The notes under the pieces were generated by a model, which was given only the letters and a program-made list of their open reading frames with translations, made no database searches and was not told where the DNA came from. DNA of 64,000 nucleotides from an uncultured Sphingomonadaceae bacterium (lineage in GTDB: Bacteria; Pseudomonadota; Alphaproteobacteria; Sphingomonadales; Sphingomonadaceae). Below are positions 1 to 64,000 of this stretch, piece after piece. The position numbers and the translations under genes are program-made. The stretch spans positions 704,568-768,567 of the forward strand of contig CANLSQ010000002.1 in assembly GCA_947493955.1 (NCBI GenBank), written 5' to 3'. The first letter of the stretch is position 1; every line of letters begins with the position of its first letter.

Positions 1-534
1 GGAAGCGCCAATTGCACCAAGGCGGTCTGGGACCATATGCGCGAGCGTCAATATGGCCGCATCGTCATGACCACGTCTTCCACGGGTCTTTACGGCAATT
101 TCGGTCAGGTCAACTATGGTGCCGCGAAACTCGCTTTGGTCGGCATGATGAACAGCCTGCATCAGGAAGGCGCGGGCAAGGGTATTCACACCAACTGTAT
201 CTCTCCGGTCGCCGCCACCCGCATGACCGAAGACATCATGCCGGAAGAAGCCTTGAAACTGCTGGTTCCCGAAGCGGTGACGCCGGCGGTGGTCTATCTG
301 TGCAGCGATGGCGCGCCATCCAAGACGATATTGACGGCCGGTGCCGGCGGTTTCGCAGCCGCAAAAATCCTCGAGACCGAGGGTATCTGGCTTCCCGAAG
401 CTGATCGAAACGCTGAAGCCATTGCCGCAAATATCGACCAGATACTCGATGAAACCGGGATGCAGGAATATGCCAATGGCGGAGGCCAGGGCGGTAAATT
501 CTTCCGCCGGATGCAGGAAGTCATGAAGGGTTAA
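1..534 (+). CDS. Short-chain dehydrogenase (SDR), 5'-truncated by window edge
   Basis: The reading frame is open from the first base, so the N-terminus with the Rossmann glycine motif lies outside the window. The visible part carries the SDR catalytic serine region (TTSSTG) and the YxxxK motif (NYGAAK), about 20 residues apart as expected. The C-terminal part, with an acidic tail after the expected SDR end, resembles the dehydrogenase domain of type 2 multifunctional beta-oxidation enzymes, which oxidise 3-hydroxyacyl-CoA with NAD. It is followed 26 bp downstream by a MaoC hydratase, which fits a hydratase/dehydrogenase pair of beta-oxidation. Family assignment is firm; the acyl-CoA role is inferred from the neighbour. 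Confidence 0.85.
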   Translation, partial: GSANCTKAVWDHMRERQYGRIVMTTSSTGLYGNFGQVNYGAAKLALVGMMNSLHQEGAGKGIHTNCISPVAATRMTEDIMPEEALKLLVPEAVTPAVVYLCSDGAPSKTILTAGAGGFAAAKILETEGIWLPEADRNAEAIAANIDQILDETGMQEYANGGGQGGKFFRRMQEVMKG

Positions 535-560
535 AAGGCCCCCCAATCAGGAGAAAGAAT

Positions 561-1019
561 ATGCCAGTAATTAATGCAAGCGAACTTGACGACTGGAAAG
601 GCAAGGAAGTCGGCGTGTCCGAATGGTTTGAAGCCAGTCAGGACCGGATCAACAAATTTGCCGATTGCACCGAAGATCATCAGTTCATCCATATTGACGA
701 GGAAAAAGCAAAAGCCACGCCTTTTGGTGGTACCATCGCTCACGGCTTGCTGACGCTCTCGCTGTTGCCAGCCATGTCCTATGGCTGCACCTTGGGCCTC
801 GAAGGCACGGTCATGGGCATCAACTATGGCTATGACAAAGTCCGCTTCCTCAACCCCGTCCGCGCCGGATCAAAAGTCCGCGCGCGCCATGTACTGGTTG
901 ATGCGGTCGAAAAACAACCAGGCCGCTGGCTGATGACTTACGATGTCACGGTAGAAATTGACGGCATCGAAACCCCAGCCTTGATCGCCCGTTCGTTGGC
1001 GATGATTGTGGTGGGTTAG
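561..1019 (+). CDS. MaoC-family (R)-specific enoyl-CoA hydratase
   Basis: This 152-residue protein has the hot-dog fold signature of MaoC hydratases. Residues 36-46 hold the D-x-HxxHxD-like hydratase 2 motif (DCTEDHQFIHID region), and a glycine-rich segment with HGLLTLSLL follows at 61-69. A GAGAAAG ribosome binding site precedes the ATG at 561. The family adds water across the 2,3-double bond of enoyl-CoA thioesters to give the (R)-3-hydroxyacyl-CoA. It lies directly after the SDR and is probably cotranscribed with it. A rho-independent terminator follows at 1045-1075. Confidence 0.88.
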   Translation: MPVINASELDDWKGKEVGVSEWFEASQDRINKFADCTEDHQFIHIDEEKAKATPFGGTIAHGLLTLSLLPAMSYGCTLGLEGTVMGINYGYDKVRFLNPVRAGSKVRARHVLVDAVEKQPGRWLMTYDVTVEIDGIETPALIARSLAMIVVG

Positions 1020-1044
1020 AGGCAGCAGTCTATTGTTTCATGAA

Positions 1045-1075
1045 GGGCTCCGGATTGGTTCCGGGGCCCTTTTTT
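1045..1075 (+). terminator. Rho-independent terminator after the MaoC gene
   Basis: The ten-base arms GGGCTCCGGA and TCCGGGGCCC pair with one G-T wobble around a five-base loop and are followed directly by a run of six T. It lies 25 bp after the MaoC stop codon and closes the SDR-MaoC operon. Confidence 0.85.
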
Positions 1076-1196
1076 GATAGCTGTGTCTATTCTGGGGACG
1101 ATAGCAGATACATTGTTTGCAAGCTGGCGTCTCACATTCTATCTATCACCCAGATATATGGACAGACCGGGCATTCTTTGAAGGAGTAGTACCGAT

Positions 1197-2564
1197 ATGA
1201 TTTTTACCCGTCGTCAGTTTGGAGCAACCATGCTCGGTGCGGCCTTCGTTGGCCTTGCAACGCGTGCCTATGCGAACCTGCCTTTCACAGGAAAGAATGA
1301 AGTTGCCGGATATGGTGAGTTGCTTCCTGATCCGGGCCGTCTGCTCGATCTTCCGGAAGGCTTTTCTTACAAAGTGATTTCCCGGCTGGGCAATCTGATG
1401 AGTGATGGAATGGTTGTGCCAAATGCTGCAGATGGAATGGGTTGCATCGACATGGGGGATGGCAAGGTTGCCCTCATCCGCAATCACGAATTGGACCACC
1501 GGCAATTGCGTGAAGGCCCTTTTCGCAGCAAGGTCGGTGAGGATTTTAAGGCCTATGACCGGTTGAGCAACGAATCAAAAATGCCCATTCCTGGCGGTAC
1601 TACCACGCTGATCTATGATATGAAAAAGGGTGTGGTTGTTGATGAATATCTTAGCCTGGCGGGTACGGTTCGTAACTGTTCGGGCGGGATCACCCCCTGG
1701 GGTAGTTGGCTGACTTGTGAAGAAAGCGCACTGGAAGCGGGTGAAGGTGTTGATAAAAATCACGGTTATATTTTTGAAGTTCCGGCGGATCACAAAGGTC
1801 TTGTCGACCCCGTACCGTTGAAAGCCATGGGCTGCTTCGTCCATGAAGCCGTCTGCATCGATCCGCGTACAGGTATTGCCTATATGACCGAAGATCGCGG
1901 TGACAGCCTCTTCTATCGTTTCATACCCCATGTAAAAGGCAAGCTGGCCGAAGGCGGCATTCTTCAGGCGCTTGCACTCAAAGGCATTTCAGACACGCGT
2001 AACTGGGACGGCAAGCAGATTGATCTAGGGGATAGTCACCGTGCAAGCTGGATCACGCTGGACAATCCTGAGAGAAGCGCCGGAGAGTTGCGTGAGCGTG
2101 GAGCAAAACTGGGGGCGACCCTGTTTGCGCGGGGAGAAGGGATTTTCTGGGACGAAAAAGAAGAACAACTTTTCTTCACTTCGACCAGCGGTGGCGCAAA
2201 GAAATTTGGTCAAATTTTCCGTTACAAACCGAGCAGGGCGGAAGGGCGCAAAGGCAAACAGGGCAAGCTTTCTCTTTTTCTGGAAAGCAAAGATCCCGCA
2301 ATCTATAATTTGGGCGACAATATTTGCGTCATGCCGTCGGGTCATTTGATGGTGTCGGAAGATCAATATACCGATATCACCAATAATCACCTGCGCGGGG
2401 TCACACCGGATGGCAAAACCTACATGTTTGGCAGAACCCGTATCCAAACTGAATTTGCAGGTGCGTGCTTCTCTCCCGATGGATCGACAATGTTTGTGAA
2501 TCTCTATTCGCCATCCACAACATTCGCCATCACCGGCCCATGGGATCAAGTGATCAGCACTTGA
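1197..2564 (+). CDS. PhoX-family (DUF839) phosphatase-like protein, Tat-exported
   Basis: The 455-residue protein starts with a Tat signal (TRRQFG at residues 4-9, hydrophobic stretch, cleavage expected after ATRAYA near 26). The rest matches the DUF839/PhoX family: a HEAVCIDPRTGIAYMTEDR segment mid-protein with the conserved TED, and a downstream EGIFWDE and SGG-GQIFRY block. PhoX enzymes are calcium/iron-dependent alkaline phosphatases that release phosphate from organic esters outside the inner membrane. A GAAGGAG site lies upstream of the ATG. It stands alone between a terminator and a long non-coding stretch. I saw no convincing Pho box, so phosphate regulation is not shown here. Confidence 0.82.
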   Translation: MIFTRRQFGATMLGAAFVGLATRAYANLPFTGKNEVAGYGELLPDPGRLLDLPEGFSYKVISRLGNLMSDGMVVPNAADGMGCIDMGDGKVALIRNHELDHRQLREGPFRSKVGEDFKAYDRLSNESKMPIPGGTTTLIYDMKKGVVVDEYLSLAGTVRNCSGGITPWGSWLTCEESALEAGEGVDKNHGYIFEVPADHKGLVDPVPLKAMGCFVHEAVCIDPRTGIAYMTEDRGDSLFYRFIPHVKGKLAEGGILQALALKGISDTRNWDGKQIDLGDSHRASWITLDNPERSAGELRERGAKLGATLFARGEGIFWDEKEEQLFFTSTSGGAKKFGQIFRYKPSRAEGRKGKQGKLSLFLESKDPAIYNLGDNICVMPSGHLMVSEDQYTDITNNHLRGVTPDGKTYMFGRTRIQTEFAGACFSPDGSTMFVNLYSPSTTFAITGPWDQVIST

Positions 2565-2574
2565 TAAGAGCGAT

Positions 2575-2625
2575 CCTGTAGGAAATCATCGGGTGATTCT
2601 GGTGGAACGAACGCTTTCCTACAGG
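2575..2625. repeat. 11-bp perfect inverted repeat with nested hairpin
   Basis: CCTGTAGGAAA at 2575-2585 is repeated as TTTCCTACAGG at 2615-2625, separated by 29 bp. Inside the loop, AATCA at 2584-2588 pairs with TGATT at 2594-2598, giving a nested or alternative hairpin. It starts 11 bp after the stop of the PhoX-like gene and has no T-run. It may be a terminator or RNA-processing element. The remainder of 2626-2850 shows no gene that I can support. Confidence 0.5.
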
Positions 2626-2850
2626 CCCTCTCATGGGCTATGTTCAAGCTGGTTCTTTGACACTGGGAAGCTTACATGGCTTTGCGGTTTGGAGGGCGCG
2701 ATTTTGAAAGGTCACACTCGCTGGAGTTAGATTTGTAGTTAAAAGTTTGATTTTATGTGGTTTTTGATGATCGGCATGATGAACAAAAATCAGCCTTGAG
2801 TGTAAACACTTGGCGCAGGAGTAACACCGCTTTCAGAGGTCAGTGATGAC

Positions 2851-3615
2851 TCAAGGCGTCCCGGCAATCCGGATACACTGCCCGGTTACCCATTCCGATG
2901 CGGGTGCGCACAGGTAAAGCGTTAGCGCACCGATATCCTGCGGTGTGCCCAAACGTCCGGCGGGCAGGCCGAGCGTGTCTTCGAAGCCGATAAAATCCTC
3001 GTCCTTCATGCTGAGCGCTTTTTTGACCGTCTCGGTGGGGACAAAGCCGGGCAGGATCGCGTTCACCCGTGTTTTGGGACCAAGTTCGTGGGCGAGCGTT
3101 TTTGTCAGCATCAGCACGCCTGCCTTGGCCGCGCTATAATGACCACTTCCGGGAAAGGGGTCCTGGCCGGCCATGGAGCTGGTGTTGACGATCCGGCTGC
3201 CTTCGCCGAAATGCTTGCACGCGGCGCGCACGCCGTGAAAGACCGAGGTCAGGTTGACCGCCATGGTCTTGTCCCATTCGGCTTCATCAAGCTCGGTCAA
3301 CGGCGCGGAAACCAGCGAACCGCCCGCATTATTGACCCAGATGTCGAGCCTGCCAAATTCATCGACCGCACGCTGCGCAAGCGCCTCCATATCTTCGCGG
3401 CTGGTGACATCGGTGACCTGCGCAATGGCGCGCCCGCCCGTATTGCGGGCGTTGATCTCGTCAGCGACGGACTGGATTTCGTCCATGCTGCGTGAGGCGC
3501 AAACCACGTTGCAACCGGCGTCAGCGAGTGTCTTTGCCATGCCTTCGCCAATGCCGCGACCGGCGCCAGTGATGACGGCGACTTCGCCGGTGAGATCGAA
3601 TAGGGGATTGGTCAT
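2851..3615 (-). CDS. SDR oxidoreductase (classical family)
   Basis: A complete 254-residue classical SDR. It has the cofactor motif TGAGRGIG (about residues 16-23), NNAG at about 94-97, a serine in VNTSSMAG, and the catalytic YSAAK at about 158-162. These enzymes reduce or oxidise alcohol/ketone pairs with NAD(P). The ATG at 3615 follows an AAAGGA site. It lies 18 bp after the molybdopterin oxidoreductase gene and is probably in its operon, so it may act on the same substrate. The substrate cannot be read from the sequence. Confidence 0.88.
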   Translation of the reverse strand: MTNPLFDLTGEVAVITGAGRGIGEGMAKTLADAGCNVVCASRSMDEIQSVADEINARNTGGRAIAQVTDVTSREDMEALAQRAVDEFGRLDIWVNNAGGSLVSAPLTELDEAEWDKTMAVNLTSVFHGVRAACKHFGEGSRIVNTSSMAGQDPFPGSGHYSAAKAGVLMLTKTLAHELGPKTRVNAILPGFVPTETVKKALSMKDEDFIGFEDTLGLPAGRLGTPQDIGALTLYLCAPASEWVTGQCIRIAGTP

Positions 3616-3633
3616 GAAGGTTCCTTTATGGGA

Positions 3634-5850
3634 TTATTCGGCGGCTTCTAGTGCTTCCTGCTTCGCCCGCACGCGGATCGGAATGCTGCTCATCAGCGGA
3701 ATGCCTGTGCGCTTGTCATAATCGCGGTCGTTGAAAGACAGGCGTCCGGTATTTCCGCCTTCGCCCAAGGGGTCTTCTTTCTCATCCGGATTGGTGCCCC
3801 AGCTATGGGGGAGCGACACACAGCCCGGTTTGACCGTCTTGTCCGCCTTGGCCACGCAGCTGATAAAGGCCCGTGCGGATTCCACTTCTACCGGTTGATT
3901 TTCGCTCAGGCCCAGTGCCTCCATGTCTTCCGGATTCATAAAAGCTGGATGATGCGGCACGCGTTTGCGTTGCACGGGGTCTTCATGCCAGTTGCTGTTG
4001 TGGATCTCGGTCATCCGCCGACCAATCATTCGCATCGGGAAGGCAGTTTCTTCCACTGGCTGGCCGAGACGCCGCGCATAACCCGCCAGTTCTTCCATCA
4101 TCGCCGCATTGCCGACTGACAGTTTTCCTTCCCAATCGGCAGGCTTGGGTTGCACCATCAGCGCCTGCGCGTCCATGATCTTGCCCTTGTGCGCATCCGG
4201 GTCGGCATAGACATCGGCGACCGGCACCGGCGATCCATTGAGTGCGGCACTCCACGCGGTAATCGGATCGGGCGTTTCACCCGGTTCAAAGGTCGTGGCT
4301 TTTTCCTCCCGCTCATCGGGATGGGAAACCAGCGCCCAGGACTTGATTGTCAGCGGCTTGTCCATTTCACTGGCAAGCGTGTGGAGAAATTCATATTCCT
4401 CACACAGGTCGGACCCTTCCGGAGATTCCATGATCGGCGGGCTCGCCTGCGCATAGTTATTCTCAAAACCCCAGCCTGCGCCAAAGCCTCCATACAGCTC
4501 CGGTGCAGCGGTATTGCCGTGCACTTCATAATGGAGTTTGGGCGCAATCACATAGTCCGCCAGTTCCGCTGTCTTGGACATGCGCGGGTCTAGGCAGACG
4601 AGCAGGTCGAGCGCTTTCATTGCTTCAAAAGTCTTGAGCTGATCCGGCCAAGCCAGCATCGGATTACCACCGAGACAGATGAGGGCTTTGACCTGCTTGT
4701 CACCGGGCGTCAGGATTTCATCGGGCAGCGCCGCGGTTGGCATACCGGAAATACTTTGTTCGAGATCGCGGCTATGCAGCTTGCGGCCAAAGCCCCAGGC
4801 GTCCATCGGTCCAGGCGAGGCAGCAACGGGCGGGGCGGGTTTCATAAACACACCGCTGCGCCGGTTAATATCGCCTTCGCGCAGCCAGTGGCCCATGATC
4901 GAGGTCAGCGACAGGTTGAGATATTCGGTGATATTGCCGCCGCCCGCCATATTGGGGCCGGTACCGACGCTGATGCTGCCCTTTTTCCAGCTGCCATACA
5001 TGCGCGCGGCCTGGACAATCTCGTCCGCCGTCACATCGGCCCGCTGGGCGGCCAATGCAGGGTCGAACGGTGCGGTCGCTTTTTTAAGCGCTTCGAAACC
5101 ATCGACATCATTGGCAACGAAATCCTTGTCGTAGAGCCCTTCCTCGATCACCACCTTGGCAATTGCGCCAAGTATGATCGGATCTTCGCCGGGGCGACAT
5201 TGCAAGTGGAGGTCGGCTTGACGCGCGCTGTCGGTCTTGCGCGGATCGATAACGATCAGCTGCATCCCGCGTTTCTTGGCATCATGCAGTTTTTTGGCAG
5301 GATTCATGCCGAGACCGCCGTTCATCGAAACGATCGGATTGGTACCGACCAGCATCAGGCCATCCCAGTCGCCGACACGGGGCGCACCAGCGAGCCATGG
5401 GCCAACCAGCGCCCGGGCAATGCCCTTGCCAGGCTGGTCAATAGTGACGCTGTCGTAAACCGACGTTGATCCAATCGCATCCATCAGCGCGAGGATGAAC
5501 GCATGGCCGTTGAGATTATTATAGCCGAACGTGCCAACATAGGATGCCACGCTGTCGGGACCATGTTCGGTAACTATTGCTTCTATACGCTCGGCTATCT
5601 CCTCTGCGGCGGTGCGCCAGTGGATCGCTTCTCGTCGGCCGTGCTTCATGCCCTTGTAACTGGTCAGCAGGCGGGTATCGAAGCTGTGATAATTGGCAAG
5701 CTGACGCCCCTTTATACAGCTATAGCCTTCAAATTCCGGATTATCCTTGTCGCCATGGGTCTTGACCGGAACACCATCTTCAAAATCGACAATCAGGCCG
5801 CAATGGGCATGACAGGCCCGGCACATCACATGTTTCTGTTCAATTGCCAT
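3634..5850 (-). CDS. Molybdopterin-dependent oxidoreductase (DMSO reductase superfamily)
   Basis: The 738-residue protein has an N-terminal 4Fe-4S motif made of C10, C13, C17 and C45, then the molybdopterin oxidoreductase domain, and a C-terminal dinucleotide-binding domain (HPAFMNPEDMEALGL region). No Tat signal is visible, so it should be cytoplasmic. Near residues 130-150 the expected metal-ligand region reads VYDSVTIDQPG, with no cysteine or selenocysteine, so the molybdenum or tungsten ligand may be Ser or Asp. No electron-transfer subunit is adjacent; the partner gene is the SDR downstream. It is transcribed divergently from an acyl-CoA dehydrogenase operon across a 143-bp region holding a palindromic operator. 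The substrate is unknown. Confidence 0.85.
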   Translation of the reverse strand: MAIEQKHVMCRACHAHCGLIVDFEDGVPVKTHGDKDNPEFEGYSCIKGRQLANYHSFDTRLLTSYKGMKHGRREAIHWRTAAEEIAERIEAIVTEHGPDSVASYVGTFGYNNLNGHAFILALMDAIGSTSVYDSVTIDQPGKGIARALVGPWLAGAPRVGDWDGLMLVGTNPIVSMNGGLGMNPAKKLHDAKKRGMQLIVIDPRKTDSARQADLHLQCRPGEDPIILGAIAKVVIEEGLYDKDFVANDVDGFEALKKATAPFDPALAAQRADVTADEIVQAARMYGSWKKGSISVGTGPNMAGGGNITEYLNLSLTSIMGHWLREGDINRRSGVFMKPAPPVAASPGPMDAWGFGRKLHSRDLEQSISGMPTAALPDEILTPGDKQVKALICLGGNPMLAWPDQLKTFEAMKALDLLVCLDPRMSKTAELADYVIAPKLHYEVHGNTAAPELYGGFGAGWGFENNYAQASPPIMESPEGSDLCEEYEFLHTLASEMDKPLTIKSWALVSHPDEREEKATTFEPGETPDPITAWSAALNGSPVPVADVYADPDAHKGKIMDAQALMVQPKPADWEGKLSVGNAAMMEELAGYARRLGQPVEETAFPMRMIGRRMTEIHNSNWHEDPVQRKRVPHHPAFMNPEDMEALGLSENQPVEVESARAFISCVAKADKTVKPGCVSLPHSWGTNPDEKEDPLGEGGNTGRLSFNDRDYDKRTGIPLMSSIPIRVRAKQEALEAAE

Positions 5851-5893
5851 TGTCGCTCTCCTGACTGATATTTCAGACCATTGCTTTTTTAAA

Positions 5894-5911
5894 TTTAATC
5901 GTTCAATTAAT
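5894..5911. promoter_or_regulatory. Palindromic operator, site 1 of 4 (TTTAA-N8-TTAA type)
   Basis: TTTAATCGTTCAATTAAT lies between the divergent molybdopterin oxidoreductase (44 bp from its ATG) and acyl-CoA dehydrogenase (82 bp from its ATG). It matches the dyad TTTAANNGNNCNNTTAA found also at 14073, 21850 and 26372; its first 12 bases are identical to those of site 4. The position suits control of both operons by one repressor. Confidence 0.65.
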
Positions 5912-5993
5912 CAGTAACGATTCCAAAAATAGGGCATGGCGGTCCTTGCTGCCACTGACCCTATTGATAAGATAATCTCAGGAGCAAAGCGCC

Positions 5994-7208
5994 ATGGCCG
6001 ACAAGCCCGATGCAGCCGAACTAAAGGAATATACCGAAGCCGCCGATGCGTGGTTCAAGGAGAACACCGTTCGTGATCCCGGCTTCATGTTGCCGCTCAC
6101 CTTCATGGAGGTGTCAACGGATCAGCAGTTTGATTTCCTGCGCGATTGGCAGCGCAAGGTCTATGAAGCAGGCTATCTCGGCGCGGCTTGGCCAAAAGAA
6201 TATGGCGGTGGCGGCCTGCACACCGATTTCCAACGCGCGGCGACCCGGGCTATGAAAAAATATGACGCTCCAATCATGCTCAATGCGATTGGCAATGGCT
6301 GGGCCGGGCCGCTGATCCTCGATCTGGGATCGGAGGAACAGAAGCAAAAATATATCAAAGGTATGCTCAATGCCGAGGATATCTGGTGCCAGGGATTTTC
6401 AGAGCCGGAACATGGCAGTGACCTTGGCAATGCGCAGTTGAAAGCGGTCAAAGACGGCGATGAATATGTCCTCAACGGATCGAAAATCTGGACCTCCCTA
6501 GGCGACCGGGCGAAATATATGATCCTGCTCGCGCGCACCGATTTTGAAGCAGAGAATAAATATAAGGGCCTCAGCTTCTTCCTTAATCCGATGAAGATTG
6601 ACGGGATCAGCACCAGCCGGATCAAGAAACTGACCGGGGAATATGGTTTTGTGCAGACCTTCTTTACCGACGCTCGCATCTCTGCCGACTGTCTGTTTGG
6701 CGGGGAGGGCAATGGCTGGTCGATGGCGATGAAGACGCTGGAATATGAACGCGGTGCGAAGGTGAAACCGGTGGGCGGATATTTCGTCAAGGAACTGGAT
6801 GTCATGCAGATTGTCGAACTGGCGAAAAACTCCATGCGCAACGGCAAGCCCTTGCTCGACGATCCGGTGATGCGCGACAAGATGACGCAATATATGATCG
6901 ATATCCAGGCGCTAAATCTCAACAATACCCGCCGCCGGATGCCACAGCTCATGCAGGACAAGCCCATGGGACTGCCGCTGATGAACAAGCTAGCGCGCAC
7001 TGAGTTAATTCGCGAGCTGACCGAGTTCTCGCTGGGCTTTCAGGGGACCAAGGCGGGCTATTATGTCGGCGACGAAAATGCGGTGGATGATGGCTATTGG
7101 CACCGCAGCTATCTCAACAGCTTCTCCGCAACAATTGGTGGTGGAACTTCCGAAATTCAGCGCAATATTGTCGCCGAGCATGCCCTTGGTCTGCCAAAGA
7201 CACGCTAA
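5994..7208 (+). CDS. Acyl-CoA dehydrogenase, large (full-length) partner
   Basis: At 404 residues this is a full-length flavin acyl-CoA dehydrogenase. It has the N-terminal helical domain, the FAD-contacting block WCQGFSEPEHGSDL near residue 130, and the C-terminal TIGGGTSEIQRNIVAEH motif near 385. The family introduces a 2,3-double bond into an acyl-CoA and passes electrons to ETF. An AGGAG site precedes the ATG. It is the first gene of a rightward operon, 29 bp before a shorter acyl-CoA dehydrogenase. Such long/short neighbours often form mixed tetramers in steroid catabolism, which is an inference here. Confidence 0.9.
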   Translation: MADKPDAAELKEYTEAADAWFKENTVRDPGFMLPLTFMEVSTDQQFDFLRDWQRKVYEAGYLGAAWPKEYGGGGLHTDFQRAATRAMKKYDAPIMLNAIGNGWAGPLILDLGSEEQKQKYIKGMLNAEDIWCQGFSEPEHGSDLGNAQLKAVKDGDEYVLNGSKIWTSLGDRAKYMILLARTDFEAENKYKGLSFFLNPMKIDGISTSRIKKLTGEYGFVQTFFTDARISADCLFGGEGNGWSMAMKTLEYERGAKVKPVGGYFVKELDVMQIVELAKNSMRNGKPLLDDPVMRDKMTQYMIDIQALNLNNTRRRMPQLMQDKPMGLPLMNKLARTELIRELTEFSLGFQGTKAGYYVGDENAVDDGYWHRSYLNSFSATIGGGTSEIQRNIVAEHALGLPKTR

Positions 7209-7237
7209 GCCTAAACAAGACAAATCAGGACGGATAA

Positions 7238-8362
7238 ATGAATAACCTAGGCGATATCGGCACGACCGAAGAGCAAATTGAATTGATGGATGTGGCAACC
7301 AACTTCTGCCGCGACAAATCCCCTATTGAAAAGGTCCGGGCGCTGATGGAGGACGATCTGGGCTATGACCCGGATGTCTGGAGAGAAATTGGTGAGCTGG
7401 GTTGGCTGGCCATTGCCATCCCCGAAGCACATGACGGTGTTGGCCTGTCTATGGCGGAAGTGGTGCCCATTGCCGAGCAAATGGGGCGCAATCTTCTGAG
7501 CACACCTTTTGGTTCAACGACCATAGCCGCCCAGGCTCTGCTGGCGGGCGGGAGCGAAGCACAGCAAGCCGCCTGGCTGCCCAAAATTGCGGCGGGCACG
7601 GCGGCAACGCTAGCCCTTCGGGAAGATCATGGTGACTGGAATCTCGGCAATGTTGCCAGTATCGGTAAAGAGACTGCAGACGGCATTGCCTTGTCTGGCA
7701 AGAAGCAATTGGTGCGCTGGGCCGATAGTGCAGAGCTTATCATCACTTCGGTCGAGGTGGACGGGAATGTCCGTTTTGCCATGATCGAACGCAGCGCATT
7801 GCCGGACGGCGCATTGCGGCGCGAGGCCATAATTGACGAAACCGCACGCAGTTTTGAACTCACCCTCGATGGCATAACGATATCGGCTGATGCCTTGTTT
7901 GATGGCAACCGGACACGTGAAACGATTGAAAAGATTGAACTTGCCGCAGGCTTGATTCATGCGGCCGAGATGACAGGCGGATCGCAAGCGGTGATCGACT
8001 ACACGCTCGAATATCTCAAGACGCGCAAGCAGTTTGACAAGATTATCGGTAGCTATCAGGCATTGAAACATCCGACGGTCGACAATTATGTCGAATATGA
8101 AAAGGCGCGCACGCATCTCTACAGCGCTGCCCATAGTTGGGGCGAACAGGGGCGTGGCGAAGTGGCGGTTCGCATGGCAGCTGCTCAGGCGCATTCGAGC
8201 TATAGCCGAGCAGCCGACCGCTCCATCCAGTTTCATGGCGGTTTTGGTTTTACCCATGATTGCGATGCACAACTGCATCGCCGCAAAGCGATTTTTGACG
8301 GCGCGCTGATTGGCGACGCTGCTTACCAACGGTCGAAACTGGCCGGCTTGCTATTTGATTAG
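7238..8362 (+). CDS. Acyl-CoA dehydrogenase, shorter partner
   Basis: A 374-residue acyl-CoA dehydrogenase family protein. It shows the RKQFDKIIGSYQALKH segment typical of the C-terminal FAD-binding half and ends with FHGGFGFTHDCDAQLHRRK, but lacks the GGTSEIQ motif of its upstream partner. The weaker central domain suggests a degenerate or complementary subunit. With the preceding 404-residue protein it could build an alpha2beta2 enzyme as described for mycobacterial steroid side-chain dehydrogenases. Spacing to the next gene is 20 bp, so one operon is likely. Confidence 0.87.
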   Translation: MNNLGDIGTTEEQIELMDVATNFCRDKSPIEKVRALMEDDLGYDPDVWREIGELGWLAIAIPEAHDGVGLSMAEVVPIAEQMGRNLLSTPFGSTTIAAQALLAGGSEAQQAAWLPKIAAGTAATLALREDHGDWNLGNVASIGKETADGIALSGKKQLVRWADSAELIITSVEVDGNVRFAMIERSALPDGALRREAIIDETARSFELTLDGITISADALFDGNRTRETIEKIELAAGLIHAAEMTGGSQAVIDYTLEYLKTRKQFDKIIGSYQALKHPTVDNYVEYEKARTHLYSAAHSWGEQGRGEVAVRMAAAQAHSSYSRAADRSIQFHGGFGFTHDCDAQLHRRKAIFDGALIGDAAYQRSKLAGLLFD

Positions 8363-8382
8363 GATTTAAAGGAGAGATCAAC

Positions 8383-9141
8383 ATGTCAGAAGTGCTCACA
8401 GATATTCAGGACGGTTTTATCATCGTCACCATCAACCGGCCCGATGCGAAGAACGCCATGACCAAGGCAGCGGCGGAAGGCATCCGTGCTGCGATGGAGC
8501 AGCTTGACAATGACAACAGCCTCAATGCCGGGATCATTACCGGCGCAGGCGGCACATTCTGTTCTGGCATGGATCTGAAAGGCTTCCTTCGCGGTGAAAC
8601 GCCGGCGGTCAAGGGATACGGCTTTGGCGGTATTACCGAAAAAGGACCGGAAAAGCCGATCATTGCGGCGGTCGAAGGCTATGCGCTGGCAGGTGGTCTG
8701 GAACTGGCTCTTGCCTGTGATCTTTGCGTCGCTAACAGCAATGCGAAATTTGGTATTCCAGAGGTCAAGCGCTCGCTCGTCGCAGCAGCGGGTGGCGTGA
8801 TCAAGCTCCAGCAATTGGTTGGCAAGCGCATTGCGATGGAGATGGCCTTGACCGGCGATTTCTTCTCTGCCCAGCGAGCCTATGATGTCGGTTTTGTAAA
8901 TCGTCTGACCGATGGTCCTGCTCTGGATGCAGCGATTGAATTGGCGGCGACCGTTGCAGCCAATGGTCCGCTGGCATTGAAAGCGACCAAGAAAATCATC
9001 AACGAAAGCTATGATTGGACCAGCGAAGAAGCCTGGAAAAAGCAGGCTGAAATTACCGGTCCTGTATTTATGTCCAAGGATGCACAGGAGGGATCGCTTG
9101 CTTTCGCACAGAAACGCAAACCCGATTGGAAAGGTGAATAA
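8383..9141 (+). CDS. Enoyl-CoA hydratase/isomerase (crotonase family)
   Basis: This 252-residue crotonase has the oxyanion-hole segments FCSGMDLKGF and ALAGGLELALACD. Both usual acidic positions look kept: the Glu in FGIPEVKRS and the Glu in RIAMEMALTGD. It should therefore be a working hydratase or isomerase of unsaturated acyl-CoA. An AAGGAGAG site lies upstream of the ATG. It sits between two acyl-CoA dehydrogenases and a RidA gene in one rightward operon, consistent with the second step of beta-oxidation. Confidence 0.9.
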   Translation: MSEVLTDIQDGFIIVTINRPDAKNAMTKAAAEGIRAAMEQLDNDNSLNAGIITGAGGTFCSGMDLKGFLRGETPAVKGYGFGGITEKGPEKPIIAAVEGYALAGGLELALACDLCVANSNAKFGIPEVKRSLVAAAGGVIKLQQLVGKRIAMEMALTGDFFSAQRAYDVGFVNRLTDGPALDAAIELAATVAANGPLALKATKKIINESYDWTSEEAWKKQAEITGPVFMSKDAQEGSLAFAQKRKPDWKGE

Positions 9142-9143
9142 TC

Positions 9144-9542
9144 ATGTCTGATATCGAGCGGATCAACCCCGATACGTTGCCGGATGCCGGTTCGATGGGC
9201 TATTCGCAGGTTACGACTTGTACGCCAGGGAAGATGATTTTCATCTCTGGCCAGGTGGCCTGGACCCCGGGCGGCGATCCGGCCCCCGATAATCTGGCCG
9301 AACAGGCGAAGATGGCGAGCAGCAACCTCGGTAAGGCATTGGCTTCGGCGGGAGCCGGGCCGGAGAATATCGTTTCTGCCCGCGCCTTTATCGTTGACTA
9401 TACCGAAGAAAAAGGCGCGGAAGCCTTTCCCGAGATACTCGCGTTCCTTGACGGAAACCAGGTCGCTTTCACCTTGATCGGTTGCGCGGCGCTGGCGTCG
9501 CCTGATCTGATGATAGAGATTGAGGCGATCGCGGTTGTCTGA
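9144..9542 (+). CDS. RidA/YjgF-family protein
   Basis: A 132-residue RidA-type protein with the family pattern MIFISGQVAW near residues 32-41 and SARAFIVDYTEE near 75-86. RidA proteins form trimers and hydrolyse reactive enamines or imines; catabolic relatives hydrolyse pathway intermediates. The gene begins two bases after the preceding stop and is translationally close to the next gene. The arginine typical of true RidA (in the R-x-C/A block) is not obvious, so a divergent subgroup is likely. Confidence 0.82.
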   Translation: MSDIERINPDTLPDAGSMGYSQVTTCTPGKMIFISGQVAWTPGGDPAPDNLAEQAKMASSNLGKALASAGAGPENIVSARAFIVDYTEEKGAEAFPEILAFLDGNQVAFTLIGCAALASPDLMIEIEAIAVV

Positions 9543-9546
9543 CCCT

Positions 9547-10503
9547 ATGGAGACGGGCAGCGGAGATATTGTTGATCTCTGGTCTGCCGACCAAGATCTG
9601 CCATCCTGGTTTACCGAAGCCTTGGACGTTCCGCGTGAGGAAGCCTTTATCGAAGTGGGCGGACAAAAGGTCCACTATTTCCGCTGGGGCAAACGTGGCA
9701 ATCCGCCGCTGCTACTGACACACGGATTTCTTGCCCATGCCCGCTGCTTTGCGTTTATCGCGCCCTTTCTGGCGGAGGATTATGACATTATCGTCTATGA
9801 TCTTGCCGGCATGGGGGAAAGCGAAATTGGAGCCGTGTTTGAAGGGACACAGCGCGCCGAAGACATGGTCGCACTTGCAGATGCGCTCGATCTTTTTTCC
9901 GGTCCGGTGAAACCTAAAATCATTGCGCACAGCTTTGGATCAGGCGTCGCGCTCACGGCGATGGAGTTGGCCGGGGAACGGTTTGGCGGTCTTGTCATCT
10001 GCGACCTGATGATCATGCGGCCTGAAAAACTCGCGGCCCATTTCAAGGGTGGAGGAGGGCCTCCGGGTTCCGGCAAGTCGGATCGGCCAACTAATGTCTA
10101 TCCCGACTATGAAACGGCGCGCGGACGTTTTGTGTTGGCCCCACCGCAGGATGTGCAGACACCGTTTCTGCTGGAATATATGGCTTATCACAGCATGCGC
10201 CGGGTTGAAGGCGGCTGGACCTGGAAATTCAATCCGAAAGTATTCCATCGTAGCGAGAATGATCAAGAAAAGTGGCGGCAGGCTCCGCAACGGATAGTCG
10301 ATCTGTCGCACCGGCTGGCGATTATCTATGGCGAGAATAGCAGATTGTTCGATGCCGATAGCGCAGCCTATTTGCGTGAGTTGGGAGGTGCCCATATTCC
10401 GATGATCGCGGTGCCCAAGGCGGAACATCACTTGATGCTCGATCAGCCTCTTGCATTTGTGGCTGCGCTGCGCTCTGTTCTGGCTTTGTGGGATTTTCCA
10501 TAA
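9547..10503 (+). CDS. Alpha/beta-hydrolase
   Basis: A 318-residue alpha/beta-hydrolase. The oxyanion region is LTHGFLAHARCF (about 58-69), the nucleophile elbow is AHSFGSGVAL with Ser129, and the catalytic His is probably in KAEHHLML near the C-terminus. A longer reading from a TTG at 9520 would overlap the RidA gene; I prefer the ATG at 9547, five bases after the RidA stop. Substrates could be esters, lactones or C-C bonds (meta-cleavage type). Operon position implies a role in the same catabolic route as its neighbours. Confidence 0.85.
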   Translation: METGSGDIVDLWSADQDLPSWFTEALDVPREEAFIEVGGQKVHYFRWGKRGNPPLLLTHGFLAHARCFAFIAPFLAEDYDIIVYDLAGMGESEIGAVFEGTQRAEDMVALADALDLFSGPVKPKIIAHSFGSGVALTAMELAGERFGGLVICDLMIMRPEKLAAHFKGGGGPPGSGKSDRPTNVYPDYETARGRFVLAPPQDVQTPFLLEYMAYHSMRRVEGGWTWKFNPKVFHRSENDQEKWRQAPQRIVDLSHRLAIIYGENSRLFDADSAAYLRELGGAHIPMIAVPKAEHHLMLDQPLAFVAALRSVLALWDFP

Positions 10504-10522
10504 ACCAGAAAGAGGTCCAGTG

Positions 10523-11470
10523 GTGAGCAGCAATTCCAAGGCTCGTATCGTTTCGGTGGTTCAAGCCGGATCCGATCCCTTTGATACACCGACGACGCTG
10601 CGCAAATTTGCACATCTTTTGTCGGAGGCCAAAGCTGCGAACAGTGATCTGGCTGTGTTCCCGGAGGCCTTTGTTGGCGGCTATCCCAAAGGTGTTGATT
10701 TTGGTGTCCGTGTGGGGTCGCGTGACGATGCTGGGCGGGAGCTGTTCCGCCTCTATTCAGATAATGCCGTGCAATTGGGTTCACCTGAATTTGAAGAAAT
10801 GCGCGAAGCCGTTGCCGCTAACGACCTGGCGGTGGTCGTCGGGGCCATCGAGCGCAAGGGCGCTACGCTCTATTGCTCGACCCTCAGTTTTGAACGAGAC
10901 GGATCGCTGCTCGGCGTACATCGTAAACTGGTTCCCACCGCGATGGAGCGGCTGATCTGGGGACAAGGCGACGGCAGCGACTTACCGGTGATGGACAGCA
11001 GCGTCGGGCGACTGGTCAGCGCGATCTGCTGGGAAAATTACATGCCGCTCCTGCGAAGCTATTATTACGATGCACAGCCCGATTTTTATTGCGTATCGAC
11101 CGTCGATGACCGGCCGGTATGGGTACCAACGATGCAGACCATTGCGCTGGAAAGCCGTGCCTTTGTATTGTCGGCCTGCCAATATCTCGAGCGTGGGATG
11201 ATCGGATTGAACAGCGATCAATTTGATGCGGTTCAAGGCAATGGTCCTGACACTGTCCTGATCAATGGTGGCAGCTGCATCATTACCCCATCGGGAGAAG
11301 TGATCGCAGGACCAATATTCGGTCAAGAAACAATCCTGACCGCGGAAATTGATCTCGATGACCGGACGCGTGGCAAGTTCGATATGGATGTCGCCGGCCA
11401 CTATGCGCGACCTGATATTTTTGAATTGCGGGCACATATGGCACCGCAGAAGAATGTCCGCGAGGACTAA
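10523..11470 (+). CDS. Nitrilase/carbon-nitrogen hydrolase
   Basis: The protein carries the complete nitrilase triad: Glu48 in FPEAFVGGYP, Lys135 in HRKLVPT and Cys169 in AICWENYMP. The length of 315 residues and the CWENYMP context place it with true nitrilases, which convert nitriles to acids plus ammonia. An upstream TTG would overlap the hydrolase gene; a GTG at 10523 (or 10520) sits seven bases after AGAGG, so I take 10523. A nitrilase inside an acyl-CoA operon is unusual and suggests a nitrogen-containing substrate or a general scavenging role. Confidence 0.85.
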   Translation: MSSNSKARIVSVVQAGSDPFDTPTTLRKFAHLLSEAKAANSDLAVFPEAFVGGYPKGVDFGVRVGSRDDAGRELFRLYSDNAVQLGSPEFEEMREAVAANDLAVVVGAIERKGATLYCSTLSFERDGSLLGVHRKLVPTAMERLIWGQGDGSDLPVMDSSVGRLVSAICWENYMPLLRSYYYDAQPDFYCVSTVDDRPVWVPTMQTIALESRAFVLSACQYLERGMIGLNSDQFDAVQGNGPDTVLINGGSCIITPSGEVIAGPIFGQETILTAEIDLDDRTRGKFDMDVAGHYARPDIFELRAHMAPQKNVRED

Positions 11471-11547
11471 AACGACCCGGAATCGTCTGGATCCTCCAAA
11501 CGTGCTATTATTGGCACCTTAATTGATCGATTCATTGGGAGGAATTG

Positions 11548-12222
11548 GTGAGAGAGGAAGCGCAACCGAAAATTGTCAGCCATGAAGAATGGCAGTCAGC
11601 AATCGAAAAGCTACGCGAGAAAGAAAAAGAACTAACCCGGGCGCATGATGCTCTAAATGCCATGCGCCGCCGGTTGCCGATGGTGAAGATAGAAAAAAGC
11701 TACGAATTCCACGGCGAAGATGGCAATGTCAGCCTGTTGGACCTGTTTGAAGACCGAAAACAGCTTATCGTCTATCATTTCATGTTCGCCCCGGATGCAG
11801 ATGCTGGTTGTCCAGGCTGTTCATGGGTGACGGACGCCATGTCTCATCCTGCCCATTTGCATGCCCGGGACACATCCATTGTGCTCATATCGCGCGCGCC
11901 TTTGGAAAAGCTGCTCGCCTATAAGAAGCGCATGGGTTGGGAGCTGCCGTGGGTTTCATCCTTTGGCAGCGACTTTAATTATGATTTCAATGCGACCAAT
12001 GATGATGGTGAAAATCATGTCGCCAGTGTTTTCCTGCGCGATAGCGATCAGATTTACCGCACCTATTATACCGACCAGCGCGGCGTCGAGCATTTGGGCA
12101 GTCACTGGACCTGGCTCGATTTGACGCCTTATGGCCGCCAGGAGCCGTGGGAAGATGCACCCAAAGGCTGGCCCAAGGGGGAGATGTACTGGGACAAGCG
12201 CCATGATGAATATGGCGAATGA
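11548..12222 (+). CDS. DUF899 thioredoxin-like protein
   Basis: A 224-residue DUF899-family protein. An N-terminal coiled segment (about residues 12-40, rich in Glu/Lys) is followed by a thioredoxin-like domain with C88-P-G-C91 after FMFAPDADAG, and a C-terminal part with the YDFNATNDDG and TWLDLTPYGRQE segments typical of the family. No ATG fits; a GTG at 11548 follows GGGAGGA. Function is not known for the family, though a redox role is likely from the CxxC. It ends the rightward operon and converges with an SDR 24 bp away. Confidence 0.8.
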   Translation: MREEAQPKIVSHEEWQSAIEKLREKEKELTRAHDALNAMRRRLPMVKIEKSYEFHGEDGNVSLLDLFEDRKQLIVYHFMFAPDADAGCPGCSWVTDAMSHPAHLHARDTSIVLISRAPLEKLLAYKKRMGWELPWVSSFGSDFNYDFNATNDDGENHVASVFLRDSDQIYRTYYTDQRGVEHLGSHWTWLDLTPYGRQEPWEDAPKGWPKGEMYWDKRHDEYGE

Positions 12223-12246
12223 CCTTCTTGGCAGATTGCCGAACTG

Positions 12247-13032
12247 CTAGGCGTTCTTGATTGTAAGCCCGCCGTCAACAGGAATGATCGCACCGGTCAG
12301 GAAGCTGGCGGCTGGTAGCACGCAGGACAAGGTCATATGCGCGACCTCTTCCGGGATGGCATAGCGGCGCAGCGCTACGCGCCGTTTCGCGTAGATGGTT
12401 TTATGCTCCTCCGAAATTGCATCGGTAATGCCCGTACGGATCGGTCCGGGGCAGATGCAATTGACGGTGATGCCTTCGCGGCCGAGATCAACGGCCAAGC
12501 CTTTCGTCAGACCGATCACACCATGTTTGGCCGCAACATAGGGGCTGTTGCCCGGCGATGCGCCCAGGCCCTCCGTTGATGCGATATTGACTATCCGGGG
12601 ATGTTCGGCCTCTCTCAAATGGGGCAAGGCGGCGCGGATCATCCGCTGGTGGGCCGCCAGCATCACCGCAAGAGTCGGCTCCCAACTGTCTTCATAACTT
12701 TCCTCGGCAACATCCGCAGGAATTGCGAAGCCAGCATTGTTGACGAGAATGGCGATACCGCCAAATGCTTGGGCGATATCGGCGACAACCGCCTTGATTA
12801 TATCAGGGTTGCTGACATCGAGGGACCAGGCTTCGGCAGAGCCGTCATATCCGGCTGCTGCAATTTCCTCGACAACAGCATCGCATGCGCCCTGATCAAG
12901 ATCGGTCACTGCAACCTGCGCGCCTTCCGAGGCGAACAAATGTGCTGTGGCCCGGCCCATGCCGCTGGCAGCGCCGGTGATGATTGCTTTCTTGCCTGCA
13001 ATGGAGCGGCTGAGTGGTTGGTAAGGTTCCAA
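12247..13032 (-). CDS. SDR oxidoreductase
   Basis: A 261-residue classical SDR with TGAASGMG near residues 19-26, NNAGFA near 93-98, VNIASTEG carrying the catalytic serine, and YVAAKHG holding the Tyr/Lys pair. The only plausible start is TTG at 13032, two bases after the stop of the upstream flavoprotein gene, pointing to translational coupling. It is the last gene of a long leftward catabolic operon. The oxidised substrate is unknown; a hydroxyacyl-CoA or cyclic alcohol would fit the context. Confidence 0.85.
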   Translation of the reverse strand: MEPYQPLSRSIAGKKAIITGAASGMGRATAHLFASEGAQVAVTDLDQGACDAVVEEIAAAGYDGSAEAWSLDVSNPDIIKAVVADIAQAFGGIAILVNNAGFAIPADVAEESYEDSWEPTLAVMLAAHQRMIRAALPHLREAEHPRIVNIASTEGLGASPGNSPYVAAKHGVIGLTKGLAVDLGREGITVNCICPGPIRTGITDAISEEHKTIYAKRRVALRRYAIPEEVAHMTLSCVLPAASFLTGAIIPVDGGLTIKNA

Positions 13033-13034
13033 GA

Positions 13035-14012
13035 TCAGGCGGCTAAAAAGCCTTCCAGGCGCCCGCGGATAATTTCGTCCGCTTCGGTCATGATGCCGTC
13101 GATCAATTCCTTACAGGTCGGAATATCGTTGATCAGGCCGGCAACCATGCCGCAGCTCCAGGCGCCGGCGTCCATGGTGCCTTCCATCATGATCTGCGGA
13201 TAGACGCCAGCAACCTGCTCGATAATGTCGGTAAACTGCAGGTCGCTGCCTTTTTCCTTTTCGATCTCGAGCAGCCGCTCAACCGCCGCGTTGTTCAGCA
13301 CACGCTCGGTATTGCGCAGCGGTCGCATGACGAGACGGGTGTCGAGTTCGCTGGCGGCGACGATTGCGTCTTTAACATTCTGATGTACCGGTGCTTCTTT
13401 CGTGGCGATGAAGCGCGTGCCCATGTTCATGCCTTCCGCACCCATGGCGAGCGATGCCACAAGCGAGCGCGCATCGGCTTGTCCGCCGGAGCTGACGAAA
13501 GGAATGTCGAGTTCATCTGCTGCGCGTGGCAACAGGATCATGTTGGGGATATCGTCCTCACCAGGATGGCCGCCACATTCAAAGCCATCGACCGATACGG
13601 CATCACAGCCAATGCTCTGCGCTTTCAAGGCGTGACGCACCGCGGTGCATTTGTGAATGACTTTAACGCCAGCTTCTTTCAGGGCCGGGAGATATTGTGC
13701 CGGATTGTTGCCTGCAGTTTCCACTGCCTTGATGTCATTGTCGATAATCGCCTTGATATAGCCAGGATAGTCAGGCGTGTTGACGATTGGCAAGAAGGTG
13801 AGGTTCACGCCAATAGGCTTGTCGGTCAGCGCTTTGGCTTTCTTGATTTCCTTGTCGAGGTCTTCCGGTGTTTTCTGGGTCAGGCCGGTGATGATGCCGA
13901 GACCGCCTGCTTCGGAAACCGCTGCTGCCAGTTCGGCAAATCCCACATAGTGCATCCCGCCCTGAATGATCGGATGTTCGATGCCGAAAAGCTCTGTGAT
14001 GCGTGTTTTCAT
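13035..14012 (-). CDS. Nitronate monooxygenase-like flavoprotein (NPD family)
   Basis: A 325-residue TIM-barrel flavoprotein of the 2-nitropropane dioxygenase family. Family motifs seen are PIIQGGMHYVG at 16-26, the VDGFECGGHPG block around 150 with the conserved histidine, SSGGQADARSL and MGAEGMNMGTRF for FMN phosphate binding. Family members oxidise nitronates or act as enoyl reductases; in steroid degradation a relative (IpdC) reduces a ring intermediate. I choose the ATG at 14012 after AGAGGA rather than upstream starts. A palindromic operator sits 60 bp upstream, overlapping the end of the preceding dehydrogenase gene. Confidence 0.85.
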   Translation of the reverse strand: MKTRITELFGIEHPIIQGGMHYVGFAELAAAVSEAGGLGIITGLTQKTPEDLDKEIKKAKALTDKPIGVNLTFLPIVNTPDYPGYIKAIIDNDIKAVETAGNNPAQYLPALKEAGVKVIHKCTAVRHALKAQSIGCDAVSVDGFECGGHPGEDDIPNMILLPRAADELDIPFVSSGGQADARSLVASLAMGAEGMNMGTRFIATKEAPVHQNVKDAIVAASELDTRLVMRPLRNTERVLNNAAVERLLEIEKEKGSDLQFTDIIEQVAGVYPQIMMEGTMDAGAWSCGMVAGLINDIPTCKELIDGIMTEADEIIRGRLEGFLAA

Positions 14013-14072
14013 GGGATTTGGTCCTCTTGCGTTGGAGTAGTTGGAGACGGTACGGGCCATCTCGAGAATCGG

Positions 14073-14090
14073 TTTAATCGGGCAGTTAAC
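14073..14090. promoter_or_regulatory. Palindromic operator, site 2 of 4
   Basis: TTTAATCGGGCAGTTAAC shares TTTAATCG, C, AG and TTAA with the site at 26372. It lies 60 bp upstream of the flavoprotein ATG and overlaps the stop codon of the preceding acyl-CoA dehydrogenase. This suggests an internal regulated promoter for the flavoprotein-SDR pair. Confidence 0.55.
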
Positions 14091-15111
14091 TAGCAATCCA
14101 GGCGCCAGTTGTCACGCCTTTCCAAATTTGGTCCGGTGACGTTACGGCAAGCTCTGCGCCCAGCAATTTGGACCAGTGGTGCTCATTCCCCAAGGCATCG
14201 CGCCAGGCCCATAGACGGCGGGTATAATGGTGGAGGTCATATTCCTGCGTATAGCCCATCGCGCCATGCACCTGATGGAATGGCACGGTAACGGCTTCGA
14301 CGCTGTGACCGATCTGGACCTTCGCAACCACCGCTTCATGCCATGCCTTTTCCGGATCATCGGCGTTGCGAGCGAGCGCGCTGGCCGCCTGTGTCGCGGC
14401 CATGGTCGCGGCGGCGCTTTCAGACGCAGCGACGGCGAGCTGATGCTGGATCGCCTGAAATTTCGACAATGGTCGGCCAAATTGTTCGCGGTCCGATACA
14501 TAGGCGATGGAGAGGTTGAGCGCGGCTTCGATGGCCGACGCCATTTGCACCGCACGGACGGTTAGGATCAAAGCCTCGACCGCGCGGCGCGACAGGTTGG
14601 TCGCGGCGCTCGCGACGGGCGTCGCGGTGGAGAAGTCCAGACGCGTATCGCTGTCGGGTGACAAGGCTTGCCCATCAACCGCCGATGCGTCGGCGGTTTT
14701 GTAGAGAGCAATTTCGTTCTCGCTGGCATCATAGACGGCCACATGATCGGCTGTGCCGGCGAACGGGACGCTGGCGGCATTACCTTCCACAAGCGCAAAA
14801 GTGGCAGCGCCGTCGGGAATGGCGACGCCAGCCCGGTCGAGCAACCAGTTGGCGATCAATGTCTCTGCAAAGGGCACTGGCGAGGCCGCTTCTGCCGACA
14901 CCCAAATGGCTCCGAAGACTTCATCATAATCGGCACCAAAGCCACCATTATCTTCGCTCACCCAAGCCAGCGGCAACCCGTTTTCGGCAAGTGCGTCCCA
15001 AAGGGCTTGCGGATATTGGCCAGCTTCAGCTTCATGCGGCACTTCGCGCCCGCACAGATCGGCGTAAATCTTCGCTGCGGTTTCAGCGACCATGCCTTCT
15101 GTATTTATCAT
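14086..15111 (-). CDS. Acyl-CoA dehydrogenase, shorter partner
   Basis: A 341-residue acyl-CoA dehydrogenase family protein, shorter than the usual 380-400. It has the VSDREQFGRPLSKFQAIQHQ motif of the C-terminal flavin-binding half and HQVHGAMGYTQEYDLHHY near 285-302. The central beta domain (about 110-170) is compressed and poorly conserved. It pairs with the 384-residue dehydrogenase immediately upstream (11 bp gap), repeating the long/short arrangement seen at 5994-8362. A strong AAGGGGAG site precedes the ATG. Confidence 0.87.
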   Translation of the reverse strand: MINTEGMVAETAAKIYADLCGREVPHEAEAGQYPQALWDALAENGLPLAWVSEDNGGFGADYDEVFGAIWVSAEAASPVPFAETLIANWLLDRAGVAIPDGAATFALVEGNAASVPFAGTADHVAVYDASENEIALYKTADASAVDGQALSPDSDTRLDFSTATPVASAATNLSRRAVEALILTVRAVQMASAIEAALNLSIAYVSDREQFGRPLSKFQAIQHQLAVAASESAAATMAATQAASALARNADDPEKAWHEAVVAKVQIGHSVEAVTVPFHQVHGAMGYTQEYDLHHYTRRLWAWRDALGNEHHWSKLLGAELAVTSPDQIWKGVTTGAWIAS

Positions 15112-15122
15112 TGCCGCTCCCC

Positions 15123-16277
15123 TTATCTCAGACCGAGTTGTCGTGCGGTTATCCCGCGCATCACTTCCGTTGTACCGCCGCGCAGCGTATTGGGCGGCGA
15201 GCGCAGGATGCCGATGTTCAAGATACGCCGCATTTCATCGCTCCACTCTTCTTCCGGCAGATCATTCAGCAACGCCCGCACCTGCAGGGTCAGGTCATTT
15301 TCCAACCGGTTGCCGAGATCCTTGACCAGGGCGGCCTCGGTTTCCGGTGATACGCCCTGATGGAGCAGATTGGCGATGCCCCAAGACATGCCGCGCAAGG
15401 TGCGCAAATTGGCAATCAGCTTGCCGAGACGCGCCTGAGAATCCGATCCCAGCTTGCCCCGTAATTGATGCAGGGCTGTTTCCAGGGTGATATAGCTCGA
15501 CAAAAACCGTTCCGGCCCAGAGCGTTCCATGGCCAGTTCGCCGGTCACCTGTTTCCAGCCGCCGCCTTCTTCACCGAGCAGGCAATCGTCCGGCACAATT
15601 ACATCTTCAAAATAGACTTCGTTAAAATGTGCGTCGCCCGACAAGTCGGTAATTGGTTTGATCGTCACGCCGGGCAGGCTGAGATCAATCATGATCTGCG
15701 AGAGACCAACATGCCGGTTGCGGCCCTCGGCCGGCGAGGTGCGCAGGATGGCGACCATATAATGTGAGATATGCGCGCCCGATGACCAGATTTTCTGGCC
15801 ATTGATTTTCCAGCCACCTTCGACTTTTTCGGCCTTGGTTTTGACATTGGCGAGGTCGGAACCAGCGCCGGGCTCGGAAAGACCGATGGCGAAATAACAT
15901 TCCCCTGCAGCAATTCGAGGAAGGATATCGAGTTTCTGTTCTTCGGTACCATGTTCCAGCAGCATCGGCGCATGTTGCCGATCGGCAATCCAATGCGCGC
16001 CCACTGGAGCGCCCGCGCGCAAGGTTTCCTCGGTCACGATATAGCGCTCCAATGCGGTCTTATCGTGGCCGCCATATTTACTGGACCAAGTCAAGCCAAT
16101 CCAACCGCGCTTGCCCATTTTTTTGGAAAATTCGGCGTCGGAAGACGCCATCCAGCATTCCGGTTCGGGGCGGAAGTTGCCGGCCTCGCGTTCTTCTTTC
16201 AGGAACGCTTGCAGCTCGGCGCGAAGGTCTTCGAGAGCCGGATCTGGCTGGACCACAGGAAAATTGAAACGCTGCAT
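15123..16277 (-). CDS. Acyl-CoA dehydrogenase, full-length partner
   Basis: The 384-residue protein has the complete acyl-CoA dehydrogenase layout: N-terminal helices, YFAIGLSEPGAGSDLANV (flavin-contacting loop) near 131-148, and the C-terminal NTLRGGTTEVMRGITARQLGL end. It should carry FAD and oxidise a CoA thioester, giving electrons to ETF. It is followed by the shorter dehydrogenase and preceded 25 bp upstream by the alkylsulfatase-like gene. Together with the shorter protein it may form a heteromeric enzyme for a bulky acyl-CoA. Confidence 0.9.
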   Translation of the reverse strand: MQRFNFPVVQPDPALEDLRAELQAFLKEEREAGNFRPEPECWMASSDAEFSKKMGKRGWIGLTWSSKYGGHDKTALERYIVTEETLRAGAPVGAHWIADRQHAPMLLEHGTEEQKLDILPRIAAGECYFAIGLSEPGAGSDLANVKTKAEKVEGGWKINGQKIWSSGAHISHYMVAILRTSPAEGRNRHVGLSQIMIDLSLPGVTIKPITDLSGDAHFNEVYFEDVIVPDDCLLGEEGGGWKQVTGELAMERSGPERFLSSYITLETALHQLRGKLGSDSQARLGKLIANLRTLRGMSWGIANLLHQGVSPETEAALVKDLGNRLENDLTLQVRALLNDLPEEEWSDEMRRILNIGILRSPPNTLRGGTTEVMRGITARQLGLR

Positions 16278-16302
16278 TAAAATGCCTTTGAGTTGATTGG
16301 GG

Positions 16303-18249
16303 TCAAGGTGTCACAATGTTAAACTGCGGGTCTACCGGGTCGAGTGCGCCAAACATAGCTGCCATAAGGGCGGTATCCCCGCTGACCGTCATTGCGCCGG
16401 ACTGGATTAGTTCCAACGGATTGGCCTGTCGCAGCAACAGCCGTGTGAAGTCGGTCCGGTTGATCCCGATCTGGGCAGTAGCCGCCTCAGCCTTGCCGGC
16501 ACGCGGGAACATAACGCTTTTGCCGAAATCAACATTAATGGCTTCCTCGCGATCCGCAAAAGTAAACTGGATTTTACCGCCGTCCCCTTGCATTTTTGCC
16601 GGATTGAAACGGGTGGCAATGGCGTCGAACAGGTCGATAGCCGCTATGCTGTTCAGCACTTTGGCATTGGAACTGGTGACGGTACCAGAGCCCTTGTTAC
16701 CCTCCCGCAATTCCTTGGCGCCGACAAGATAGATATTGCGCCACGTGCCTGCTTCCGCCTGAAAGCCGAGCTGCTCATAGCTGGAGGCCAACCATTTTCG
16801 GGCAATTTCATTGGCGGGATCAGCAAAGACAATATGATTGAAAACAGTCGCGGCCCATCGATATTCACCGGCATCAAATGCTTTTTCGCCTACGGCAAGC
16901 GCTTTTTCCGTGCCGCCCATGGCAGCGACATATTTCTTGGAAGCCTCCGCTGGCGGCAGTTGATGATAGGTTGCCGGAACCGCATCCCACCAGCCGAAAT
17001 AGCGTTGATAGACGGCCTTACTATTGTGATTAAGCGTGCCATAATAATCGCGCACGCCAAAATCGCTTTTGGCAAAATCAGGCTCGCCAATATTTTCCGC
17101 CAGTTCATGCATGGTTGCGCCCTGATTGGCCTGACGTATCGTCTGGTCATGGACATAGCGGTACAGGCCTCGCTGGTTTCTCAGGGCTGTTTGCACATTT
17201 TCACTGCCCCAGGTTGGCCAGTGATGGGAGGCCAATAATATTTCCGCCTTCGCGCCATATTTTTCATACATGGCATCGATAACCTTGCTCCACTTTAGCG
17301 TATCACGCACCAATGCTCCGCGCGGTGTCAGCACATTATGGAAGGTTCGCGTCGCCACTTCGGCGCTATGCAAAGCCTTAAATTGTGGCAGGTAGAAAAC
17401 AAACTCGGCCGGCGCTTCGGTTTCACTGGCATCCATAAATTCGAATGTAATGCCATCAATGACCAGCTTTTCACCATCTTCGCCAATAGTCTTCGTTGGC
17501 GGCACCAGCGCCACATCGCCGCGCGACAGCGCTTGTCCCAGACCACCGCCGACATGACCTGTTTTCCCTGCCGGTAAAGCGGTACCAAATTGAAACTGCA
17601 CCCGCCTGCTCATCGCTGTGCCGGCGATAACCGCTTCGCCGATAGATTCTCTGACAAATCCGTGCGGCGCGATGATCTGAACATCGTCATAGGCAAGATC
17701 AAGCTTGCCTATGACACCATTGACACCGCCATAGTGATCACCGTGACTATGGGTAAACAAGACTGCGCTGACGGGTCGTTTGCCGAGCGTTTTATTGGCC
17801 AGAGCCAAGCCAGCCTTGGCCGGTGCGGGTGTGGTCAGCGGGTCTACTATGATCCAGCCTTTTTCACCTGCGATCAACGTCATCTGCGCCAAATCATAGC
17901 CGCGAATTTGATATATGCCGGGAACAACTTCAAACAGGCCGTGGATGCTGTTGAGCTTTCCTTGTCGCCAAAGCGAAGGATTTACCGTGTCCGGCGCATC
18001 ACCTTTTACAAAATCAAACTGGCTCGGGTCCCACGCAACCGATCCATCTTCATTGAGAATCGGTTTTTCGATTTTGGCAAGGAAACCACGATTGGCATTT
18101 TCGAAATCATTTTGGTCTGCAATGGGAAGGCGGGCACCAAAGTCCGCATTGGCTTTTTTGGTGGCCTCAGTTGCGACACCCTCAGGCGGCGCGGCATAGG
18201 CGGTCGTTGCGATGGCCAATGTTAAAAGCGGAACAACAAATTTTCTCAT
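16303..18249 (-). CDS. Secreted alkyl/aryl-sulfatase-like metallo-beta-lactamase protein
   Basis: The 648-residue protein begins with a Sec signal (cleavage expected after TTAYA at 19), then a metallo-beta-lactamase domain with THSHGDHYGG at 166-175 and a LLASHHWPTWG segment further on. A helical dimerisation part and a C-terminal sterol carrier-like (SCP2) domain with the GDTALMAAMFGALD segment follow. This is the layout of SdsA1/BDS1 alkylsulfatases, which hydrolyse primary or secondary alkyl sulfates in the periplasm using two zinc ions. The ATG at 18249 sits eight bases after AAAGGG; a GTG six bases earlier is less likely. It lies between an enoyl-CoA hydratase and acyl-CoA dehydrogenases, linking sulfate ester cleavage to beta-oxidation. 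Confidence 0.87.
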   Translation of the reverse strand: MRKFVVPLLTLAIATTAYAAPPEGVATEATKKANADFGARLPIADQNDFENANRGFLAKIEKPILNEDGSVAWDPSQFDFVKGDAPDTVNPSLWRQGKLNSIHGLFEVVPGIYQIRGYDLAQMTLIAGEKGWIIVDPLTTPAPAKAGLALANKTLGKRPVSAVLFTHSHGDHYGGVNGVIGKLDLAYDDVQIIAPHGFVRESIGEAVIAGTAMSRRVQFQFGTALPAGKTGHVGGGLGQALSRGDVALVPPTKTIGEDGEKLVIDGITFEFMDASETEAPAEFVFYLPQFKALHSAEVATRTFHNVLTPRGALVRDTLKWSKVIDAMYEKYGAKAEILLASHHWPTWGSENVQTALRNQRGLYRYVHDQTIRQANQGATMHELAENIGEPDFAKSDFGVRDYYGTLNHNSKAVYQRYFGWWDAVPATYHQLPPAEASKKYVAAMGGTEKALAVGEKAFDAGEYRWAATVFNHIVFADPANEIARKWLASSYEQLGFQAEAGTWRNIYLVGAKELREGNKGSGTVTSSNAKVLNSIAAIDLFDAIATRFNPAKMQGDGGKIQFTFADREEAINVDFGKSVMFPRAGKAEAATAQIGINRTDFTRLLLRQANPLELIQSGAMTVSGDTALMAAMFGALDPVDPQFNIVTP

Positions 18250-18264
18250 GATCACTGCCCTTTC

Positions 18265-19062
18265 TTATTGGCCCTTGAATACCGGCTTGCGCTTCTCCAG
18301 GATTGCATCAATCGCTTCCTGATGATCGTCCAGCTGTTGCAGGACCCCCTGGAACAACGCCGCTTGGTCGAGATTTTCTTTCAGCGTCACACTCTGCGCC
18401 GTGCGGACCAGTTCCTTGGTTTTGCGGATCGCCAGCGGGGGCAGGGCAACCACTTGCTCGGCCAGTTCGTAAGCGCGTTTGAGCAACTCGTCATTGGCCA
18501 CAACTTCGGACACCAGACCGTAATCAAGCGCCTTGTGCGCATCAATAAACTCACCGGTGAACAGCATCTGATTAGCGCGGGCCTGCCCGATGATGCGTGG
18601 CAACAACCATGCGCCGCCATCGCCGGGAATGATCCCGACGCGTAGGAAGCTTTCGGCAAAAATCGCGTCTTCGCCCGCAATGCGAATATCGCACATAGTG
18701 GTCAGGTCATTGCCAGCGCCGATTGCGTGGCCATTGACGGCCGCAACGACCGGAACCGAAATCTCGGCCATCGCTAGCGGGATCTGTTGAATACCAGTCT
18801 TGTACCAATTTTCGATTTCCAGCGGAGACATATTCTGCTCCTTGGTCATCGCCTTGATTTCATGCAGATTGCCGCCGGAGGAGAAGCTTTTGCCATTGGC
18901 GGCCAGAACAACGCAGCTGACACTCGCGTCGGCATCGGCTTTCTTAACCGCATTGACCAGTGCTTCGCAAAGATCGGTCGACAGCGCATTGCGTGTCTCC
19001 GGCTTGTTCAGCGTGATGGTGACCACGCGATCCTGTTTGTCATAAAGAACGACGTCGCTCAT
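18265..19062 (-). CDS. Enoyl-CoA hydratase/isomerase (crotonase family)
   Basis: A 265-residue crotonase with the oxyanion segments FSSGGNLHEI and GHAIGAGNDLTTMCDIRI. The first catalytic Glu appears in FAESFLRVGIIPG, while the second acidic position looks replaced by Gln in ANQMLFTGEF, so isomerase or other crotonase chemistry is possible. The FKGQ end is usual for the family. It is the first gene of a leftward operon with the sulfatase-like, dehydrogenase and flavoprotein genes, and divergent from gspH. No copy of the TTTAA dyad is visible in its 108-bp upstream region. Confidence 0.88.
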   Translation of the reverse strand: MSDVVLYDKQDRVVTITLNKPETRNALSTDLCEALVNAVKKADADASVSCVVLAANGKSFSSGGNLHEIKAMTKEQNMSPLEIENWYKTGIQQIPLAMAEISVPVVAAVNGHAIGAGNDLTTMCDIRIAGEDAIFAESFLRVGIIPGDGGAWLLPRIIGQARANQMLFTGEFIDAHKALDYGLVSEVVANDELLKRAYELAEQVVALPPLAIRKTKELVRTAQSVTLKENLDQAALFQGVLQQLDDHQEAIDAILEKRKPVFKGQ

Positions 19063-19170
19063 AATTTCCCCACCTGCATATTGGTTTGAATCACTTCATT
19101 GTGGCCTCTATCCATTGCAGGCCCGCCCGGCTTCTGCAAGAGAGGGATCGGACCGAACCGATAAGCAGCC

Positions 19171-19659
19171 ATGATGACACCTCGCCAAAACACTTTGCGC
19201 AATGCTCATGAAACCGGCTTCACGCTGGTGGAACTCATGATTGTACTAGTGATTTTGGGCTTGATGGCATCGATTGTGGTTTTGTCTTTTCCCGACGGTA
19301 GCAACGATCTGGAACAGGATGCGCAAATATTTGCAGCCCGAACGGCCGCGCTGCGCGACAATGCGATCTTGCAATCCCGCCCGATGGCGGTGCAGGTCAC
19401 GCCTTCCGGCTACAGCTTTCTCGAACGGCGCAAAGGTGCTTGGTCGGTGATGGAGGACAAACCCTTTCGGTCCACCGACTGGTCGAGCGGGGTGACCGCC
19501 TATGTGAGTGAAACGGGACCGTTGCTGATCAGCTTTGAAAGCACGGGATTACCCAGTGATCGCGCTGAGGTGCGGCTCAACTATGAGGATTTTGCGCGCA
19601 ATATCATCATTGCACCGATGGGAGATGTCGAACTGGCCGGCGGTGAGGAAGCGCCATGA
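19171..19659 (+). CDS. gspH: Type II secretion pseudopilin GspH
   Basis: A 162-residue protein with a type IV prepilin leader: a basic N-terminus, cleavage after Gly16, then FTLVE with Glu at +5 and a hydrophobic helix to about residue 37. The C-terminal part fits the minor pseudopilin GspH fold. GspH belongs to the tip of the short pilus that drives proteins through the type II secretion channel. It overlaps gspI by four bases. The rest of the gsp set is not in this window. Confidence 0.82.
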   Translation: MMTPRQNTLRNAHETGFTLVELMIVLVILGLMASIVVLSFPDGSNDLEQDAQIFAARTAALRDNAILQSRPMAVQVTPSGYSFLERRKGAWSVMEDKPFRSTDWSSGVTAYVSETGPLLISFESTGLPSDRAEVRLNYEDFARNIIIAPMGDVELAGGEEAP

Positions 19660-20075
19660 CGGTCTTCAGCAACACCACTGGCGAACGCGGCTTCACGCTG
19701 ATTGAAATGCTGGTTGCGCTGTCGGTCTTCAGCCTGGCGGCGCTCGCGTTGGTCAGACTGCAGGGTTATACGACGCGCAATACAGCCGAACTGGAATTGC
19801 GGGTCGTGGCCCAATCTGTTATCCGCAACCGAGCGGTGGAAATATTGACTGATCCGCGTCCGCCAAGCCTTGGCGAAAGTAGCGGCGAGGAAAAAAATGG
19901 CGGGCTCGGCTGGACATGGACGCAAAGCGCCCGCCTCACCGAAGAGGGTAATTTCATCCAGGTTGATATTACCGCACAGGAAAAGATCAGCGGCGCACCA
20001 GCCACTCTGACAATATTGCGGCCGGCGAATATTGTGCTCGATGCACCTGAGCCGGTATCACCTGCCGAAAACTAA
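19656..20075 (+). CDS. gspI: Type II secretion minor pseudopilin GspI
   Basis: A 139-residue prepilin-like protein with cleavage expected after Gly12, then FTLIEMLVALSVFSLAALALV as the N-terminal helix. The size and the ATLTILRP end fit GspI, the minor pseudopilin that nucleates the tip complex with GspJ and GspK. Start overlaps gspH (ATGA). The gene converges on purU with only two bases between stop codons, so gspJ and gspK are not next to it as they usually are. Confidence 0.8.
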   Translation: MTVFSNTTGERGFTLIEMLVALSVFSLAALALVRLQGYTTRNTAELELRVVAQSVIRNRAVEILTDPRPPSLGESSGEEKNGGLGWTWTQSARLTEEGNFIQVDITAQEKISGAPATLTILRPANIVLDAPEPVSPAEN

Positions 20076-20077
20076 AC

Positions 20078-20944
20078 TTACCGGAACACAACCGTACGAT
20101 TACCGTTTAGTAATATCCGGTGTTCACCAGCCCATTTTACGGCTTTGGCCAGAACCTGTGCCTCAATATCACGGCCAATGCGGATCATCTCTTCGACGCT
20201 CGCCCGGTGGTCAACACGTTCCACCGCTTGTTCGATAATCGGCCCTTCATCAAGATCGGCGCTCACAAAATGCGCGGTGGCGCCGATAAGCTTGACCCCG
20301 CGCTCATGTGCGCGGTGATAGGGTCTAGCGCCTTTAAAACCGGGCAAAAAGCTGTGATGGATGTTGATGCAGCGACCGGCCAATTTGGTGCTAAGATCGT
20401 CGGACAATATCTGCATGTACCGCGCAAGAATAAGATAGTCCGCCTGCTGCTTGCTCATGATATCCAATATCGCCTGTTCCTGCTCCGCCCGATTGTGATT
20501 GGTTACGGGGAGATGGTGGAAGGCGACATCATGCCATTCGGTTAGATCCCGCAAGCTGTCATGATTGCTGACCACGCCCGCAATATTGACCGGCAGTCCG
20601 CCGGTTTTCCAGCGGTGCAGCAGGTCATTGAGGCAATGGCTGCCTTTTGAGACAGCGATGACGATATTGGGTTTTTCGGTGCCGCTGACGAGCGTCCAAT
20701 CCAGAGCATAGCGTGTGCCGACCGCTGAAAATTTCTCGGTGAGAGTATCGAGGCTGACCGGAAACTTGTCGCCTGCGCCCTTGAACTCGACACGCATGAA
20801 AAAACGTTCCAGCTCCAGATCGGCATATTGCTGGCTGTCGAGAATGAAGCCGTCATGCTCTGCGAGAAAGCCGGTCACGGCTGCCACCAGACCAACCCGG
20901 TCTTCCGCTGTCAGGGTGAGAATATAGTTTTCCGTCATACGCAT
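20078..20944 (-). CDS. purU: Formyltetrahydrofolate deformylase PurU
   Basis: The 288-residue protein joins an N-terminal ACT domain (about 5-85, starting NYILTLTAEDRVGLVAAVTGF) to a formyltransferase-like domain with the SNHDSLRDLTEW region and the INIHHSFLPGFKGARPYHRA catalytic block. PurU hydrolyses 10-formyltetrahydrofolate to formate and tetrahydrofolate, supplying formate for purine synthesis and balancing one-carbon pools. Two ATGs lie six bases apart; GAAGAGG is four to five bases from the first and about ten from the second, so either may be used. Confidence 0.92.
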   Translation of the reverse strand: MRMTENYILTLTAEDRVGLVAAVTGFLAEHDGFILDSQQYADLELERFFMRVEFKGAGDKFPVSLDTLTEKFSAVGTRYALDWTLVSGTEKPNIVIAVSKGSHCLNDLLHRWKTGGLPVNIAGVVSNHDSLRDLTEWHDVAFHHLPVTNHNRAEQEQAILDIMSKQQADYLILARYMQILSDDLSTKLAGRCINIHHSFLPGFKGARPYHRAHERGVKLIGATAHFVSADLDEGPIIEQAVERVDHRASVEEMIRIGRDIEAQVLAKAVKWAGEHRILLNGNRTVVFR

Positions 20945-21064
20945 ATCGCCTCTTCGGCTTCCAATTGGCCGAAACTTGGCATTTTGAAAAGCGGGATTTA
21001 CCCTTGTGCTGATTTCTGCAGGGATTAGAAGCCTCCAAAAGACATCCGAAGGACAGGACGCAAT

Positions 21065-21802
21065 ATGAGTGAAGACGAATCTTGGGATATGGATGATTTG
21101 CCGGAAGGCGAGGATTCACAGCTCGAATGGTGGGATTTTGATGACCGCGCGGAAATGATCGACGCGGTTGTTGGTGATATCAAATTCATCATTGAAAGCG
21201 CGCTCGACGCCCGCGGTGAAGCTTTGCTGGCGCTTCCGGTCAGCGAAGAAGCCATGCCGGTGCTTGAGGCGCTCGCCGAAAAACAGATTAAATGGAAATA
21301 TGTCACGATCATTCCGACCGATGATTATCTGGTCCCGGTCGATGATCCGCGCAGCCATGTGAAAGCACTGGCGCAGCTATTTATGACCCGCGGCGCCCGA
21401 GTCCTGCCGATCGCTACAGAGAATGAGGACTATCATCTCGCGGGCGGTGCCGCCGATGCGCGGTTGCAGGATACCAAATGGCCACCGGATTTGATCTGGC
21501 TCGGCATGGGCGAAGATGGCAGCACCGCTGGTCTGGTCGAAAGCGCCGACCTCGAAGAGGCGCTGGACGGTCCCAAGGAAAAACGGGCCGCCGGGATCAT
21601 GCCCGACAATGGCGACACACCGCTGGTGACCATTACCAAGGCCGCCATTTGTGAAGCGCGGACGGTTCTGGTGCTGCTGAACGGTGCGGGATCACAAATG
21701 TTTCTGGAACAGGCCATTGGCGAAGGCGCTGGCAGCATGGCTTCCATTGGCCGCGTGTTTGCGGATCTCACGGTGCCTGTGGATATATATGTGGAGAATT
21801 AG
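21065..21802 (+). CDS. 6-phosphogluconolactonase-like protein with altered active site
   Basis: This 245-residue protein belongs to the 6-phosphogluconolactonase/glucosamine-6-phosphate isomerase fold. Visible features are the sugar-phosphate strand region PTDDYLVPVDDPRSHVKAL (about 84-102) and LGMGEDGSTAGL at 146-157. Canonical lactonases read GMGPDGHTASLF here, and the His is catalytic; in this protein it is Ser153. An acidic N-terminal extension of about 25 residues is also unusual. It may be a weak, altered or non-catalytic relative. It is not close to zwf or edd in this window. Confidence 0.7.
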   Translation: MSEDESWDMDDLPEGEDSQLEWWDFDDRAEMIDAVVGDIKFIIESALDARGEALLALPVSEEAMPVLEALAEKQIKWKYVTIIPTDDYLVPVDDPRSHVKALAQLFMTRGARVLPIATENEDYHLAGGAADARLQDTKWPPDLIWLGMGEDGSTAGLVESADLEEALDGPKEKRAAGIMPDNGDTPLVTITKAAICEARTVLVLLNGAGSQMFLEQAIGEGAGSMASIGRVFADLTVPVDIYVEN

Positions 21803-21849
21803 TGAGTTATTGTCTTTGTCTATGACTCGTGGCTGAGACAATCCATTGA

Positions 21850-21867
21850 TTTAACTGCGCGCTTAAA
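21850..21867. promoter_or_regulatory. Palindromic operator, site 3 of 4
   Basis: TTTAACTGCGCGCTTAAA is a full dyad match to TTTAANNGNNCNNTTAAA and lies 76 bp upstream of the acyl-CoA synthetase ATG. Only the outer arms and the central G/C pair match the other sites, which argues for a real symmetric protein site rather than a copied promoter. Confidence 0.6.
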
Positions 21868-21943
21868 CCATGATGGGGAAAACGCGAATCGCGAAGCTCG
21901 AACAGGGCAAAGGCGGTCGCCCCCAAATGGAGAGAAGCCACCA

Positions 21944-23479
21944 ATGCACCCTTATCTGCATGCTCAGGAAAATCCCGATAAGCCAGCGGTCATCATGGCC
22001 AGCACCGGAGCCGTTGAAACATATGCTGAGCTTGACAAGGCATCGAACCGCTTGGCGCATCTCTTCCGTAAAGAGGGTCTGCAAATCGGCGATACGGTGG
22101 CGGTACTGCTCGACAACCATCCCAAATTCTTTGACTTTGCCTGGGCCGCACAGCGCGCAGGCCTTTACTATGTGGCTATTCCAAGCCGCCTGACCGCCGC
22201 CGAAGTATCTTATATTTTGGGTGATAGTGGTGCGTCGCTGTTGATCAGCTCCGATACTAAGCAAGGTGTTGTTGACGAACTTCACAAGCTCAACCCCGAT
22301 GTGAAACAATTTCTTTATGGTGTTGAGGATAGCCGCGCGATCGAACCAGTACTGGCCGCATTGCCGGACGGGCCGATTGATGATGAGCGCCATGGCACCG
22401 ATATGCTTTACAGTTCAGGCACAACGGGTCGGCCCAAGGGTGTGCGAATCCCGTTTCCTGAGGATGAAAATATCGCCGCACCCAATGCGCTGGTGATGAT
22501 GGCGCAAGGCGCTTTCGGGATTCAACCCGGCTGCACCTATCTATCGCCGGCACCGCTTTACCACGCTGCCCCACTGCGATGGTGCATGGCCGTCCACAAG
22601 ATGGGTGGCACAGTGATCGTGATGGAAAAATTCGATCCCGAACAGGCGCTGGCGCTGATTGAAAAACACAAGGTCGATGCCAGTCAATGGGTGCCGACAC
22701 ATTTCAGCCGGATGCTCAAGCTTCCGGATGAAACAAGGGCGAAATATGATGTATCCAGCCTGACATGTGCCGTTCATGCAGCTGCGCCTTGCCCTATTCC
22801 GGTGAAGGAGAAGATGATCGAATGGTGGGGCCCCATAATTCGCGAATATTATGCGGGCTCAGAAGGCAATGGATTTACCTTCATCAACTCGGAAGATTGG
22901 TTGGAGCATAAAGGCTCGGTAGGCAAAGCGCTTCTGGGCATTGTGCATATTTGCGATGAGAATGATGACGAAGTTCCCGTCGGTGAAGAAGGTCAGATTT
23001 ATTTCGAAGGTGGTGCCCCGGTAAAATATCATAATGACCCTGAGAAAACCAAGGCCGCACATAACAAACATGGCTGGACCTCGCTGGGAGATGTTGGGAA
23101 AGTCGATGAGGATGGCTTTCTGTATCTCACTGACCGCAAAAGCTTCATGATCATTTCTGGCGGTGTGAACATCTATCCGCAGGAGATTGAAAACCTGCTC
23201 GTCACCCACCCGAAAGTAATCGATGCCGCCGTGATCGGCGCGCCCGACGAGGATATGGGGGAGAAGGTGGTCGCCGTGGTTCAGCCGATGGATATGGCTG
23301 ACGCCAATGATGATTTTGCACAAGAGCTGGAAGTCTATTTGCGGCAGTCACTGTCGGGCGTCAAAGTCCCGCGCCAGATAGATTTTCGTGCCGAATTGCC
23401 ACGAGTGCCGACCGGCAAACTCTACAAGCGCCTGCTTCGCGACGAATATTGGGGCAAGACCGGCAGCCGGATTGTTTAA
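21944..23479 (+). CDS. Acyl-CoA synthetase (AMP-binding, FadD-like)
   Basis: A 511-residue member of the adenylate-forming family. The P-loop-like motif LYSSGTTGRPKGV is at 155-167, EYYAGSEGNGFTF holds the adenine-binding region, GDVGKVDEDGFLYLTDRKS contains the hinge aspartate, and the C-terminal PTGKLYKR has the catalytic lysine. The enzyme activates a carboxylic acid to its CoA thioester through an acyl-AMP. It opens an operon with the P450 (12 bp gap) and the aldehyde dehydrogenase, the expected order for side-chain oxidation and activation. The chain-length or ring preference cannot be read. Confidence 0.9.
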   Translation: MHPYLHAQENPDKPAVIMASTGAVETYAELDKASNRLAHLFRKEGLQIGDTVAVLLDNHPKFFDFAWAAQRAGLYYVAIPSRLTAAEVSYILGDSGASLLISSDTKQGVVDELHKLNPDVKQFLYGVEDSRAIEPVLAALPDGPIDDERHGTDMLYSSGTTGRPKGVRIPFPEDENIAAPNALVMMAQGAFGIQPGCTYLSPAPLYHAAPLRWCMAVHKMGGTVIVMEKFDPEQALALIEKHKVDASQWVPTHFSRMLKLPDETRAKYDVSSLTCAVHAAAPCPIPVKEKMIEWWGPIIREYYAGSEGNGFTFINSEDWLEHKGSVGKALLGIVHICDENDDEVPVGEEGQIYFEGGAPVKYHNDPEKTKAAHNKHGWTSLGDVGKVDEDGFLYLTDRKSFMIISGGVNIYPQEIENLLVTHPKVIDAAVIGAPDEDMGEKVVAVVQPMDMADANDDFAQELEVYLRQSLSGVKVPRQIDFRAELPRVPTGKLYKRLLRDEYWGKTGSRIV

Positions 23480-23491
23480 GCGGAGGATGAT

Positions 23492-24784
23492 ATGAGCGTA
23501 GCACCACAAGCACCGGCCCCTGTGGCATCAACGGTGATCGACCCTGTCGCCTATGCGGAATGGGACGGTCTGCTCGATACATTTGACTGGCTGCGTGTAA
23601 ATATGCCGGTTACGCGGGTGGAGAATGGCGATCTGCATGATCCATTCTGGCTGGTCACCGGCTATGATGATGTCATGCGGATCAGCAAGGATAACAAAAC
23701 GTTCCTTAACAGTCCGCGCGGCGTGGTATTCGGATTTCGAGAAGGCGAAGAAATAGTGAAGGCCGTGACCGGCGGCAGTCCGCATCTGGTCAATTCGCTG
23801 GTCGCGCTGGATGCTCCGATTCATCCCAAATATCGCCGTCTGACCCAGGAATGGTTCATGCCGAAAAATCTTAAGCAGCTCGAAGGGGAGATTGGCGCGC
23901 TGGCCAAGACCACCGTTGATCGGTTGGTGGAGGCCGGACCGGAAGCGGATTTTGTCCCGCTGGTCGCGTCGCCTTACCCGCTCCACGTGATCATGCAGAT
24001 ATTGGGCGTGCCGGAGGCGGATGAACAGCGCATGCTGTTCCTGACCCAGCAAATGTTCGGCGGGCAGGACGAGGATCTGAACAAGACCGGCATGGCGAAT
24101 ATGACGGCGGAACAGATCACCCAATTGGTTATTGGAGCGGTCGCCGATTTCGAAACCTATTTTGCCAAAATAACCGAAGAAAAACGCGCCAATCCGACCG
24201 ATGATGTCGCCAGCGTGATTGCCAATGCCAAGGTTGATGGCGAATATCTCAGCGACCGCGATATGGCGGGCTATTATATCATCGTCGCATCGGCAGGGCA
24301 TGATACCACATCGGCTTCAACATCGGGTGCGATGATGGCACTGGCCCAGGATCCCGAGCAGTTTGCGCGGCTGAAAGCTGATCGTGAGTTGCTGCCGGGC
24401 ATTGTCGAAGAAGCCATCCGCTGGACTTCACCGGTGCAGCATTTCATGCGTACGGCGGCCGAAGACGTTGAGGTTGGCGGGGTGTCGGTCAAAAAAGGCG
24501 ACTGGCTGATGATCAACTATGTCGCGGCCAACCATGATGACCGGGTGTTCGACAACCCGCGCAAGTTTGATGCGGCCCGTTCACCTAATCGCCATCTGGC
24601 ATTCGGTGCCGGCGCGCATCAATGTCTTGGCCTGCATATGGCGCGGTTGGAAATGAAGATATTGTTCAACGAACTGCTCGACCGGATCGAAACGGTCGAA
24701 CTGGCTGGAGAACCCAAGCGGGCAAAATCGAGTTTTGTCGGTGGACTGAAAACATTACCACTTAGATATACTCTATCAAAATGA
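23492..24784 (+). CDS. Cytochrome P450
   Basis: A soluble 430-residue bacterial P450 without a membrane anchor. The I-helix oxygen-activation motif AGHDTT is at 268-273, ExxR at 307-310, and the heme loop FGAGAHQCLG places the ligand at Cys378. It resembles the group with CYP108/CYP125-type terpenoid and steroid hydroxylases, but subfamily cannot be fixed by eye. It probably hydroxylates an unactivated carbon, giving an alcohol for oxidation to the acid. No ferredoxin or ferredoxin reductase gene is nearby, so its electron donors are encoded elsewhere. An AGCGGAGGA site precedes the ATG. Confidence 0.9.
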   Translation: MSVAPQAPAPVASTVIDPVAYAEWDGLLDTFDWLRVNMPVTRVENGDLHDPFWLVTGYDDVMRISKDNKTFLNSPRGVVFGFREGEEIVKAVTGGSPHLVNSLVALDAPIHPKYRRLTQEWFMPKNLKQLEGEIGALAKTTVDRLVEAGPEADFVPLVASPYPLHVIMQILGVPEADEQRMLFLTQQMFGGQDEDLNKTGMANMTAEQITQLVIGAVADFETYFAKITEEKRANPTDDVASVIANAKVDGEYLSDRDMAGYYIIVASAGHDTTSASTSGAMMALAQDPEQFARLKADRELLPGIVEEAIRWTSPVQHFMRTAAEDVEVGGVSVKKGDWLMINYVAANHDDRVFDNPRKFDAARSPNRHLAFGAGAHQCLGLHMARLEMKILFNELLDRIETVELAGEPKRAKSSFVGGLKTLPLRYTLSK

Positions 24785-24862
24785 CAGGAGTAGATAGTCT
24801 TGTAATAATATAGAAGAAGCCAAAATAGACACGGTAGGGCAGAATTTCCAAAGGAGAGCAAC

Positions 24863-26290
24863 ATGGTTACCCAATATAAGAACCTCATCAACGGCCAGAT
24901 GATCAGCACCGACGAGATGCTGGACGTGGTCAATCCCGCCAATGAAGAAGTAATAGGTCAGGTGCCTTCATGCGGCGAGGCAGAGCTCAATGAAGCAGTG
25001 GCCGCAGCGCGCGCCGCTTTCCCGGCGTGGAGCAAGAAATCGATCGATGAACGCCGCGCTGTGGTGCAGGCGATTTCCGCCACCATCAAGGAAAATAGTG
25101 ACGAGCTGTTCCGCCTGCTGACCGCAGAGCAGGGCAAGCCGCATGCACAGGCGCAGGGCGAAATTATCGGCGCGTCAATGATGGCTGGCGCGCAGTCCAC
25201 ACTCGACCTCGATGACGAAATCAACGAAGATAGCGAAGAACGCCTCAGCCGCACCCGGCGGGTTCCGGTTGGTGTGGTTGGCGGCATCGTGCCATGGAAT
25301 TTCCCGGTCATGATGGCGGTGCAGAAAATTGCGCCCGCGCTTTTGTCGGGTTGCACCATCGTCCTGAAACCATCGCCATTCACACCGCTCACCACATTGC
25401 GGCTGGCGGAATTGATTAAGGACGTTGCGCCGGCTGGCGTGGTCAACATTCTGACCGGCGAAGATAGCCTTGGTCCGCTCATTACCGGCCATCCCGATAT
25501 CGACAAGATCACCTTCACTGGCTCCACCGCGACCGGCAAGAAGATCATGGAAGGCGCTTCCAAGGATCTCAAGCGGATCACTTTGGAGCTGGGCGGCAAT
25601 GATGCGTCCATCGTTCTGCCTGATGCCAATGTCGAGAAAGTCGCAGAGCAGCTATTCTGGTCAAGCTTCACCAATGCCGGCCAAATCTGTGTCGCGGCGA
25701 AGCGCATCTACATCCACGAAGATATTTATGACGAGCTAAGCGCGGCAATTGCTGAATATGCCAAACATGTGAAAGTTGGTGACGGCGCGCAGCAGGGTAC
25801 AGCGGTCGGACCAATTCAGAACAAGAAGCAATATGATCGGGTTCTGGAACTGGTGCAGGATGCCAAGGATAATGGCTATAAATTCCTCGTCGGCGGGGAC
25901 CATGATCCCGATGTGCCGGGCTATTATATGCCAATTACGATCCTCGACAATCCGCCGGAAGATGCGAGGATCGTGGCCGAAGAACAATTTGGTCCGGTCA
26001 TGCCACTGATGAAATTCAGCACCGAGGAAGAAGCCATCCAACGTGCGAATGATAGCGAATATGGCTTGGCTGGCGCGGTCTGGACCGCTGACCCTGACAA
26101 GGGTGTTGAAGTGGCCGAGCAGCTGGAAACCGGCACTGTTTGGGTCAACGAGTTCCTCCACCTGTCGCCATTCGCTCCCTTTGGCGGGCACAAGCAATCC
26201 GGCTTTGGTGCGGAATATGGCAAGGAAGGCCTTCTGGAATTCACCTATCCACAGGTGATCACGGTCAAGAAAGATAACGTACCTGCTTAA
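24863..26290 (+). CDS. NAD(P)-dependent aldehyde dehydrogenase
   Basis: The 475-residue protein has all catalytic landmarks of the family: Asn146 in VPWNFP, Glu242 in LELGGND, and the nucleophile Cys276 in NAGQICVAAKR. The FTGSTATGK turn binds the cofactor. It oxidises an aldehyde to its acid, fitting between the P450 and the CoA ligase of the same operon. An AAGGAG site lies ahead of the ATG. A strong terminator closes the operon at 26315-26347. Confidence 0.92.
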   Translation: MVTQYKNLINGQMISTDEMLDVVNPANEEVIGQVPSCGEAELNEAVAAARAAFPAWSKKSIDERRAVVQAISATIKENSDELFRLLTAEQGKPHAQAQGEIIGASMMAGAQSTLDLDDEINEDSEERLSRTRRVPVGVVGGIVPWNFPVMMAVQKIAPALLSGCTIVLKPSPFTPLTTLRLAELIKDVAPAGVVNILTGEDSLGPLITGHPDIDKITFTGSTATGKKIMEGASKDLKRITLELGGNDASIVLPDANVEKVAEQLFWSSFTNAGQICVAAKRIYIHEDIYDELSAAIAEYAKHVKVGDGAQQGTAVGPIQNKKQYDRVLELVQDAKDNGYKFLVGGDHDPDVPGYYMPITILDNPPEDARIVAEEQFGPVMPLMKFSTEEEAIQRANDSEYGLAGAVWTADPDKGVEVAEQLETGTVWVNEFLHLSPFAPFGGHKQSGFGAEYGKEGLLEFTYPQVITVKKDNVPA

Positions 26291-26314
26291 AAACACAGGT
26301 TGCGATTGAAAGAG

Positions 26315-26347
26315 GCCGGTTATCACTATTGTGATGATCGGCTTTTT
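26315..26347 (+). terminator. Rho-independent terminator after the aldehyde dehydrogenase gene
   Basis: GCCGGTTATCAC at 26315-26326 pairs with GTGATGATCGGC at 26331-26342 (two G-T wobbles, four-base loop) and is followed by five T. It separates the CoA ligase-P450-aldehyde dehydrogenase operon from the thiolase operon, so the latter needs its own promoter. Confidence 0.85.
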
Positions 26348-26371
26348 CATTTGACGCTAGGGCGACGCAGG

Positions 26372-26389
26372 TTTAATCGTTCAGTTAAA
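26372..26389. promoter_or_regulatory. Palindromic operator, site 4 of 4
   Basis: TTTAATCGTTCAGTTAAA lies between the terminator at 26347 and the thiolase ATG, 35 bp upstream of it. It is a full match to TTTAANNGNNCNNTTAAA and shares its first 12 bases with site 1. Confidence 0.65.
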
Positions 26390-26424
26390 TTTTGGATTCT
26401 CAAACAGTTTTAAGGAGCAGGAAG

Positions 26425-27597
26425 ATGGCAGAAGCCTATATTGTAGATGCAGTACGGACCGCAGGCGGTCGCCGTGGCGGCCGGTTGGCGGGCGTACACC
26501 CGGTTGATCTCGGCGCAGCGACTCTGGACGCAATCGCCGACCGCAATGATTTTGATGCAGCGGCTATCGAGGACGTGATCACCGGCTGCGTGATGCAGGG
26601 CGGCGAGCAATCCGGCGATGTTGGCCGCAACAGCGTCTTGGCATCGAAGCTGCCTGACAGTATTCCTTCCGTTTCGATTGACCGTCAGTGCGGGTCATCG
26701 CAGCAGTCGATCCAGTTCGCTGCACAGGGTATCATGTCCGGAACGCAGGACATGGTGCTGGCGCATGGTATTGAAAGCATGACGCGCGTGCCAATGGGTT
26801 CGACCTTTAAGCTGTTCAAGGACGCAGGCCTGGGCACCAACAAGAGTGAACGGCTTGAAGAAGCCTATCCCGGCGTTCAGTTCAGCCAGTTCATGGGTGC
26901 GGAAATGCTGGTGAAAAAACATGGCTTTAACCGAGATGATCTCGACGCCTTTGCGTTGGAGAGCCATCAGAAGGCGATTGCTGCGACGGAATCCGGTGCG
27001 TTTGAAAATGAAATCGTCGCCGTGAAAGTGGAAACACCCGAAGGCGAAGAAATGCACAAGGTCGACGAAGGCATTCGCTTCGACGCCAGCATGGAAAGCA
27101 TCGGCGGCGTGAAAGTCCTGCAAGAGGGCGGAGCGATTACCGCGGCCAACGCAAGCCAGATTTGTGACGGTTCCAGCGCTGTTCTGGTCTGTTCGGAGCA
27201 AGCCTTGAAAGACCATGGTCTTACGCCTCGTGCGAAAATTGTGAACCTGACCGTGACCGCCGGCGATCCGGTGATCATGCTGGAAGAGCCGCTATTTGCA
27301 ACCGACCGGGCATTGCAGCGTGCAGGTATGAATATCGGCGATATTGATCTCTATGAGGTTAACGAAGCATTCGCGCCCGTGCCGCTCGCATGGCTGAAGC
27401 ATACCGGTGCAGACCGCAGCAAGATCAATGTTCATGGCGGTGCGATCGCCTTGGGCCACCCGCTTGGCGCATCTGGCACGAAGCTGATGGCGACCTTGCT
27501 CAACGCGATGGAAAACCGCGGTTCCAAATATGGTCTGCAGACCATGTGCGAAGGCGGCGGTCAGGCCAATGTCACCATCATCGAACGTTTGAATTAA
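26425..27597 (+). CDS. Acetyl-CoA acyltransferase (thiolase)
   Basis: A 390-residue thiolase with the three catalytic elements: Cys89 in DRQCGSSQQSI, His in HGGAIALGHPLGASG near 340-354, and Cys in TMCEGGGQANVTI near the C-terminus. It cleaves 3-ketoacyl-CoA with CoA, the last step of beta-oxidation. A longer reading starts at 26392, but the ATG at 26425 follows AAGGAG at a good distance and matches family N-termini. It opens an operon with a hydroxyacyl-CoA dehydrogenase-like SDR, 22 bp downstream. Confidence 0.92.
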   Translation: MAEAYIVDAVRTAGGRRGGRLAGVHPVDLGAATLDAIADRNDFDAAAIEDVITGCVMQGGEQSGDVGRNSVLASKLPDSIPSVSIDRQCGSSQQSIQFAAQGIMSGTQDMVLAHGIESMTRVPMGSTFKLFKDAGLGTNKSERLEEAYPGVQFSQFMGAEMLVKKHGFNRDDLDAFALESHQKAIAATESGAFENEIVAVKVETPEGEEMHKVDEGIRFDASMESIGGVKVLQEGGAITAANASQICDGSSAVLVCSEQALKDHGLTPRAKIVNLTVTAGDPVIMLEEPLFATDRALQRAGMNIGDIDLYEVNEAFAPVPLAWLKHTGADRSKINVHGGAIALGHPLGASGTKLMATLLNAMENRGSKYGLQTMCEGGGQANVTIIERLN

Positions 27598-27619
27598 GTT
27601 TAAAACAGAAAGAAAACTC

Positions 27620-28405
27620 ATGGAACTCAACAACACAATGTCGGCCGTCGTAACGGGCGGTGCCTCTGGTCTCGGTGCAGCGACTGCGCGGCGCTTGGCT
27701 GAAAAAGGTGTGAAGGTCGCCTTGTTCGACCTGAACGAAGAAAAAGGCGAGGCGCTGGCCGCTGAACTGGGCGGTGTTTTCTGCAAGGTCAATGTGACCG
27801 AAGAAGAGAGCGTCGATGCCGGCTTTGAAAAAGCGCGTGCGGCCATTGGTCAGGAGCGCATCTTGGTCAACTGTGCCGGTATCGGCAACGCGATCAAGAC
27901 CGCAAAACGCAGCCGTGAAGATGGCTCGATCAGCCATTTCCCCTTGGATGCGTTTAACTTTGTGATTCAGGTCAATCTGGTCGGCACATTCCGCTGCATC
28001 GCGAAATCTGCAGCTGGCATGCTGACGCTTGATCCGCTTGACGACAATGGCGAACGCGGCGCGATGGTTAACACCGCTTCGGTTGCCGCTGAAGATGGCC
28101 AAATGGGCCAGGCCGCCTATTCCGCTTCCAAAGGCGGCGTGGTTGGCATGACCCTGCCCATCGCGCGCGATCTGATGGCCGAAGGCATTCGAGTCAATAC
28201 GATCTTGCCAGGCATTTTCGACACGCCGCTGCTCGCTGGCGCGCCTGATAAAGTGCGCGATGCATTGTCTGCATCCGTACCTTTCCCGAAACGCCTCGGT
28301 CAGCCTGATGAATATGCAAAGCTCGCCATGTGCATGATCGAAACCGGCTATTTCAACGGTGAAGATGTGCGGCTTGATGGCGCGATCCGTATGGCACCAC
28401 GGTAA
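27620..28405 (+). CDS. SDR, 3-hydroxyacyl-CoA dehydrogenase type 2-like
   Basis: A 261-residue SDR with TGGASGLGAAT near the N-terminus, a serine in VNTASVAAEDG and the catalytic YSASKGG. The long segment between, including the SREDGSISHFPLDAFNFVIQVNL region split by extra residues, and the GIFDTPLL loop resemble HSD10-type enzymes that oxidise 3-hydroxyacyl-CoA or hydroxysteroids with NAD. Position directly after the thiolase supports the beta-oxidation role. A stem-loop follows. Confidence 0.9.
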   Translation: MELNNTMSAVVTGGASGLGAATARRLAEKGVKVALFDLNEEKGEALAAELGGVFCKVNVTEEESVDAGFEKARAAIGQERILVNCAGIGNAIKTAKRSREDGSISHFPLDAFNFVIQVNLVGTFRCIAKSAAGMLTLDPLDDNGERGAMVNTASVAAEDGQMGQAAYSASKGGVVGMTLPIARDLMAEGIRVNTILPGIFDTPLLAGAPDKVRDALSASVPFPKRLGQPDEYAKLAMCMIETGYFNGEDVRLDGAIRMAPR

Positions 28406-28410
28406 TCTCA

Positions 28411-28440
28411 AAACCCCTCCCGCTCTGGCGGGAGGGGTTT
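28411..28440 (+). terminator. Strong stem-loop, probable terminator
   Basis: AAACCCCTCCCGC and GCGGGAGGGGTTT form a perfect 13-bp stem with a four-base loop, six bases after the SDR stop. Only three T (inside the stem) follow, so termination may be partial and could lower expression of the hydratase and TetR genes downstream. Confidence 0.7.
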
Positions 28441-28460
28441 GATATAACAGGATCATCCCC

Positions 28461-29330
28461 ATGACCTATACCCAGATCCAATATGACGTCGCCGACAATA
28501 TCGCGACGATTACGATCAACCGCCCGGAAAAAATGAACGCCTTCACCAATACGATGTTGAAGGAAATGTGCGACGCTTTCGACCAGATTGATGCTGATGA
28601 TGATGTGCGCGCCGTGGTCGTGACGGGCTCCGGGGACCGCGCCTTTTGCGCCGGTGCTGACTTGACGCCGGAAGGCGGCGGCAAGCCATTTGCCAGCAGT
28701 GATCCGGTGGAGGATTATTCCGATCCGCGGGTCCGCGATGGCGGCGGCAAGCTGACTTTGCGTATCTATCAATGCCTGAAACCCGTGATTGCTGCGGTTA
28801 ATGGCGCAGCGGTCGGGGTTGGCGCTACCTTACAATTGCCGATGGATTTTCGTCTGGCCAGCGAGACGGCTCGCTTTGGATTTGTCTTTGCCCGGCGCGG
28901 CATTGCGCCCGATGGTGCGGCAAGCTGGTTCCTGCCGCATATTGTCGGGCGGCCGCAGGCGATCGAATGGTGCATGACCGGGCGCGTATTCAATGCCCAG
29001 GAAGCGCTCGACGGCGGACTGATCCGCTCGATCCATAAGCCCGATGAATTGCTACCGGCGGCCTATGCCTTGGCACGGGAAATTGTCGACAATACGGCCC
29101 CGGTTTCGATTGCCCTCACCCGGCAGATGCTGTGGCAAATACCTTGCGCGGATCATCCGATGGAAGCGCACAAGATTGACAGCCGGATCATCTATAATCG
29201 CGCAAAATCCGGTGACGCGGCAGAGGGCATTGCCAGTTTCCTCGAAAAGCGCGATCCGGTCTATCCAGACAAAGTGTCGACAGATATGCCAGACACCTTC
29301 CCTTGGTGGGAAGAACCTGTTTATAAGTAG
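28461..29330 (+). CDS. Crotonase-family protein (enoyl-CoA hydratase-like)
   Basis: A 289-residue crotonase with FCAGADLTPEGGG and AAVGVGATLQLPMDFRLAS oxyanion segments. The first usual catalytic Glu is missing (FGFVFARRGIAPDGAAS replaces the FxxPE pattern), whereas Glu in AIEWCMTGRVF is present. The protein is some 30 residues longer than typical hydratases. Isomerase or another crotonase reaction is therefore possible. It lies between the thiolase-SDR pair and the TetR regulator. Confidence 0.85.
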   Translation: MTYTQIQYDVADNIATITINRPEKMNAFTNTMLKEMCDAFDQIDADDDVRAVVVTGSGDRAFCAGADLTPEGGGKPFASSDPVEDYSDPRVRDGGGKLTLRIYQCLKPVIAAVNGAAVGVGATLQLPMDFRLASETARFGFVFARRGIAPDGAASWFLPHIVGRPQAIEWCMTGRVFNAQEALDGGLIRSIHKPDELLPAAYALAREIVDNTAPVSIALTRQMLWQIPCADHPMEAHKIDSRIIYNRAKSGDAAEGIASFLEKRDPVYPDKVSTDMPDTFPWWEEPVYK

Positions 29331-29382
29331 TCACTTAAGTAACGGCCTGTGAGTAGGGGCCTGCCGAGTGAGGGGAATGAAG

Positions 29383-30024
29383 ATGAGCGGCGACAAACAG
29401 GCCGACAAAAACGGGGATATTGACGGAGCCAGCGCACGCGGCAAGCTGATTGAAACAGCCAGCCAGATCATGCGCGAGGGCGATACCATCGATATTTCCT
29501 TCAGCGAGCTATCGGTGCGTTCCGGCCTGAACAGCGCGCTGGTCAAGTATTATTTCGGCAACAAGGATGGCTTGCTTGAAGCGATTCTCGAACGTGACAT
29601 GACCAAGATTGTCGAGGATGTCGGGCTGTTGATCGCAAAAGATATGCCGCCGGAGGACAAGCTGCGCCACCATATCGGCGCGGTGATCGATACCTATTAT
29701 CAATATCCCTATATCCACCGTCTGACCATGCGCCTGATCCGCGATCTACCGCCCGAAGGCGCGCGGGATATTGCCGAAAAATATCTCAAACCCCTGTCCG
29801 AGGCCTATAGCATTTTTGTCGGTGACGGCATCAAGACCGGCGTTTTCCGCGATCTTGACCCGCAGCTGTTTTACTCCGCGGTGACGGGCGCAGCGGACCG
29901 GTTTTTTACCGGCAAGCTGGTATGGAAATATTGTTATGGCCGCGACGATTTCCATGAGAAGATGCGCGATGCGTATCGCGAGCAGACAGTCGACCTGATA
30001 ATGGCCGGGATTTTGGCGCGATAG
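29383..30024 (+). CDS. TetR-family transcriptional regulator
   Basis: A 213-residue TetR-type regulator. The helix-turn-helix lies at about residues 35-65 (ISFSELSVRSGLNSALVKYYF, then GNKDGLLEAIL), and a divergent ligand-binding domain follows. The ATG at 29383 comes seven bases after AGGGGA; upstream starts are less convincing. It ends the thiolase-SDR-hydratase gene run and is the only regulator in the catabolic island. It is the natural candidate to bind the four TTTAA-N8-TTAA dyads at 5894, 14073, 21850 and 26372, probably releasing DNA on binding a CoA thioester; this is inference. Confidence 0.88.
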   Translation: MSGDKQADKNGDIDGASARGKLIETASQIMREGDTIDISFSELSVRSGLNSALVKYYFGNKDGLLEAILERDMTKIVEDVGLLIAKDMPPEDKLRHHIGAVIDTYYQYPYIHRLTMRLIRDLPPEGARDIAEKYLKPLSEAYSIFVGDGIKTGVFRDLDPQLFYSAVTGAADRFFTGKLVWKYCYGRDDFHEKMRDAYREQTVDLIMAGILAR

Positions 30025-30135
30025 CGGCTATGGCCGCGGTTTCATGGTCGCGGCATTGCTGAAATATGATTTGGGTAGTCGACTATTGCTGAAAAGCTGC
30101 TTGCCTTATTGATCAAATTGGCGAAAACTCGGTGT

Positions 30136-31311
30136 ATGTCAGGGGAATTTGAAGCAGCCGGAACAGCCATTGAAGGCGCCTTGATTGCGAAAGCGGTTGA
30201 GAGCGAGAGCGGCGATGCGGCTGGAGGTAATTCCGGCAAGTGCCTGAATTGCGACGCGCCGGTTACTGGCAATTATTGCAACAATTGCGGACAGCCGCTG
30301 CATATTCACCGTTCGATCGGTGCGTTTTGGCATGATATCTTGCATGGGGTTCTACATTTCGAAGGGAAGTTCTGGCGAACCCTGCCGCTCTTGGCCTGGA
30401 AACCGGGAGACCTGACCCGGCGTTATATTCACGGTCAGCGCGCTCGGTTTATCTCTCCCATGGCGTTGTTTTTGTTTTCCGTGTTCATGATGTTCGCGGT
30501 CTTTTCCTTCCTTGGCGGTCCTTTTTCGGGAGGTAGTGCGGTCGAGACCGACGAAGACGTCAACATGGGCGTTGTGATGCAAACTGCCGATATCGAAAGA
30601 CAGATTGCAGAGAAGGAAGCCAAACTGGAGGCGGGCGACACCGTAGATCAGGCGAAATTGCGTCAGGAAATCCTAGATCTGAAGAAAGGCCGAAATCTCT
30701 TGGCGACGATGACCGGGGAAAAAACACCCTATCCTGAGGTCAAGTTGGGCGACGGTGATGTTAAACTGGGCAATTTCACCGATGAAGATATCGACCAATT
30801 GCAAACCGGGTTGGAAGATATTCAAGAGGGTAACGTGCTGAACGACGATAGCAGCGTGACCACGGGATCAAAGGAACTCGACAAGACGATCATGGACGGG
30901 TTCAGGAAAGTGAACGAAAATCCGGACCTGTTGCTCTACAAACTTAAAGCCAATGGCTATAAATTTGCATGGTTGTTGATCCCGATCTCGTTGCCATTCG
31001 TTTGGCTGACTCTCATCGGTCGTCGTGGTTATCATTTCTATGATCACGCCGTTTTTACGACCTATTCGATTAGCTTCATGTCGTTGCTGTTTATTACTTG
31101 TGCAGCGCTGGCGGCACTCGGTGTGTCGCAAGAAATATGGGTTATTTTGCTTGTCTTCTATCCCCCATTTCACATGTACCGACAGTTGCGGCATGCCTAT
31201 AAGCTTTCACGGATTGAGACGCTGCTTAGACTTTCTGCCTTGCTTGTCTTCACTGTCATCAGCATGACATTGTTTTTTGCCATTCTGTTTGCAGTTGGGA
31301 TTCTGGGATAA
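30136..31311 (+). CDS. DUF3667 membrane protein with zinc ribbon
   Basis: The 391-residue protein has an N-terminal zinc ribbon (C36, C39, C48, C51) and a membrane-anchoring domain. The helices are about residues 110-135 (ISPMALFLFSVFMMFAVFSF) and four more between about 280 and 390. The segment between, about 140-270, is soluble and rich in charged residues. The layout matches DUF3667, a family of unknown function. I prefer the ATG at 30136; a TTG at 30109 is in frame but has no clear ribosome binding site. The PhoD gene starts three bases after its stop. Confidence 0.8.
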   Translation: MSGEFEAAGTAIEGALIAKAVESESGDAAGGNSGKCLNCDAPVTGNYCNNCGQPLHIHRSIGAFWHDILHGVLHFEGKFWRTLPLLAWKPGDLTRRYIHGQRARFISPMALFLFSVFMMFAVFSFLGGPFSGGSAVETDEDVNMGVVMQTADIERQIAEKEAKLEAGDTVDQAKLRQEILDLKKGRNLLATMTGEKTPYPEVKLGDGDVKLGNFTDEDIDQLQTGLEDIQEGNVLNDDSSVTTGSKELDKTIMDGFRKVNENPDLLLYKLKANGYKFAWLLIPISLPFVWLTLIGRRGYHFYDHAVFTTYSISFMSLLFITCAALAALGVSQEIWVILLVFYPPFHMYRQLRHAYKLSRIETLLRLSALLVFTVISMTLFFAILFAVGILG

Positions 31312-31314
31312 ATT

Positions 31315-32952
31315 ATGACCATAAAAATTGATCGTCGCCAGTTAATGGCTCTGGGCACATTTGGCCTCGGTGCAATGTCTGCACCTGCATATGCTGCTAT
31401 GGCCAAGGCGCGCGGATTTACTCATGGTGTGGCAAGTGGCGAGCCGTCGCAAAATTCGGTATTGCTGTGGACCCGTTTTGTCGGCGGAGGGGACAGCAAG
31501 CTAACCGTTGAAATGGCGCAAAATGTCGATTTCTCCGGTGCGAAAATGGTTGGCGAAGTGACTGCGTCTGCGAGCCGGGATCATATTGCAAAATTTGTCG
31601 TTTCGGATCTGGTGTCGGGCCAATGGTATTTCTATCGCTTTGTTGCGCCTGATGGGACCAAGTCGATGGCCGGTCGCACCCGGACGTTGCCACAGGGACC
31701 GACCCAGAAATTCAACCTAGGCGTATTCGGCTGCTCCAATCTGCCATTCGGCTATTTTAACGCTTATGCCCATGCCGCTCAGCGCAGCGATCTCGATATG
31801 GTGATGCATAGCGGTGATTATCTTTATGAGTATCCGGTCGGCACTTACCCCTCCGAAAAGCAAATGCTAGAAGGTCGGGCGATTGATCCGGGGCATGAGA
31901 TTGTTCAGTTGGCGGATTACCGGCTGCGCTATGCCGCCTATCGCAGCGACCCCGATTTGCAGCGTATCCATCAGCTTTATCCGATGGTCGCCATGTGGGA
32001 CGATCATGAATTCACCAATGATGCCCATATGAGCGGCGCGCAAAACCACCAGCCCAAGACGGAAGGCGACTGGGAAGTGCGCAAGCGTATCGCTGAACAG
32101 GTTTATCGGGAATGGATGCCGGTGCGTGACCGTGATGAGGGCGGACCTCTCTGGAGCGAGTACCAGATTGGCGATCTTGCGACCTTGTTCATGACAGAAA
32201 GCCGGATTGGCGGGCGCAGTGAACCGGCAGATTTGGCAGCTGCTTTGCAGGGGCAGGAGAATATCCAGACGGCTCTCGAGACATTTCGCGACACCACCTG
32301 GCAAGATTCCGAACGGCAGATGCTGGGCGCCGTGCAAGAGGCGTGGCTCGCCGAAGCAATGCGCAAATCGCGGACATCCGGCACCAAGTGGCAGGTTTGG
32401 GGTCAACAATGCGTGATGGGCGAATTGCGCCTGCCGCAGGAGGCGGTGAACTGGCTTGCCGATGATGCGCCGGCTTTCGCGAAAGCACGGGTGGCGGTTG
32501 GCGCACTTGCATCCAAAGTTGGCCTGCCGATTAATCTCGACAGTTGGGATGGTTATCCCAAAGCGCGGGAACGCGCGTTGATGGGTGCGCAGGAGGCTGA
32601 TGCTGATCTGATCGTATTGTCGGGTGACAGTCACAATGGCTGGGCATTTAATCTGGAAACCAGCGGCGGTGCAGCCGGTGTTGAATTTGGCGGCCATAGC
32701 GTGACCTCACCCGGACTGGAATCCTATCTTTCCGGGGCAGACCCAGTGACAGCAGCACGTGCGGTTCGCGAAACTAATGATCAACTGCAATGGTGTGATA
32801 CATCCAATCGCGGATATATGACCGTTTCGCTGACGCCGGAAAAAGCGACTTCTACCTGGCATTTCCTTGATACCATCCGGGCCAAATCTACCACGATGAA
32901 GGGCAGCGAAAGCCGCTCCGTTATACGGGGGCAGCGGAGTTTGGGGATCTAG
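31315..32952 (+). CDS. phoD: PhoD-family alkaline phosphatase, Tat-exported
   Basis: A 545-residue PhoD-type protein. It begins with a Tat signal (DRRQLM at 6-11, cleavage expected after SAPAYA near 27), has an N-terminal immunoglobulin-like domain and then the phosphatase domain. Metal ligands are visible in FGCSNLP, MHSGDYLYEY, MWDDHEFTND and LSGDSHNGW. These enzymes use iron and calcium to release phosphate from mono- and diesters in the periplasm. It starts three bases after the DUF3667 gene, so they are probably cotranscribed. A second phosphatase (PhoX-like) is present at 1197-2564. Confidence 0.88.
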   Translation: MTIKIDRRQLMALGTFGLGAMSAPAYAAMAKARGFTHGVASGEPSQNSVLLWTRFVGGGDSKLTVEMAQNVDFSGAKMVGEVTASASRDHIAKFVVSDLVSGQWYFYRFVAPDGTKSMAGRTRTLPQGPTQKFNLGVFGCSNLPFGYFNAYAHAAQRSDLDMVMHSGDYLYEYPVGTYPSEKQMLEGRAIDPGHEIVQLADYRLRYAAYRSDPDLQRIHQLYPMVAMWDDHEFTNDAHMSGAQNHQPKTEGDWEVRKRIAEQVYREWMPVRDRDEGGPLWSEYQIGDLATLFMTESRIGGRSEPADLAAALQGQENIQTALETFRDTTWQDSERQMLGAVQEAWLAEAMRKSRTSGTKWQVWGQQCVMGELRLPQEAVNWLADDAPAFAKARVAVGALASKVGLPINLDSWDGYPKARERALMGAQEADADLIVLSGDSHNGWAFNLETSGGAAGVEFGGHSVTSPGLESYLSGADPVTAARAVRETNDQLQWCDTSNRGYMTVSLTPEKATSTWHFLDTIRAKSTTMKGSESRSVIRGQRSLGI

Positions 32953-33052
32953 GTGCGGCTCAACAACAATTTGTCCTGACCCCCTCGACATTCCTATCAA
33001 AGTTGCGCAAAGCAGCGGCTGCGTAAAATGAAACACCGGAATTAGAGAAACC

Positions 33053-34231
33053 ATGTCTGAAGAATTCTACCGCATCAAACGTCTGCCGCCTTATGTGTTT
33101 GCCGAAGTGAACGCGATGAAGGCGGAAGCGCGCGCCCGCGGTGAGGATATTATCGACCTCGGCATGGGCAATCCTGATGGTGCGCCAGCGCAACATGTAA
33201 TCGACAAGCTGTGCGATACGGCCAACGATCCGACCGCGCACCGCTATAGCGCATCGAAAGGCATCAAGGGTCTGCGCCTGGCGCAGTCCAACTACTACAA
33301 GCGCCGCTTTGATGTGGACCTGGATCCGGAGAGCGAAGTGATCGTGACCCTGGGTTCCAAGGAGGGCCTTGCCAATCTGGCGCAGGCGATCACGGCTCCT
33401 GGTGATGTGGTGCTCGCGCCCAACCCCTCTTATCCGATCCACACTTTCGGTTTCATCATTGCTGGGGCAGCGATTCGCTCTATTCCTGCAGCACCCGGTC
33501 CGGATTTCTTCACTCGGCTCGAATATGCGATGAGCTACAGCGTACCTAAGCCTTCGGTGCTGGTTATGGGCTATCCGTCCAACCCGACCGCCTATGTCGC
33601 CGATCTCGACTTCTATCAGAAGGTTGTCGATTTTGCGCGTGAGCATAAGCTGTGGGTGATCAGTGATCTTGCCTATGCCGAGATTTATTATGGCGATGTG
33701 CCAACACCATCCATGTTGCAGATTGATGGCGCGAAGGATTGTGTGGTTGAATTTACCAGCATGTCCAAAACCTATTCGATGCCTGGTTGGCGCATGGGTT
33801 TTGCGGTTGGCAATCAAAAGCTGATCGGTGCGCTGACAAGGGTCAAATCCTATCTCGACTATGGTGCCTTTACACCGATACAGGTTGCGGCCACCGCAGC
33901 GCTCAACGGCCCGCAAGACATTATTGATGAAAACCGTGCGTTATATAAAAAGCGCCGCGACGTGATGGTCGAAAGCTTTGGCCGCGCCGGCTGGGACATT
34001 CCGCCACCAGAAGCCAGCATGTTCGCCTGGGCGCCGGTCCCGGAGCAGTTTCGCGAACTCGGCTCGATGGAATTTGCCAAACGGCTGCTCGCCGAAGCGG
34101 GTGTTGCCGTGGCTCCGGGTACGGGCTTTGGCGACGAGGGCGAGGGCTATGTTCGTCTGGCGCTAGTCGAAAACGAACAGCGCATCCGGCAAGCGGCGCG
34201 GAATATGAAGAAGTTTCTCAGCCAGGGGTGA
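33053..34231 (+). CDS. alaC: Alanine-forming pyridoxal-phosphate aminotransferase AlaC
   Basis: The 392-residue fold-type I aminotransferase has the PLP lysine at Lys239 in TSMSKTYSMPGWRMGF and the GMGNPDG and NPSYPIH motifs. The sequence is close in layout and wording to E. coli AlaC (YfdZ), including PPYVFxEV at the start and GYxSNPTA. AlaC makes alanine from pyruvate and glutamate; the related group also includes LL-diaminopimelate aminotransferases. It stands alone, after a 100-bp intergenic region. Confidence 0.85.
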   Translation: MSEEFYRIKRLPPYVFAEVNAMKAEARARGEDIIDLGMGNPDGAPAQHVIDKLCDTANDPTAHRYSASKGIKGLRLAQSNYYKRRFDVDLDPESEVIVTLGSKEGLANLAQAITAPGDVVLAPNPSYPIHTFGFIIAGAAIRSIPAAPGPDFFTRLEYAMSYSVPKPSVLVMGYPSNPTAYVADLDFYQKVVDFAREHKLWVISDLAYAEIYYGDVPTPSMLQIDGAKDCVVEFTSMSKTYSMPGWRMGFAVGNQKLIGALTRVKSYLDYGAFTPIQVAATAALNGPQDIIDENRALYKKRRDVMVESFGRAGWDIPPPEASMFAWAPVPEQFRELGSMEFAKRLLAEAGVAVAPGTGFGDEGEGYVRLALVENEQRIRQAARNMKKFLSQG

Positions 34232-34272
34232 TTTGCTTCAGGTTAGAAGCGGGCGCGCTCACGATATGACGG

Positions 34273-34962
34273 TCAATCGTTCAGCACATTAATTGCGGCA
34301 TGGACCCGGTCACGAATATCATCGCGATCGAGCCCTGGCTCAATCTCGTCCTGAACAGCATAAGTTATCACGCCGCTTTTTTGCACGAATGTATCGCGCG
34401 GTGAAATGATGCCGCTGTCGAGCGCTACCGGTACCAAAGGCAGCCCCATCAGTTTGTAGATACCGGCAAAGCCCGTTTGCAATTCCGGTCGCTCACCGTG
34501 GTGAGCACGGCTTCCTTCTGCAAAAATGACAATCGGGCGACCTTCGGCAACCGCTTTTTTGGCTTGTTTGATAATCTGGCGCATCGCCGCGCCTCCGCCG
34601 TTCCGATCTATGCCCAACAGTCCGTGTTTTTTGGCGATCCAGCCCCAGAGCGGGATGACGAGCAGTTCCTTTTTGGCGATCACCACCGGCTTGTCAAAAA
34701 TACGTAGCAGATCAATCGTTTCAAACATGCTTTCATGCTTAAAAACGTAAAGCAGGGGTTCGTTGCGAATTTCGCCCTTTATCTCGACCCGGATACCGAG
34801 AATGATCCGGGCGCATAGATAATGATAACGGCTCCATAGCTGAGCCATATAATGTGTGCCAGGCACCGAGAACAGCGCAACGATAAACGATAAAATGATG
34901 ATCGGTGTTGATCCGCCATAGAATAACGGGATGAACAGGAGTGATCGGACTTTTGCCAACAT
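34273..34962 (-). CDS. 1-acyl-sn-glycerol-3-phosphate acyltransferase-like
   Basis: A 229-residue PlsC-family protein with N-terminal membrane helices (about 8-34). The catalytic block FKHESMFETID at 75-85 reads His-x4-Glu instead of the usual His-x4-Asp, a form also found in other alphaproteobacterial members. FAEGSRAHHGE corresponds to the FPEGTR motif. The family adds a second acyl chain to lysophosphatidic acid for phospholipid synthesis. It is the last gene of the ftsE-ftsX-ydcF operon, two bases after ydcF. Confidence 0.82.
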   Translation of the reverse strand: MLAKVRSLLFIPLFYGGSTPIIILSFIVALFSVPGTHYMAQLWSRYHYLCARIILGIRVEIKGEIRNEPLLYVFKHESMFETIDLLRIFDKPVVIAKKELLVIPLWGWIAKKHGLLGIDRNGGGAAMRQIIKQAKKAVAEGRPIVIFAEGSRAHHGERPELQTGFAGIYKLMGLPLVPVALDSGIISPRDTFVQKSGVITYAVQDEIEPGLDRDDIRDRVHAAINVLND

Positions 34963-34964
34963 AT

Positions 34965-35498
34965 CTAGATACCTGCCAAGGCCGCCGTGCGGCGCATCAG
35001 GAATTTATTATACTCTTTGAATAAAGTGCCCAGGGACGGTGCGGTCGCAACTGCATCGGATATGATTGCGATATCCGATGGTACGGCGCGTTCCAGTTCC
35101 AGCCGTGCCCGCCGCATATGCCAGTCAGACGTCACCAGCCGGATCGATGTGTCTTTCCGTCCTGCGGCCCAGCGTGCAGTTTCCAAAGCATTTGAACGCG
35201 TGTCCACCGCTTGAAAACCCAAATCAATACAACAGTTAAACAGTGTCTCGTCACGATTATAAGCCGCGGCCAGTTCCCCCGGTTTCACATCCCGGTCCAC
35301 ACCGGATATCAACAGATTTTTCGCTTTATTTGCCTCTAGCAGTTGCAAAGCATGCTCAATACGCTGCGGGCCGCCTGTCAGGACCACAATGGAATCCGTC
35401 TGCACATCATCCGCCGCAGTACGTGGCAAATCTATTGCAAACCAGGCGAACCCGATCATCCAGAAAAGCAGCAGAAAACAGAAGAAACGTAAGATCAT
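34965..35498 (-). CDS. YdcF-family (DUF218) protein
   Basis: A 177-residue DUF218 protein with one N-terminal membrane helix (residues 3-22) and the domain start SIVVLTGGPQRIEHALQLLE, then a conserved asparagine/threonine block VDTRSNALETARW and TSDWHMRRARLELE. Relatives act on envelope polysaccharides or bind nucleotide-like ligands. It lies nine bases after the ftsX stop and before the acyltransferase, in an envelope/division operon. Confidence 0.82.
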   Translation of the reverse strand: MILRFFCFLLLFWMIGFAWFAIDLPRTAADDVQTDSIVVLTGGPQRIEHALQLLEANKAKNLLISGVDRDVKPGELAAAYNRDETLFNCCIDLGFQAVDTRSNALETARWAAGRKDTSIRLVTSDWHMRRARLELERAVPSDIAIISDAVATAPSLGTLFKEYNKFLMRRTAALAGI

Positions 35499-35507
35499 GA
35501 AAGGTGA

Positions 35508-36428
35508 CTACAATATTTTCTTGAGCGCGCCCATGACCGTCATTCGCGCAGTCACCATCGCAAGGATCATTCCCAATATCGGAATGGCCCCGATAATCAA
35601 CCAGCTATACCAGGAGAGGTCTAGCGATTGCACCAATCCCGAACCAAGAGCGGAAAGCTGCATGCCCAGCAGGAGGATGATTGCGGCGCCGCAGATCAAG
35701 CCCAGTACCCCTCCCAACAACGCATCGAGCGCGATCCGCCTTTGAAACAGGCGGCTGATCTGCCGATCGGTCCCGCCGAGCAAATGAATGACGCCGATCG
35801 TTTCCTTATGTGTATTGAGCGCAGCCCGGGCGGAGATGATCACTGCTGCAGCCGTCGCGATTGCAAGCAATATCACCAGGCCAAAAGCAATCCATTGCAG
35901 CGATCGGACCAAGGCGATCACTGGCGCTATCAGGGCGCTGCTGGGTTCAATGCGGGCACTGGCGGCCAATGGTCTGATACCGGTGCGCAAAGCTTCGAGC
36001 TCTTTCTCACCAATGGGCTGCGCCAATTTCAAGTCGATAAGAGCCGGCAGAGGAATATCTTCCAGCAGGCCACCGGTGTCCTGTCCCCCGTCTGCGGACT
36101 GGCCCAGCCATGGCGCGATCAGGTCTTCAATTTCCTGGGTGGGCAGGACTCGTACCTCTTCTACCAGTTCCATGCCGCGCAAGCGGGCTGCCGCGTCACT
36201 TGTCTGTTGGGTTTTTAGATCGGGATTGGCTTCAATAATTTGAACCGTGGCTCGGCTGGAGAGTTGATCCGACACATTTTGTCCGGCTTCGGTAAAGGCA
36301 AGACCTATGGCGGTCGCCAGCACCATTAAAAAAATCATGATAGCAATGACCCAGGGCATCGGCCCTGACAGGCGCCCTTCAGGTATCAGTCGGCGGTCAT
36401 GGCCGGGAATGACAAACAGACTGAGCAT
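35508..36428 (-). CDS. ftsX: Cell-division permease-like protein FtsX
   Basis: A 306-residue protein with the FtsX topology: one N-terminal membrane helix (about 25-46), an extracytoplasmic domain to about 170, then three helices (about 172-195, 220-245 and 272-295). With FtsE it forms an ABC-type complex at the septum that transmits a signal across the membrane to activate peptidoglycan hydrolases. The gene follows ftsE by 11 bp. The amino-terminal segment RRLIPEGRLSGPMPWVIAI is typical of alphaproteobacterial FtsX. Confidence 0.9.
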   Translation of the reverse strand: MLSLFVIPGHDRRLIPEGRLSGPMPWVIAIMIFLMVLATAIGLAFTEAGQNVSDQLSSRATVQIIEANPDLKTQQTSDAAARLRGMELVEEVRVLPTQEIEDLIAPWLGQSADGGQDTGGLLEDIPLPALIDLKLAQPIGEKELEALRTGIRPLAASARIEPSSALIAPVIALVRSLQWIAFGLVILLAIATAAAVIISARAALNTHKETIGVIHLLGGTDRQISRLFQRRIALDALLGGVLGLICGAAIILLLGMQLSALGSGLVQSLDLSWYSWLIIGAIPILGMILAMVTARMTVMGALKKIL

Positions 36429-36439
36429 CAGACCGCTAC

Positions 36440-37150
36440 CTATGCTCTGTCACGCGGCAAGGGGGGATTGCGCAAAGAACCGGTTGGATCAGATAGTCCA
36501 CCCTTTTCGAGCTTCATCATTTGCGCACCGGGCACTTTGCTGAGCAAATGAATGTCATGGGTGGCGACGACGATTGTAGTGCCCAGGGTATTAAGCGCCT
36601 CGAACAGCTGCAGCAAACGTATCGCCATTTCCGGGTCGACATTTCCGGTCGGTTCATCCGCCACCAATATTTCCGGACGACCAATCACAGCACGGGCAAT
36701 GGCAACGCGTTGTTGCTCTCCGCCCGACAAGGTCGCCGGTCTGGCCTCGGCGCGGTCGCCAAGACCAACCCAGTCGAGCATCTCGGCCACCGGTGTTGTC
36801 AAATCTTTTTCTTTCACGCCCGCGACGCGTAGCGGCAGTGCGATATTGTCAAAAGCCGAGAGATGCGGCACCAACCTGAAATCCTGAAACACCACGCCAA
36901 TGCGCCTTCTGAAACCAGGCAAGCGTTCTCTCGGCATGGTAACGGCATCTTCGCCGAACAGCCGGATCAGACCGCGACTGGGCCGCTGAGCCAAATAGAG
37001 TAGTTTCAGAAGCGAGGTCTTGCCCGCGCCTGATGCGCCCGTCAGGAAATAAAAACTGCCGGGATACAGCGTAAATGTAAGGTCAGATAGCGTTTCAATG
37101 CCAGCACCATAGCGCAAGCCAACATTTTCAAATTGAACAATTTCATTCAT
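36440..37150 (-). CDS. ftsE: Cell-division ATP-binding protein FtsE
   Basis: A 236-residue ABC ATPase with Walker A GASGAGKT at 38-45, signature LSGGEQQ at 141-147 and Walker B ILVADEPTG at 161-169. FtsE pairs with FtsX encoded directly downstream. I choose the ATG at 37150 (MNEIVQFENV); a TTG 12 bases upstream is also in frame. The operon continues with ydcF and an acyltransferase, and its promoter must lie in the 200-bp region shared with the divergent zinc-ribbon gene. Confidence 0.93.
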   Translation of the reverse strand: MNEIVQFENVGLRYGAGIETLSDLTFTLYPGSFYFLTGASGAGKTSLLKLLYLAQRPSRGLIRLFGEDAVTMPRERLPGFRRRIGVVFQDFRLVPHLSAFDNIALPLRVAGVKEKDLTTPVAEMLDWVGLGDRAEARPATLSGGEQQRVAIARAVIGRPEILVADEPTGNVDPEMAIRLLQLFEALNTLGTTIVVATHDIHLLSKVPGAQMMKLEKGGLSDPTGSLRNPPLPRDRA

Positions 37151-37206
37151 CTGGATTTTCAAATCGCTTGATCAGGTTGGGACGCTATACAACTGACCGC
37201 ATCAAT

Positions 37207-37221
37207 AGGACGTTACGTCCT
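37207..37221. repeat. Short perfect inverted repeat in the ftsE/zinc-ribbon divergent region
   Basis: AGGACG-TTA-CGTCCT is a perfect six-base inverted repeat with a three-base loop, 57 bp upstream of ftsE and 130 bp upstream of the zinc-ribbon gene. It could be an operator or a leader hairpin; no partner copy was seen. Confidence 0.35.
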
Positions 37222-37350
37222 CTGAAATCAACTGCTGCGTGCCCGTCCGCTCGCGGGATGGACGTGAAAACGTTGAAAAAAAGGCACTTGTCTCAAAAGC
37301 ATGAACCGCAGACTTGCAGTTTCATGGAATGGCGTGTTTAGAAGAATGTC

Positions 37351-38103
37351 ATGATATTGAATTGCCCGGCCTGCAAGACACGTTATCTCGTCCCCGACAG
37401 TGCAATCGGCCCTACCGGCCGGTCCGTGCGCTGTGCATCATGCCGCCATAACTGGTTTCAGGAGCCAGCTCCGCCAGAACCTGCCAAAACGGTGGAACAA
37501 GCAGGGCAACCGACCCCGGGCACACCGTCCCCGCCGCCAACAAATCGGCCGGATCCGGAACCGGATGGTGCGGCAATGGCGGCAGCGCCACCGGCAGCAT
37601 CCGCATCAGCGGTTACGCCGCCTTTTGTATCCGAAACCAGCAGCTTTGCCCACGAGCCGCCATTTAAGCCGCGCCGGAATCCTGCGAAGCTATGGACCAT
37701 TGCCGCGATTGCCTTCGCCAGCCTGATCATCCTGATTGGCGGCGCACTTTATGCGTTCGGTACGCCAAACTGGTTGCAGAGCTATCAGATGGCATCTGTC
37801 GACGACACGCCGTTGCTGATTGAACTCAGCCAGAAGCAGGATCGCCGGACCTTGCCGGATGGCACTGAATATTTTGCGGCGAGCGGGACCATAATCAACC
37901 CGACCGATAGCGAGCAGTCGGTGCCGCCAATGCTGGTGATCCTGCGGGATGCCAGCGGCCGGATTGTCTATAGCTGGAAAATGAAGGCACCTACAAAAGA
38001 GCTGGCTCCCGGTGCGAGAATCAACTTCAACGAAGCCAAGCTCGACGTACCCCGTGCTGCAAGTCAGTTAGAGGTCGGTTGGGCTGATATAACACGCCAA
38101 TAG
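37351..38103 (+). CDS. MJ0042-type zinc-ribbon membrane protein (DUF3426-like)
   Basis: The 250-residue protein starts with a MJ0042-type zinc finger (C5, C8, C28, C31), followed by a Pro/Ala-rich linker (about 37-92), one membrane helix at about 114-136 and a C-terminal soluble domain like DUF3426 with [16 protein letters not shown] and [11 protein letters not shown] segments. Such proteins are common next to ftsE in Sphingomonadales. The zinc finger should be cytoplasmic and the C-terminus periplasmic. Function is unknown; location suggests the envelope. Confidence 0.85.
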
Positions 38104-38123
38104 CTGCTATTTCTATCCTGCCA

Positions 38124-38393
38124 TTAGTGGAATTCGGTGAGCCGCACATTTTGGCGACCATCCCGCATGATCATTCCGCGTGTTCGAACCAGAGGTGCTT
38201 GTGCCTTATGCAATCGCGGTGACGAGCCGTATAATGTGATTCCCGAATCAAGACGGACGGTTTCCCCGCTAACAATATGCGCAGAAACACGAACCTGTAC
38301 CCGCGCACCTGATTGTGCGGCCTGCTCAGCCATGACGGGCGTGCTTGCCGTCCCGGTCAGGATCATCATTAAGAGGCACCGAATAATGCGCAT
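38124..38393 (-). CDS. Small secreted hypothetical protein
   Basis: An 89-residue protein with a plausible signal peptide (MRIIRCLLMMILTGTASTPVMA, cleavage before EQAAQ) and a short beta-rich remainder (VQVRVSAHIVSGETVRLDSG). I take the ATG at 38393; an in-frame GTG at 38471 would add a hydrophobic N-terminal stretch. No family is recognised. A competing frame on the other strand (38137-38505) has no signal peptide or domain and was not called. Confidence 0.5.
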   Translation of the reverse strand: MRIIRCLLMMILTGTASTPVMAEQAAQSGARVQVRVSAHIVSGETVRLDSGITLYGSSPRLHKAQAPLVRTRGMIMRDGRQNVRLTEFH

Positions 38394-38644
38394 AAATACA
38401 GAAAAGCCCACTAAACCGGTAGCTGACAAGGTAAATAAAAGGTTAACGGACAGATTATCCGGTCTCTTCACCTATAAAACGGACGAAGCGAGCCAAACTG
38501 TGTGAGATGGGGACATGTTTCGCGGTCGCGTTAACAGCGGACTGGGTAAGGTCCAGGCAAATCACAATATCTGTTGCGAGCCTATCCACCCTTTGCTAAG
38601 GGCACGCGCCTACCAAGGGCTTATGGCCTGGTTCGGATGACAGT

Positions 38645-38733
38645 GCGGTCGTGGCGGAATTGGTAGACGCGCAGCGTTGAGGTCGCTGTGGGGTTAATAC
38701 CCCGTGGAAGTTCGAGTCTTCTCGACCGCACCA
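38645..38733 (+). tRNA. tRNA-Leu (anticodon GAG)
   Basis: The acceptor stem GCGGTCG at 38645-38651 pairs with CGACCGC at 38723-38729, followed by A and the encoded CCA (38731-38733). The anticodon loop is TTGAGGT with GAG at 38679-38681. A long variable arm (GGGG-TTAAT-ACCCC) marks it as a class II tRNA, and TTCGAGT is the T loop. It reads CUC and CUU codons. The 250 bp upstream hold no gene I can support. Confidence 0.95.
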
Positions 38734-38750
38734 GTTTCTTTATAAACCAG

Positions 38751-39293
38751 CTAGTTATAGTCAGGACCCAGTTCCGGATCGAGATCGCGTGGACGCGTGA
38801 AGCGATCCAGAGTTGCGCAATTATCTTCGATATCGGCCCAGCTTTTTATGTTCAGGCTGAGCTCGGCCAATGCTGCTGTTGGATATTTGATTTCCACTGC
38901 GCCGCGAGCTTGGGATGAACCATCGTCAGGAACCAGATCAAAAATAAGGTCTTCCAGGCCAGGATTATGCCCGACCATCAGCACATGATCGGCATCCGCA
39001 TTGGCACCGCGCAAAACGTCCATCAATGTGACCGAGGATGCCAGATAGATTTTGCGGTCCCATTTCGGCTCAAAAGACAAGCCGCTGGCGGGTTCGACAT
39101 GTTCCAGTGTTTCGATGACCCGCACTGCAGGAGAGGCGAGGATTTGATCGAAGACGAGATTATTCCGCTTGATAAACTTGCCCATGATCGCAGCGGCGCG
39201 TTTGCCTTTGTCATTTAGCGGTCGGTCGAAATCTCTGGCTACGGGGTCATCCCAGCTGGATTTGGCGTGCCGCAAAAGTGTCAGTCTTTTCAT
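38751..39293 (-). CDS. SixA-like histidine phosphatase
   Basis: A 180-residue histidine phosphatase superfamily protein with the RHAKSSW motif at 8-14 (catalytic His9), and VMVGHNPGLEDL carrying the second histidine. SixA relatives remove phosphate from phosphohistidine, for example in HPt domains. The gene overlaps the upstream helicase by four bases, suggesting one transcript, and lies just behind tRNA-Leu on the opposite strand. Confidence 0.88.
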   Translation of the reverse strand: MKRLTLLRHAKSSWDDPVARDFDRPLNDKGKRAAAIMGKFIKRNNLVFDQILASPAVRVIETLEHVEPASGLSFEPKWDRKIYLASSVTLMDVLRGANADADHVLMVGHNPGLEDLIFDLVPDDGSSQARGAVEIKYPTAALAELSLNIKSWADIEDNCATLDRFTRPRDLDPELGPDYN

Positions 39294-42076
39294 ATACCGC
39301 CCGATTTATTCCCCGGAATATCCGTTTGCCCAGCGTCATGCCCGAAAGATATGTCAGGGGAAAGACTGGATTGCACAGTTTTGGATTTAGCCGCTTTTAT
39401 TTCCGTCAATGCCTGTGCGAGCGGCATGCGTTCAATGGGTGTTCCTTCTGGAAAAGCGGTCAGCAGACGGGACGGGAAAGCGGATGACAGGATTACAAAA
39501 TGTCCATGATCATCGGCGCGGCGGATGATCCGGCCAAATGCTTGTGCCAAACGCGCGCGGATGATCCGGTCATCATAGGCGCTGCCGCCGCCCGCCAGAC
39601 GCCGGGCTTTGTGTAATATGTCCGGGCGCGGCCATGGCACGGATTCCATGACGACAAGGCGCAGGCTGCGACCGGGTACGTCCACGCCGTCACGCAAGGC
39701 ATCGGTACCAAGCAGGCTGGCTTTGGTATCATCGCGGAAAATGTCCACCAACGTGCCGGTGTCGATGGGATCAACATGTTGCGCGTAGATCGGCAATCCG
39801 CTTTGCGCCATGCGGTCGGCAATGCGTGCGTAAACGGTGCGCAGCCGCCGGATGGCCGTGAACAGGCCCAATGTGCCGCCCCCGGACGCCTCGATCAGCT
39901 GCGCGTAAGCACCGGCTAGTCCTGCCATGTCACCGCGCTTCACATCGGTAACGATGATGACCTTGGCCTGTTCTGCGTAGTTGAACGGGCTCGGCACCTC
40001 AAATTCCTCGACGGCCTGATCCAGATGTATCGCGCCGCTGCGTGCCCGTGCGGTCTCCCAGTCGCCGCCGCCTTTCAGCGTTGCCGATGTGATCATCAGG
40101 CCATGAGCGGGCTTTGTAACCACCTCAGTCACCGGGATGGTCGGATCCAGCCAGTGGCGACAGATGCCAATATCATATTCGCGGCCTTCAAACCGGTCGA
40201 TGATTAACCAGTCGACAAATTCGGGATCGGCCGGACCGCCAATGCGCGACAATAAGGCGAGCCATCCAGACAGGGTGTCACAGCGCCAGCCAAGGCTTGA
40301 TAGCGCCCCTTCCATCCGGGCCCTTGCCGGGGCATCCATCCAGTCCGGGCCTTCCTCGATCAGATGTTCGATCCTCTGACCAAGCCGGACCAGAGGTTTG
40401 AGCAAAGCATCAATCGCTTCGGCAGCATTGGCGACCGCATCGATCATTGGGCCTTCGACATCGGTAAGCTCGGTTTCCAGACCGTAGCCGGCATCCGCAC
40501 TCTGGCTTTCATCGCGGGCAAAGACCATGTGACGGACTTCGCCGAGCAGCGCTTCGACCGGCCCGAACGGTTCGCTTTCCGACAAGCGTTGCAGCCAGCC
40601 GTCGCTTGGTAAGGCTTCGGCGGCATGGCGGGCGCTTTCAATCGCGCGGCCGCCCTCGTCGTCATAGGAAGCAAGGTCAGCAAGCCGCGCTGCAAGGCCC
40701 CGGCGGCGTCCGCGGTTCTTGCTTTCCGGACCGATGACCCAGCGGCGTATCTCGATCGCTTCCTGCCCCGAGAGACGTGCCGCAAACATCGAATCAGCCG
40801 CGTCAAACAGATGATGGCCCTCGTCGAAAATCAGCCGCGTCGGCGCATTTTGCTGTTCCCGTCCACGCGCCGCGTTGACCATGACCAGCGCGTGATTGGC
40901 GATTACAATATCGGCCTGCTGACTTGCGCGTGCGGCTTTTTCAATGAAGCATTTGCGGTAGTGGGGGCAACCGGCATAGACGCATTCCCCGCGCCGGTCG
41001 GTCAATGCCGTGGACCCGTTGCGCCGGAATAATGTTGTTAGCCAACCTGGCAAGTCACCGCCGACCATATCGCCGTCCTTGCTATAGGCGGCCCAGCGCG
41101 CCACGAGATGGGCGAGTATCGCGGCCCGTCCGGCAAAACCGCCTTGCAGAGCATCTTCCAGATTGAGCAGGCAAAGATAATTTTCGCGGCCTTTGCGAAC
41201 CACGACTTTTTTGCGGAAGGTCTCTTCGTCGGGATAGATACGCCGGGTTTCACGGTCGAGTTGGCGTTGCAGAGCCTTGGTAAAGGTCGAAATCCAGACC
41301 GCGCCGCCCGCCTCTGCTGACCACAAAGATGCCGGTGCCAGATAACCTAGGGTTTTGCCGATACCGGTGCCTGCCTCGGCGAGCAGCATGTTGGGCGCAC
41401 CTTTGACGCGGCGGGGATTGAAAATTTTTGCAACAGCGGCAGCATAGCTTTTCTGACCTTCGCGTTCCTCAGATCCCTTGCCGGTCAAGGTGCCAAGTTG
41501 AGTCAACGTAGCGTCTTCGTCCATCGTTACTGCACGTGGTGCCGGGCGCGGGGTTTCTTCCTCCCATTCTTCGAGTTTCGAAAAAAGCCAGCGCTCTCCA
41601 TCGGCGGGCTTGGTGAGCCGCTTGGACACTTCGCCTGCCCAAGGCCAGCGCAGCCGATAGAGGGCTTGCGCGCTGCTCCATGCGCCTTCGCGTTCCCCCC
41701 AATGGGGCGCTTCCAGCCCCGCCAACAAGTGGCTGGCGGCCTCCCGGTATAAGGACGCGATATCGGCTTCCTGATCGGGTGGTTCGAGACCAAGGGTCTT
41801 GGCCAAACCGGCTGGCGTGGGAACGACAAATTGCGCCGGGTGGATGAAGGCGAACAGTTCCAGCAAATCGAGACCCGACAGATCGGGATAGCCCAATCGC
41901 TGACCCATAAGCGGCGCGTTGAGCAGGATATGCGGGGTTTCCGCAACACAGCCAATCGCCTCACCCTTGCCAATTGCGCGGGAGACACCATCGCTGCCGC
42001 AAATCCAGATGCCGCTATGACTGGCATGGAGCGCGGGATAAGCCAGCGGAGGATAGGGGGATGTGCCGTCAGTCAA
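39290..42076 (-). CDS. DinG/XPD-type ATP-dependent DNA helicase
   Basis: A 928-residue superfamily 2 helicase. Walker A EAGTGIGKT is at 234-242, four cysteines C302, C365, C370 and C376 form the iron-sulfur cluster site, DEGH is at 418-421, and the C-terminal helicase half carries GTDALRDGVDVPG and QAFGRIIRRADD. About 220 residues precede the helicase core; they resemble no domain I can name but this extension is usual in alphaproteobacterial members. These helicases unwind damaged or structured DNA in the 5'-3' direction. No ATG fits the start; TTG at 42076 is the likely start, close behind the NnrU stop. Confidence 0.88.
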   Translation of the reverse strand: MTDGTSPYPPLAYPALHASHSGIWICGSDGVSRAIGKGEAIGCVAETPHILLNAPLMGQRLGYPDLSGLDLLELFAFIHPAQFVVPTPAGLAKTLGLEPPDQEADIASLYREAASHLLAGLEAPHWGEREGAWSSAQALYRLRWPWAGEVSKRLTKPADGERWLFSKLEEWEEETPRPAPRAVTMDEDATLTQLGTLTGKGSEEREGQKSYAAAVAKIFNPRRVKGAPNMLLAEAGTGIGKTLGYLAPASLWSAEAGGAVWISTFTKALQRQLDRETRRIYPDEETFRKKVVVRKGRENYLCLLNLEDALQGGFAGRAAILAHLVARWAAYSKDGDMVGGDLPGWLTTLFRRNGSTALTDRRGECVYAGCPHYRKCFIEKAARASQQADIVIANHALVMVNAARGREQQNAPTRLIFDEGHHLFDAADSMFAARLSGQEAIEIRRWVIGPESKNRGRRRGLAARLADLASYDDEGGRAIESARHAAEALPSDGWLQRLSESEPFGPVEALLGEVRHMVFARDESQSADAGYGLETELTDVEGPMIDAVANAAEAIDALLKPLVRLGQRIEHLIEEGPDWMDAPARARMEGALSSLGWRCDTLSGWLALLSRIGGPADPEFVDWLIIDRFEGREYDIGICRHWLDPTIPVTEVVTKPAHGLMITSATLKGGGDWETARARSGAIHLDQAVEEFEVPSPFNYAEQAKVIIVTDVKRGDMAGLAGAYAQLIEASGGGTLGLFTAIRRLRTVYARIADRMAQSGLPIYAQHVDPIDTGTLVDIFRDDTKASLLGTDALRDGVDVPGRSLRLVVMESVPWPRPDILHKARRLAGGGSAYDDRIIRARLAQAFGRIIRRADDHGHFVILSSAFPSRLLTAFPEGTPIERMPLAQALTEIKAAKSKTVQSSLSPDISFGHDAGQTDIPGNKSGGI

Positions 42077-42078
42077 AT

Positions 42079-42666
42079 TTACGAAAATCCGGGCGCGTTT
42101 GGTCCGGCCAGGGCGACACCTGCATAGAAGCGATGCATTCCGAACAGGATCGCATAAAGCACCAGCGCTATGACAAAGCCCAACATCTCACGGCGGACCG
42201 TGGCTGTTTCGGTCGGCTTCTCCCAGGCACCTTCATTGCGGGAAACAGTAAAGATTGAAATCAAGGCCCATAGCCCCAGCCCGCCGAACAATACGACGGA
42301 CCTACTGTCACCATTGGCGAGCAAATGCCCGGCGGCCCAGATGAGCATGCCGGTCAGCATCGGATGGCGGATAAACTGTTTGATCTGCGACTTGCCTTGC
42401 GCGGCCCCGAACAGGAAAATTGCAAAGACCATCAGTAACATGTTCAGATGCCGGCCCCATGTCGGGGGATCATAGACGAATTCATATTGGGCGGTTCGCC
42501 AGCCATAAACCATCAACGCTATGGCCGCGATGATTAGCAAGGCCACTAACCCCTGATGCGGCCCTTCGCCGATCTTCGCTCTTATGTTGGTTCTAAGACC
42601 CGGAGCCACCGATTTGACGAGATGAACGATGCTCCAGAGCAACACGCCCGCGATCAATGCACCCAT
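42079..42666 (-). CDS. NnrU-family membrane protein
   Basis: A 195-residue integral membrane protein with about five to six helices and the NnrU-type motif FIRHPMLTGMLIWAAGHLLANGD in the middle. NnrU homologs occur in denitrifiers and in other alphaproteobacteria; their activity is thought to be methyltransferase-like or carotenoid-related and is not established. A GGAGATTTCAA leader precedes the ATG. The helicase gene starts two bases after its stop. Confidence 0.85.
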   Translation of the reverse strand: MGALIAGVLLWSIVHLVKSVAPGLRTNIRAKIGEGPHQGLVALLIIAAIALMVYGWRTAQYEFVYDPPTWGRHLNMLLMVFAIFLFGAAQGKSQIKQFIRHPMLTGMLIWAAGHLLANGDSRSVVLFGGLGLWALISIFTVSRNEGAWEKPTETATVRREMLGFVIALVLYAILFGMHRFYAGVALAGPNAPGFS

Positions 42667-42778
42667 TTGAAATCTCCTGCTTTTGTGCTGTTCTAACTTG
42701 CTATAGACGGTAATGCCACTATTGGCGCAGAACCAAGAAAAATAAACGACCTAATTGATTGAACAGGACTATCTCATC

Positions 42779-44362
42779 GTGACCGATTATCGTGAAGCAG
42801 CACAGCAATCCAAAGCATGGCCTTTTGAAGAGGCTCGCAAATTGCTCAAACGCTATCGCGGCGAGCGCGGCGCGCCTGCACCCAAACCCGGTGGTGAGCC
42901 GATGTTGTTCGAAACCGGCTATGGTCCATCCGGCCTGCCGCATATTGGCACGTTTAACGAAGTGCTGCGCACGACCATGGTACGGCGCGCTTATGAGACG
43001 CTGACCGGCAACCCGACGCGGCTGATTGCTTTTTCCGACGATATGGACGGCTTTCGCAAAGTGCCAACCAATGTGCCTAATCAGGATATGCTGGCCGAGC
43101 ATCTGCACAAGCCATTGACGCAGGTGCCCAATCCGTTCGACACAGACTATGACAGCTTCGCCGCCCACAATAACGCGATGCTGCGCGAGTTTCTCGACCG
43201 TTTTGGCTTTGATTACGAGTTCATGTCGTCCACCGAGCAATATACGTCCGGTGCTTTTGACGAAACGCTGAAACTGGTGTTGGCACGTAATCAGCAGATA
43301 TTGGATATCATGCTGCCCACGCTCGGCAAGGAGCGTCAGGCGACTTATTCGCCGATATTGCCGATCAGCCCGAAAACAGGTCATGTCCTGCAGGTCCCGG
43401 TCGAGATTGTTGACGCGGAAGCCGGTATTGTTCGCTTTGAAGATGATGGGGAAATGATTGAACATAATGCGCTCACCGGCGGTGCCAAGCTGCAGTGGAA
43501 AGTCGATTGGGCGATGCGCTGGGTCGCTCTGGGCGTTGACTATGAAATGTATGGCAAGGATTTGACCGACAGCGGTGTGCAGTCCGGCAAGATTGCCAAG
43601 GTGCTGGGTGCACGCAAGCCGGATGGCCTGATCTATGAAATGTTCCTCGATGAAAAAGGCGAGAAGATTTCAAAGTCCAAAGGTAATGGTCTGAGCCTCG
43701 ACGAGTGGTTACGCTATGGCTCGGAAAACAGTCTCGCTTTCTACATCTACCGCGAACCCAAATCAGCCAAGCAGCTGCACATGGGCGTGATCCCCAAAGC
43801 CGTGGACGAATATTTTCAGTTCCGCGCCAATTGGCATGAGCAGGCTCCTGACAAGCAGCTGGGCAACGCTGTGCATCATGTTCATGGCGGTGACGTCCCA
43901 TCCGATACGATTCCGGTGACCTTTGGATTGCTGCTTAATCTGGTTGGCGTGATGGGCGATGCGGACCGCGAACAAATCTGGGGCTATTTGCGCCAATATG
44001 CACCGGATGCCACGCCGGAGAAATATCCTGATCTCGATGAACTGATCGGCAATGCAATGGCCTATCACAAGGATTTCATCGCGCCGACATTGCACCGTCG
44101 TAAACCGGAAGGCGTGGAAGTGGCCGCGCTGGAACGACTGGACAGCGAGCTGAGTGCTTTACCCAATGATGCAGCCGCCGAAGATATCCAGACGATTGTT
44201 TATACCATCGGTAAAGAAGGCGGTTTCGATAATCTGCGTGACTGGTTCAAGGCTCTTTACGAGACCTTGCTGGGCAGCTCGCAAGGACCGCGCATGGGTA
44301 GCTTCATCGCGCTCTATGGTATCGACAACACGCGCAAACTGATCGTGGAGGCCCTGTCATGA
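42779..44362 (+). CDS. lysK: Class I lysyl-tRNA synthetase
   Basis: A 527-residue class I synthetase. The HIGH-like signature PHIGTF is at 54-59 and KISKSKGNG at 296-304, with the surrounding Rossmann fold. It charges tRNA-Lys and is the usual lysyl-tRNA synthetase in many alphaproteobacteria instead of the class II enzyme. I take GTG at 42779 (reads VTDYREAAQQ in family homologs as MTD...); an in-frame TTG eight codons upstream lacks support. The DUF3291 gene overlaps its stop by four bases. Confidence 0.93.
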   Translation: MTDYREAAQQSKAWPFEEARKLLKRYRGERGAPAPKPGGEPMLFETGYGPSGLPHIGTFNEVLRTTMVRRAYETLTGNPTRLIAFSDDMDGFRKVPTNVPNQDMLAEHLHKPLTQVPNPFDTDYDSFAAHNNAMLREFLDRFGFDYEFMSSTEQYTSGAFDETLKLVLARNQQILDIMLPTLGKERQATYSPILPISPKTGHVLQVPVEIVDAEAGIVRFEDDGEMIEHNALTGGAKLQWKVDWAMRWVALGVDYEMYGKDLTDSGVQSGKIAKVLGARKPDGLIYEMFLDEKGEKISKSKGNGLSLDEWLRYGSENSLAFYIYREPKSAKQLHMGVIPKAVDEYFQFRANWHEQAPDKQLGNAVHHVHGGDVPSDTIPVTFGLLLNLVGVMGDADREQIWGYLRQYAPDATPEKYPDLDELIGNAMAYHKDFIAPTLHRRKPEGVEVAALERLDSELSALPNDAAAEDIQTIVYTIGKEGGFDNLRDWFKALYETLLGSSQGPRMGSFIALYGIDNTRKLIVEALS

Positions 44363-44874
44363 ATAGCGGTGTCATGAATAGCGGTGTGAGTGGTTACCAT
44401 CTCGCGCAGATTAATATACTGCGCTTTAAAAGGCCGAAAGATGATCCCGCTAATGGTGACTTTATGGATGCTCTCGACCCGGTAAATGCACTGGCCGACA
44501 AGGCGCCGGGATTTGTCTGGCGGTTAGTAGGCGAGGGCAATGACGCTGTCGATATTGACCCGGTTCCGGACGACCCGCGGCTGGCCGTGAACATGTCGGT
44601 TTGGGAAGATGTCCAATCACTGGGAGACTTTGTTTACAAAAATCCCGAGCATCTGGCGATCATGCGCCGCCGCAAGGAATGGGCGGAGCACATGGAGGTT
44701 TATCAAGCTTTATGGTGGGTTCCGATTGGCCATATTCCTTCGGTGGAAGAAGGTTTGGGGAAAATTGACATGCTTGAGCAACAAGGTGTTTCCGCTGACG
44801 TCTTCACTTTCCGCCAGCCATTTGATGCGCCTGATGGGACGCCTGCCATACCCGTACTGGATGAATGCGCCTGA
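44359..44874 (+). CDS. DUF3291 protein with duplicated start region
   Basis: A 171-residue DUF3291 protein, with YHLAQINILRF at its domain start and a VYQALWWVPIGHIPSVEEGLGKI segment. The family has an antibiotic biosynthesis monooxygenase-like (dimeric alpha-beta barrel) fold and no established role. The first 30 bases are a tandem repeat of ATGAATAGCGGTGT plus one base, giving two starts five codons apart (44359 and 44374). The first ATG overlaps the lysK stop (ATGA). The next gene overlaps its stop by one base, so lysK, this gene and the asparaginase are likely one operon. Confidence 0.85.
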   Translation: MNSGVMNSGVSGYHLAQINILRFKRPKDDPANGDFMDALDPVNALADKAPGFVWRLVGEGNDAVDIDPVPDDPRLAVNMSVWEDVQSLGDFVYKNPEHLAIMRRRKEWAEHMEVYQALWWVPIGHIPSVEEGLGKIDMLEQQGVSADVFTFRQPFDAPDGTPAIPVLDECA

Positions 44875-45353
44875 TGATCGATATTTTCACGACCGGCGGG
44901 ACGATCGACAAGATCTATTTTGATGCCCTGTCGGAATATCATATCGGCCCGACCCCTTTGCCCGATATATTGGCGGAAAATAATGTCTATGTTCCCCACC
45001 GCGTGACACAGTTGATGCGCAAGGACAGCCTCGAACTGACTGACGATGATCGGCAGATGATCCATGACGCCGTGGCGGCTAGCGATGCCGACAAGATACT
45101 CGTGACCCATGGCACCGATACGATGGTGCAAACCGGCAAGATTCTGGCAGACATAACGGACAAAACCATTGTACTAACAGGTGCAATGCAGCCGGCAACT
45201 TTGCGCAATAGCGATGCCGAATTTAATGTCGGCTTTGCTCTAGCCGCGACTCAGACATTGCCGCACGGGGTGTATATCGCGATGAACGGTGAAGTGTTCG
45301 ATCCGGCGACTGCCAGGAAGGATCGTGATGCGCACCGCTTCATTCGTGCGTAG
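44874..45353 (+). CDS. Short asparaginase-domain protein
   Basis: A 159-residue protein matching only the N-terminal half of L-asparaginase type I/II. It keeps TTGGTID at 6-12 with the nucleophile threonine and VTHGTDTMVQTG with the second Thr/Asp group. The C-terminal domain that completes the active site in full-length enzymes (over 300 residues) is absent, a form common in alphaproteobacteria. The start ATG shares one base with the stop of the preceding gene. Activity on asparagine is uncertain. Its end overlaps the converging YeeE gene by 14 bp. Confidence 0.82.
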   Translation: MIDIFTTGGTIDKIYFDALSEYHIGPTPLPDILAENNVYVPHRVTQLMRKDSLELTDDDRQMIHDAVAASDADKILVTHGTDTMVQTGKILADITDKTIVLTGAMQPATLRNSDAEFNVGFALAATQTLPHGVYIAMNGEVFDPATARKDRDAHRFIRA

Positions 45354-46296
45354 GTTTTTTGAACCACTGACTCTGAGTAACAGCTTTTGTGGCATAGGGC
45401 ATAGCTACCAGCATGACCGCAATGGTTGCGATCATCACCAGATAAGCCACGGCGCCATAAAGCGTTAATCCCGGTGCGGTCCACATCAGTAAGACATCAT
45501 TGCCGCCCGGCACGGTCGCAGCGCCAATACCCATTAGGAACCCCCCGGACAGATTGGCGACGGCCAGCTTCCACGTACCGAATTGAGGATGAAATTTGTT
45601 TTTGAGCCAGCTGCTGAAAACCGCACCGGCGAATAAAGCGATGACGGCTATCTCCACGGTCATCCCAACGGAAAGGCCCTGTCCAGCCAGCAAACTGTTG
45701 AGTACTGCAGCATAGGACCATTCCGGACGTGTGCCATAGATCAGAGCCGCGGTGATCCCGATGGTGAGCAAGGCCAGCATCGCCATGTTACGCTTAACGA
45801 TGATCAGCCAGAGACTGAGCAGAGACAGGCCCGCAAAGCCGAGTAGCACGCCCTGTTTAATGATATCATCTTCGATCGCGGTTCGCCCGGTCACCACCAC
45901 TGGACCAAAGGGGTTGAGCGCGTCGACGCGCAGCAGCAGCATCGCGAGGGCCAAGCCGACAAAGGTCAGCAGATAACTGAACTTTCCTGCCCCAATATAA
46001 CCAACTGTACCAACAAAACAGCCGCGATTGATGAGCGCGCCAACCCCCATGATCGCCGCCCCGAAAAACAGCTGCCAACCGATTTCGATATCGACCGGAA
46101 TATGGGCGCGTCCGGAATATTGCAGCAGCAAGAACAGCACCAGTCCGGCCCAGGAAGCAACGATAAGCAAGCCGAATAACCAGTCCATTTTACCCTGATT
46201 CACCCAGCGCATCGTGGCGGCAACTGTACATGTAGCGACGCGAACGAGAGCAAAGCCCAGAATGAAGGCAAGCGGAACGATCAGGAAGGACGTCAT
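45340..46296 (-). CDS. YeeE/YedE-family transporter
   Basis: A 318-residue polytopic membrane protein with the YeeE/YedE repeats: Cys23 in RVATCTVAATM, Cys93 in INRGCFVGTVGYIG and the second-half GIGAATVPGGNDVLL. Members import thiosulfate or related sulfur compounds by passing the ligand between cysteines. Ten or so helices are visible. The gene follows the TetR regulator with no gap on the same strand, so it shares the regulator's promoter and operator at 46864. Confidence 0.86.
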   Translation of the reverse strand: MTSFLIVPLAFILGFALVRVATCTVAATMRWVNQGKMDWLFGLLIVASWAGLVLFLLLQYSGRAHIPVDIEIGWQLFFGAAIMGVGALINRGCFVGTVGYIGAGKFSYLLTFVGLALAMLLLRVDALNPFGPVVVTGRTAIEDDIIKQGVLLGFAGLSLLSLWLIIVKRNMAMLALLTIGITAALIYGTRPEWSYAAVLNSLLAGQGLSVGMTVEIAVIALFAGAVFSSWLKNKFHPQFGTWKLAVANLSGGFLMGIGAATVPGGNDVLLMWTAPGLTLYGAVAYLVMIATIAVMLVAMPYATKAVTQSQWFKKPTHE

Positions 46297-46839
46297 TTAA
46301 ATGCCACTCTTTTCGGCGAGATCCTCTGCAACCTGATCGAGATAGCGCGCATCTCCCATGGCGACAGAAAGGATCATCGCGCCTTGCAACGCGGAAATGA
46401 TGTGAGAGGCGTTGAGATTGGCGGACGGTCCATCTTCCGCCAAAGCTGTTTCTGTCCATGTCATCAGCCGCGTGAAATAGCTGTTCACCGCCTCTTGCAC
46501 AGCGGGAGGTAGTTGCGGACTGACCGACCCCAGGACTGCGCACAGGCAGCTGCTTTCTCCTTCAGCATAGGCCGCACGATAAGCCTCCACCAGCCGAGCG
46601 AGACGAATCTTTACCGAATCATCCGCAGCATCTGGCGCACCCAGATTATCCAGCAGATTGTCCGTATATCGTTCGACCACGGCCTTGCCGAGATCTTCCT
46701 TGTGCGGGAAATGATAGTGCACGGACGCGCTTTTCATATCCAGCGCAGCGGCAATATCGCGAAAGCTAAGTCCCGCAAAACCGCCCTGTCGATAGCCACG
46801 TTCGGCAATATCCAATATCTGATCGCGCTTGCTGATCAT
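46297..46839 (-). CDS. TetR-family regulator of the YeeE/GST locus
   Basis: A 180-residue TetR-type regulator. The helix-turn-helix is at about 26-50 (LSFRDIAAALDMKSASVHYHFPHK) and the C-terminus resembles the AcuR/YjdC-type ligand domain with a CLCAVLGS segment containing two cysteines near 90. GGAG precedes the ATG at 46839. The dyads at 46864-46879 and 46905-46924 lie in the divergent region, so self-regulation and control of the GST gene are likely. Confidence 0.86.
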   Translation of the reverse strand: MISKRDQILDIAERGYRQGGFAGLSFRDIAAALDMKSASVHYHFPHKEDLGKAVVERYTDNLLDNLGAPDAADDSVKIRLARLVEAYRAAYAEGESSCLCAVLGSVSPQLPPAVQEAVNSYFTRLMTWTETALAEDGPSANLNASHIISALQGAMILSVAMGDARYLDQVAEDLAEKSGI

Positions 46840-46863
46840 GTTTGCTCCAACTGAATTTACTTA

Positions 46864-46879
46864 CCTATCACAAGATAGG
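46864..46879. promoter_or_regulatory. TetR operator A (CCTA-N8-TAGG)
   Basis: CCTATCACAAGATAGG is a 16-bp inverted repeat 24 bp upstream of the tetR ATG. It shares CCTA-N8-TAGG spacing with the site at 46905. Confidence 0.6.
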
Positions 46880-46904
46880 GGTTGATCAAGTGAGATTCCA
46901 GTGA

Positions 46905-46924
46905 TACCTACCTATCGATAGGTA
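46905..46924. promoter_or_regulatory. TetR operator B with nested perfect palindrome
   Basis: TACCTA-N8-TAGGTA spans 46905-46924, and the inner 16 bases TACCTATCGATAGGTA (46909-46924) are a perfect palindrome. It ends 22 bp before the glutathione transferase ATG. Site and spacing fit a TetR-family dimer. Confidence 0.65.
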
Positions 46925-46946
46925 ATTAACAAGAAGGACCCCGACT

Positions 46947-47567
46947 ATGAAGATTTATGATTTTGAAGGTTTCCCCAATCCGGCGCGTGTTCGTATTGCG
47001 CTGAAAGAAAAAGGCCTGTTTGATCAGGTCGAGTTTATTTCCATCAACGTGCCCGAAGGCGAGCATCGGAAACCTGAATTTGTTGAAAAGAATCCATCAG
47101 CGGCCGTACCGGTGCTGGAACTGGATGACGGAACCACCATTTCTGAATGTAGCGCGATCACGGAATATATTGATAATTTGACGGGTGAGCAGGAATTGAC
47201 AGGCAAATCGCCGAAGGAGCGCGGTGTGATCGCGATGATGCAGCGCCGCGCAGAAGCGGGACTGCTTGATGCGGTCGGGACTTATTTTCACCATGCCACG
47301 CCGGGACTGGGTAAAGCGATAGAAACCTATCAATGTGCAGAATGGGGCAATCATCAAAAGGAACGGGCCGTGTCTACTATGCGTTATCTTGATACTGTTT
47401 TGGCGCAACAACCCTATCTGGCGGGAGACGGATTCTCTGTCGCCGATATTACTGCCTTTGCCGGACTTGGCTTTGCTGATTTCGCGGGCGTTGAAACTCC
47501 TGCAGATTGTAAAAATCTTGCGCAGTGGCGCGCAAAGGTGGAAGCTCGCCCGAGCATCGCAGGTTGA
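46947..47567 (+). CDS. Glutathione S-transferase
   Basis: A 206-residue GST with the N-terminal thioredoxin-like half (VPVLELDDGTTISECSAITEYID, the conserved Pro and Ser/Glu for glutathione) and an all-helical C-terminal half with the FSVADITAFAGLGFADF motif. It conjugates or reduces electrophiles with glutathione. AAGAAGGA precedes the ATG. The gene is divergent from the TetR regulator and is followed by a cupin protein 14 bp away, so the three-way locus is probably a stress or electrophile response. Confidence 0.9.
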   Translation: MKIYDFEGFPNPARVRIALKEKGLFDQVEFISINVPEGEHRKPEFVEKNPSAAVPVLELDDGTTISECSAITEYIDNLTGEQELTGKSPKERGVIAMMQRRAEAGLLDAVGTYFHHATPGLGKAIETYQCAEWGNHQKERAVSTMRYLDTVLAQQPYLAGDGFSVADITAFAGLGFADFAGVETPADCKNLAQWRAKVEARPSIAG

Positions 47568-47581
47568 ATGGAGACTCGCAA

Positions 47582-48262
47582 ATGAGGATCAATGCCGATT
47601 TTGATAAGCCCGTGGTTCTTCGCCCGGAGGATATGAAATGGGTTCCTTCTCCGCTACCCGGTGTCGAGCGCAAGATGCTCGACCGGGTGGGCGGAGAGGT
47701 TGCGCGTGCAACGTCGCTGGTGCGCTATGCCCCTGGCAGCTATTTCGATCCGCATGTCCATAGCGGCGGTGAAGAGTTTTTGGTTGTCGAAGGCGTGTTC
47801 TCTGACGAGCATGGTGATTTTCCGGCTGGCACCTATGTGCGCAATCCCATCGGGACCAGCCACAAACCGCATAGTCAGGATGGTTGTATCATATTGGTGA
47901 AGCTCCACCAGTTTGACGCGGCCGATACCAGGCAATTCTCACTCGACATCAACGCTCTGGAATTTGAAGATGGTGGTGCGCCTGGCGTGGAATTCGCATG
48001 GCTGCATCACTTTGAAGGCGAGGATGTAAAGATCGTAAGATGGGCACCGGGCAGCAGCTATCCAGAGCATGTCCATGAAGGCGGGAGTGAAACTTTTATA
48101 CTTGAAGGCAGTCTGTCCGACGAACATGGCGACTATCCCACCGGCACTTGGGACCGCACGCCGCCGGGCTGGATGCACACACCCTATAGCAAAGAAGGAT
48201 GCTTGGCCTGGACAAAGACCGGCCATCTGACACCGGGAAAGCTAGGGAAATTTGCCGCTTAG
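47582..48262 (+). CDS. Tandem-cupin protein (ChrR-cupin-like)
   Basis: A 226-residue protein made of two cupin domains. Each has a metal site: HVHSGGEEFLVVEG at about 60-73 and HVHEGGSETFILEG near 165-178, each followed by SDEHGDFPAGT or SDEHGDYPTGT and a P-G-T/S-H turn. This matches the cupin of ChrR-type anti-sigma factors, but without the N-terminal sigma-binding domain. It might be a metalloenzyme or a quencher. The ATG at 47582 follows GGAGA; it lies behind the GST gene. The stop overlaps the converging desaturase gene by four bases. Confidence 0.83.
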   Translation: MRINADFDKPVVLRPEDMKWVPSPLPGVERKMLDRVGGEVARATSLVRYAPGSYFDPHVHSGGEEFLVVEGVFSDEHGDFPAGTYVRNPIGTSHKPHSQDGCIILVKLHQFDAADTRQFSLDINALEFEDGGAPGVEFAWLHHFEGEDVKIVRWAPGSSYPEHVHEGGSETFILEGSLSDEHGDYPTGTWDRTPPGWMHTPYSKEGCLAWTKTGHLTPGKLGKFAA

Positions 48263-49320
48263 GCTGCGGCGGGCCGGGTGACCTGCTTCAATACGTCCCG
48301 GTAACTGTCCGCAATGGTCATCCGTTTGTCCATACCTTCCGACAATAGCAATGCGTGCGCCTTTGGCAGATTATAGCATGGTACGCCCATGAAAAGGTGA
48401 TGCTCGCTATGATAGTTCACCCAGTAAGGCGCAACCGTTGTACGTTCCAACAGGTTCGCATAAGTCGTGCGGGCATGGGTGAAAGGATCTCCGCTACCCG
48501 TGGTGGTACAGGCATGTTCGGCAATATTGCGGATGCGCAGGACCAGCTGGAAGGTTGTAGCAAGCGCGATGATCCAGATCAGAAATGGAATGATGCCCAA
48601 TGTGAGCAGGCTGGCGGCCAGCACAATAAGCTGGATCAGCAGAAAGCGCCCGACCGTCTTTGTGGTACGCACTGCTCCGTCCAAATTTGTTACCGGGGCC
48701 GAGACACCGGCGGCACCGCCGCGATTGAACGCCGTGCCTGCTGATGTGTCTCGCTTGCCATTACCGTCGGTTAAAGGCGAGCCTTGCAGCATTGCCTTCA
48801 AGCCCAGCCATGCCGCGACCATCTGACCGCTGCGCTGTTTCAAAAAAGTTTGCCCGGTCAAATCGCGGAAGGCTTTACGCCTCATGCTCGCGAGCGTTGT
48901 CGGAAACGGTTTTGACAGAGCAAGATCGGGGTCTTCCGGTTGCTGTGTGTATTTGTGATGGGTCAGGTGATAGGCTCTGTAACTGTGCAGATCGCTTCCT
49001 GTCGCCGCACCGGTTAGCCATTGACCGGCGAAATTATTGACCTTGCGATTGGGATGAAGCAGGCCATGCGCGCCTTCGTGCATCAAAATGGAAAGGCCCA
49101 ATTGCCGCCCGCCGACGATGGCGATAGCAAAGGGAAAGGCGATGAGGCCCGCTAGCCAGTGCCAATCCCACAACAATGCAGTACCCGCCAAAACTGCCGC
49201 CGTTGTTAACCAGCCATGCAGGATCAACCAAAGGCCCCGGGATGGTGATATGCGTGTCAAACGTGCCCAATCATCGCGGGTAAAAACATCTGTAGGTCGG
49301 GCGGCTTTAACAGCTGGCAT
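48259..49320 (-). CDS. Fatty acid desaturase family protein
   Basis: A 353-residue membrane protein with three histidine boxes: HEGAH at 81-85, HLTHH at 118-122 and HSEHH near 305. Four membrane helices are visible between about 30 and 230. The diiron centre would insert a double bond or hydroxylate a chain. The exact substrate is not clear; both lipid desaturases and carotenoid hydroxylase-like members share the boxes. It converges with the cupin gene and shares no operon. Confidence 0.87.
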   Translation of the reverse strand: MPAVKAARPTDVFTRDDWARLTRISPSRGLWLILHGWLTTAAVLAGTALLWDWHWLAGLIAFPFAIAIVGGRQLGLSILMHEGAHGLLHPNRKVNNFAGQWLTGAATGSDLHSYRAYHLTHHKYTQQPEDPDLALSKPFPTTLASMRRKAFRDLTGQTFLKQRSGQMVAAWLGLKAMLQGSPLTDGNGKRDTSAGTAFNRGGAAGVSAPVTNLDGAVRTTKTVGRFLLIQLIVLAASLLTLGIIPFLIWIIALATTFQLVLRIRNIAEHACTTTGSGDPFTHARTTYANLLERTTVAPYWVNYHSEHHLFMGVPCYNLPKAHALLLSEGMDKRMTIADSYRDVLKQVTRPAAA

Positions 49321-49413
49321 GACCGCTATAATAGGCTAATTTCTGCCAAAAATCCAGTTTTTCCGGGAAAAGCGACAAGCCTTGCATTCCGTAACGGAAA
49401 ATGAGCCCGCACG

Positions 49414-50220
49414 CTAAATTTCGATCAGTCCGTTCTCGATAGCGTCTATACGCTGCCGCATCGCAACGCGGGTCTCGCCAGCATCTGTTGGACAGACCAA
49501 TATGCCGCCGCCTGCTGCCATAACGCGTTCTATGTCCGGCCACATCGCATCAGGGGTTTTGGCCTCTCGCCACATGCCGGCAATTTTGGGATCCATATGA
49601 CGTTCACCGCCGAAGCGTTCGGGGCGGGCTTTGGCGCCATCCCAGATTTCGGTATTGAGCAGGCCGGGGCACAATATAGTGGTCTCAATATCCTTAACCG
49701 CCAGCTCGCCCCGTAGCGCCTCGGCAACCGCCATCGTACCATGCTTTGTTGCGGCATAGAGCGGAAAGTCGCCTTCAGGCGCGCGCAGCGCAGCGGTCGA
49801 GGCGGTAATTCCGACGTGACGGGGGTCGCCTTTGAGCAGGGGGGCAAAGCATTGCGCCGTCCAGATAGCGCCCAGCACATTTACATCATAGGCCCAGCGC
49901 ACCTGATCTGGCTTGCCCTCCAGCAAGGTCGCGCCGACGCCCACGCCAGCGTTGATCCATAGCATGGCGAGATCGCCATGATCGGCGGCAAAACGCTCGG
50001 CCGCCAAAGCAACAGCATTGCGGTCGCTAATATCGAAAGCCATAGAAAACGCACCACTGCCGATTTCCAGGGCCACTGTTGCGGCCGCTTCTTCGCGGAT
50101 ATCTTGAACGCAGACAGTCATCCCGGCTTCTGCGAGTTTGACGGCCAGCATCTTGCCAATGCCATCGCCCGCGCCGGTCACCATGGCGGTGCGTCCAGCG
50201 TAGCTGCCGAGTTTTGTCAT
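49414..50220 (-). CDS. SDR oxidoreductase
   Basis: A 268-residue classical SDR with TGAGDGIG near residues 16-23, a serine in GITASTAALRAP and YAATKHGTMA. It has a long C-terminal stretch (about 200-268) with the FGGERHMDPKIAGMWREAKTPD segment. It starts four bases after the stop of the argE gene, so it shares its transcript, though a link to arginine metabolism is not clear. Substrate unknown. Confidence 0.86.
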   Translation of the reverse strand: MTKLGSYAGRTAMVTGAGDGIGKMLAVKLAEAGMTVCVQDIREEAAATVALEIGSGAFSMAFDISDRNAVALAAERFAADHGDLAMLWINAGVGVGATLLEGKPDQVRWAYDVNVLGAIWTAQCFAPLLKGDPRHVGITASTAALRAPEGDFPLYAATKHGTMAVAEALRGELAVKDIETTILCPGLLNTEIWDGAKARPERFGGERHMDPKIAGMWREAKTPDAMWPDIERVMAAGGGILVCPTDAGETRVAMRQRIDAIENGLIEI

Positions 50221-50224
50221 GCGT

Positions 50225-51388
50225 TTACTCCTGCCGCAATTCTTCCGACAGTCTTAGCATAAAATCTGCGCCGCGACTGAACTGATCGAGGCTGATATAT
50301 TCATTGGGTTGATGGGCCTGCTCAATCGACCCCGGCCCGCAAACCACGGTGGGAAAACCGGCCTGCTGGAACTGCCCGGCCTCCGCGGCATAAGAGACAA
50401 CACCAGCCGGTGTATTATCCCCGGTCAATTTTCGCACAAAGGCTTCCGCTTTCTCTGAACCGGATTGCCCAAGCGGTGGTGCATTGGACAGCTGTTCAAC
50501 GCGTACCCCTGTTTCAGGGAAGGCTTCTTTCAATTGTGTGTCGAGAGCGGCGGCTTTTTCCTTGAACGGTGCCAGAACTGCTTCGGGGTCGACGGAAGGC
50601 GGGCATCGCAGATCAAATATGAAATGCGCCCGCCGGGCCAATATGTTGGCCGCAGTGCCTCCATCCATCTTGCCAATGGTAAGCGTTGCGTGCGGCGGCG
50701 TGAACGGCGAATTCGGGTCGGCCGTCTCCCAAAGCCCTCGTGCCAGTTCGGCCAGGTCATGCATTAGCTCGATAGCCACCATATTGGCGGAGATTCCAAG
50801 ATGAGTGAGGCTGCTATGAGCCTCATGGCCAAGTATCTCGACTTCATGGACACAAATGCCTTTATGCCCGGTGATCGTCTTCATCATTGTCGGTTCGCCG
50901 ATGATCGCCAGGGCTGGGGCGGGAAGGGTTGCGGCCATCTCTTCAATCATGGCCGGCGCGCCAAGACAGCCAACCTCCTCATCATAGCTGATCGCGAGAT
51001 GGACCGGACGCTTGCCGTCTTTCAGCATCGGAGCGGCGGCCAAGGCCAGCGCGATGAAGCCTTTCATGTCGCAGGTTCCGCGTCCATGCAACAGGCCATC
51101 ACGCTCTGTCACCACAAACGGATCGCTCGACCAGTCTTGTCCATCTACCGGTACGACATCGCTGTGGCCTGACAGGATGACCCCGCCTGCGACATCCGGA
51201 CCAATGGTGGCATAGAGATTGGCCTTGGACCCATCAGCACTAATCAGCCGCGTGGTGCCGATGTCATATTGCGCGAGATATTCCTCAACCCAGCTGATCA
51301 GTTGCAGGTTGCTATTTCGCGACGTCGTATCGAAAGAAATCAGCGAATCGAGGATAGATAATGCCGGTTTAATTAACAGATTTGTCAT
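50225..51388 (-). CDS. argE: Acetylornithine deacetylase (M20 family)
   Basis: A 387-residue M20 peptidase-family protein. Metal-site motifs are LSGHSDVVPVDGQ with the first His/Asp, HGRGTCDMKGF with the bridging Asp, and YDEEVGCLGA with the catalytic Glu. Length and the TGHKGICVHEVEILGHEAHSS region fit ArgE, which removes the acetyl group from N-acetylornithine in arginine synthesis. The SDR follows four bases later. The 196 bp upstream are AT-rich and separate it from the divergent GAF gene. Confidence 0.86.
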   Translation of the reverse strand: MTNLLIKPALSILDSLISFDTTSRNSNLQLISWVEEYLAQYDIGTTRLISADGSKANLYATIGPDVAGGVILSGHSDVVPVDGQDWSSDPFVVTERDGLLHGRGTCDMKGFIALALAAAPMLKDGKRPVHLAISYDEEVGCLGAPAMIEEMAATLPAPALAIIGEPTMMKTITGHKGICVHEVEILGHEAHSSLTHLGISANMVAIELMHDLAELARGLWETADPNSPFTPPHATLTIGKMDGGTAANILARRAHFIFDLRCPPSVDPEAVLAPFKEKAAALDTQLKEAFPETGVRVEQLSNAPPLGQSGSEKAEAFVRKLTGDNTPAGVVSYAAEAGQFQQAGFPTVVCGPGSIEQAHQPNEYISLDQFSRGADFMLRLSEELRQE

Positions 51389-51584
51389 GAAGCCAACATA
51401 AACGTAGCATTAACAAAAAGGAATCAGTTTAAAAAAGTCTTTATTATTCAATTGCTTTACGGTATGTTACAAATAGACATTTGGAGGCTGAGGAGATTCC
51501 CGTTAGGGCGTGTTCATCTATGGTTAATAAAGTTTTTAAGTTTTTACCGTAAATCGATCTGAGATCGGGGGCTCCAAATCGAAT

Positions 51585-51977
51585 ATGAGTATGAATAATT
51601 CAGTTGAACAGGATCTGGACCTGCTTGCCAATCTGACAGCAAGACTGCTTGGTACACCCGTTGCCTCTATCACTTTATACGAAGCTGATCATGACGAAGG
51701 AGGGTGTGCGGTACAGTCCGTCGCCCATGCTGCTATTTCCTGTGATGAAAGCTGGGCAGCCAGCAATCCTGCCGTCGATGTAAAGCAACTGGGCAGTCCC
51801 CGCAGCGCGATGACCCAGCATCTTGGACTTTATGCGTCTGTGCCGATGCGTAACGGTGATGGTTCAACCATTGGTATGGTCGCCTGCGCCGGTGATGAAG
51901 CCAGAGAGTTAAGCGACCAGGAACTGGACGTGCTGAAAAATATTACAGCCATAGCCTCTGCGGTCATCCACGCCTGA
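51585..51977 (+). CDS. Small GAF-domain protein
   Basis: A 130-residue protein consisting of one GAF domain, with the family-like strands LGTPVASITLYEADHDEGG and YASVPMRNGDGSTIGMVACAGDEAREL and a C-terminal helix. It has no output domain, so it may be a sensor or methionine sulfoxide reductase-like GAF protein. Two cysteines (VACAG and SCDES) could make a redox pair, as in fRMsr-type proteins, but the full fRMsr pattern is not clear. ATG codons at 51585 and 51591 are both possible. Confidence 0.72.
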   Translation: MSMNNSVEQDLDLLANLTARLLGTPVASITLYEADHDEGGCAVQSVAHAAISCDESWAASNPAVDVKQLGSPRSAMTQHLGLYASVPMRNGDGSTIGMVACAGDEARELSDQELDVLKNITAIASAVIHA

Positions 51978-52032
51978 TTTGTTAACTTTTTTGTTTAATT
52001 TTGCACGCCGCCAAATTAACGGTTCAGTGGCC

Positions 52033-52326
52033 TCACGCGTCGATATCGGTGGATTGCAGGGCGGCCTTGCCGCGTGCCGTGATCATTGTATCTAGAAAGC
52101 GCGGCCCGGAAGCATGGCCCGTCAGAAATGCCTCATATAAAATCATACCATTGTCGCTTAATGTTTGAACCGCATCGACGAACATCGCAGGATTGCTGCT
52201 AGCTTCCTGTGACTCAATCACATCCGGAGTCATGGTAGCAGCCGATGGCCAAGCTTGATTGAGCGATCCAAGAACATAGCGTTCCGTCTCGGACAAATGT
52301 GCTTCGGGGGAGTAAGCAGGTGTCAT
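52033..52326 (-). CDS. Small hypothetical protein
   Basis: A 97-residue protein with a winged-helix-like pattern (ETERYVLGSLNQAWP, then DAVQTLSDNGMILYEAF) but no family that I can name. It converges on the GAF gene. It could be a small regulator; the reading is supported only by length and amino-acid pattern. Confidence 0.5.
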   Translation of the reverse strand: MTPAYSPEAHLSETERYVLGSLNQAWPSAATMTPDVIESQEASSNPAMFVDAVQTLSDNGMILYEAFLTGHASGPRFLDTMITARGKAALQSTDIDA

Positions 52327-52648
52327 TTTCTATCGCAGACCAGATCAAATTAAGTATGCCCCACTCGCTTTGATTGCGTTAACCTTTATTAAACTAAAAA
52401 GTTAAAAAAGTGTTAACAGCCGGTCACCACTCGTTCCACTTTTCGACCCTTTTCAGGCCATTTGAATATAGCCTAAAGCCAGGTTTAAGCTGGCCTTGAG
52501 GGGTGCTTATGCCTTAAAGATTTTCGGTGCCCCGATGATACCAAAGACAGTTGTTCTGCCCTTAACACCAGACGAGTTGAATCACGCGATCTGCCCTATG
52601 GGTAATTTGCCCAGAGAAATATAACCATGGTTTTCCGTTGCGTTGGCG
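52327..52648. other. AT-rich intergenic region without recognised gene
   Basis: Between the small hypothetical gene and the promoter of the nitroreductase operon I see no open frame with a ribosome binding site. A weak hairpin GCCAG-N7-CTGGC lies around 52478-52495, and the start of the region is rich in A/T. It may hold the leftward promoter of the small gene; nothing more can be supported. Confidence 0.5.
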
Positions 52649-52691
52649 TTGACATTTACACTGTATAAACATAGATATCTATATATTAGAT
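52649..52691 (+). promoter_or_regulatory. Promoter with overlapping palindromic operators (MarR-type)
   Basis: A perfect TTGACA box at 52649-52654 is followed after 17 bp by TAGATA (52672-52677) as a weaker -10. ATAGATATCTAT at 52671-52682 is a perfect 12-bp palindrome over the -10, and ATCTA-TATAT-TAGAT at 52677-52691 is a perfect inverted repeat of the MarR-site type. It lies 19 bp upstream of the nitroreductase ATG, whose operon ends in a marR gene. Autoregulation is the likely meaning. Confidence 0.65.
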
Positions 52692-52709
52692 GAATATGGA
52701 GATTCGGAT

Positions 52710-53873
52710 ATGGTTTCGCGCAGACAGGTTCTGGTAACCGGTGGTGCATCGCTTGTGCTGCTCGGTGGCGGTTTTGGTGCTTATGTCGGCACACGCTCAA
52801 TTGCCAAGGCGCAGAAGCCCTGGACACAGGCAACAACGGGTTTTGGAGATCCGCGGCTTGATGCACTGGCTTATGCTATTCTGGCACCCAATCCCCACAA
52901 TCGTCAGCCCTGGCAGGTAAGGCTGGTGGGCGATGACAGTTTCACGCTCTACTGCGATCTCGACAAACGTCTGCCCCATACCGACCCACCCAATCGTCAG
53001 ATCACCATCGGCTTCGGTACATTTCTGGAATTGTTTCGGCAGGCGGCGACCGAAAAAGGCTATCGAGCAGAAATCATGTCTTTCCCTGAAGGCGAACCTG
53101 AGCCGGTTCTCGACGGCCGTCCCATAGCATCGGTAAAAATAATCAAGGATCCATCGGTTCCGCGCGATCCGCTATTCGGCACAATACTGAACCGCCGTAG
53201 CACCAAGGAAGCTTTTTCGCCGCGCAGTGTTGACGACGCGACATTCGCCAAGTTGCAGGATATGGCCTTTGCGGGGCAATCGGAACCGCTGATATCCCTC
53301 GAAGCAACCAGCGATGCGGAGCGGGTCGCCAGATTGCGGGAGCTTAACTGGCAGGCCTGGTCGGTGGAATATGATGTGGCACGCACCCAAAAAGAGAGCG
53401 TTGATCTGATGCGGATTGGCGCGGCCGAAGTAAATGCCAACCCGGACGGAATCGATATGAGTGGACCGATGATGGAGGCGTTGCGGCTGGGCGGCGTTGT
53501 CTCACGTGAAGAGCTCGCGACAAAAGGGTCGACCGCTTATGAATCCGGGATTTCCATGTACAAGGGGATACTGGACAATACGAGCAGCTTCGGCTGGTTG
53601 ATCTCGCCAGACAACAGTCGGAGGGCACAATTGCAGTCCGGTGCGGCCTGGGTACGGATCAATCAGGCTGCGACTGCCCTGGGTCTGGCGATGCATCCGG
53701 TCAGCCAGATATTACAGGAGTTTCCGGAAATGGCTGATCTGTATGATCAATATCATGACTATCTTGAGGTAGCGGTGCCCGCGAGGGTTCAGGGCTTTTT
53801 CCGTTTCGGTTATGCGTCTTCGCCTGCACCGTCACCCAGATGGCCGGTAGAATCGTTCATCCTGAACGTCTAA
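52710..53873 (+). CDS. Tat-exported nitroreductase family protein (Acg-like)
   Basis: A 387-residue protein with a Tat signal (SRRQVL at 3-8, hydrophobic stretch to about 27), then a nitroreductase-like FMN fold. PNPHNRQPWQV near 62-72 is the flavin-binding N-terminal segment; NRRSTKEAFS (around 155-164) and ISPDNSRRAQLQSGAAW near the C-terminus are further family points. It fits the Acg-type subfamily with an extra domain rather than the short classical enzymes. It is exported folded, probably with flavin. A marR gene starts nine bases after its stop. Confidence 0.82.
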   Translation: MVSRRQVLVTGGASLVLLGGGFGAYVGTRSIAKAQKPWTQATTGFGDPRLDALAYAILAPNPHNRQPWQVRLVGDDSFTLYCDLDKRLPHTDPPNRQITIGFGTFLELFRQAATEKGYRAEIMSFPEGEPEPVLDGRPIASVKIIKDPSVPRDPLFGTILNRRSTKEAFSPRSVDDATFAKLQDMAFAGQSEPLISLEATSDAERVARLRELNWQAWSVEYDVARTQKESVDLMRIGAAEVNANPDGIDMSGPMMEALRLGGVVSREELATKGSTAYESGISMYKGILDNTSSFGWLISPDNSRRAQLQSGAAWVRINQAATALGLAMHPVSQILQEFPEMADLYDQYHDYLEVAVPARVQGFFRFGYASSPAPSPRWPVESFILNV

Positions 53874-53881
53874 AGGGAATT

Positions 53882-54355
53882 ATGACCGAAGATGTACAAG
53901 CCAAGCCAGCGGGACTGAAAGGCGACCCGATTGAATTTGCGGTGATGACCGAGATCGGAATCATCAACCAGCTTGCCGATAACCTGTTTCAGGCTCATTT
54001 GCCCAAGGGGATGACAGTGGCACAATTTTCGGTGCTTAACCATCTCCTGCGTCTGGATGTGCAGGAGACCATCAGCGAGCTTGCCGGCGCGATGCAGGTC
54101 GCCCAGCCAACTATGTCATCAACCGTCCGCAAATTGGAGGACAAAGGTCTGGTGGAGCTCATCCACGAACCCAATGACCGCCGGATCAGACGGGTCGCTG
54201 TAACAGCCACTGGCGCGCAGCTCAGAAATGACGCGGTTGCGGCCCTCGCACCCATGGCGGATATCTTGCGCGCGAATATTCCGGAAACGGATTGGGAGGC
54301 GCTATTGCCGCATCTGCATCGTATCAGAGTGTTTCTGGATCAGTTGCGAGATTGA
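53882..54355 (+). CDS. MarR-family transcriptional regulator
   Basis: A 157-residue MarR regulator with the winged helix at about 45-100: TISELAGAMQVAQPTMSSTVRKLEDKG, then the wing HEPNDRRIRRVAVT. The ATG at 53882 follows AAAGGGA. It lies behind the nitroreductase gene and probably represses the promoter at 52649. The ligand is unknown; oxidants or aromatic compounds are usual for the family. Confidence 0.88.
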   Translation: MTEDVQAKPAGLKGDPIEFAVMTEIGIINQLADNLFQAHLPKGMTVAQFSVLNHLLRLDVQETISELAGAMQVAQPTMSSTVRKLEDKGLVELIHEPNDRRIRRVAVTATGAQLRNDAVAALAPMADILRANIPETDWEALLPHLHRIRVFLDQLRD

Positions 54356-54398
54356 TCTTTATCTTCCCAACCAAATGCAAAATGATTGGAGCAGTTTC

Positions 54399-55304
54399 TT
54401 AGACATTCAGTTTGGAAAGCTCTTTCACCATAAAATCAATAAACGCGCGAACATGGGGGGCGATTAGCTTACGGGAGGGGAAAGTAATAGAAACAGGGAC
54501 GGACCGCGCATAGTAGGACGGCAGGATCCGTTTGAGAGATAACGGTTCGGTCGATCGGTCAAGCAATATATCGGGTAGAACAGCGATCATCTCGTCCGAC
54601 CTTGCCAGTGCCATCAGCAGCCAAGGGTTCATGGCGATCAATCTCGGTTGTAGATCGATCGTATGATTTTCGCCGGTCTTGTCAGTAAGGATCAGCGATG
54701 GCGCGCTACGCATGCCGTGATGGAGAAGCGCTAGCGGTTTGTCGGCAAGGGTCTCGATGTCCTCAATCGGTCCGAGAATGCGAAGCGTGCTTTCTGAAGC
54801 ATAGAGGCTCGCCGTCACCAAGCCGATATTCTTTGAAATCAGGCTTTCGTCCTGCGACGGGCCCACACGCAGGCCGACATCAAAACCTTCGGTAATGAAG
54901 TCGACCGCTCTGTCCGAAAGATCTATGCTGAGATTAACCTCCGGATAGGCTTTGAGGAACGATCCGATGGCCGGTGCCAGCAAAGCCTGGCCCAGAATTG
55001 TTGGGGCAGTGACCTTCAGATCTCCGGCTATGCGTTGGGAACTGCGCGCCAATATCGTTTCCACGCTCTCTGCTTCCTCAACCATCCGCCGGGCATGGTC
55101 CAGGATCGCAAGAACAGCCTCGGTTGTATTCACGGCCCTGCTGCTTCGCGTGAACAGTTTGACACCAGCCCGCTCCTCCATCTTCTGCAAGCGCCGACTG
55201 AAGGACGCAGCCGGCATATGCAATGATGCGGCCGCCGCCCTGAAATTAAGATGCCGCTCAAGCGCGATCAGCACTTGGGCATCAATGATTTCTGAAATAA
55301 TCAT
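54399..55304 (-). CDS. LysR-family transcriptional regulator
   Basis: A 301-residue LysR regulator. The N-terminal winged helix (LIALERHLNFRAAAASLHMPAASFSRRLQKMEERAG, then LFTRSSRAV) is followed by the two-lobe effector domain. It is transcribed away from a cysteine hydrolase gene, the usual LysR arrangement, so it probably controls that gene. The 136-bp region between holds an eight-base inverted repeat (55368/55419). Confidence 0.88.
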   Translation of the reverse strand: MIISEIIDAQVLIALERHLNFRAAAASLHMPAASFSRRLQKMEERAGVKLFTRSSRAVNTTEAVLAILDHARRMVEEAESVETILARSSQRIAGDLKVTAPTILGQALLAPAIGSFLKAYPEVNLSIDLSDRAVDFITEGFDVGLRVGPSQDESLISKNIGLVTASLYASESTLRILGPIEDIETLADKPLALLHHGMRSAPSLILTDKTGENHTIDLQPRLIAMNPWLLMALARSDEMIAVLPDILLDRSTEPLSLKRILPSYYARSVPVSITFPSRKLIAPHVRAFIDFMVKELSKLNV

Positions 55305-55367
55305 ACCGGTTTCAACAATGCTGCGATCTAAATCTGTTCATGGATTTTCCGCTGTCTGAGGGTCAAT

Positions 55368-55426
55368 ATTTCATGTGGATATAGGGCCTTGGCGCCCAAT
55401 AACCAATGCCGATGAAATCATGAAAT
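55368..55426. promoter_or_regulatory. Inverted repeat in the LysR/hydrolase divergent region
   Basis: ATTTCATG at 55368-55375 and CATGAAAT at 55419-55426 form an eight-base inverted repeat, 43 bp apart. The arms flank the space between the LysR gene and the hydrolase ATG at 55441. They may be part of a LysR binding region; support is modest. Confidence 0.35.
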
Positions 55427-55440
55427 GGAGAATATTCATA

Positions 55441-56112
55441 ATGACCCTTCCAACTTCCGAACTCACACCTGACAATTGTGCCTTTCTCATGATTGACCAT
55501 CAAGTCGGGCTATTCCAGTTCTTAACCTCGATCGAGCCGCTACGTCTGAAGAATAACATTCTTGGCCATGCGAAGACGGCAAAGGCATTTGATATCCCGG
55601 TCATTATGGGGACAAGCTGGCCGCTTGGACCCAATGGCCCGACGATGCCCGAACTGGTCGAAATATTTCCAGATGTTGAAATCATTGATCGACCCTTTGT
55701 AAATTTCTGGAGCGACGAAACCTCTCGGAAAGCAGTTGAGGCAACCGGGCGCAAGAAACTCGTTATTTCCGGTCTTGCCACTGAGGTCTGCGCGGCTTTC
55801 CCTGCGATCTCGGCGCTCCGTGAAGGCTATGAAGTTTATGTTGTCATTGATGCCTGCGCCGATTTCAACAAAGAGATTACCGAGATCACGACGCAGCGCC
55901 TTGCTGCGGCCGGGGCTATAGTGACAACCTGGGTGGCGGTACTGGCTGAACTATGCGCCAATACACAAGTCAATGGTGCCCATATTGGTACGTTGCTCGC
56001 CCATCATATGCCGCAATATTATGCCGCTATGAACAATTTCCTCGCGACAGCAGAGCATGCCGATGAAGTTGCCAAAGTGGTTGGATTGACCGGCATTCCT
56101 CCGATACAATAG
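55441..56112 (+). CDS. Isochorismatase-family cysteine hydrolase
   Basis: A 223-residue hydrolase with the catalytic triad of the isochorismatase-like family: Asp19 in MIDHQVG, a Lys in TGRKKLVISG and Cys117 in LATEVCAAF. The family hydrolyses amides or vinyl ethers; YcaC-type members are close in length. GGAG lies about ten bases upstream of the ATG at 55441. It is divergent from a LysR gene and ends before a 13-bp stem-loop. Confidence 0.87.
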   Translation: MTLPTSELTPDNCAFLMIDHQVGLFQFLTSIEPLRLKNNILGHAKTAKAFDIPVIMGTSWPLGPNGPTMPELVEIFPDVEIIDRPFVNFWSDETSRKAVEATGRKKLVISGLATEVCAAFPAISALREGYEVYVVIDACADFNKEITEITTQRLAAAGAIVTTWVAVLAELCANTQVNGAHIGTLLAHHMPQYYAAMNNFLATAEHADEVAKVVGLTGIPPIQ

Positions 56113-56131
56113 TGACCGCTAGATACTAAAA

Positions 56132-56166
56132 GCCGTTCGGCAGCCATTGCGATGCTGCCGAACGGC
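56132..56166. terminator. Bidirectional stem-loop between converging genes
   Basis: GCCGTTCGGCAGC at 56132-56144 and GCTGCCGAACGGC at 56154-56166 form a perfect 13-bp stem with a nine-base loop. On the leftward strand it is followed by TTTTAG. It lies between the converging hydrolase and DUF885 genes and can serve both. Confidence 0.75.
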
Positions 56167-56200
56167 CAAATTTGGTTGAGCCTCGGAGTGGAGCGAGACC

Positions 56201-58036
56201 TTAGCTCTGCGTCGCAATCCAGTCGTCGATCTTCTTCTCCAGAACCGTCATCGGTAATGAGCCAGTATTCAGCACCTGATCATGAAACTCGCGCGGGTCG
56301 AATTTCTCGCCGAGACTGTCCTCGGCCTTTTTCTTCAGCCGCTGGATGGTCAGCGCACCGATCTTGTAAGCCAAAGCCTGAGACGGGATCGCAATATAGC
56401 GTTCGACTTCGGCGGTGGCGTCGGTTTCACCCATGCTGCTATTGTCTAGCATATATTGGATAGCCTGTTCGCGCGTCCATTTCTTGCTGTGCAGACCAGT
56501 ATCCACGACCAGCCGCATGGCGCGGAGCATCTCGTCGTCCAGATGACCGAAACGCTGATAGGGATCATCGAACATGCCCATCGGGAAGCCGAGTTTTTCG
56601 GAATAAAGTGCCCAACCTTCGACAAAAGCAGTATTGCCGCCAAAGCGCATGAAATTGGGCAGATCTTCGTTTTCCTGCGCCAGTGAAATCTGGAAATGGT
56701 GACCGGGTGCGCCTTCATGCAGGTACAGGGTCGTCATGCCGGATGTGTTGCGTGATGGCAGGTCATAGGCGTTGAAATAGAAGACGCCGGGACGTGAACC
56801 GTCGGGAGTACCGCTCTGATAAGAACCGCCTGCCTGGAATTTTTCAATCGACTCGTCATAGGGACGAATTTCCAGTGGTGATTTTGGCAGTACCTTGAAC
56901 TGGGTCGAGATAACCTTGTCGACTTCCTTGCCAAGGTCATAATATCCCTGTGTCAGCGCTTCGCGGGATTCCGGATGGAATTTGGGATCGGTGCGCAGAT
57001 GGGTGAAGAACTCTGACAATGTGCCCTCAAAGCCCACTTCGTCCTTGATCGCTTCCATCTCCGTCTTGATCCGGGCGACTTCGCTGACGCCGAGATTATG
57101 GATATAATCGGCCTCAAGAGGCAGGGTGGTCGTGCCCTCGATCAGATGCTTGTACATCACATCGCCGCCCTTCATGTAGGACAGGCCGACACCTTCGCGG
57201 GCGACCGGCAGATATTCGTTTTTCAGGAAATCATGCAGAGTCTGATAAGATGCGAAGATTTTTTTTGTCATCGCTTCATATTCTGCGGTTAGGCGGGTTT
57301 TGTCGGCATCGCTGAAATCTTCTGGAAAGGCCTTGGTCGGCGCCATGAATGGGCTACCATCGAGGCCCAGCCCGATTTGGGTTGCGAGCTGCTCGACTAC
57401 ATTGCCCACGGTCAGCTTGGTTTCAACCACCCCGCTGTCCATACCCTGACGGAACCGGCCAACCGAACGGTCAATGAGCGTAATAAACTCTGCATGGCGC
57501 TTCAGGTTGTCTTCGTAGTTTTTGACGGTCTTAAACGGAGCCGCACCCTTGCCGGACGCAAAGGTCGGGTAGAAGGTGTGAAAGCCGCTAAAATGATTAA
57601 GCGGACGGACGACGGTCAAGTCCATAATTTCCTTCGACATGCCTTTGATAGCCTGTTTCTTGTCCCGCATGAACACGTCATAGGCAATCTTGTCGGTGAC
57701 ACTCAGCTTGCTGCGGTCAATGGCCATGAGTGCTGCCAGTTCGCTTTCTTCAGCTGCCAGTTCGGCAGCAAAATATTCGTCACTGATATAGTCGCCGAGG
57801 CGGTCGGCATAGCGTTCATCGCCGCGGAATAGGGCACCGATCGGATTGCGCCGCAAACTGTCTTCATCACTCTTGGCGAACAGGGCCTTTAGCGTTTCGC
57901 TCTCGCTCATCGCCGGTTTGGCGGCGTCCTCTTGGACCGCGGCGGCGCTGGTTGCGGACAGGCTGTTTGCATGGGCTGCCGAAGCGGCGGCGATCAGGCT
58001 GGCACTGGCCAGCAGCGCGAGAGTTTTATGGATCAT
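56201..58036 (-). CDS. Secreted DUF885 metallopeptidase-like protein
   Basis: A 611-residue protein with a Sec signal (cleavage expected after SAAHA near 23) and the DUF885 domain. The zinc-peptidase-type motif HEGAPGHHFQ is at 440-449, with a later VEGWALYSEKLG carrying the third ligand region. DUF885 proteins look like M3/M32-related helical metallopeptidases and occur as lipoproteins or secreted proteins in proteobacteria. The substrate is unknown. It stands alone, in convergence with the hydrolase. Confidence 0.85.
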   Translation of the reverse strand: MIHKTLALLASASLIAAASAAHANSLSATSAAAVQEDAAKPAMSESETLKALFAKSDEDSLRRNPIGALFRGDERYADRLGDYISDEYFAAELAAEESELAALMAIDRSKLSVTDKIAYDVFMRDKKQAIKGMSKEIMDLTVVRPLNHFSGFHTFYPTFASGKGAAPFKTVKNYEDNLKRHAEFITLIDRSVGRFRQGMDSGVVETKLTVGNVVEQLATQIGLGLDGSPFMAPTKAFPEDFSDADKTRLTAEYEAMTKKIFASYQTLHDFLKNEYLPVAREGVGLSYMKGGDVMYKHLIEGTTTLPLEADYIHNLGVSEVARIKTEMEAIKDEVGFEGTLSEFFTHLRTDPKFHPESREALTQGYYDLGKEVDKVISTQFKVLPKSPLEIRPYDESIEKFQAGGSYQSGTPDGSRPGVFYFNAYDLPSRNTSGMTTLYLHEGAPGHHFQISLAQENEDLPNFMRFGGNTAFVEGWALYSEKLGFPMGMFDDPYQRFGHLDDEMLRAMRLVVDTGLHSKKWTREQAIQYMLDNSSMGETDATAEVERYIAIPSQALAYKIGALTIQRLKKKAEDSLGEKFDPREFHDQVLNTGSLPMTVLEKKIDDWIATQS

Positions 58037-58183
58037 GATATTTCCCTAGTTTGTGCTGTTGTGCACGGCTAACACAGCTTGGTTTCACCTGCAACGATTG
58101 CTGATGTCGTTCGTCGAAGGGAGTCGGTCGTTGGTCAGCGAAAATCGGCTCGCTATCGCCGTGATATTTGGTGATATATCCGT

Positions 58184-58903
58184 TTAGTGTTTCCAGCGAC
58201 CCTTCCACCGGTTGAGACGAAACCATTTGGTGATGATATATTTGGTGCCCTTGATCACGGGCGCGCCGGCATGCAGCGTGTTGAGATTGGGCCTGCCATC
58301 CAGTCCCATATTGTTCCAGACAAGCAGCATCCCCTTACGCGGCTCGACCTGATATTCGAGCTGGGGAAAAGCGGTCGCGCCGCCTTCTTCGGGCTCATTC
58401 AGATAAGCCATGGCGGTCCAGCTGCGCTGCCCCCCGTTATTTGCCTCCACCTTGGTCCAGTAATCCTCGGTCTCATGGAAGAAGTCGTGATGATCCTTGA
58501 ATTCCTGACCAACCTCGTAACGCTGTCCCTGCAAGATTTCGCTATGCGAATTCTCCAAGCCCATCAGGTCGCAGATGGATTGCTCAATGCGCTGAATATC
58601 CTTGTCATGGGCGCTGACATTGCAACTGTAGCTGGTCCGGTATCCATCGCGCTCGGTGCCGGTATAGAGGCTGGAGGGAACGGCCTGGGCATCGATCATT
58701 TTGATCAGCAGATCACAATCCTTGTCGGTGAGAAAATTCTGACATACGAATAGTTGCGCGTGGGGACTTTCCAACCACTGTACATGCGGATGGGCGTTCA
58801 ACCGGTCTGTTACCGAACGCGTAATTTCGGCGAGGCGCTTGGGACTGTTGTTCCGGTTTGCTTTGGTCCTGGTAGCGGAAACTTTGGAGACGGACGCGTT
58901 CAT
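58184..58903 (-). CDS. 2-oxoglutarate/Fe(II)-dependent prolyl 4-hydroxylase-like protein
   Basis: A 239-residue P4H-type oxygenase. The iron ligands are His138 and Asp140 in DHHDFF and His211 in TLHAGAPV; Lys221 in KGTKYIITKW should bind 2-oxoglutarate. The fold start HVQWLESPHAQLFVCQNFLTDKDC is typical. It hydroxylates a proline or other residue or a small molecule, using oxygen and 2-oxoglutarate. It begins five bases after the stop of the amidohydrolase gene, suggesting cotranscription with it. Confidence 0.88.
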   Translation of the reverse strand: MNASVSKVSATRTKANRNNSPKRLAEITRSVTDRLNAHPHVQWLESPHAQLFVCQNFLTDKDCDLLIKMIDAQAVPSSLYTGTERDGYRTSYSCNVSAHDKDIQRIEQSICDLMGLENSHSEILQGQRYEVGQEFKDHHDFFHETEDYWTKVEANNGGQRSWTAMAYLNEPEEGGATAFPQLEYQVEPRKGMLLVWNNMGLDGRPNLNTLHAGAPVIKGTKYIITKWFRLNRWKGRWKH

Positions 58904-58908
58904 GTGTC

Positions 58909-60222
58909 TCAGTCAATCACTCTGCCGCGAACCATCACCCAGTCAATCTTTTCCAGCACCGTAACTTCCTCAAGTGGGTTGCCGTCAAAGGCGATCAGGT
59001 CAGCGGAATATCCCGGTGCGATCCGACCAATTTGTTCCTCCATACCCAGTACTTCGGCAGCCAACGTGGTCGCGCTTATGACGGCCTCGCGCGGTGTGAG
59101 GCCGTGGCGAACCATCAGGGCAAATTCCTCAGCATTGCGGCCATGATCAAAGACTCCGGCATCCGTGCCAAAGGCCACAGGCACGCCCATGTCTTTCGCC
59201 ATAGTCACGGCTTTGCCGACGCTGCCCAAAGTTTCGCGAATCTTGTTCTCGACAACCGGCGTATAAATGCCTTTGCCGAGCCCTTCGCTCACTCCCTGAA
59301 AGGCCATCAGGGTCGGGACCAGCGCGGAACCGCTGGCTTTCATGGCCTTGAGCGCAGCCTCATCTGCAAAAGTGCCATGGTCGATCGTATCAATACCGGC
59401 ACGGGCCGCGGCCTCAATACCGCGCGCTCCGTGCGCATGGGCCATAACTTTCAGTCCAAGTGAATGGGCGGTATCGGCAATGGAAGTCATCTCCGCATCG
59501 GTAAAATGCGCTTCCAGGCCGCGGCCCTGCTGAGACAGCACACCGCCGGTAGCGGTAATCTTGATAATATCGGAACCGGCGCGGGAGGCCTTGCGGACTT
59601 TCTCCGCGCACTCCACCGGTCCCGTGCAGCTATAGCCGCTGGCCAGGGCATCGTTGATATCTTCCTTGAAGCCCGTGGTGTCGCCATGGCCGCCGACAAT
59701 GGCCAGTGCCGGTCCTGCGGCAATGATGCGTGGCCCCGGTATTACACCCTCGGCTGTCCCCTTGCGCAGGGAGAAAGCGGAATATTGCGATGAGCCTGCC
59801 TCGCGAACGGTTGTGAAGCCGGCCTTGGCAGTCAAAAGGGCATTTTTGGCACCAACAACGACGCCCCATTCAGTAGGTTCAGTGGCCTGTTTCCAAAAAT
59901 CGCCGCCGGGATCACCGGTAAGATGGACATGCAGGTCAATCAGGCCCGGCATGACGGTCTTGTCCGACATATCGATGATCGTGACAATATCTGTCGCTGC
60001 ATAAGGTATAGTGGATCCTGCGTCGACTTTGGTAATTTTGCCTTCGCGCACGGTGATGATGGCCGGACCGGTTGCGCCTTTTGCCGGATCAGCGATAAGG
60101 TTGCCGACTTGGATGAACGTGACATGATCCTCTGTCGGCACGTTTTCATCAGCAGGCGCATTAACGGCAAAAGCGGGGGCTGCGAGGCCCAATGCCAGCA
60201 TTGCAAGCAGGTACCGGATCAT
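58909..60222 (-). CDS. Secreted amidohydrolase (imidazolonepropionase/prolidase-like)
   Basis: A 437-residue amidohydrolase with a Sec signal (cleavage expected after APAFA near 19). The metal motif DLHVHLTGDPG, a lysine-containing ITATGGVLSQ region, VMAHAHGARGI and VAFGTDAGVF cover the usual binuclear metal site. Relatives with signal peptides act on Xaa-Pro dipeptides or N-acyl amino acids, but substrates vary widely. It is followed by the hydroxylase gene five bases away, a pairing of exported hydrolase and cytoplasmic oxygenase whose link is not clear. Confidence 0.86.
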   Translation of the reverse strand: MIRYLLAMLALGLAAPAFAVNAPADENVPTEDHVTFIQVGNLIADPAKGATGPAIITVREGKITKVDAGSTIPYAATDIVTIIDMSDKTVMPGLIDLHVHLTGDPGGDFWKQATEPTEWGVVVGAKNALLTAKAGFTTVREAGSSQYSAFSLRKGTAEGVIPGPRIIAAGPALAIVGGHGDTTGFKEDINDALASGYSCTGPVECAEKVRKASRAGSDIIKITATGGVLSQQGRGLEAHFTDAEMTSIADTAHSLGLKVMAHAHGARGIEAAARAGIDTIDHGTFADEAALKAMKASGSALVPTLMAFQGVSEGLGKGIYTPVVENKIRETLGSVGKAVTMAKDMGVPVAFGTDAGVFDHGRNAEEFALMVRHGLTPREAVISATTLAAEVLGMEEQIGRIAPGYSADLIAFDGNPLEEVTVLEKIDWVMVRGRVID

Positions 60223-60297
60223 ATCTCAATTTTCCTCAACTATCTTTTAGCTTGTGTGCGCCGGACAGCAGACTGTTTCAAGAGGGAAAATGGAACA

Positions 60298-60327
60298 AGG
60301 CCCGCAATCATTGCTGATCACGGGCCT
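60298..60327 (-). terminator. Stem-loop behind the arginine-rich protein gene
   Basis: AGGCCCG at 60298-60304 and CGGGCCT at 60321-60327 form a seven-base perfect stem. On the leftward strand it is followed by TTGTTCCATTTT, so it may end the transcript of the upstream gene, 27 bp past its stop. Confidence 0.55.
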
Positions 60328-60353
60328 CGCCTAAGGAATATGATTTTTATAAC

Positions 60354-61571
60354 TTAGTAGAAGAAGTCGTAAATTACATCGACGACACGGCCATCATAGG
60401 TATCGACCAAGAGGACGTCGTCATAATAACGGATCCAGCGATAGCCGCCATATGCCGGTGGCAAACGGTAACGCCACGGGTCGTTTATCCAGTAGCGCGA
60501 TCCGAAGAAGGATGAGCCCAGATAGATGCCGATGTTCCAGCGGCGGTAGCTATGCCCGCGATAGGGTGCATAATAACGGCCTACGCGATAATAGTTGCGG
60601 TTATATTTGCGGTAGTTCCGCCAGTTATAACGGCGGTCATTGCGCCAGCCGCGATTCCATTTGCGATAGTCCCGCCGTGCATCGCGATAGCCTTTGCGAT
60701 AACCCCGACGGTTGTCGCGGTAGCCATAGCGACGGTTATCCCGATAGCGGCGGTCAACACGGCCATCGCGGTTGCGATCCCAACGCCGATCAACGCGGCC
60801 ATTATTGTTGCGGTCGAAGCGGCGATCTATGCGTCCGTCGCGGTTACGATCCCAGCGGCGGTCCACCCGGCCGTCCCGATTACGATCACCCCGGGCAGCG
60901 GCCCGGCGATTTTCCCGATAACGTCGGTCGATCCGGCCATCGCGGTTGCGATCAACCCGCCGATCGACGCGGCCATTATTATTGCGGTCGAACCGGCGGT
61001 CAATGCGTCCGTCCCGGTTCCGGTCAAAGCGGCGGTCTACCCGGCCGTCTCTATTGCGATCACCACGTCTGATAGCGCGCCGATCCGCACGGCTACGATC
61101 ACGCTGCGCAACATCCCGACGGGCTTGTCGGTTCGCGCGGCCGACATCCGCGCGGCTGCGAGAAACATTGCGGTTAACGTTGCGATTTTGTTGGCGTGTC
61201 GCTCTGCGCTGTTGCCGCATCTCGGCGCGATCACCTTCGGTCAGTACATTGGCACGTCCACGATTGTTGCGGTTTTCGGCGCGCGCAGCCCGTCGGGTAT
61301 CGCGATTACCGCGATTGGCTCTGCGCGCTTCACGATTGCCGCGATTGGCCCTTCTGGCCTCGCGATTACCGCGCCGTTCCCCGCGATGGGCGCGGCGTTC
61401 TCCGCGCCCATCGCGCTGAAAGGCGGTACTACCTGTGAGATTATTGTCAAAGACGATCGGAGCAACGCTGCGCGTGTTCTGATTCAAATTAGTGGCGAGA
61501 TCGGCGGCAGAGGCCGTTGCAGGCGTCAACATGGTGGCTGCCATCAGGCCGGTTACAAAAAATAGTCGCAT
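60354..61571 (-). CDS. Secreted arginine-rich repeat protein with RcnB-like C-terminus
   Basis: A 405-residue protein with a Sec signal (cleavage expected after TASA near 22). Residues 51-170 are an Arg/Asn-rich region with a ten-residue tandem repeat (EARRANRGNR twice, 71-90). Residues 171-218 and 229-276 are two blocks of four 12-residue units each with the pattern D-R-N-x-D/N-G-R-V/I-D-R-R-(aromatic or V), the spacing of an EF-hand loop with position 12 changed to an aromatic or aliphatic residue. The C-terminal 80 residues (LPPAYGGYRWIRYYDD, LLVDTYDGRVVDV) resemble the RcnB family of periplasmic metal-related proteins. By hand count about 115 of 405 residues are Arg. GAGGAG precedes the ATG at 61571. 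Function unknown; a role in metal, polyanion or envelope binding is inferred. Confidence 0.75.
   Translation of the reverse strand: MRLFFVTGLMAATMLTPATASAADLATNLNQNTRSVAPIVFDNNLTGSTAFQRDGRGERRAHRGERRGNREARRANRGNREARRANRGNRDTRRAARAENRNNRGRANVLTEGDRAEMRQQRRATRQQNRNVNRNVSRSRADVGRANRQARRDVAQRDRSRADRRAIRRGDRNRDGRVDRRFDRNRDGRIDRRFDRNNNGRVDRRVDRNRDGRIDRRYRENRRAAARGDRNRDGRVDRRWDRNRDGRIDRRFDRNNNGRVDRRWDRNRDGRVDRRYRDNRRYGYRDNRRGYRKGYRDARRDYRKWNRGWRNDRRYNWRNYRKYNRNYYRVGRYYAPYRGHSYRRWNIGIYLGSSFFGSRYWINDPWRYRLPPAYGGYRWIRYYDDVLLVDTYDGRVVDVIYDFFY
60744..61061 (-). repeat. Eight in-frame 36-bp repeats coding EF-hand-like loops
   Basis: The DNA for residues 171-276 carries two blocks of four 36-bp units, separated by a 30-bp spacer. 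Third units in both blocks read DRNNNGR, so the blocks look like a duplication of a four-unit cassette. The repeats are coding, not CRISPR. Confidence 0.9.
61302..61361 (-). repeat. Tandem 30-bp coding repeat
   Basis: Residues 71-90 of the arginine-rich protein are two copies of the ten-residue unit EARRANRGNR, with a degenerate third copy after them. It is a second, different repeat within the same gene. Confidence 0.75.
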
Positions 61572-61718
61572 AGGCTTACTCCTCACTACGCGACTCCGTT
61601 TGCCGCATCTGTGGAACAAGTCATAGCTTGTTAACCCTGTCAGATAGCTGAACTTTGCTGTAATATTCAGGAAAGAATCGACTTATATGAACAAAAATTA
61701 CCCAGTTGTGACGGTAAA

Positions 61719-63071
61719 CTAGGCGTTTTCATCCTTATCAAGCCACTCTTCGAGCCATTTAATGGTATATTCGCCGGATTGAAAACCTTCATCATAAACC
61801 AGCTTTTGATGCAGCGGGATGGTGGTTTCGACGCCTTCGACAACAAATTCGTCCAGTGCGCGTGCGAGTCGCATCATGCAGCCGTCCCGGGTTCGGCCAT
61901 AAACAATCAGCTTCGCGATCATGCTGTCATAATAAGGCGGGATCGAATATCCGGCGTAAAGTCCACTATCGACGCGGACATGCATGCCGCCGGGGGCATG
62001 ATAGCTGGTCACCTTGCCGGGAGAAGGTGCAAAAGTTTTCGGATTTTCGGCATTGATCCGGCATTCAATCGCATGACCGGTAAATTCCAGTTCTTCCTGT
62101 TTGACCGAAAGATCACGGCCATCGGCAATACGGATCTGTTCGCGGACCAGGTCGAAGCCGGTAATCATTTCGGTGACAGGATGCTCAACCTGCAAACGCG
62201 TGTTCATCTCGATAAAGTAGAACTCACCATTCTCGTACAGAAACTCGATTGTGCCCGCGCCGCGATAGCCCATGCCCTTCATGGCATCCACACAGACCTT
62301 GCCCATTTCTTCGCGCTGTTCTTCGGTGATTACCGGTGAAGGCGCTTCTTCGAGCACTTTCTGGTGACGACGCTGTAAGGAACAGTCGCGTTCACCGAGA
62401 TGAATGGCATTGCCGCGGCCGTCGCCAAAGACCTGAAATTCAATATGTCGCGGATCGCCGAGATATTTTTCAATATAGACCGTCGCGTCACCAAAGGCCG
62501 CTTTGGCTTCGGTGCCGGCTTGCTGCATCTGGGTTTCCAGCTCGGTCTCGTCGTTCACAACTTTCATGCCGCGTCCGCCGCCGCCAGAGGCTGCCTTGAT
62601 GATAACCGGATAACCGACCTCAGCCGCCACCTGTTTGGCCACCTCGATGTCGCTAACTGCGCCATCGGAACCCGGAACCAGCGGAATGCCGAGATCGCCA
62701 GCGGTCTTCTTGGCAGCGACCTTGTCGCCCATGACCTTGATATGTTCCGGCTTGGGGCCGATCCATTTAATGTCATGCGCTTCGACTACTTCGGCGAAAT
62801 GCGCGTTTTCCGACAGGAAGCCATAGCCTGGGTGAATCGCATCTGCGCCGCTGATTTCGGCTGCGGAGATAATCGCGGGAATGCTCAGATAGCTGTCGGT
62901 TGCCGAAGGCGGTCCAATGCAAATGGCTTCATGTGCCAGCCGCACGTGCATCGCATCTTCATCGGCGGTGCTGTGCACTGCGACGGTGTCGATGCCCAGT
63001 TCTCTGGCAGCGCGCAAGATACGGAGCGCGATTTCGCCGCGATTGGCGATCAGGATTTTGTTGATGGTCAT
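61719..63071 (-). CDS. accC: Acetyl-CoA carboxylase, biotin carboxylase subunit
   Basis: A 450-residue biotin carboxylase. It starts with the biotin carboxylase N-terminal domain ([17 protein letters not shown]), has the glycine-rich [12 protein letters not shown] loop near 160-171 of the ATP-grasp, the [11 protein letters not shown] region and the [16 protein letters not shown] catalytic block. It carboxylates the biotin on AccB with ATP and bicarbonate, the first step of fatty acid synthesis. It lies 14 bp behind accB on the same strand. Confidence 0.97.
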
Positions 63072-63085
63072 GCGCCGCGTCTCAT

Positions 63086-63574
63086 CTAAGCAATCACAAC
63101 GAGCGGCTGGTCAAATTCGACCGGCTGGCCGTTTTCCACCAGTATCGCTTTAACTGTGCCTGCGCTTTCCGCAGCAATCGGGTTCATCACTTTCATCGCT
63201 TCCACGATCAGCAAAGTGTCACCCTCGGCGACTTTGTCGCCGACGCTGACAAAATTCGCGGCGTCCGGGTCGGGTGCCAGATAGGCGGTGCCGACCATTG
63301 GTGACTTCTGTGCACCGGCGTGATCGTCTGCCGGAGCTGACGCTGTCGCCACTTCGGTTGTGGGAGCTGCGGCAGGGGCTGGCATGGGAGCCGGTGCAGC
63401 TACCGCATGGACAGGGGCGGACGCTCCGCCACCACCACGAGAAACACGGATCTTCCGGTCGCCATCTTCGACTTCAATCTCGCTGAGGCCAGCGCCATCC
63501 AATATCCCGGCAAGCTCCCGGACCACTTCGAGGTCCACATTCATGCTGCCATCACTGTCTTTTTTTGCGGCCAT
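63086..63574 (-). CDS. accB: Acetyl-CoA carboxylase biotin carboxyl carrier protein
   Basis: A 162-residue AccB with an N-terminal helical region, an Ala/Pro-rich linker (about 50-85) and the biotinyl domain with VEAMKVMN carrying the biotin lysine at 128. I start at the ATG at 63574; an upstream in-frame start would reach into the aroQ gene. It carries carboxybiotin from AccC to the transferase subunits, which are not in the window. The gene order aroQ-accB-accC on one strand is typical of alphaproteobacteria. Confidence 0.96.
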
Positions 63575-63606
63575 TTCTGGTTCCCATATTGAAGTTAAAA
63601 TTAGTT

Positions 63607-64000
63607 CTAGAATTTTTGCGCGGCGTCGAGCGCCAACTGATATCCCAAAGCACCAAAGCCGCAAATAGTTCCTTTTGCAACCGGTGCAATCAAACTCTTG
63701 TGTCGAAATTCTTCGCGCGCGGCAGGATTGGACAGATGCACCTCTATCACCGGCACGCCTATCGCCTTCACCGCGTCATGCAGAGCGATGGATGTATGGG
63801 TCAACGCGCCAGCGTTCAAGATTACGGCCTGTGCCTCATCAGCAGCGGCCTCGTGTAGCCAGTCGACCAGATGGCCTTCATGATTGCTCTGACGGATATC
63901 AACTTCAAGGCTTAGCTCGTGCGCCTGATCCTCCAGCCGCCCGGCAATATCATCCAGCGTATCGGAACCATAAATTTCCGGCTCCCGCATGCCCAGCAGA
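63607..64000 (-). CDS. aroQ: Type II 3-dehydroquinate dehydratase, 5'-truncated by window edge
   Basis: The frame runs to the window end, where the first residues read [11 protein letters not shown], which is the NGPNLNLLGxREPxIYG start of the type II enzyme with a few residues missing. Catalytic residues visible are Arg/Tyr in REPEIYG, NxxALTHTS and the His in [19 protein letters not shown]. It dehydrates 3-dehydroquinate to 3-dehydroshikimate in aromatic amino acid synthesis. accB follows it after 32 bp. Confidence 0.93.

Follow-up and report, generated by a model that had tools for sequence, protein, structure and literature searches.

A TetR-family protein encoded at 29383 of the 64,000-nucleotide stretch that we analysed (the window; uncultured Sphingomonadaceae bacterium) very probably binds all of about 25 palindromic operators of its genome, its own gene lying among them. 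Judged from the genomic sequences, this TetR is probably an autoregulated repressor of beta-oxidation and connected acyl-CoA catabolism, which would be released by an acyl-CoA or a related thioester. Comparison of genomes establishes the sites, their conservation, their promoter position and their tie to the TetR. Sphingomonads are studied for the breakdown of hydrocarbons, steroids and lignin products. No description of a fatty-acid/acyl-CoA master regulator for them was found in the literature searched, including the accessible part of the RegPrecise paper (PMC5343134). The circuit thus appears to be previously undescribed, but of an ordinary kind of fatty-acid/acyl-CoA control.

Table 1. 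Putative operators and associated genes in the window (gaps are distances to called gene starts).
Feature	Position	Strand	Remarks
Operator 1, TTTAATCGTTCAATTAAT	5894..5911	.	27.5 bits; between divergent molybdopterin oxidoreductase and acyl-CoA dehydrogenase/ECH operons; gaps 82 bp (5994, +) and 43 bp (5850, -)
Operator 2, TTTAATCGGGCAGTTAAC	14073..14090	.	24.5 bits; upstream of NMO-type flavoprotein and SDR genes; gap 60 bp (14012, -)
Operator 3, TTTAACTGCGCGCTTAAA	21850..21867	.	22.1 bits; upstream of FadD/P450/aldehyde dehydrogenase operon; gap 76 bp (21944, +)
Operator 4, TTTAATCGTTCAGTTAAA	26372..26389	.	31.0 bits; upstream of thiolase-SDR-ECH-tetR operon (autoregulatory position); gap 35 bp (26425, +)
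Operator 5 (weaker), CTTAATTGATCGATTCAT	11518..11535	.	core end 13 bp from DUF899 gene start (11548)
Target operon: molybdopterin oxidoreductase, short-chain dehydrogenase	2851..5850	-	
Target operon: two acyl-CoA dehydrogenases, enoyl-CoA hydratase	5994..9141	+	
DUF899 protein	11548..12222	+	probable target gene
Target operon: NMO-type flavoprotein, short-chain dehydrogenase	12247..14012	-	flavoprotein by Pfam; dehydrogenase named from sequence
Target operon: acyl-CoA ligase (FadD4-like), cytochrome P450, aldehyde dehydrogenase	21944..26290	+	
Thiolase	26425..27597	+	tetR operon, gene 1
Short-chain dehydrogenase	27620..28405	+	tetR operon
Enoyl-CoA hydratase/isomerase family protein	28461..29330	+	tetR operon
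tetR	29383..30024	+	candidate binder; TetR_N + TetR_C_9 (PF14514); orthologue of Saro_1072
Codons of recognition-helix stretch GLNSALVKYYFGNK	29524..29565	+	same in every close-orthologue locus read

The initial annotation had described four palindromes, starting at 5894, 14073, 21850 and 26372, and all four are exact at these positions. Its pattern, TTTAANNGNNCNNTTAA, occurs at 4 places only in the window (6 strand-matches), and the rarity claimed for it was borne out by dinucleotide shuffles of the window, where 0.01 matches are expected and none of 100 shuffles reached 6. The placement upstream of catabolic operons also held, with gaps of 35-82 bp to the called starts across the four sites. 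The number four, however, was too low. A fifth site at 11518-11535 scored 13.9 bits with our first matrix, which took in sites of near relatives, and 14.0 bits with a repeat matrix built from other genera only; the next best place in the window reached 5.6 or 7.2 bits with the two matrices. The acyl-CoA dehydrogenase gene upstream (14086-15111, minus strand) has a stop codon that overlaps operator 2, which therefore occupies an internal-promoter position. Relatives carry a site with 0-1 mismatch before the orthologous ligase gene of the operon preceded by operator 3, in 22 loci. An alkyl sulfatase gene lies within the same window cluster.

We scanned the whole 3.4-Mb genome with a refined core, TTAAYYGNNCRRTTAA, which replaced the initial pattern as the final motif. 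At no more than one mismatch it was found at 24 places, 9 of them exact, against 4 for the reversed control. These places are spread over contigs C1, C2, C3 and C5, a distribution that rules out the local, four-site regulon first proposed. Every one of the 24 lies 9-114 bp from the nearest called start, and acyl-CoA enzyme operons are found downstream of 15 (a hand count that takes in C1:965314, where the acyl-CoA dehydrogenase is gene 2). Targets that are not plainly lipid genes encode DUF899 and DUF3604 proteins, a tryptophan dioxygenase and an amidohydrolase. The initial pattern has 12 separate matches across the genome, of which one (C1:1238290) falls inside a gene; its reversed control gives 2 per strand. 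The view that the sites are the operators of one regulon was upheld, whereas the exact motif was not: the 18-bp dyad is better written tTTAAYYGNNCRRTTAAa, where pyrimidines predominate at the inner two positions of each half-site (YYG/CRR) and an outermost T is favoured, not required. An 18-base form, TTTAANNGNNCNNTTAAA, was rejected at two mismatches, with 109 places per strand vs 226 for its reversed control. One site of this genome (C1:1495490) lies wholly inside the last bases of a neighbouring gene, and at C1:1813072 a peptidoglycan hydrolase gene (86 bp) is nearer than the acyl-CoA dehydrogenase pair (100 bp).

Loss of the motif in syntenic relatives, which would have spoken against the initial proposal, was not seen in the orthologous thiolase promoters: each of the 38 that we scored has, 14-77 bp from the start, a site reaching 16 bits or more. 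They come from 58 loci, 17 of which gave no thiolase match while 3 were skipped (one because it was a non-orthologue at 36%, two because the start fell outside the locus). Eighteen of the 38 thiolases are at least 90% identical to that of the window, and the operator is conserved down to 60% thiolase identity. Where the operon has shrunk to SDR-tetR (L180, L181, L182 and L185), the site precedes the SDR gene. At the tetR locus of genome G287, no site of at least 9 bits was present in the 12 kb read; this genome has 2 exact cores. A site 3' of a tetR encoding a distant homologue in another family (G157) was not counted as support, because it lies between convergent genes.

Away from the tetR locus, all 8 TetR-positive genomes that were scored show a site (11.9-29.6 bits) in the 1.5 kb upstream of the thiolase of an ACAD-thiolase-FadB operon, whereas 21 of 22 TetR-negative genomes score below 0. 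The remaining one, L257, scores 12.7, above the weakest TetR-positive orthologue (11.9), and the TetR-positive orthologues are also closer kin (83-100% vs 58-73% identity). Of the 33 genomes that have this thiolase, 30 entered the comparison; in 11 of the 19 TetR-positive genomes no orthologue passed the threshold. We also read 42 exact sites in 40 stretches of seven related genomes, picked from listed places, with gene starts from a codon-usage caller. All 42 are intergenic and 9-176 bp from a start, and 24 precede acyl-CoA enzymes or operons with such enzymes (a hand count from BLAST labels and Pfam). In a separate reading of 13 sites, 2 are intragenic, both of them one-mismatch sites in G290.

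Co-occurrence of the motif with the TetR orthologue, which the initial annotation had suggested as a check, was close to complete. In the family sample (149 genomes), the exact core was present in 18 of 19 genomes with a close orthologue (at least 237 bits) vs 1 of 130 without, and the regulon is found together with the TetR in 10 genera. The further family genomes of the order sample (86) gave 17/17 (at least 231 bits) vs 0/69. In the union of 235 family genomes, uncorrected for phylogeny, the exact core thus accompanies 35 of 36 close orthologues and occurs in 1 of 199 genomes without one; the searches scored a limited number of candidates per genome and could have overlooked a few orthologues. 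Beyond family f1 the exact core does not rise above background, with 17 sites in 14 of 61 genomes vs 31 reversed-control sites in 19. Among the candidates scored (up to 7 per genome) in the phylum sample, a close orthologue (at least 252 bits) was found in 4 of 397 genomes, all of family f1, and the remaining homologues were distant (157 bits or less).

G065 has the TetR and lacks the exact core; it carries 4 one-mismatch sites (reversed control 2), located before SDR-tetR, before an electron transfer flavoprotein gene, before a tRNA-modification gene and at a place without a nearby start. Both G065 and G290 retain a one-mismatch site before the electron transfer flavoprotein gene. Electron transfer flavoprotein accepts the electrons of acyl-CoA dehydrogenases. 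In G057, which lacks the TetR, a single exact site lies 109 bp from a small ORF, with no lipid gene there; the sole exact site of G131 is 194 bp away from an ORF not clearly recognizable as a lipid gene.

The product of the 29383 gene is a TetR family transcriptional regulator. It matches PF14514 (TetR_C_9) with 171.5 bits (cut-off 25.3) and TetR_N with 22.4 bits in one scan (cut-off 24) and 24.7 in the genome scan, and the nearest folds to its predicted model (mean pLDDT 87.7) are TetR regulators. The recognition-helix stretch does not vary among the 65 close-orthologue loci (65 of 65). It is present in 1 of 14 distant homologues, that of the gammaproteobacterial Povalibacter (40% identity), where a 16.1-bit site lies between divergent thiolase and tetR genes. 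Of the 25 TetR_N loci of the window's own genome, only the 29383 gene encodes this stretch, with no near form elsewhere (an HMM recovered 18 of the 25 proteins, and the stretch was then sought in all 25 loci). The genome scan, the syntenic conservation and the co-occurrence together indicate that this TetR, named as candidate binder in the initial annotation, is very probably the protein that recognizes the sites.

We compared the TetR with known systems. Its orthologue in Novosphingobium aromaticivorans, Saro_1072 (phmmer E 2.5e-80; Foldseek E 4e-19, 63% identity), has been solved by structural genomics (PDB 2qtq, 2rha) and deposited as a 'predicted DNA-binding transcriptional regulator', without an operator or regulon attached. 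The literature searched neither mentions Saro_1072 by name nor gives it a function, and papers there with the string 2QTQ concern other subjects by their titles. Fold neighbours include fatty-acid/acyl-CoA-responsive TetR proteins, namely FadR/PfmR of Thermus and the TetR-type FadR of Bacillus (18-22% identity in fold alignments); the T. thermophilus FadR was solved with dodecyl-CoA. The NCBIfam model of Bacillus FadR scored 23.5 bits, with a cut-off of 200. PsrA of Pseudomonas and other gammaproteobacteria is similar in being a TetR-family protein that controls beta-oxidation and has an operator at the promoter of its own gene; long-chain fatty acids release it (available part of PMC13104628). 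Its operator, given there as G/CAAAC(N2-4)GTTTG/C, differs from the TTAAYYG(N2)CRRTTAA found here, TTAAYYGNNCRRTTAA being the core, and the NCBIfam PsrA model scored 22.8 bits against a cut-off of 300. FadP, predicted in RegPrecise, is a TetR reported as unique to betaproteobacteria, with about 18 genes per genome; it is similar, by description alone, in that it has assumed control of fatty-acid degradation within a single lineage (PMC5343134, in part). The 29383 TetR would be like PsrA and FadP in the way it works, yet it is not PsrA by the curated model. In common with TetR-type fatty acid degradation regulators, it has a putative operator in an autoregulatory position and predicted operators before beta-oxidation genes genome-wide. 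EdcR of Caenibius tardaugens (formerly Novosphingobium) is likewise a TetR repressor of a catabolic cluster; its operator, TnnCnnTACnAnTnGTAnnGnnA, described for one gene cluster in the accessible text of PMC8700777, is a different dyad. The bile-salt palindromes in the excerpt of PMC12882949 are different sequences as well.

We propose that a dimer of the TetR binds each 18-bp dyad through the recognition helix GLNSALVKYYFGNK and represses about 25 promoters genome-wide. The enzymes held down would be acyl-CoA dehydrogenases, hydratases, thiolases, FadD ligases, acyl-CoA carboxylases, a CoA-transferase and a FadB-type protein, as well as associated oxidoreductases and uptake genes; the thiolase-SDR-ECH-tetR operon would be repressed too. 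The presumed inducer, which would release the protein, is an acyl-CoA or a related thioester formed from the substrate. At 20 of the 42 relatives' sites, 9-30 bp separate the end of the core from the start codon, a spacing at which a dimer on the DNA would impede initiation. The -35/-10 elements sought around 92 oriented promoters showed no convincing fixed position (TTGAC stood at -22 in 5), and the repressor geometry is therefore one that we infer.

A wider role is possible, though we put it forward tentatively: the TetR could be an undescribed master regulator of acyl-CoA flux in a part of the Sphingomonadaceae, a non-orthologous substitute for FadR, PsrA or FadP that reaches beyond beta-oxidation. 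It would then also control xenobiotic oxidoreductases, CoA-transferases, TonB uptake and a fabD-like gene at a shared divergent promoter, and the recognition-helix/operator code would have moved to, or been kept in, the Povalibacter thiolase/tetR pair, intact. The candidate binder has a solved orthologue, the operator is precise with a very low background (1 of 199 TetR-less family genomes), and target lists are provided for dozens of genomes; expression is therefore predictable and testable at once. Membership in the regulon also hints at what some targets of unknown function may do, among them the DUF899 and DUF3604 proteins and the molybdopterin oxidoreductases.

It is possible, but rather unlikely, that the same TetR and operators answer to a CoA thioester derived from some special substrate, be it isoprenoid, steroid side chain, alkyl sulfate or aromatic, and that the regulon is a broad 'unusual carbon' one. 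The two molybdopterin oxidoreductases, P450s, NMO-type flavoproteins, a GMC oxidoreductase, a CoA-transferase III, the amidohydrolase, the tryptophan dioxygenase and TonB receptors among the targets would fit such an inducer, as would the alkyl sulfatase of the window cluster. However, the targets that recur across genera include core thiolases, acyl-CoA dehydrogenases and acyl-CoA carboxylase, and electron transfer flavoprotein in G065 and G290. That the TetR activates at these sites, or acts with both signs, seems improbable. Some relatives' sites do lie 60-176 bp from a start, and PsrA is reported to activate as well as to repress (PMC13104628, in part), but activation from upstream is disfavoured by the 20 sites too close to the start codon. 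The tetR operon itself has a site in front, and repressors make up most of the studied TetR proteins (PMC3511530, available part).

Linked genes are indistinguishable by co-occurrence alone and the genome has 25 TetR_N matches, so a different regulator co-inherited with tetR might bind the sites. This is very improbable: tetR remains behind the operator even in shrunken operons, and the recognition-helix stretch is constant in the close orthologues and the distant Povalibacter protein, with neither it nor a near form at any other TetR_N locus of the genome. That the sites are chance AT-rich palindromes, or another element such as terminators, is scarcely credible. The initial pattern was drawn from the sites themselves, but the shuffles and reversed-pattern controls argue against chance, as do the absence of the relatives' exact sites from genes (0 of 42) and the persistence of the site at 60% thiolase identity.

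The palindrome TTTAANNGNNCNNTTAA occurs at exactly four places within the window, where 0.01 would be expected from shuffled sequences. The initial annotation had these four sites as written and in the right positions, and the spacing of 35-82 bp that it gave to the gene starts falls in the same range when the starts are called by codon usage. The observation of four palindromes is confirmed, and is stronger than was stated. With a matrix built from 71 sites of this genome and its relatives, they score 31.0 (26372), 27.5 (5894), 24.5 (14073) and 22.1 (21850) bits. There is also a fifth, weaker operator, below which no place in the window exceeds 5.6 bits; Markov sequences contain 0.1 places of at least 13 bits per window. 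A second matrix, made of 42 sites from other genera only, ranked the window sites in the same order. As can be seen from the table, an alkyl sulfatase gene lies within the acyl-CoA cluster, but none of the operators located belongs to it.

Operators and genes of the putative TetR regulon (window positions unless a locus, L, is named)
Feature	Position	Context	Details
Operator	5894-5911		
Fifth, weaker operator	11518-11535	just before DUF899 gene	13.9 bits; absent from the initial annotation
Operator	14073-14090	overlaps stop codon of preceding gene	
Operator	21850-21867		
Operator	26372-26389		
tetR	29383-30024 (+)	last gene of thiolase-SDR-ECH-tetR operon	TetR_C_9 domain
Alkyl sulfatase	16303-18255 (-)	acyl-CoA cluster	MBL fold, Alkyl_sulf dimerisation and C-terminal, SCP2-like domains
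Molybdopterin oxidoreductase	3634-5850		
Molybdopterin oxidoreductase, different	L024 3834-5933		
Povalibacter uvarum thiolase/tetR divergent pair	L116 8594-10663	16.1-bit site between genes	TetR 40% identical, same recognition stretch
AAA ATPase	L123 2479-3339	16 bp behind operator	

In the whole genome (3.4 Mb, the window being C2:704568-768567) the original pattern is found at 12 distinct places. One of these, C1:1238290, is intragenic; another, C1:389437, precedes an AMP-binding ligase gene and fits only a looser half-site. The refined core, TTAAYYGNNCRRTTAA, has nine exact and 15 one-mismatch places, against four for the reversed pattern used as a control. We inspected the surroundings of all 24. 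The nearest called start is 9-114 bp away in every case; three places overlap the 3' end of a neighbouring gene, with C1:1495490 lying wholly inside. Behind 15 of the 24 are operons that include genes for acyl-CoA enzymes, namely acyl-CoA dehydrogenases, enoyl-CoA hydratases, thiolases and FadD, together with a FadB-type protein, two acyl-CoA carboxylases and a CoA-transferase III. The other nine precede genes for a molybdopterin oxidoreductase, NMO-type flavoprotein-short-chain dehydrogenase (SDR), aldo/keto reductase, metallo-beta-lactamase fold protein, amidohydrolase, DUF899, DUF3604, tryptophan dioxygenase and a TonB receptor. What emerges is thus a genome-wide acyl-CoA regulon, and not the local one originally proposed; the window, with five of the 24, is a dense part of it.

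Two different molybdopterin oxidoreductases belong to this one regulon. The one-mismatch site at C1:1208815 (L032 3816) lies between the tryptophan 2,3-dioxygenase gene and its divergent neighbour. It could be spurious, or it could connect the regulon with amino acid catabolism. In two genera (L020 3815, L159 2519) an operator lies in the promoter shared by a fabD-like gene (Acyl_transf_1) and a divergent APH-DUF6285 gene, the latter being followed in our genome by an acyl-CoA dehydrogenase gene.

The initial annotation had named TetR as the candidate binder, with co-occurrence as a check. Among 149 genomes of the family, the exact core is present in 18 of 19 with a close TetR orthologue (at least 237 bits) and in 1 of 130 without; in 86 further family genomes from an order sample (at least 231 bits) the counts are 17/17 and 0/69. 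Jointly this gives 35/36 versus 1/199 (Fisher p ~2e-39, uncorrected for relatedness). In 61 genomes from outside the family the core does not rise above background: 17 sites were counted, versus 31 for the control. One exception, G065 (TetR, no exact core), has sites that have diverged, of which one precedes SDR-tetR and another an electron transfer flavoprotein gene; the other, G057 (core, no TetR), has one site with no lipid gene alongside. Where exact cores are scarce (G065, G131, G290), one-mismatch places are less reliable, because 2 of the 12 sites read in these genomes are intragenic. As far as comparison can show, TetR was named correctly.

The recognition stretch of TetR, GLNSALVKYYFGNK, is unchanged in 65/65 close-orthologue loci and, among the 25 TetR_N loci of our genome, occurs in tetR alone. 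Only 1 of 14 distant homologues has it, that of Povalibacter uvarum, which also has the site. Two others (L081, L178), with VNSALVKYYFGNK, show nothing stronger in their neighbourhood than weak sites of 9.0 and 7.2 bits.

At the orthologous thiolase promoter, a site of at least 16 bits is present at 14-77 bp in all 38 scorable loci (58 given), 18 of them from close relatives (thiolase identity at least 90%), and is kept down to 60% thiolase identity in P. uvarum, a gammaproteobacterium. The ligase gene is likewise preceded by a site (0-1 mismatch) in 22 loci; in L109, L110 and L113 it is downstream of an acyl-CoA dehydrogenase operon that carries a site. The arms are constant across relatives, the inner bases variable. 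All 42 exact sites fetched from seven relatives are intergenic, 24 with acyl-CoA enzymes behind them and the remainder before genes for P450, GMC and NMO oxidoreductases, a TonB receptor, DUF2855, an AAA protein and others. For the thiolase of a second operon, acyl-CoA dehydrogenase-thiolase-FadB, 8/8 TetR-positive genomes have a site (seven at 20 bits or more), in contrast to TetR-negative orthologues, 21/22 of which score below zero. The site therefore tracks TetR rather than the target gene, although the TetR-positive orthologues are also nearer relatives.

At the sequence level, these comparisons establish the dyad and where it lies, at promoters and ahead of the tetR operon, as well as its link to TetR. 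One TetR dimer would bind each 18-bp dyad and repress the target promoters and its own operon. Repression is likely, because in 20 of the 42 relatives' sites 9-30 bp separate the end of the core from the start codon, and because of the autoregulatory place; we found no fixed -35/-10 arrangement around the operators. The ligand is likely an acyl-CoA, given the targets and fold neighbours such as Thermus thermophilus FadR with dodecyl-CoA.

The regulon would work like those of PsrA and FadP. Judged by the curated model and the operator, the TetR is not PsrA; FadP is reported to be confined to betaproteobacteria. We found no sphingomonad regulator of this kind in the literature searched, which covered few subscription papers and left out the tables of RegPrecise. 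A TetR regulator of beta-oxidation is an expected sort of finding; a tidy, testable regulon with a solved orthologue (Saro_1072 of Novosphingobium aromaticivorans; 2qtq, 2rha) is useful.

In L150, from a genus other than that of L123, a gene that by eye resembles the L123 AAA ATPase is spaced equally far behind the operator. Sphingobium fluviale (L117 9684) has an AT-rich dyad of related form, which the matrix scores at 17.2 bits, ~300 bp before a TetR match that is 33% identical and has the recognition stretch GVNAAMIKYYFGNK; this dyad may mark a related operator code.
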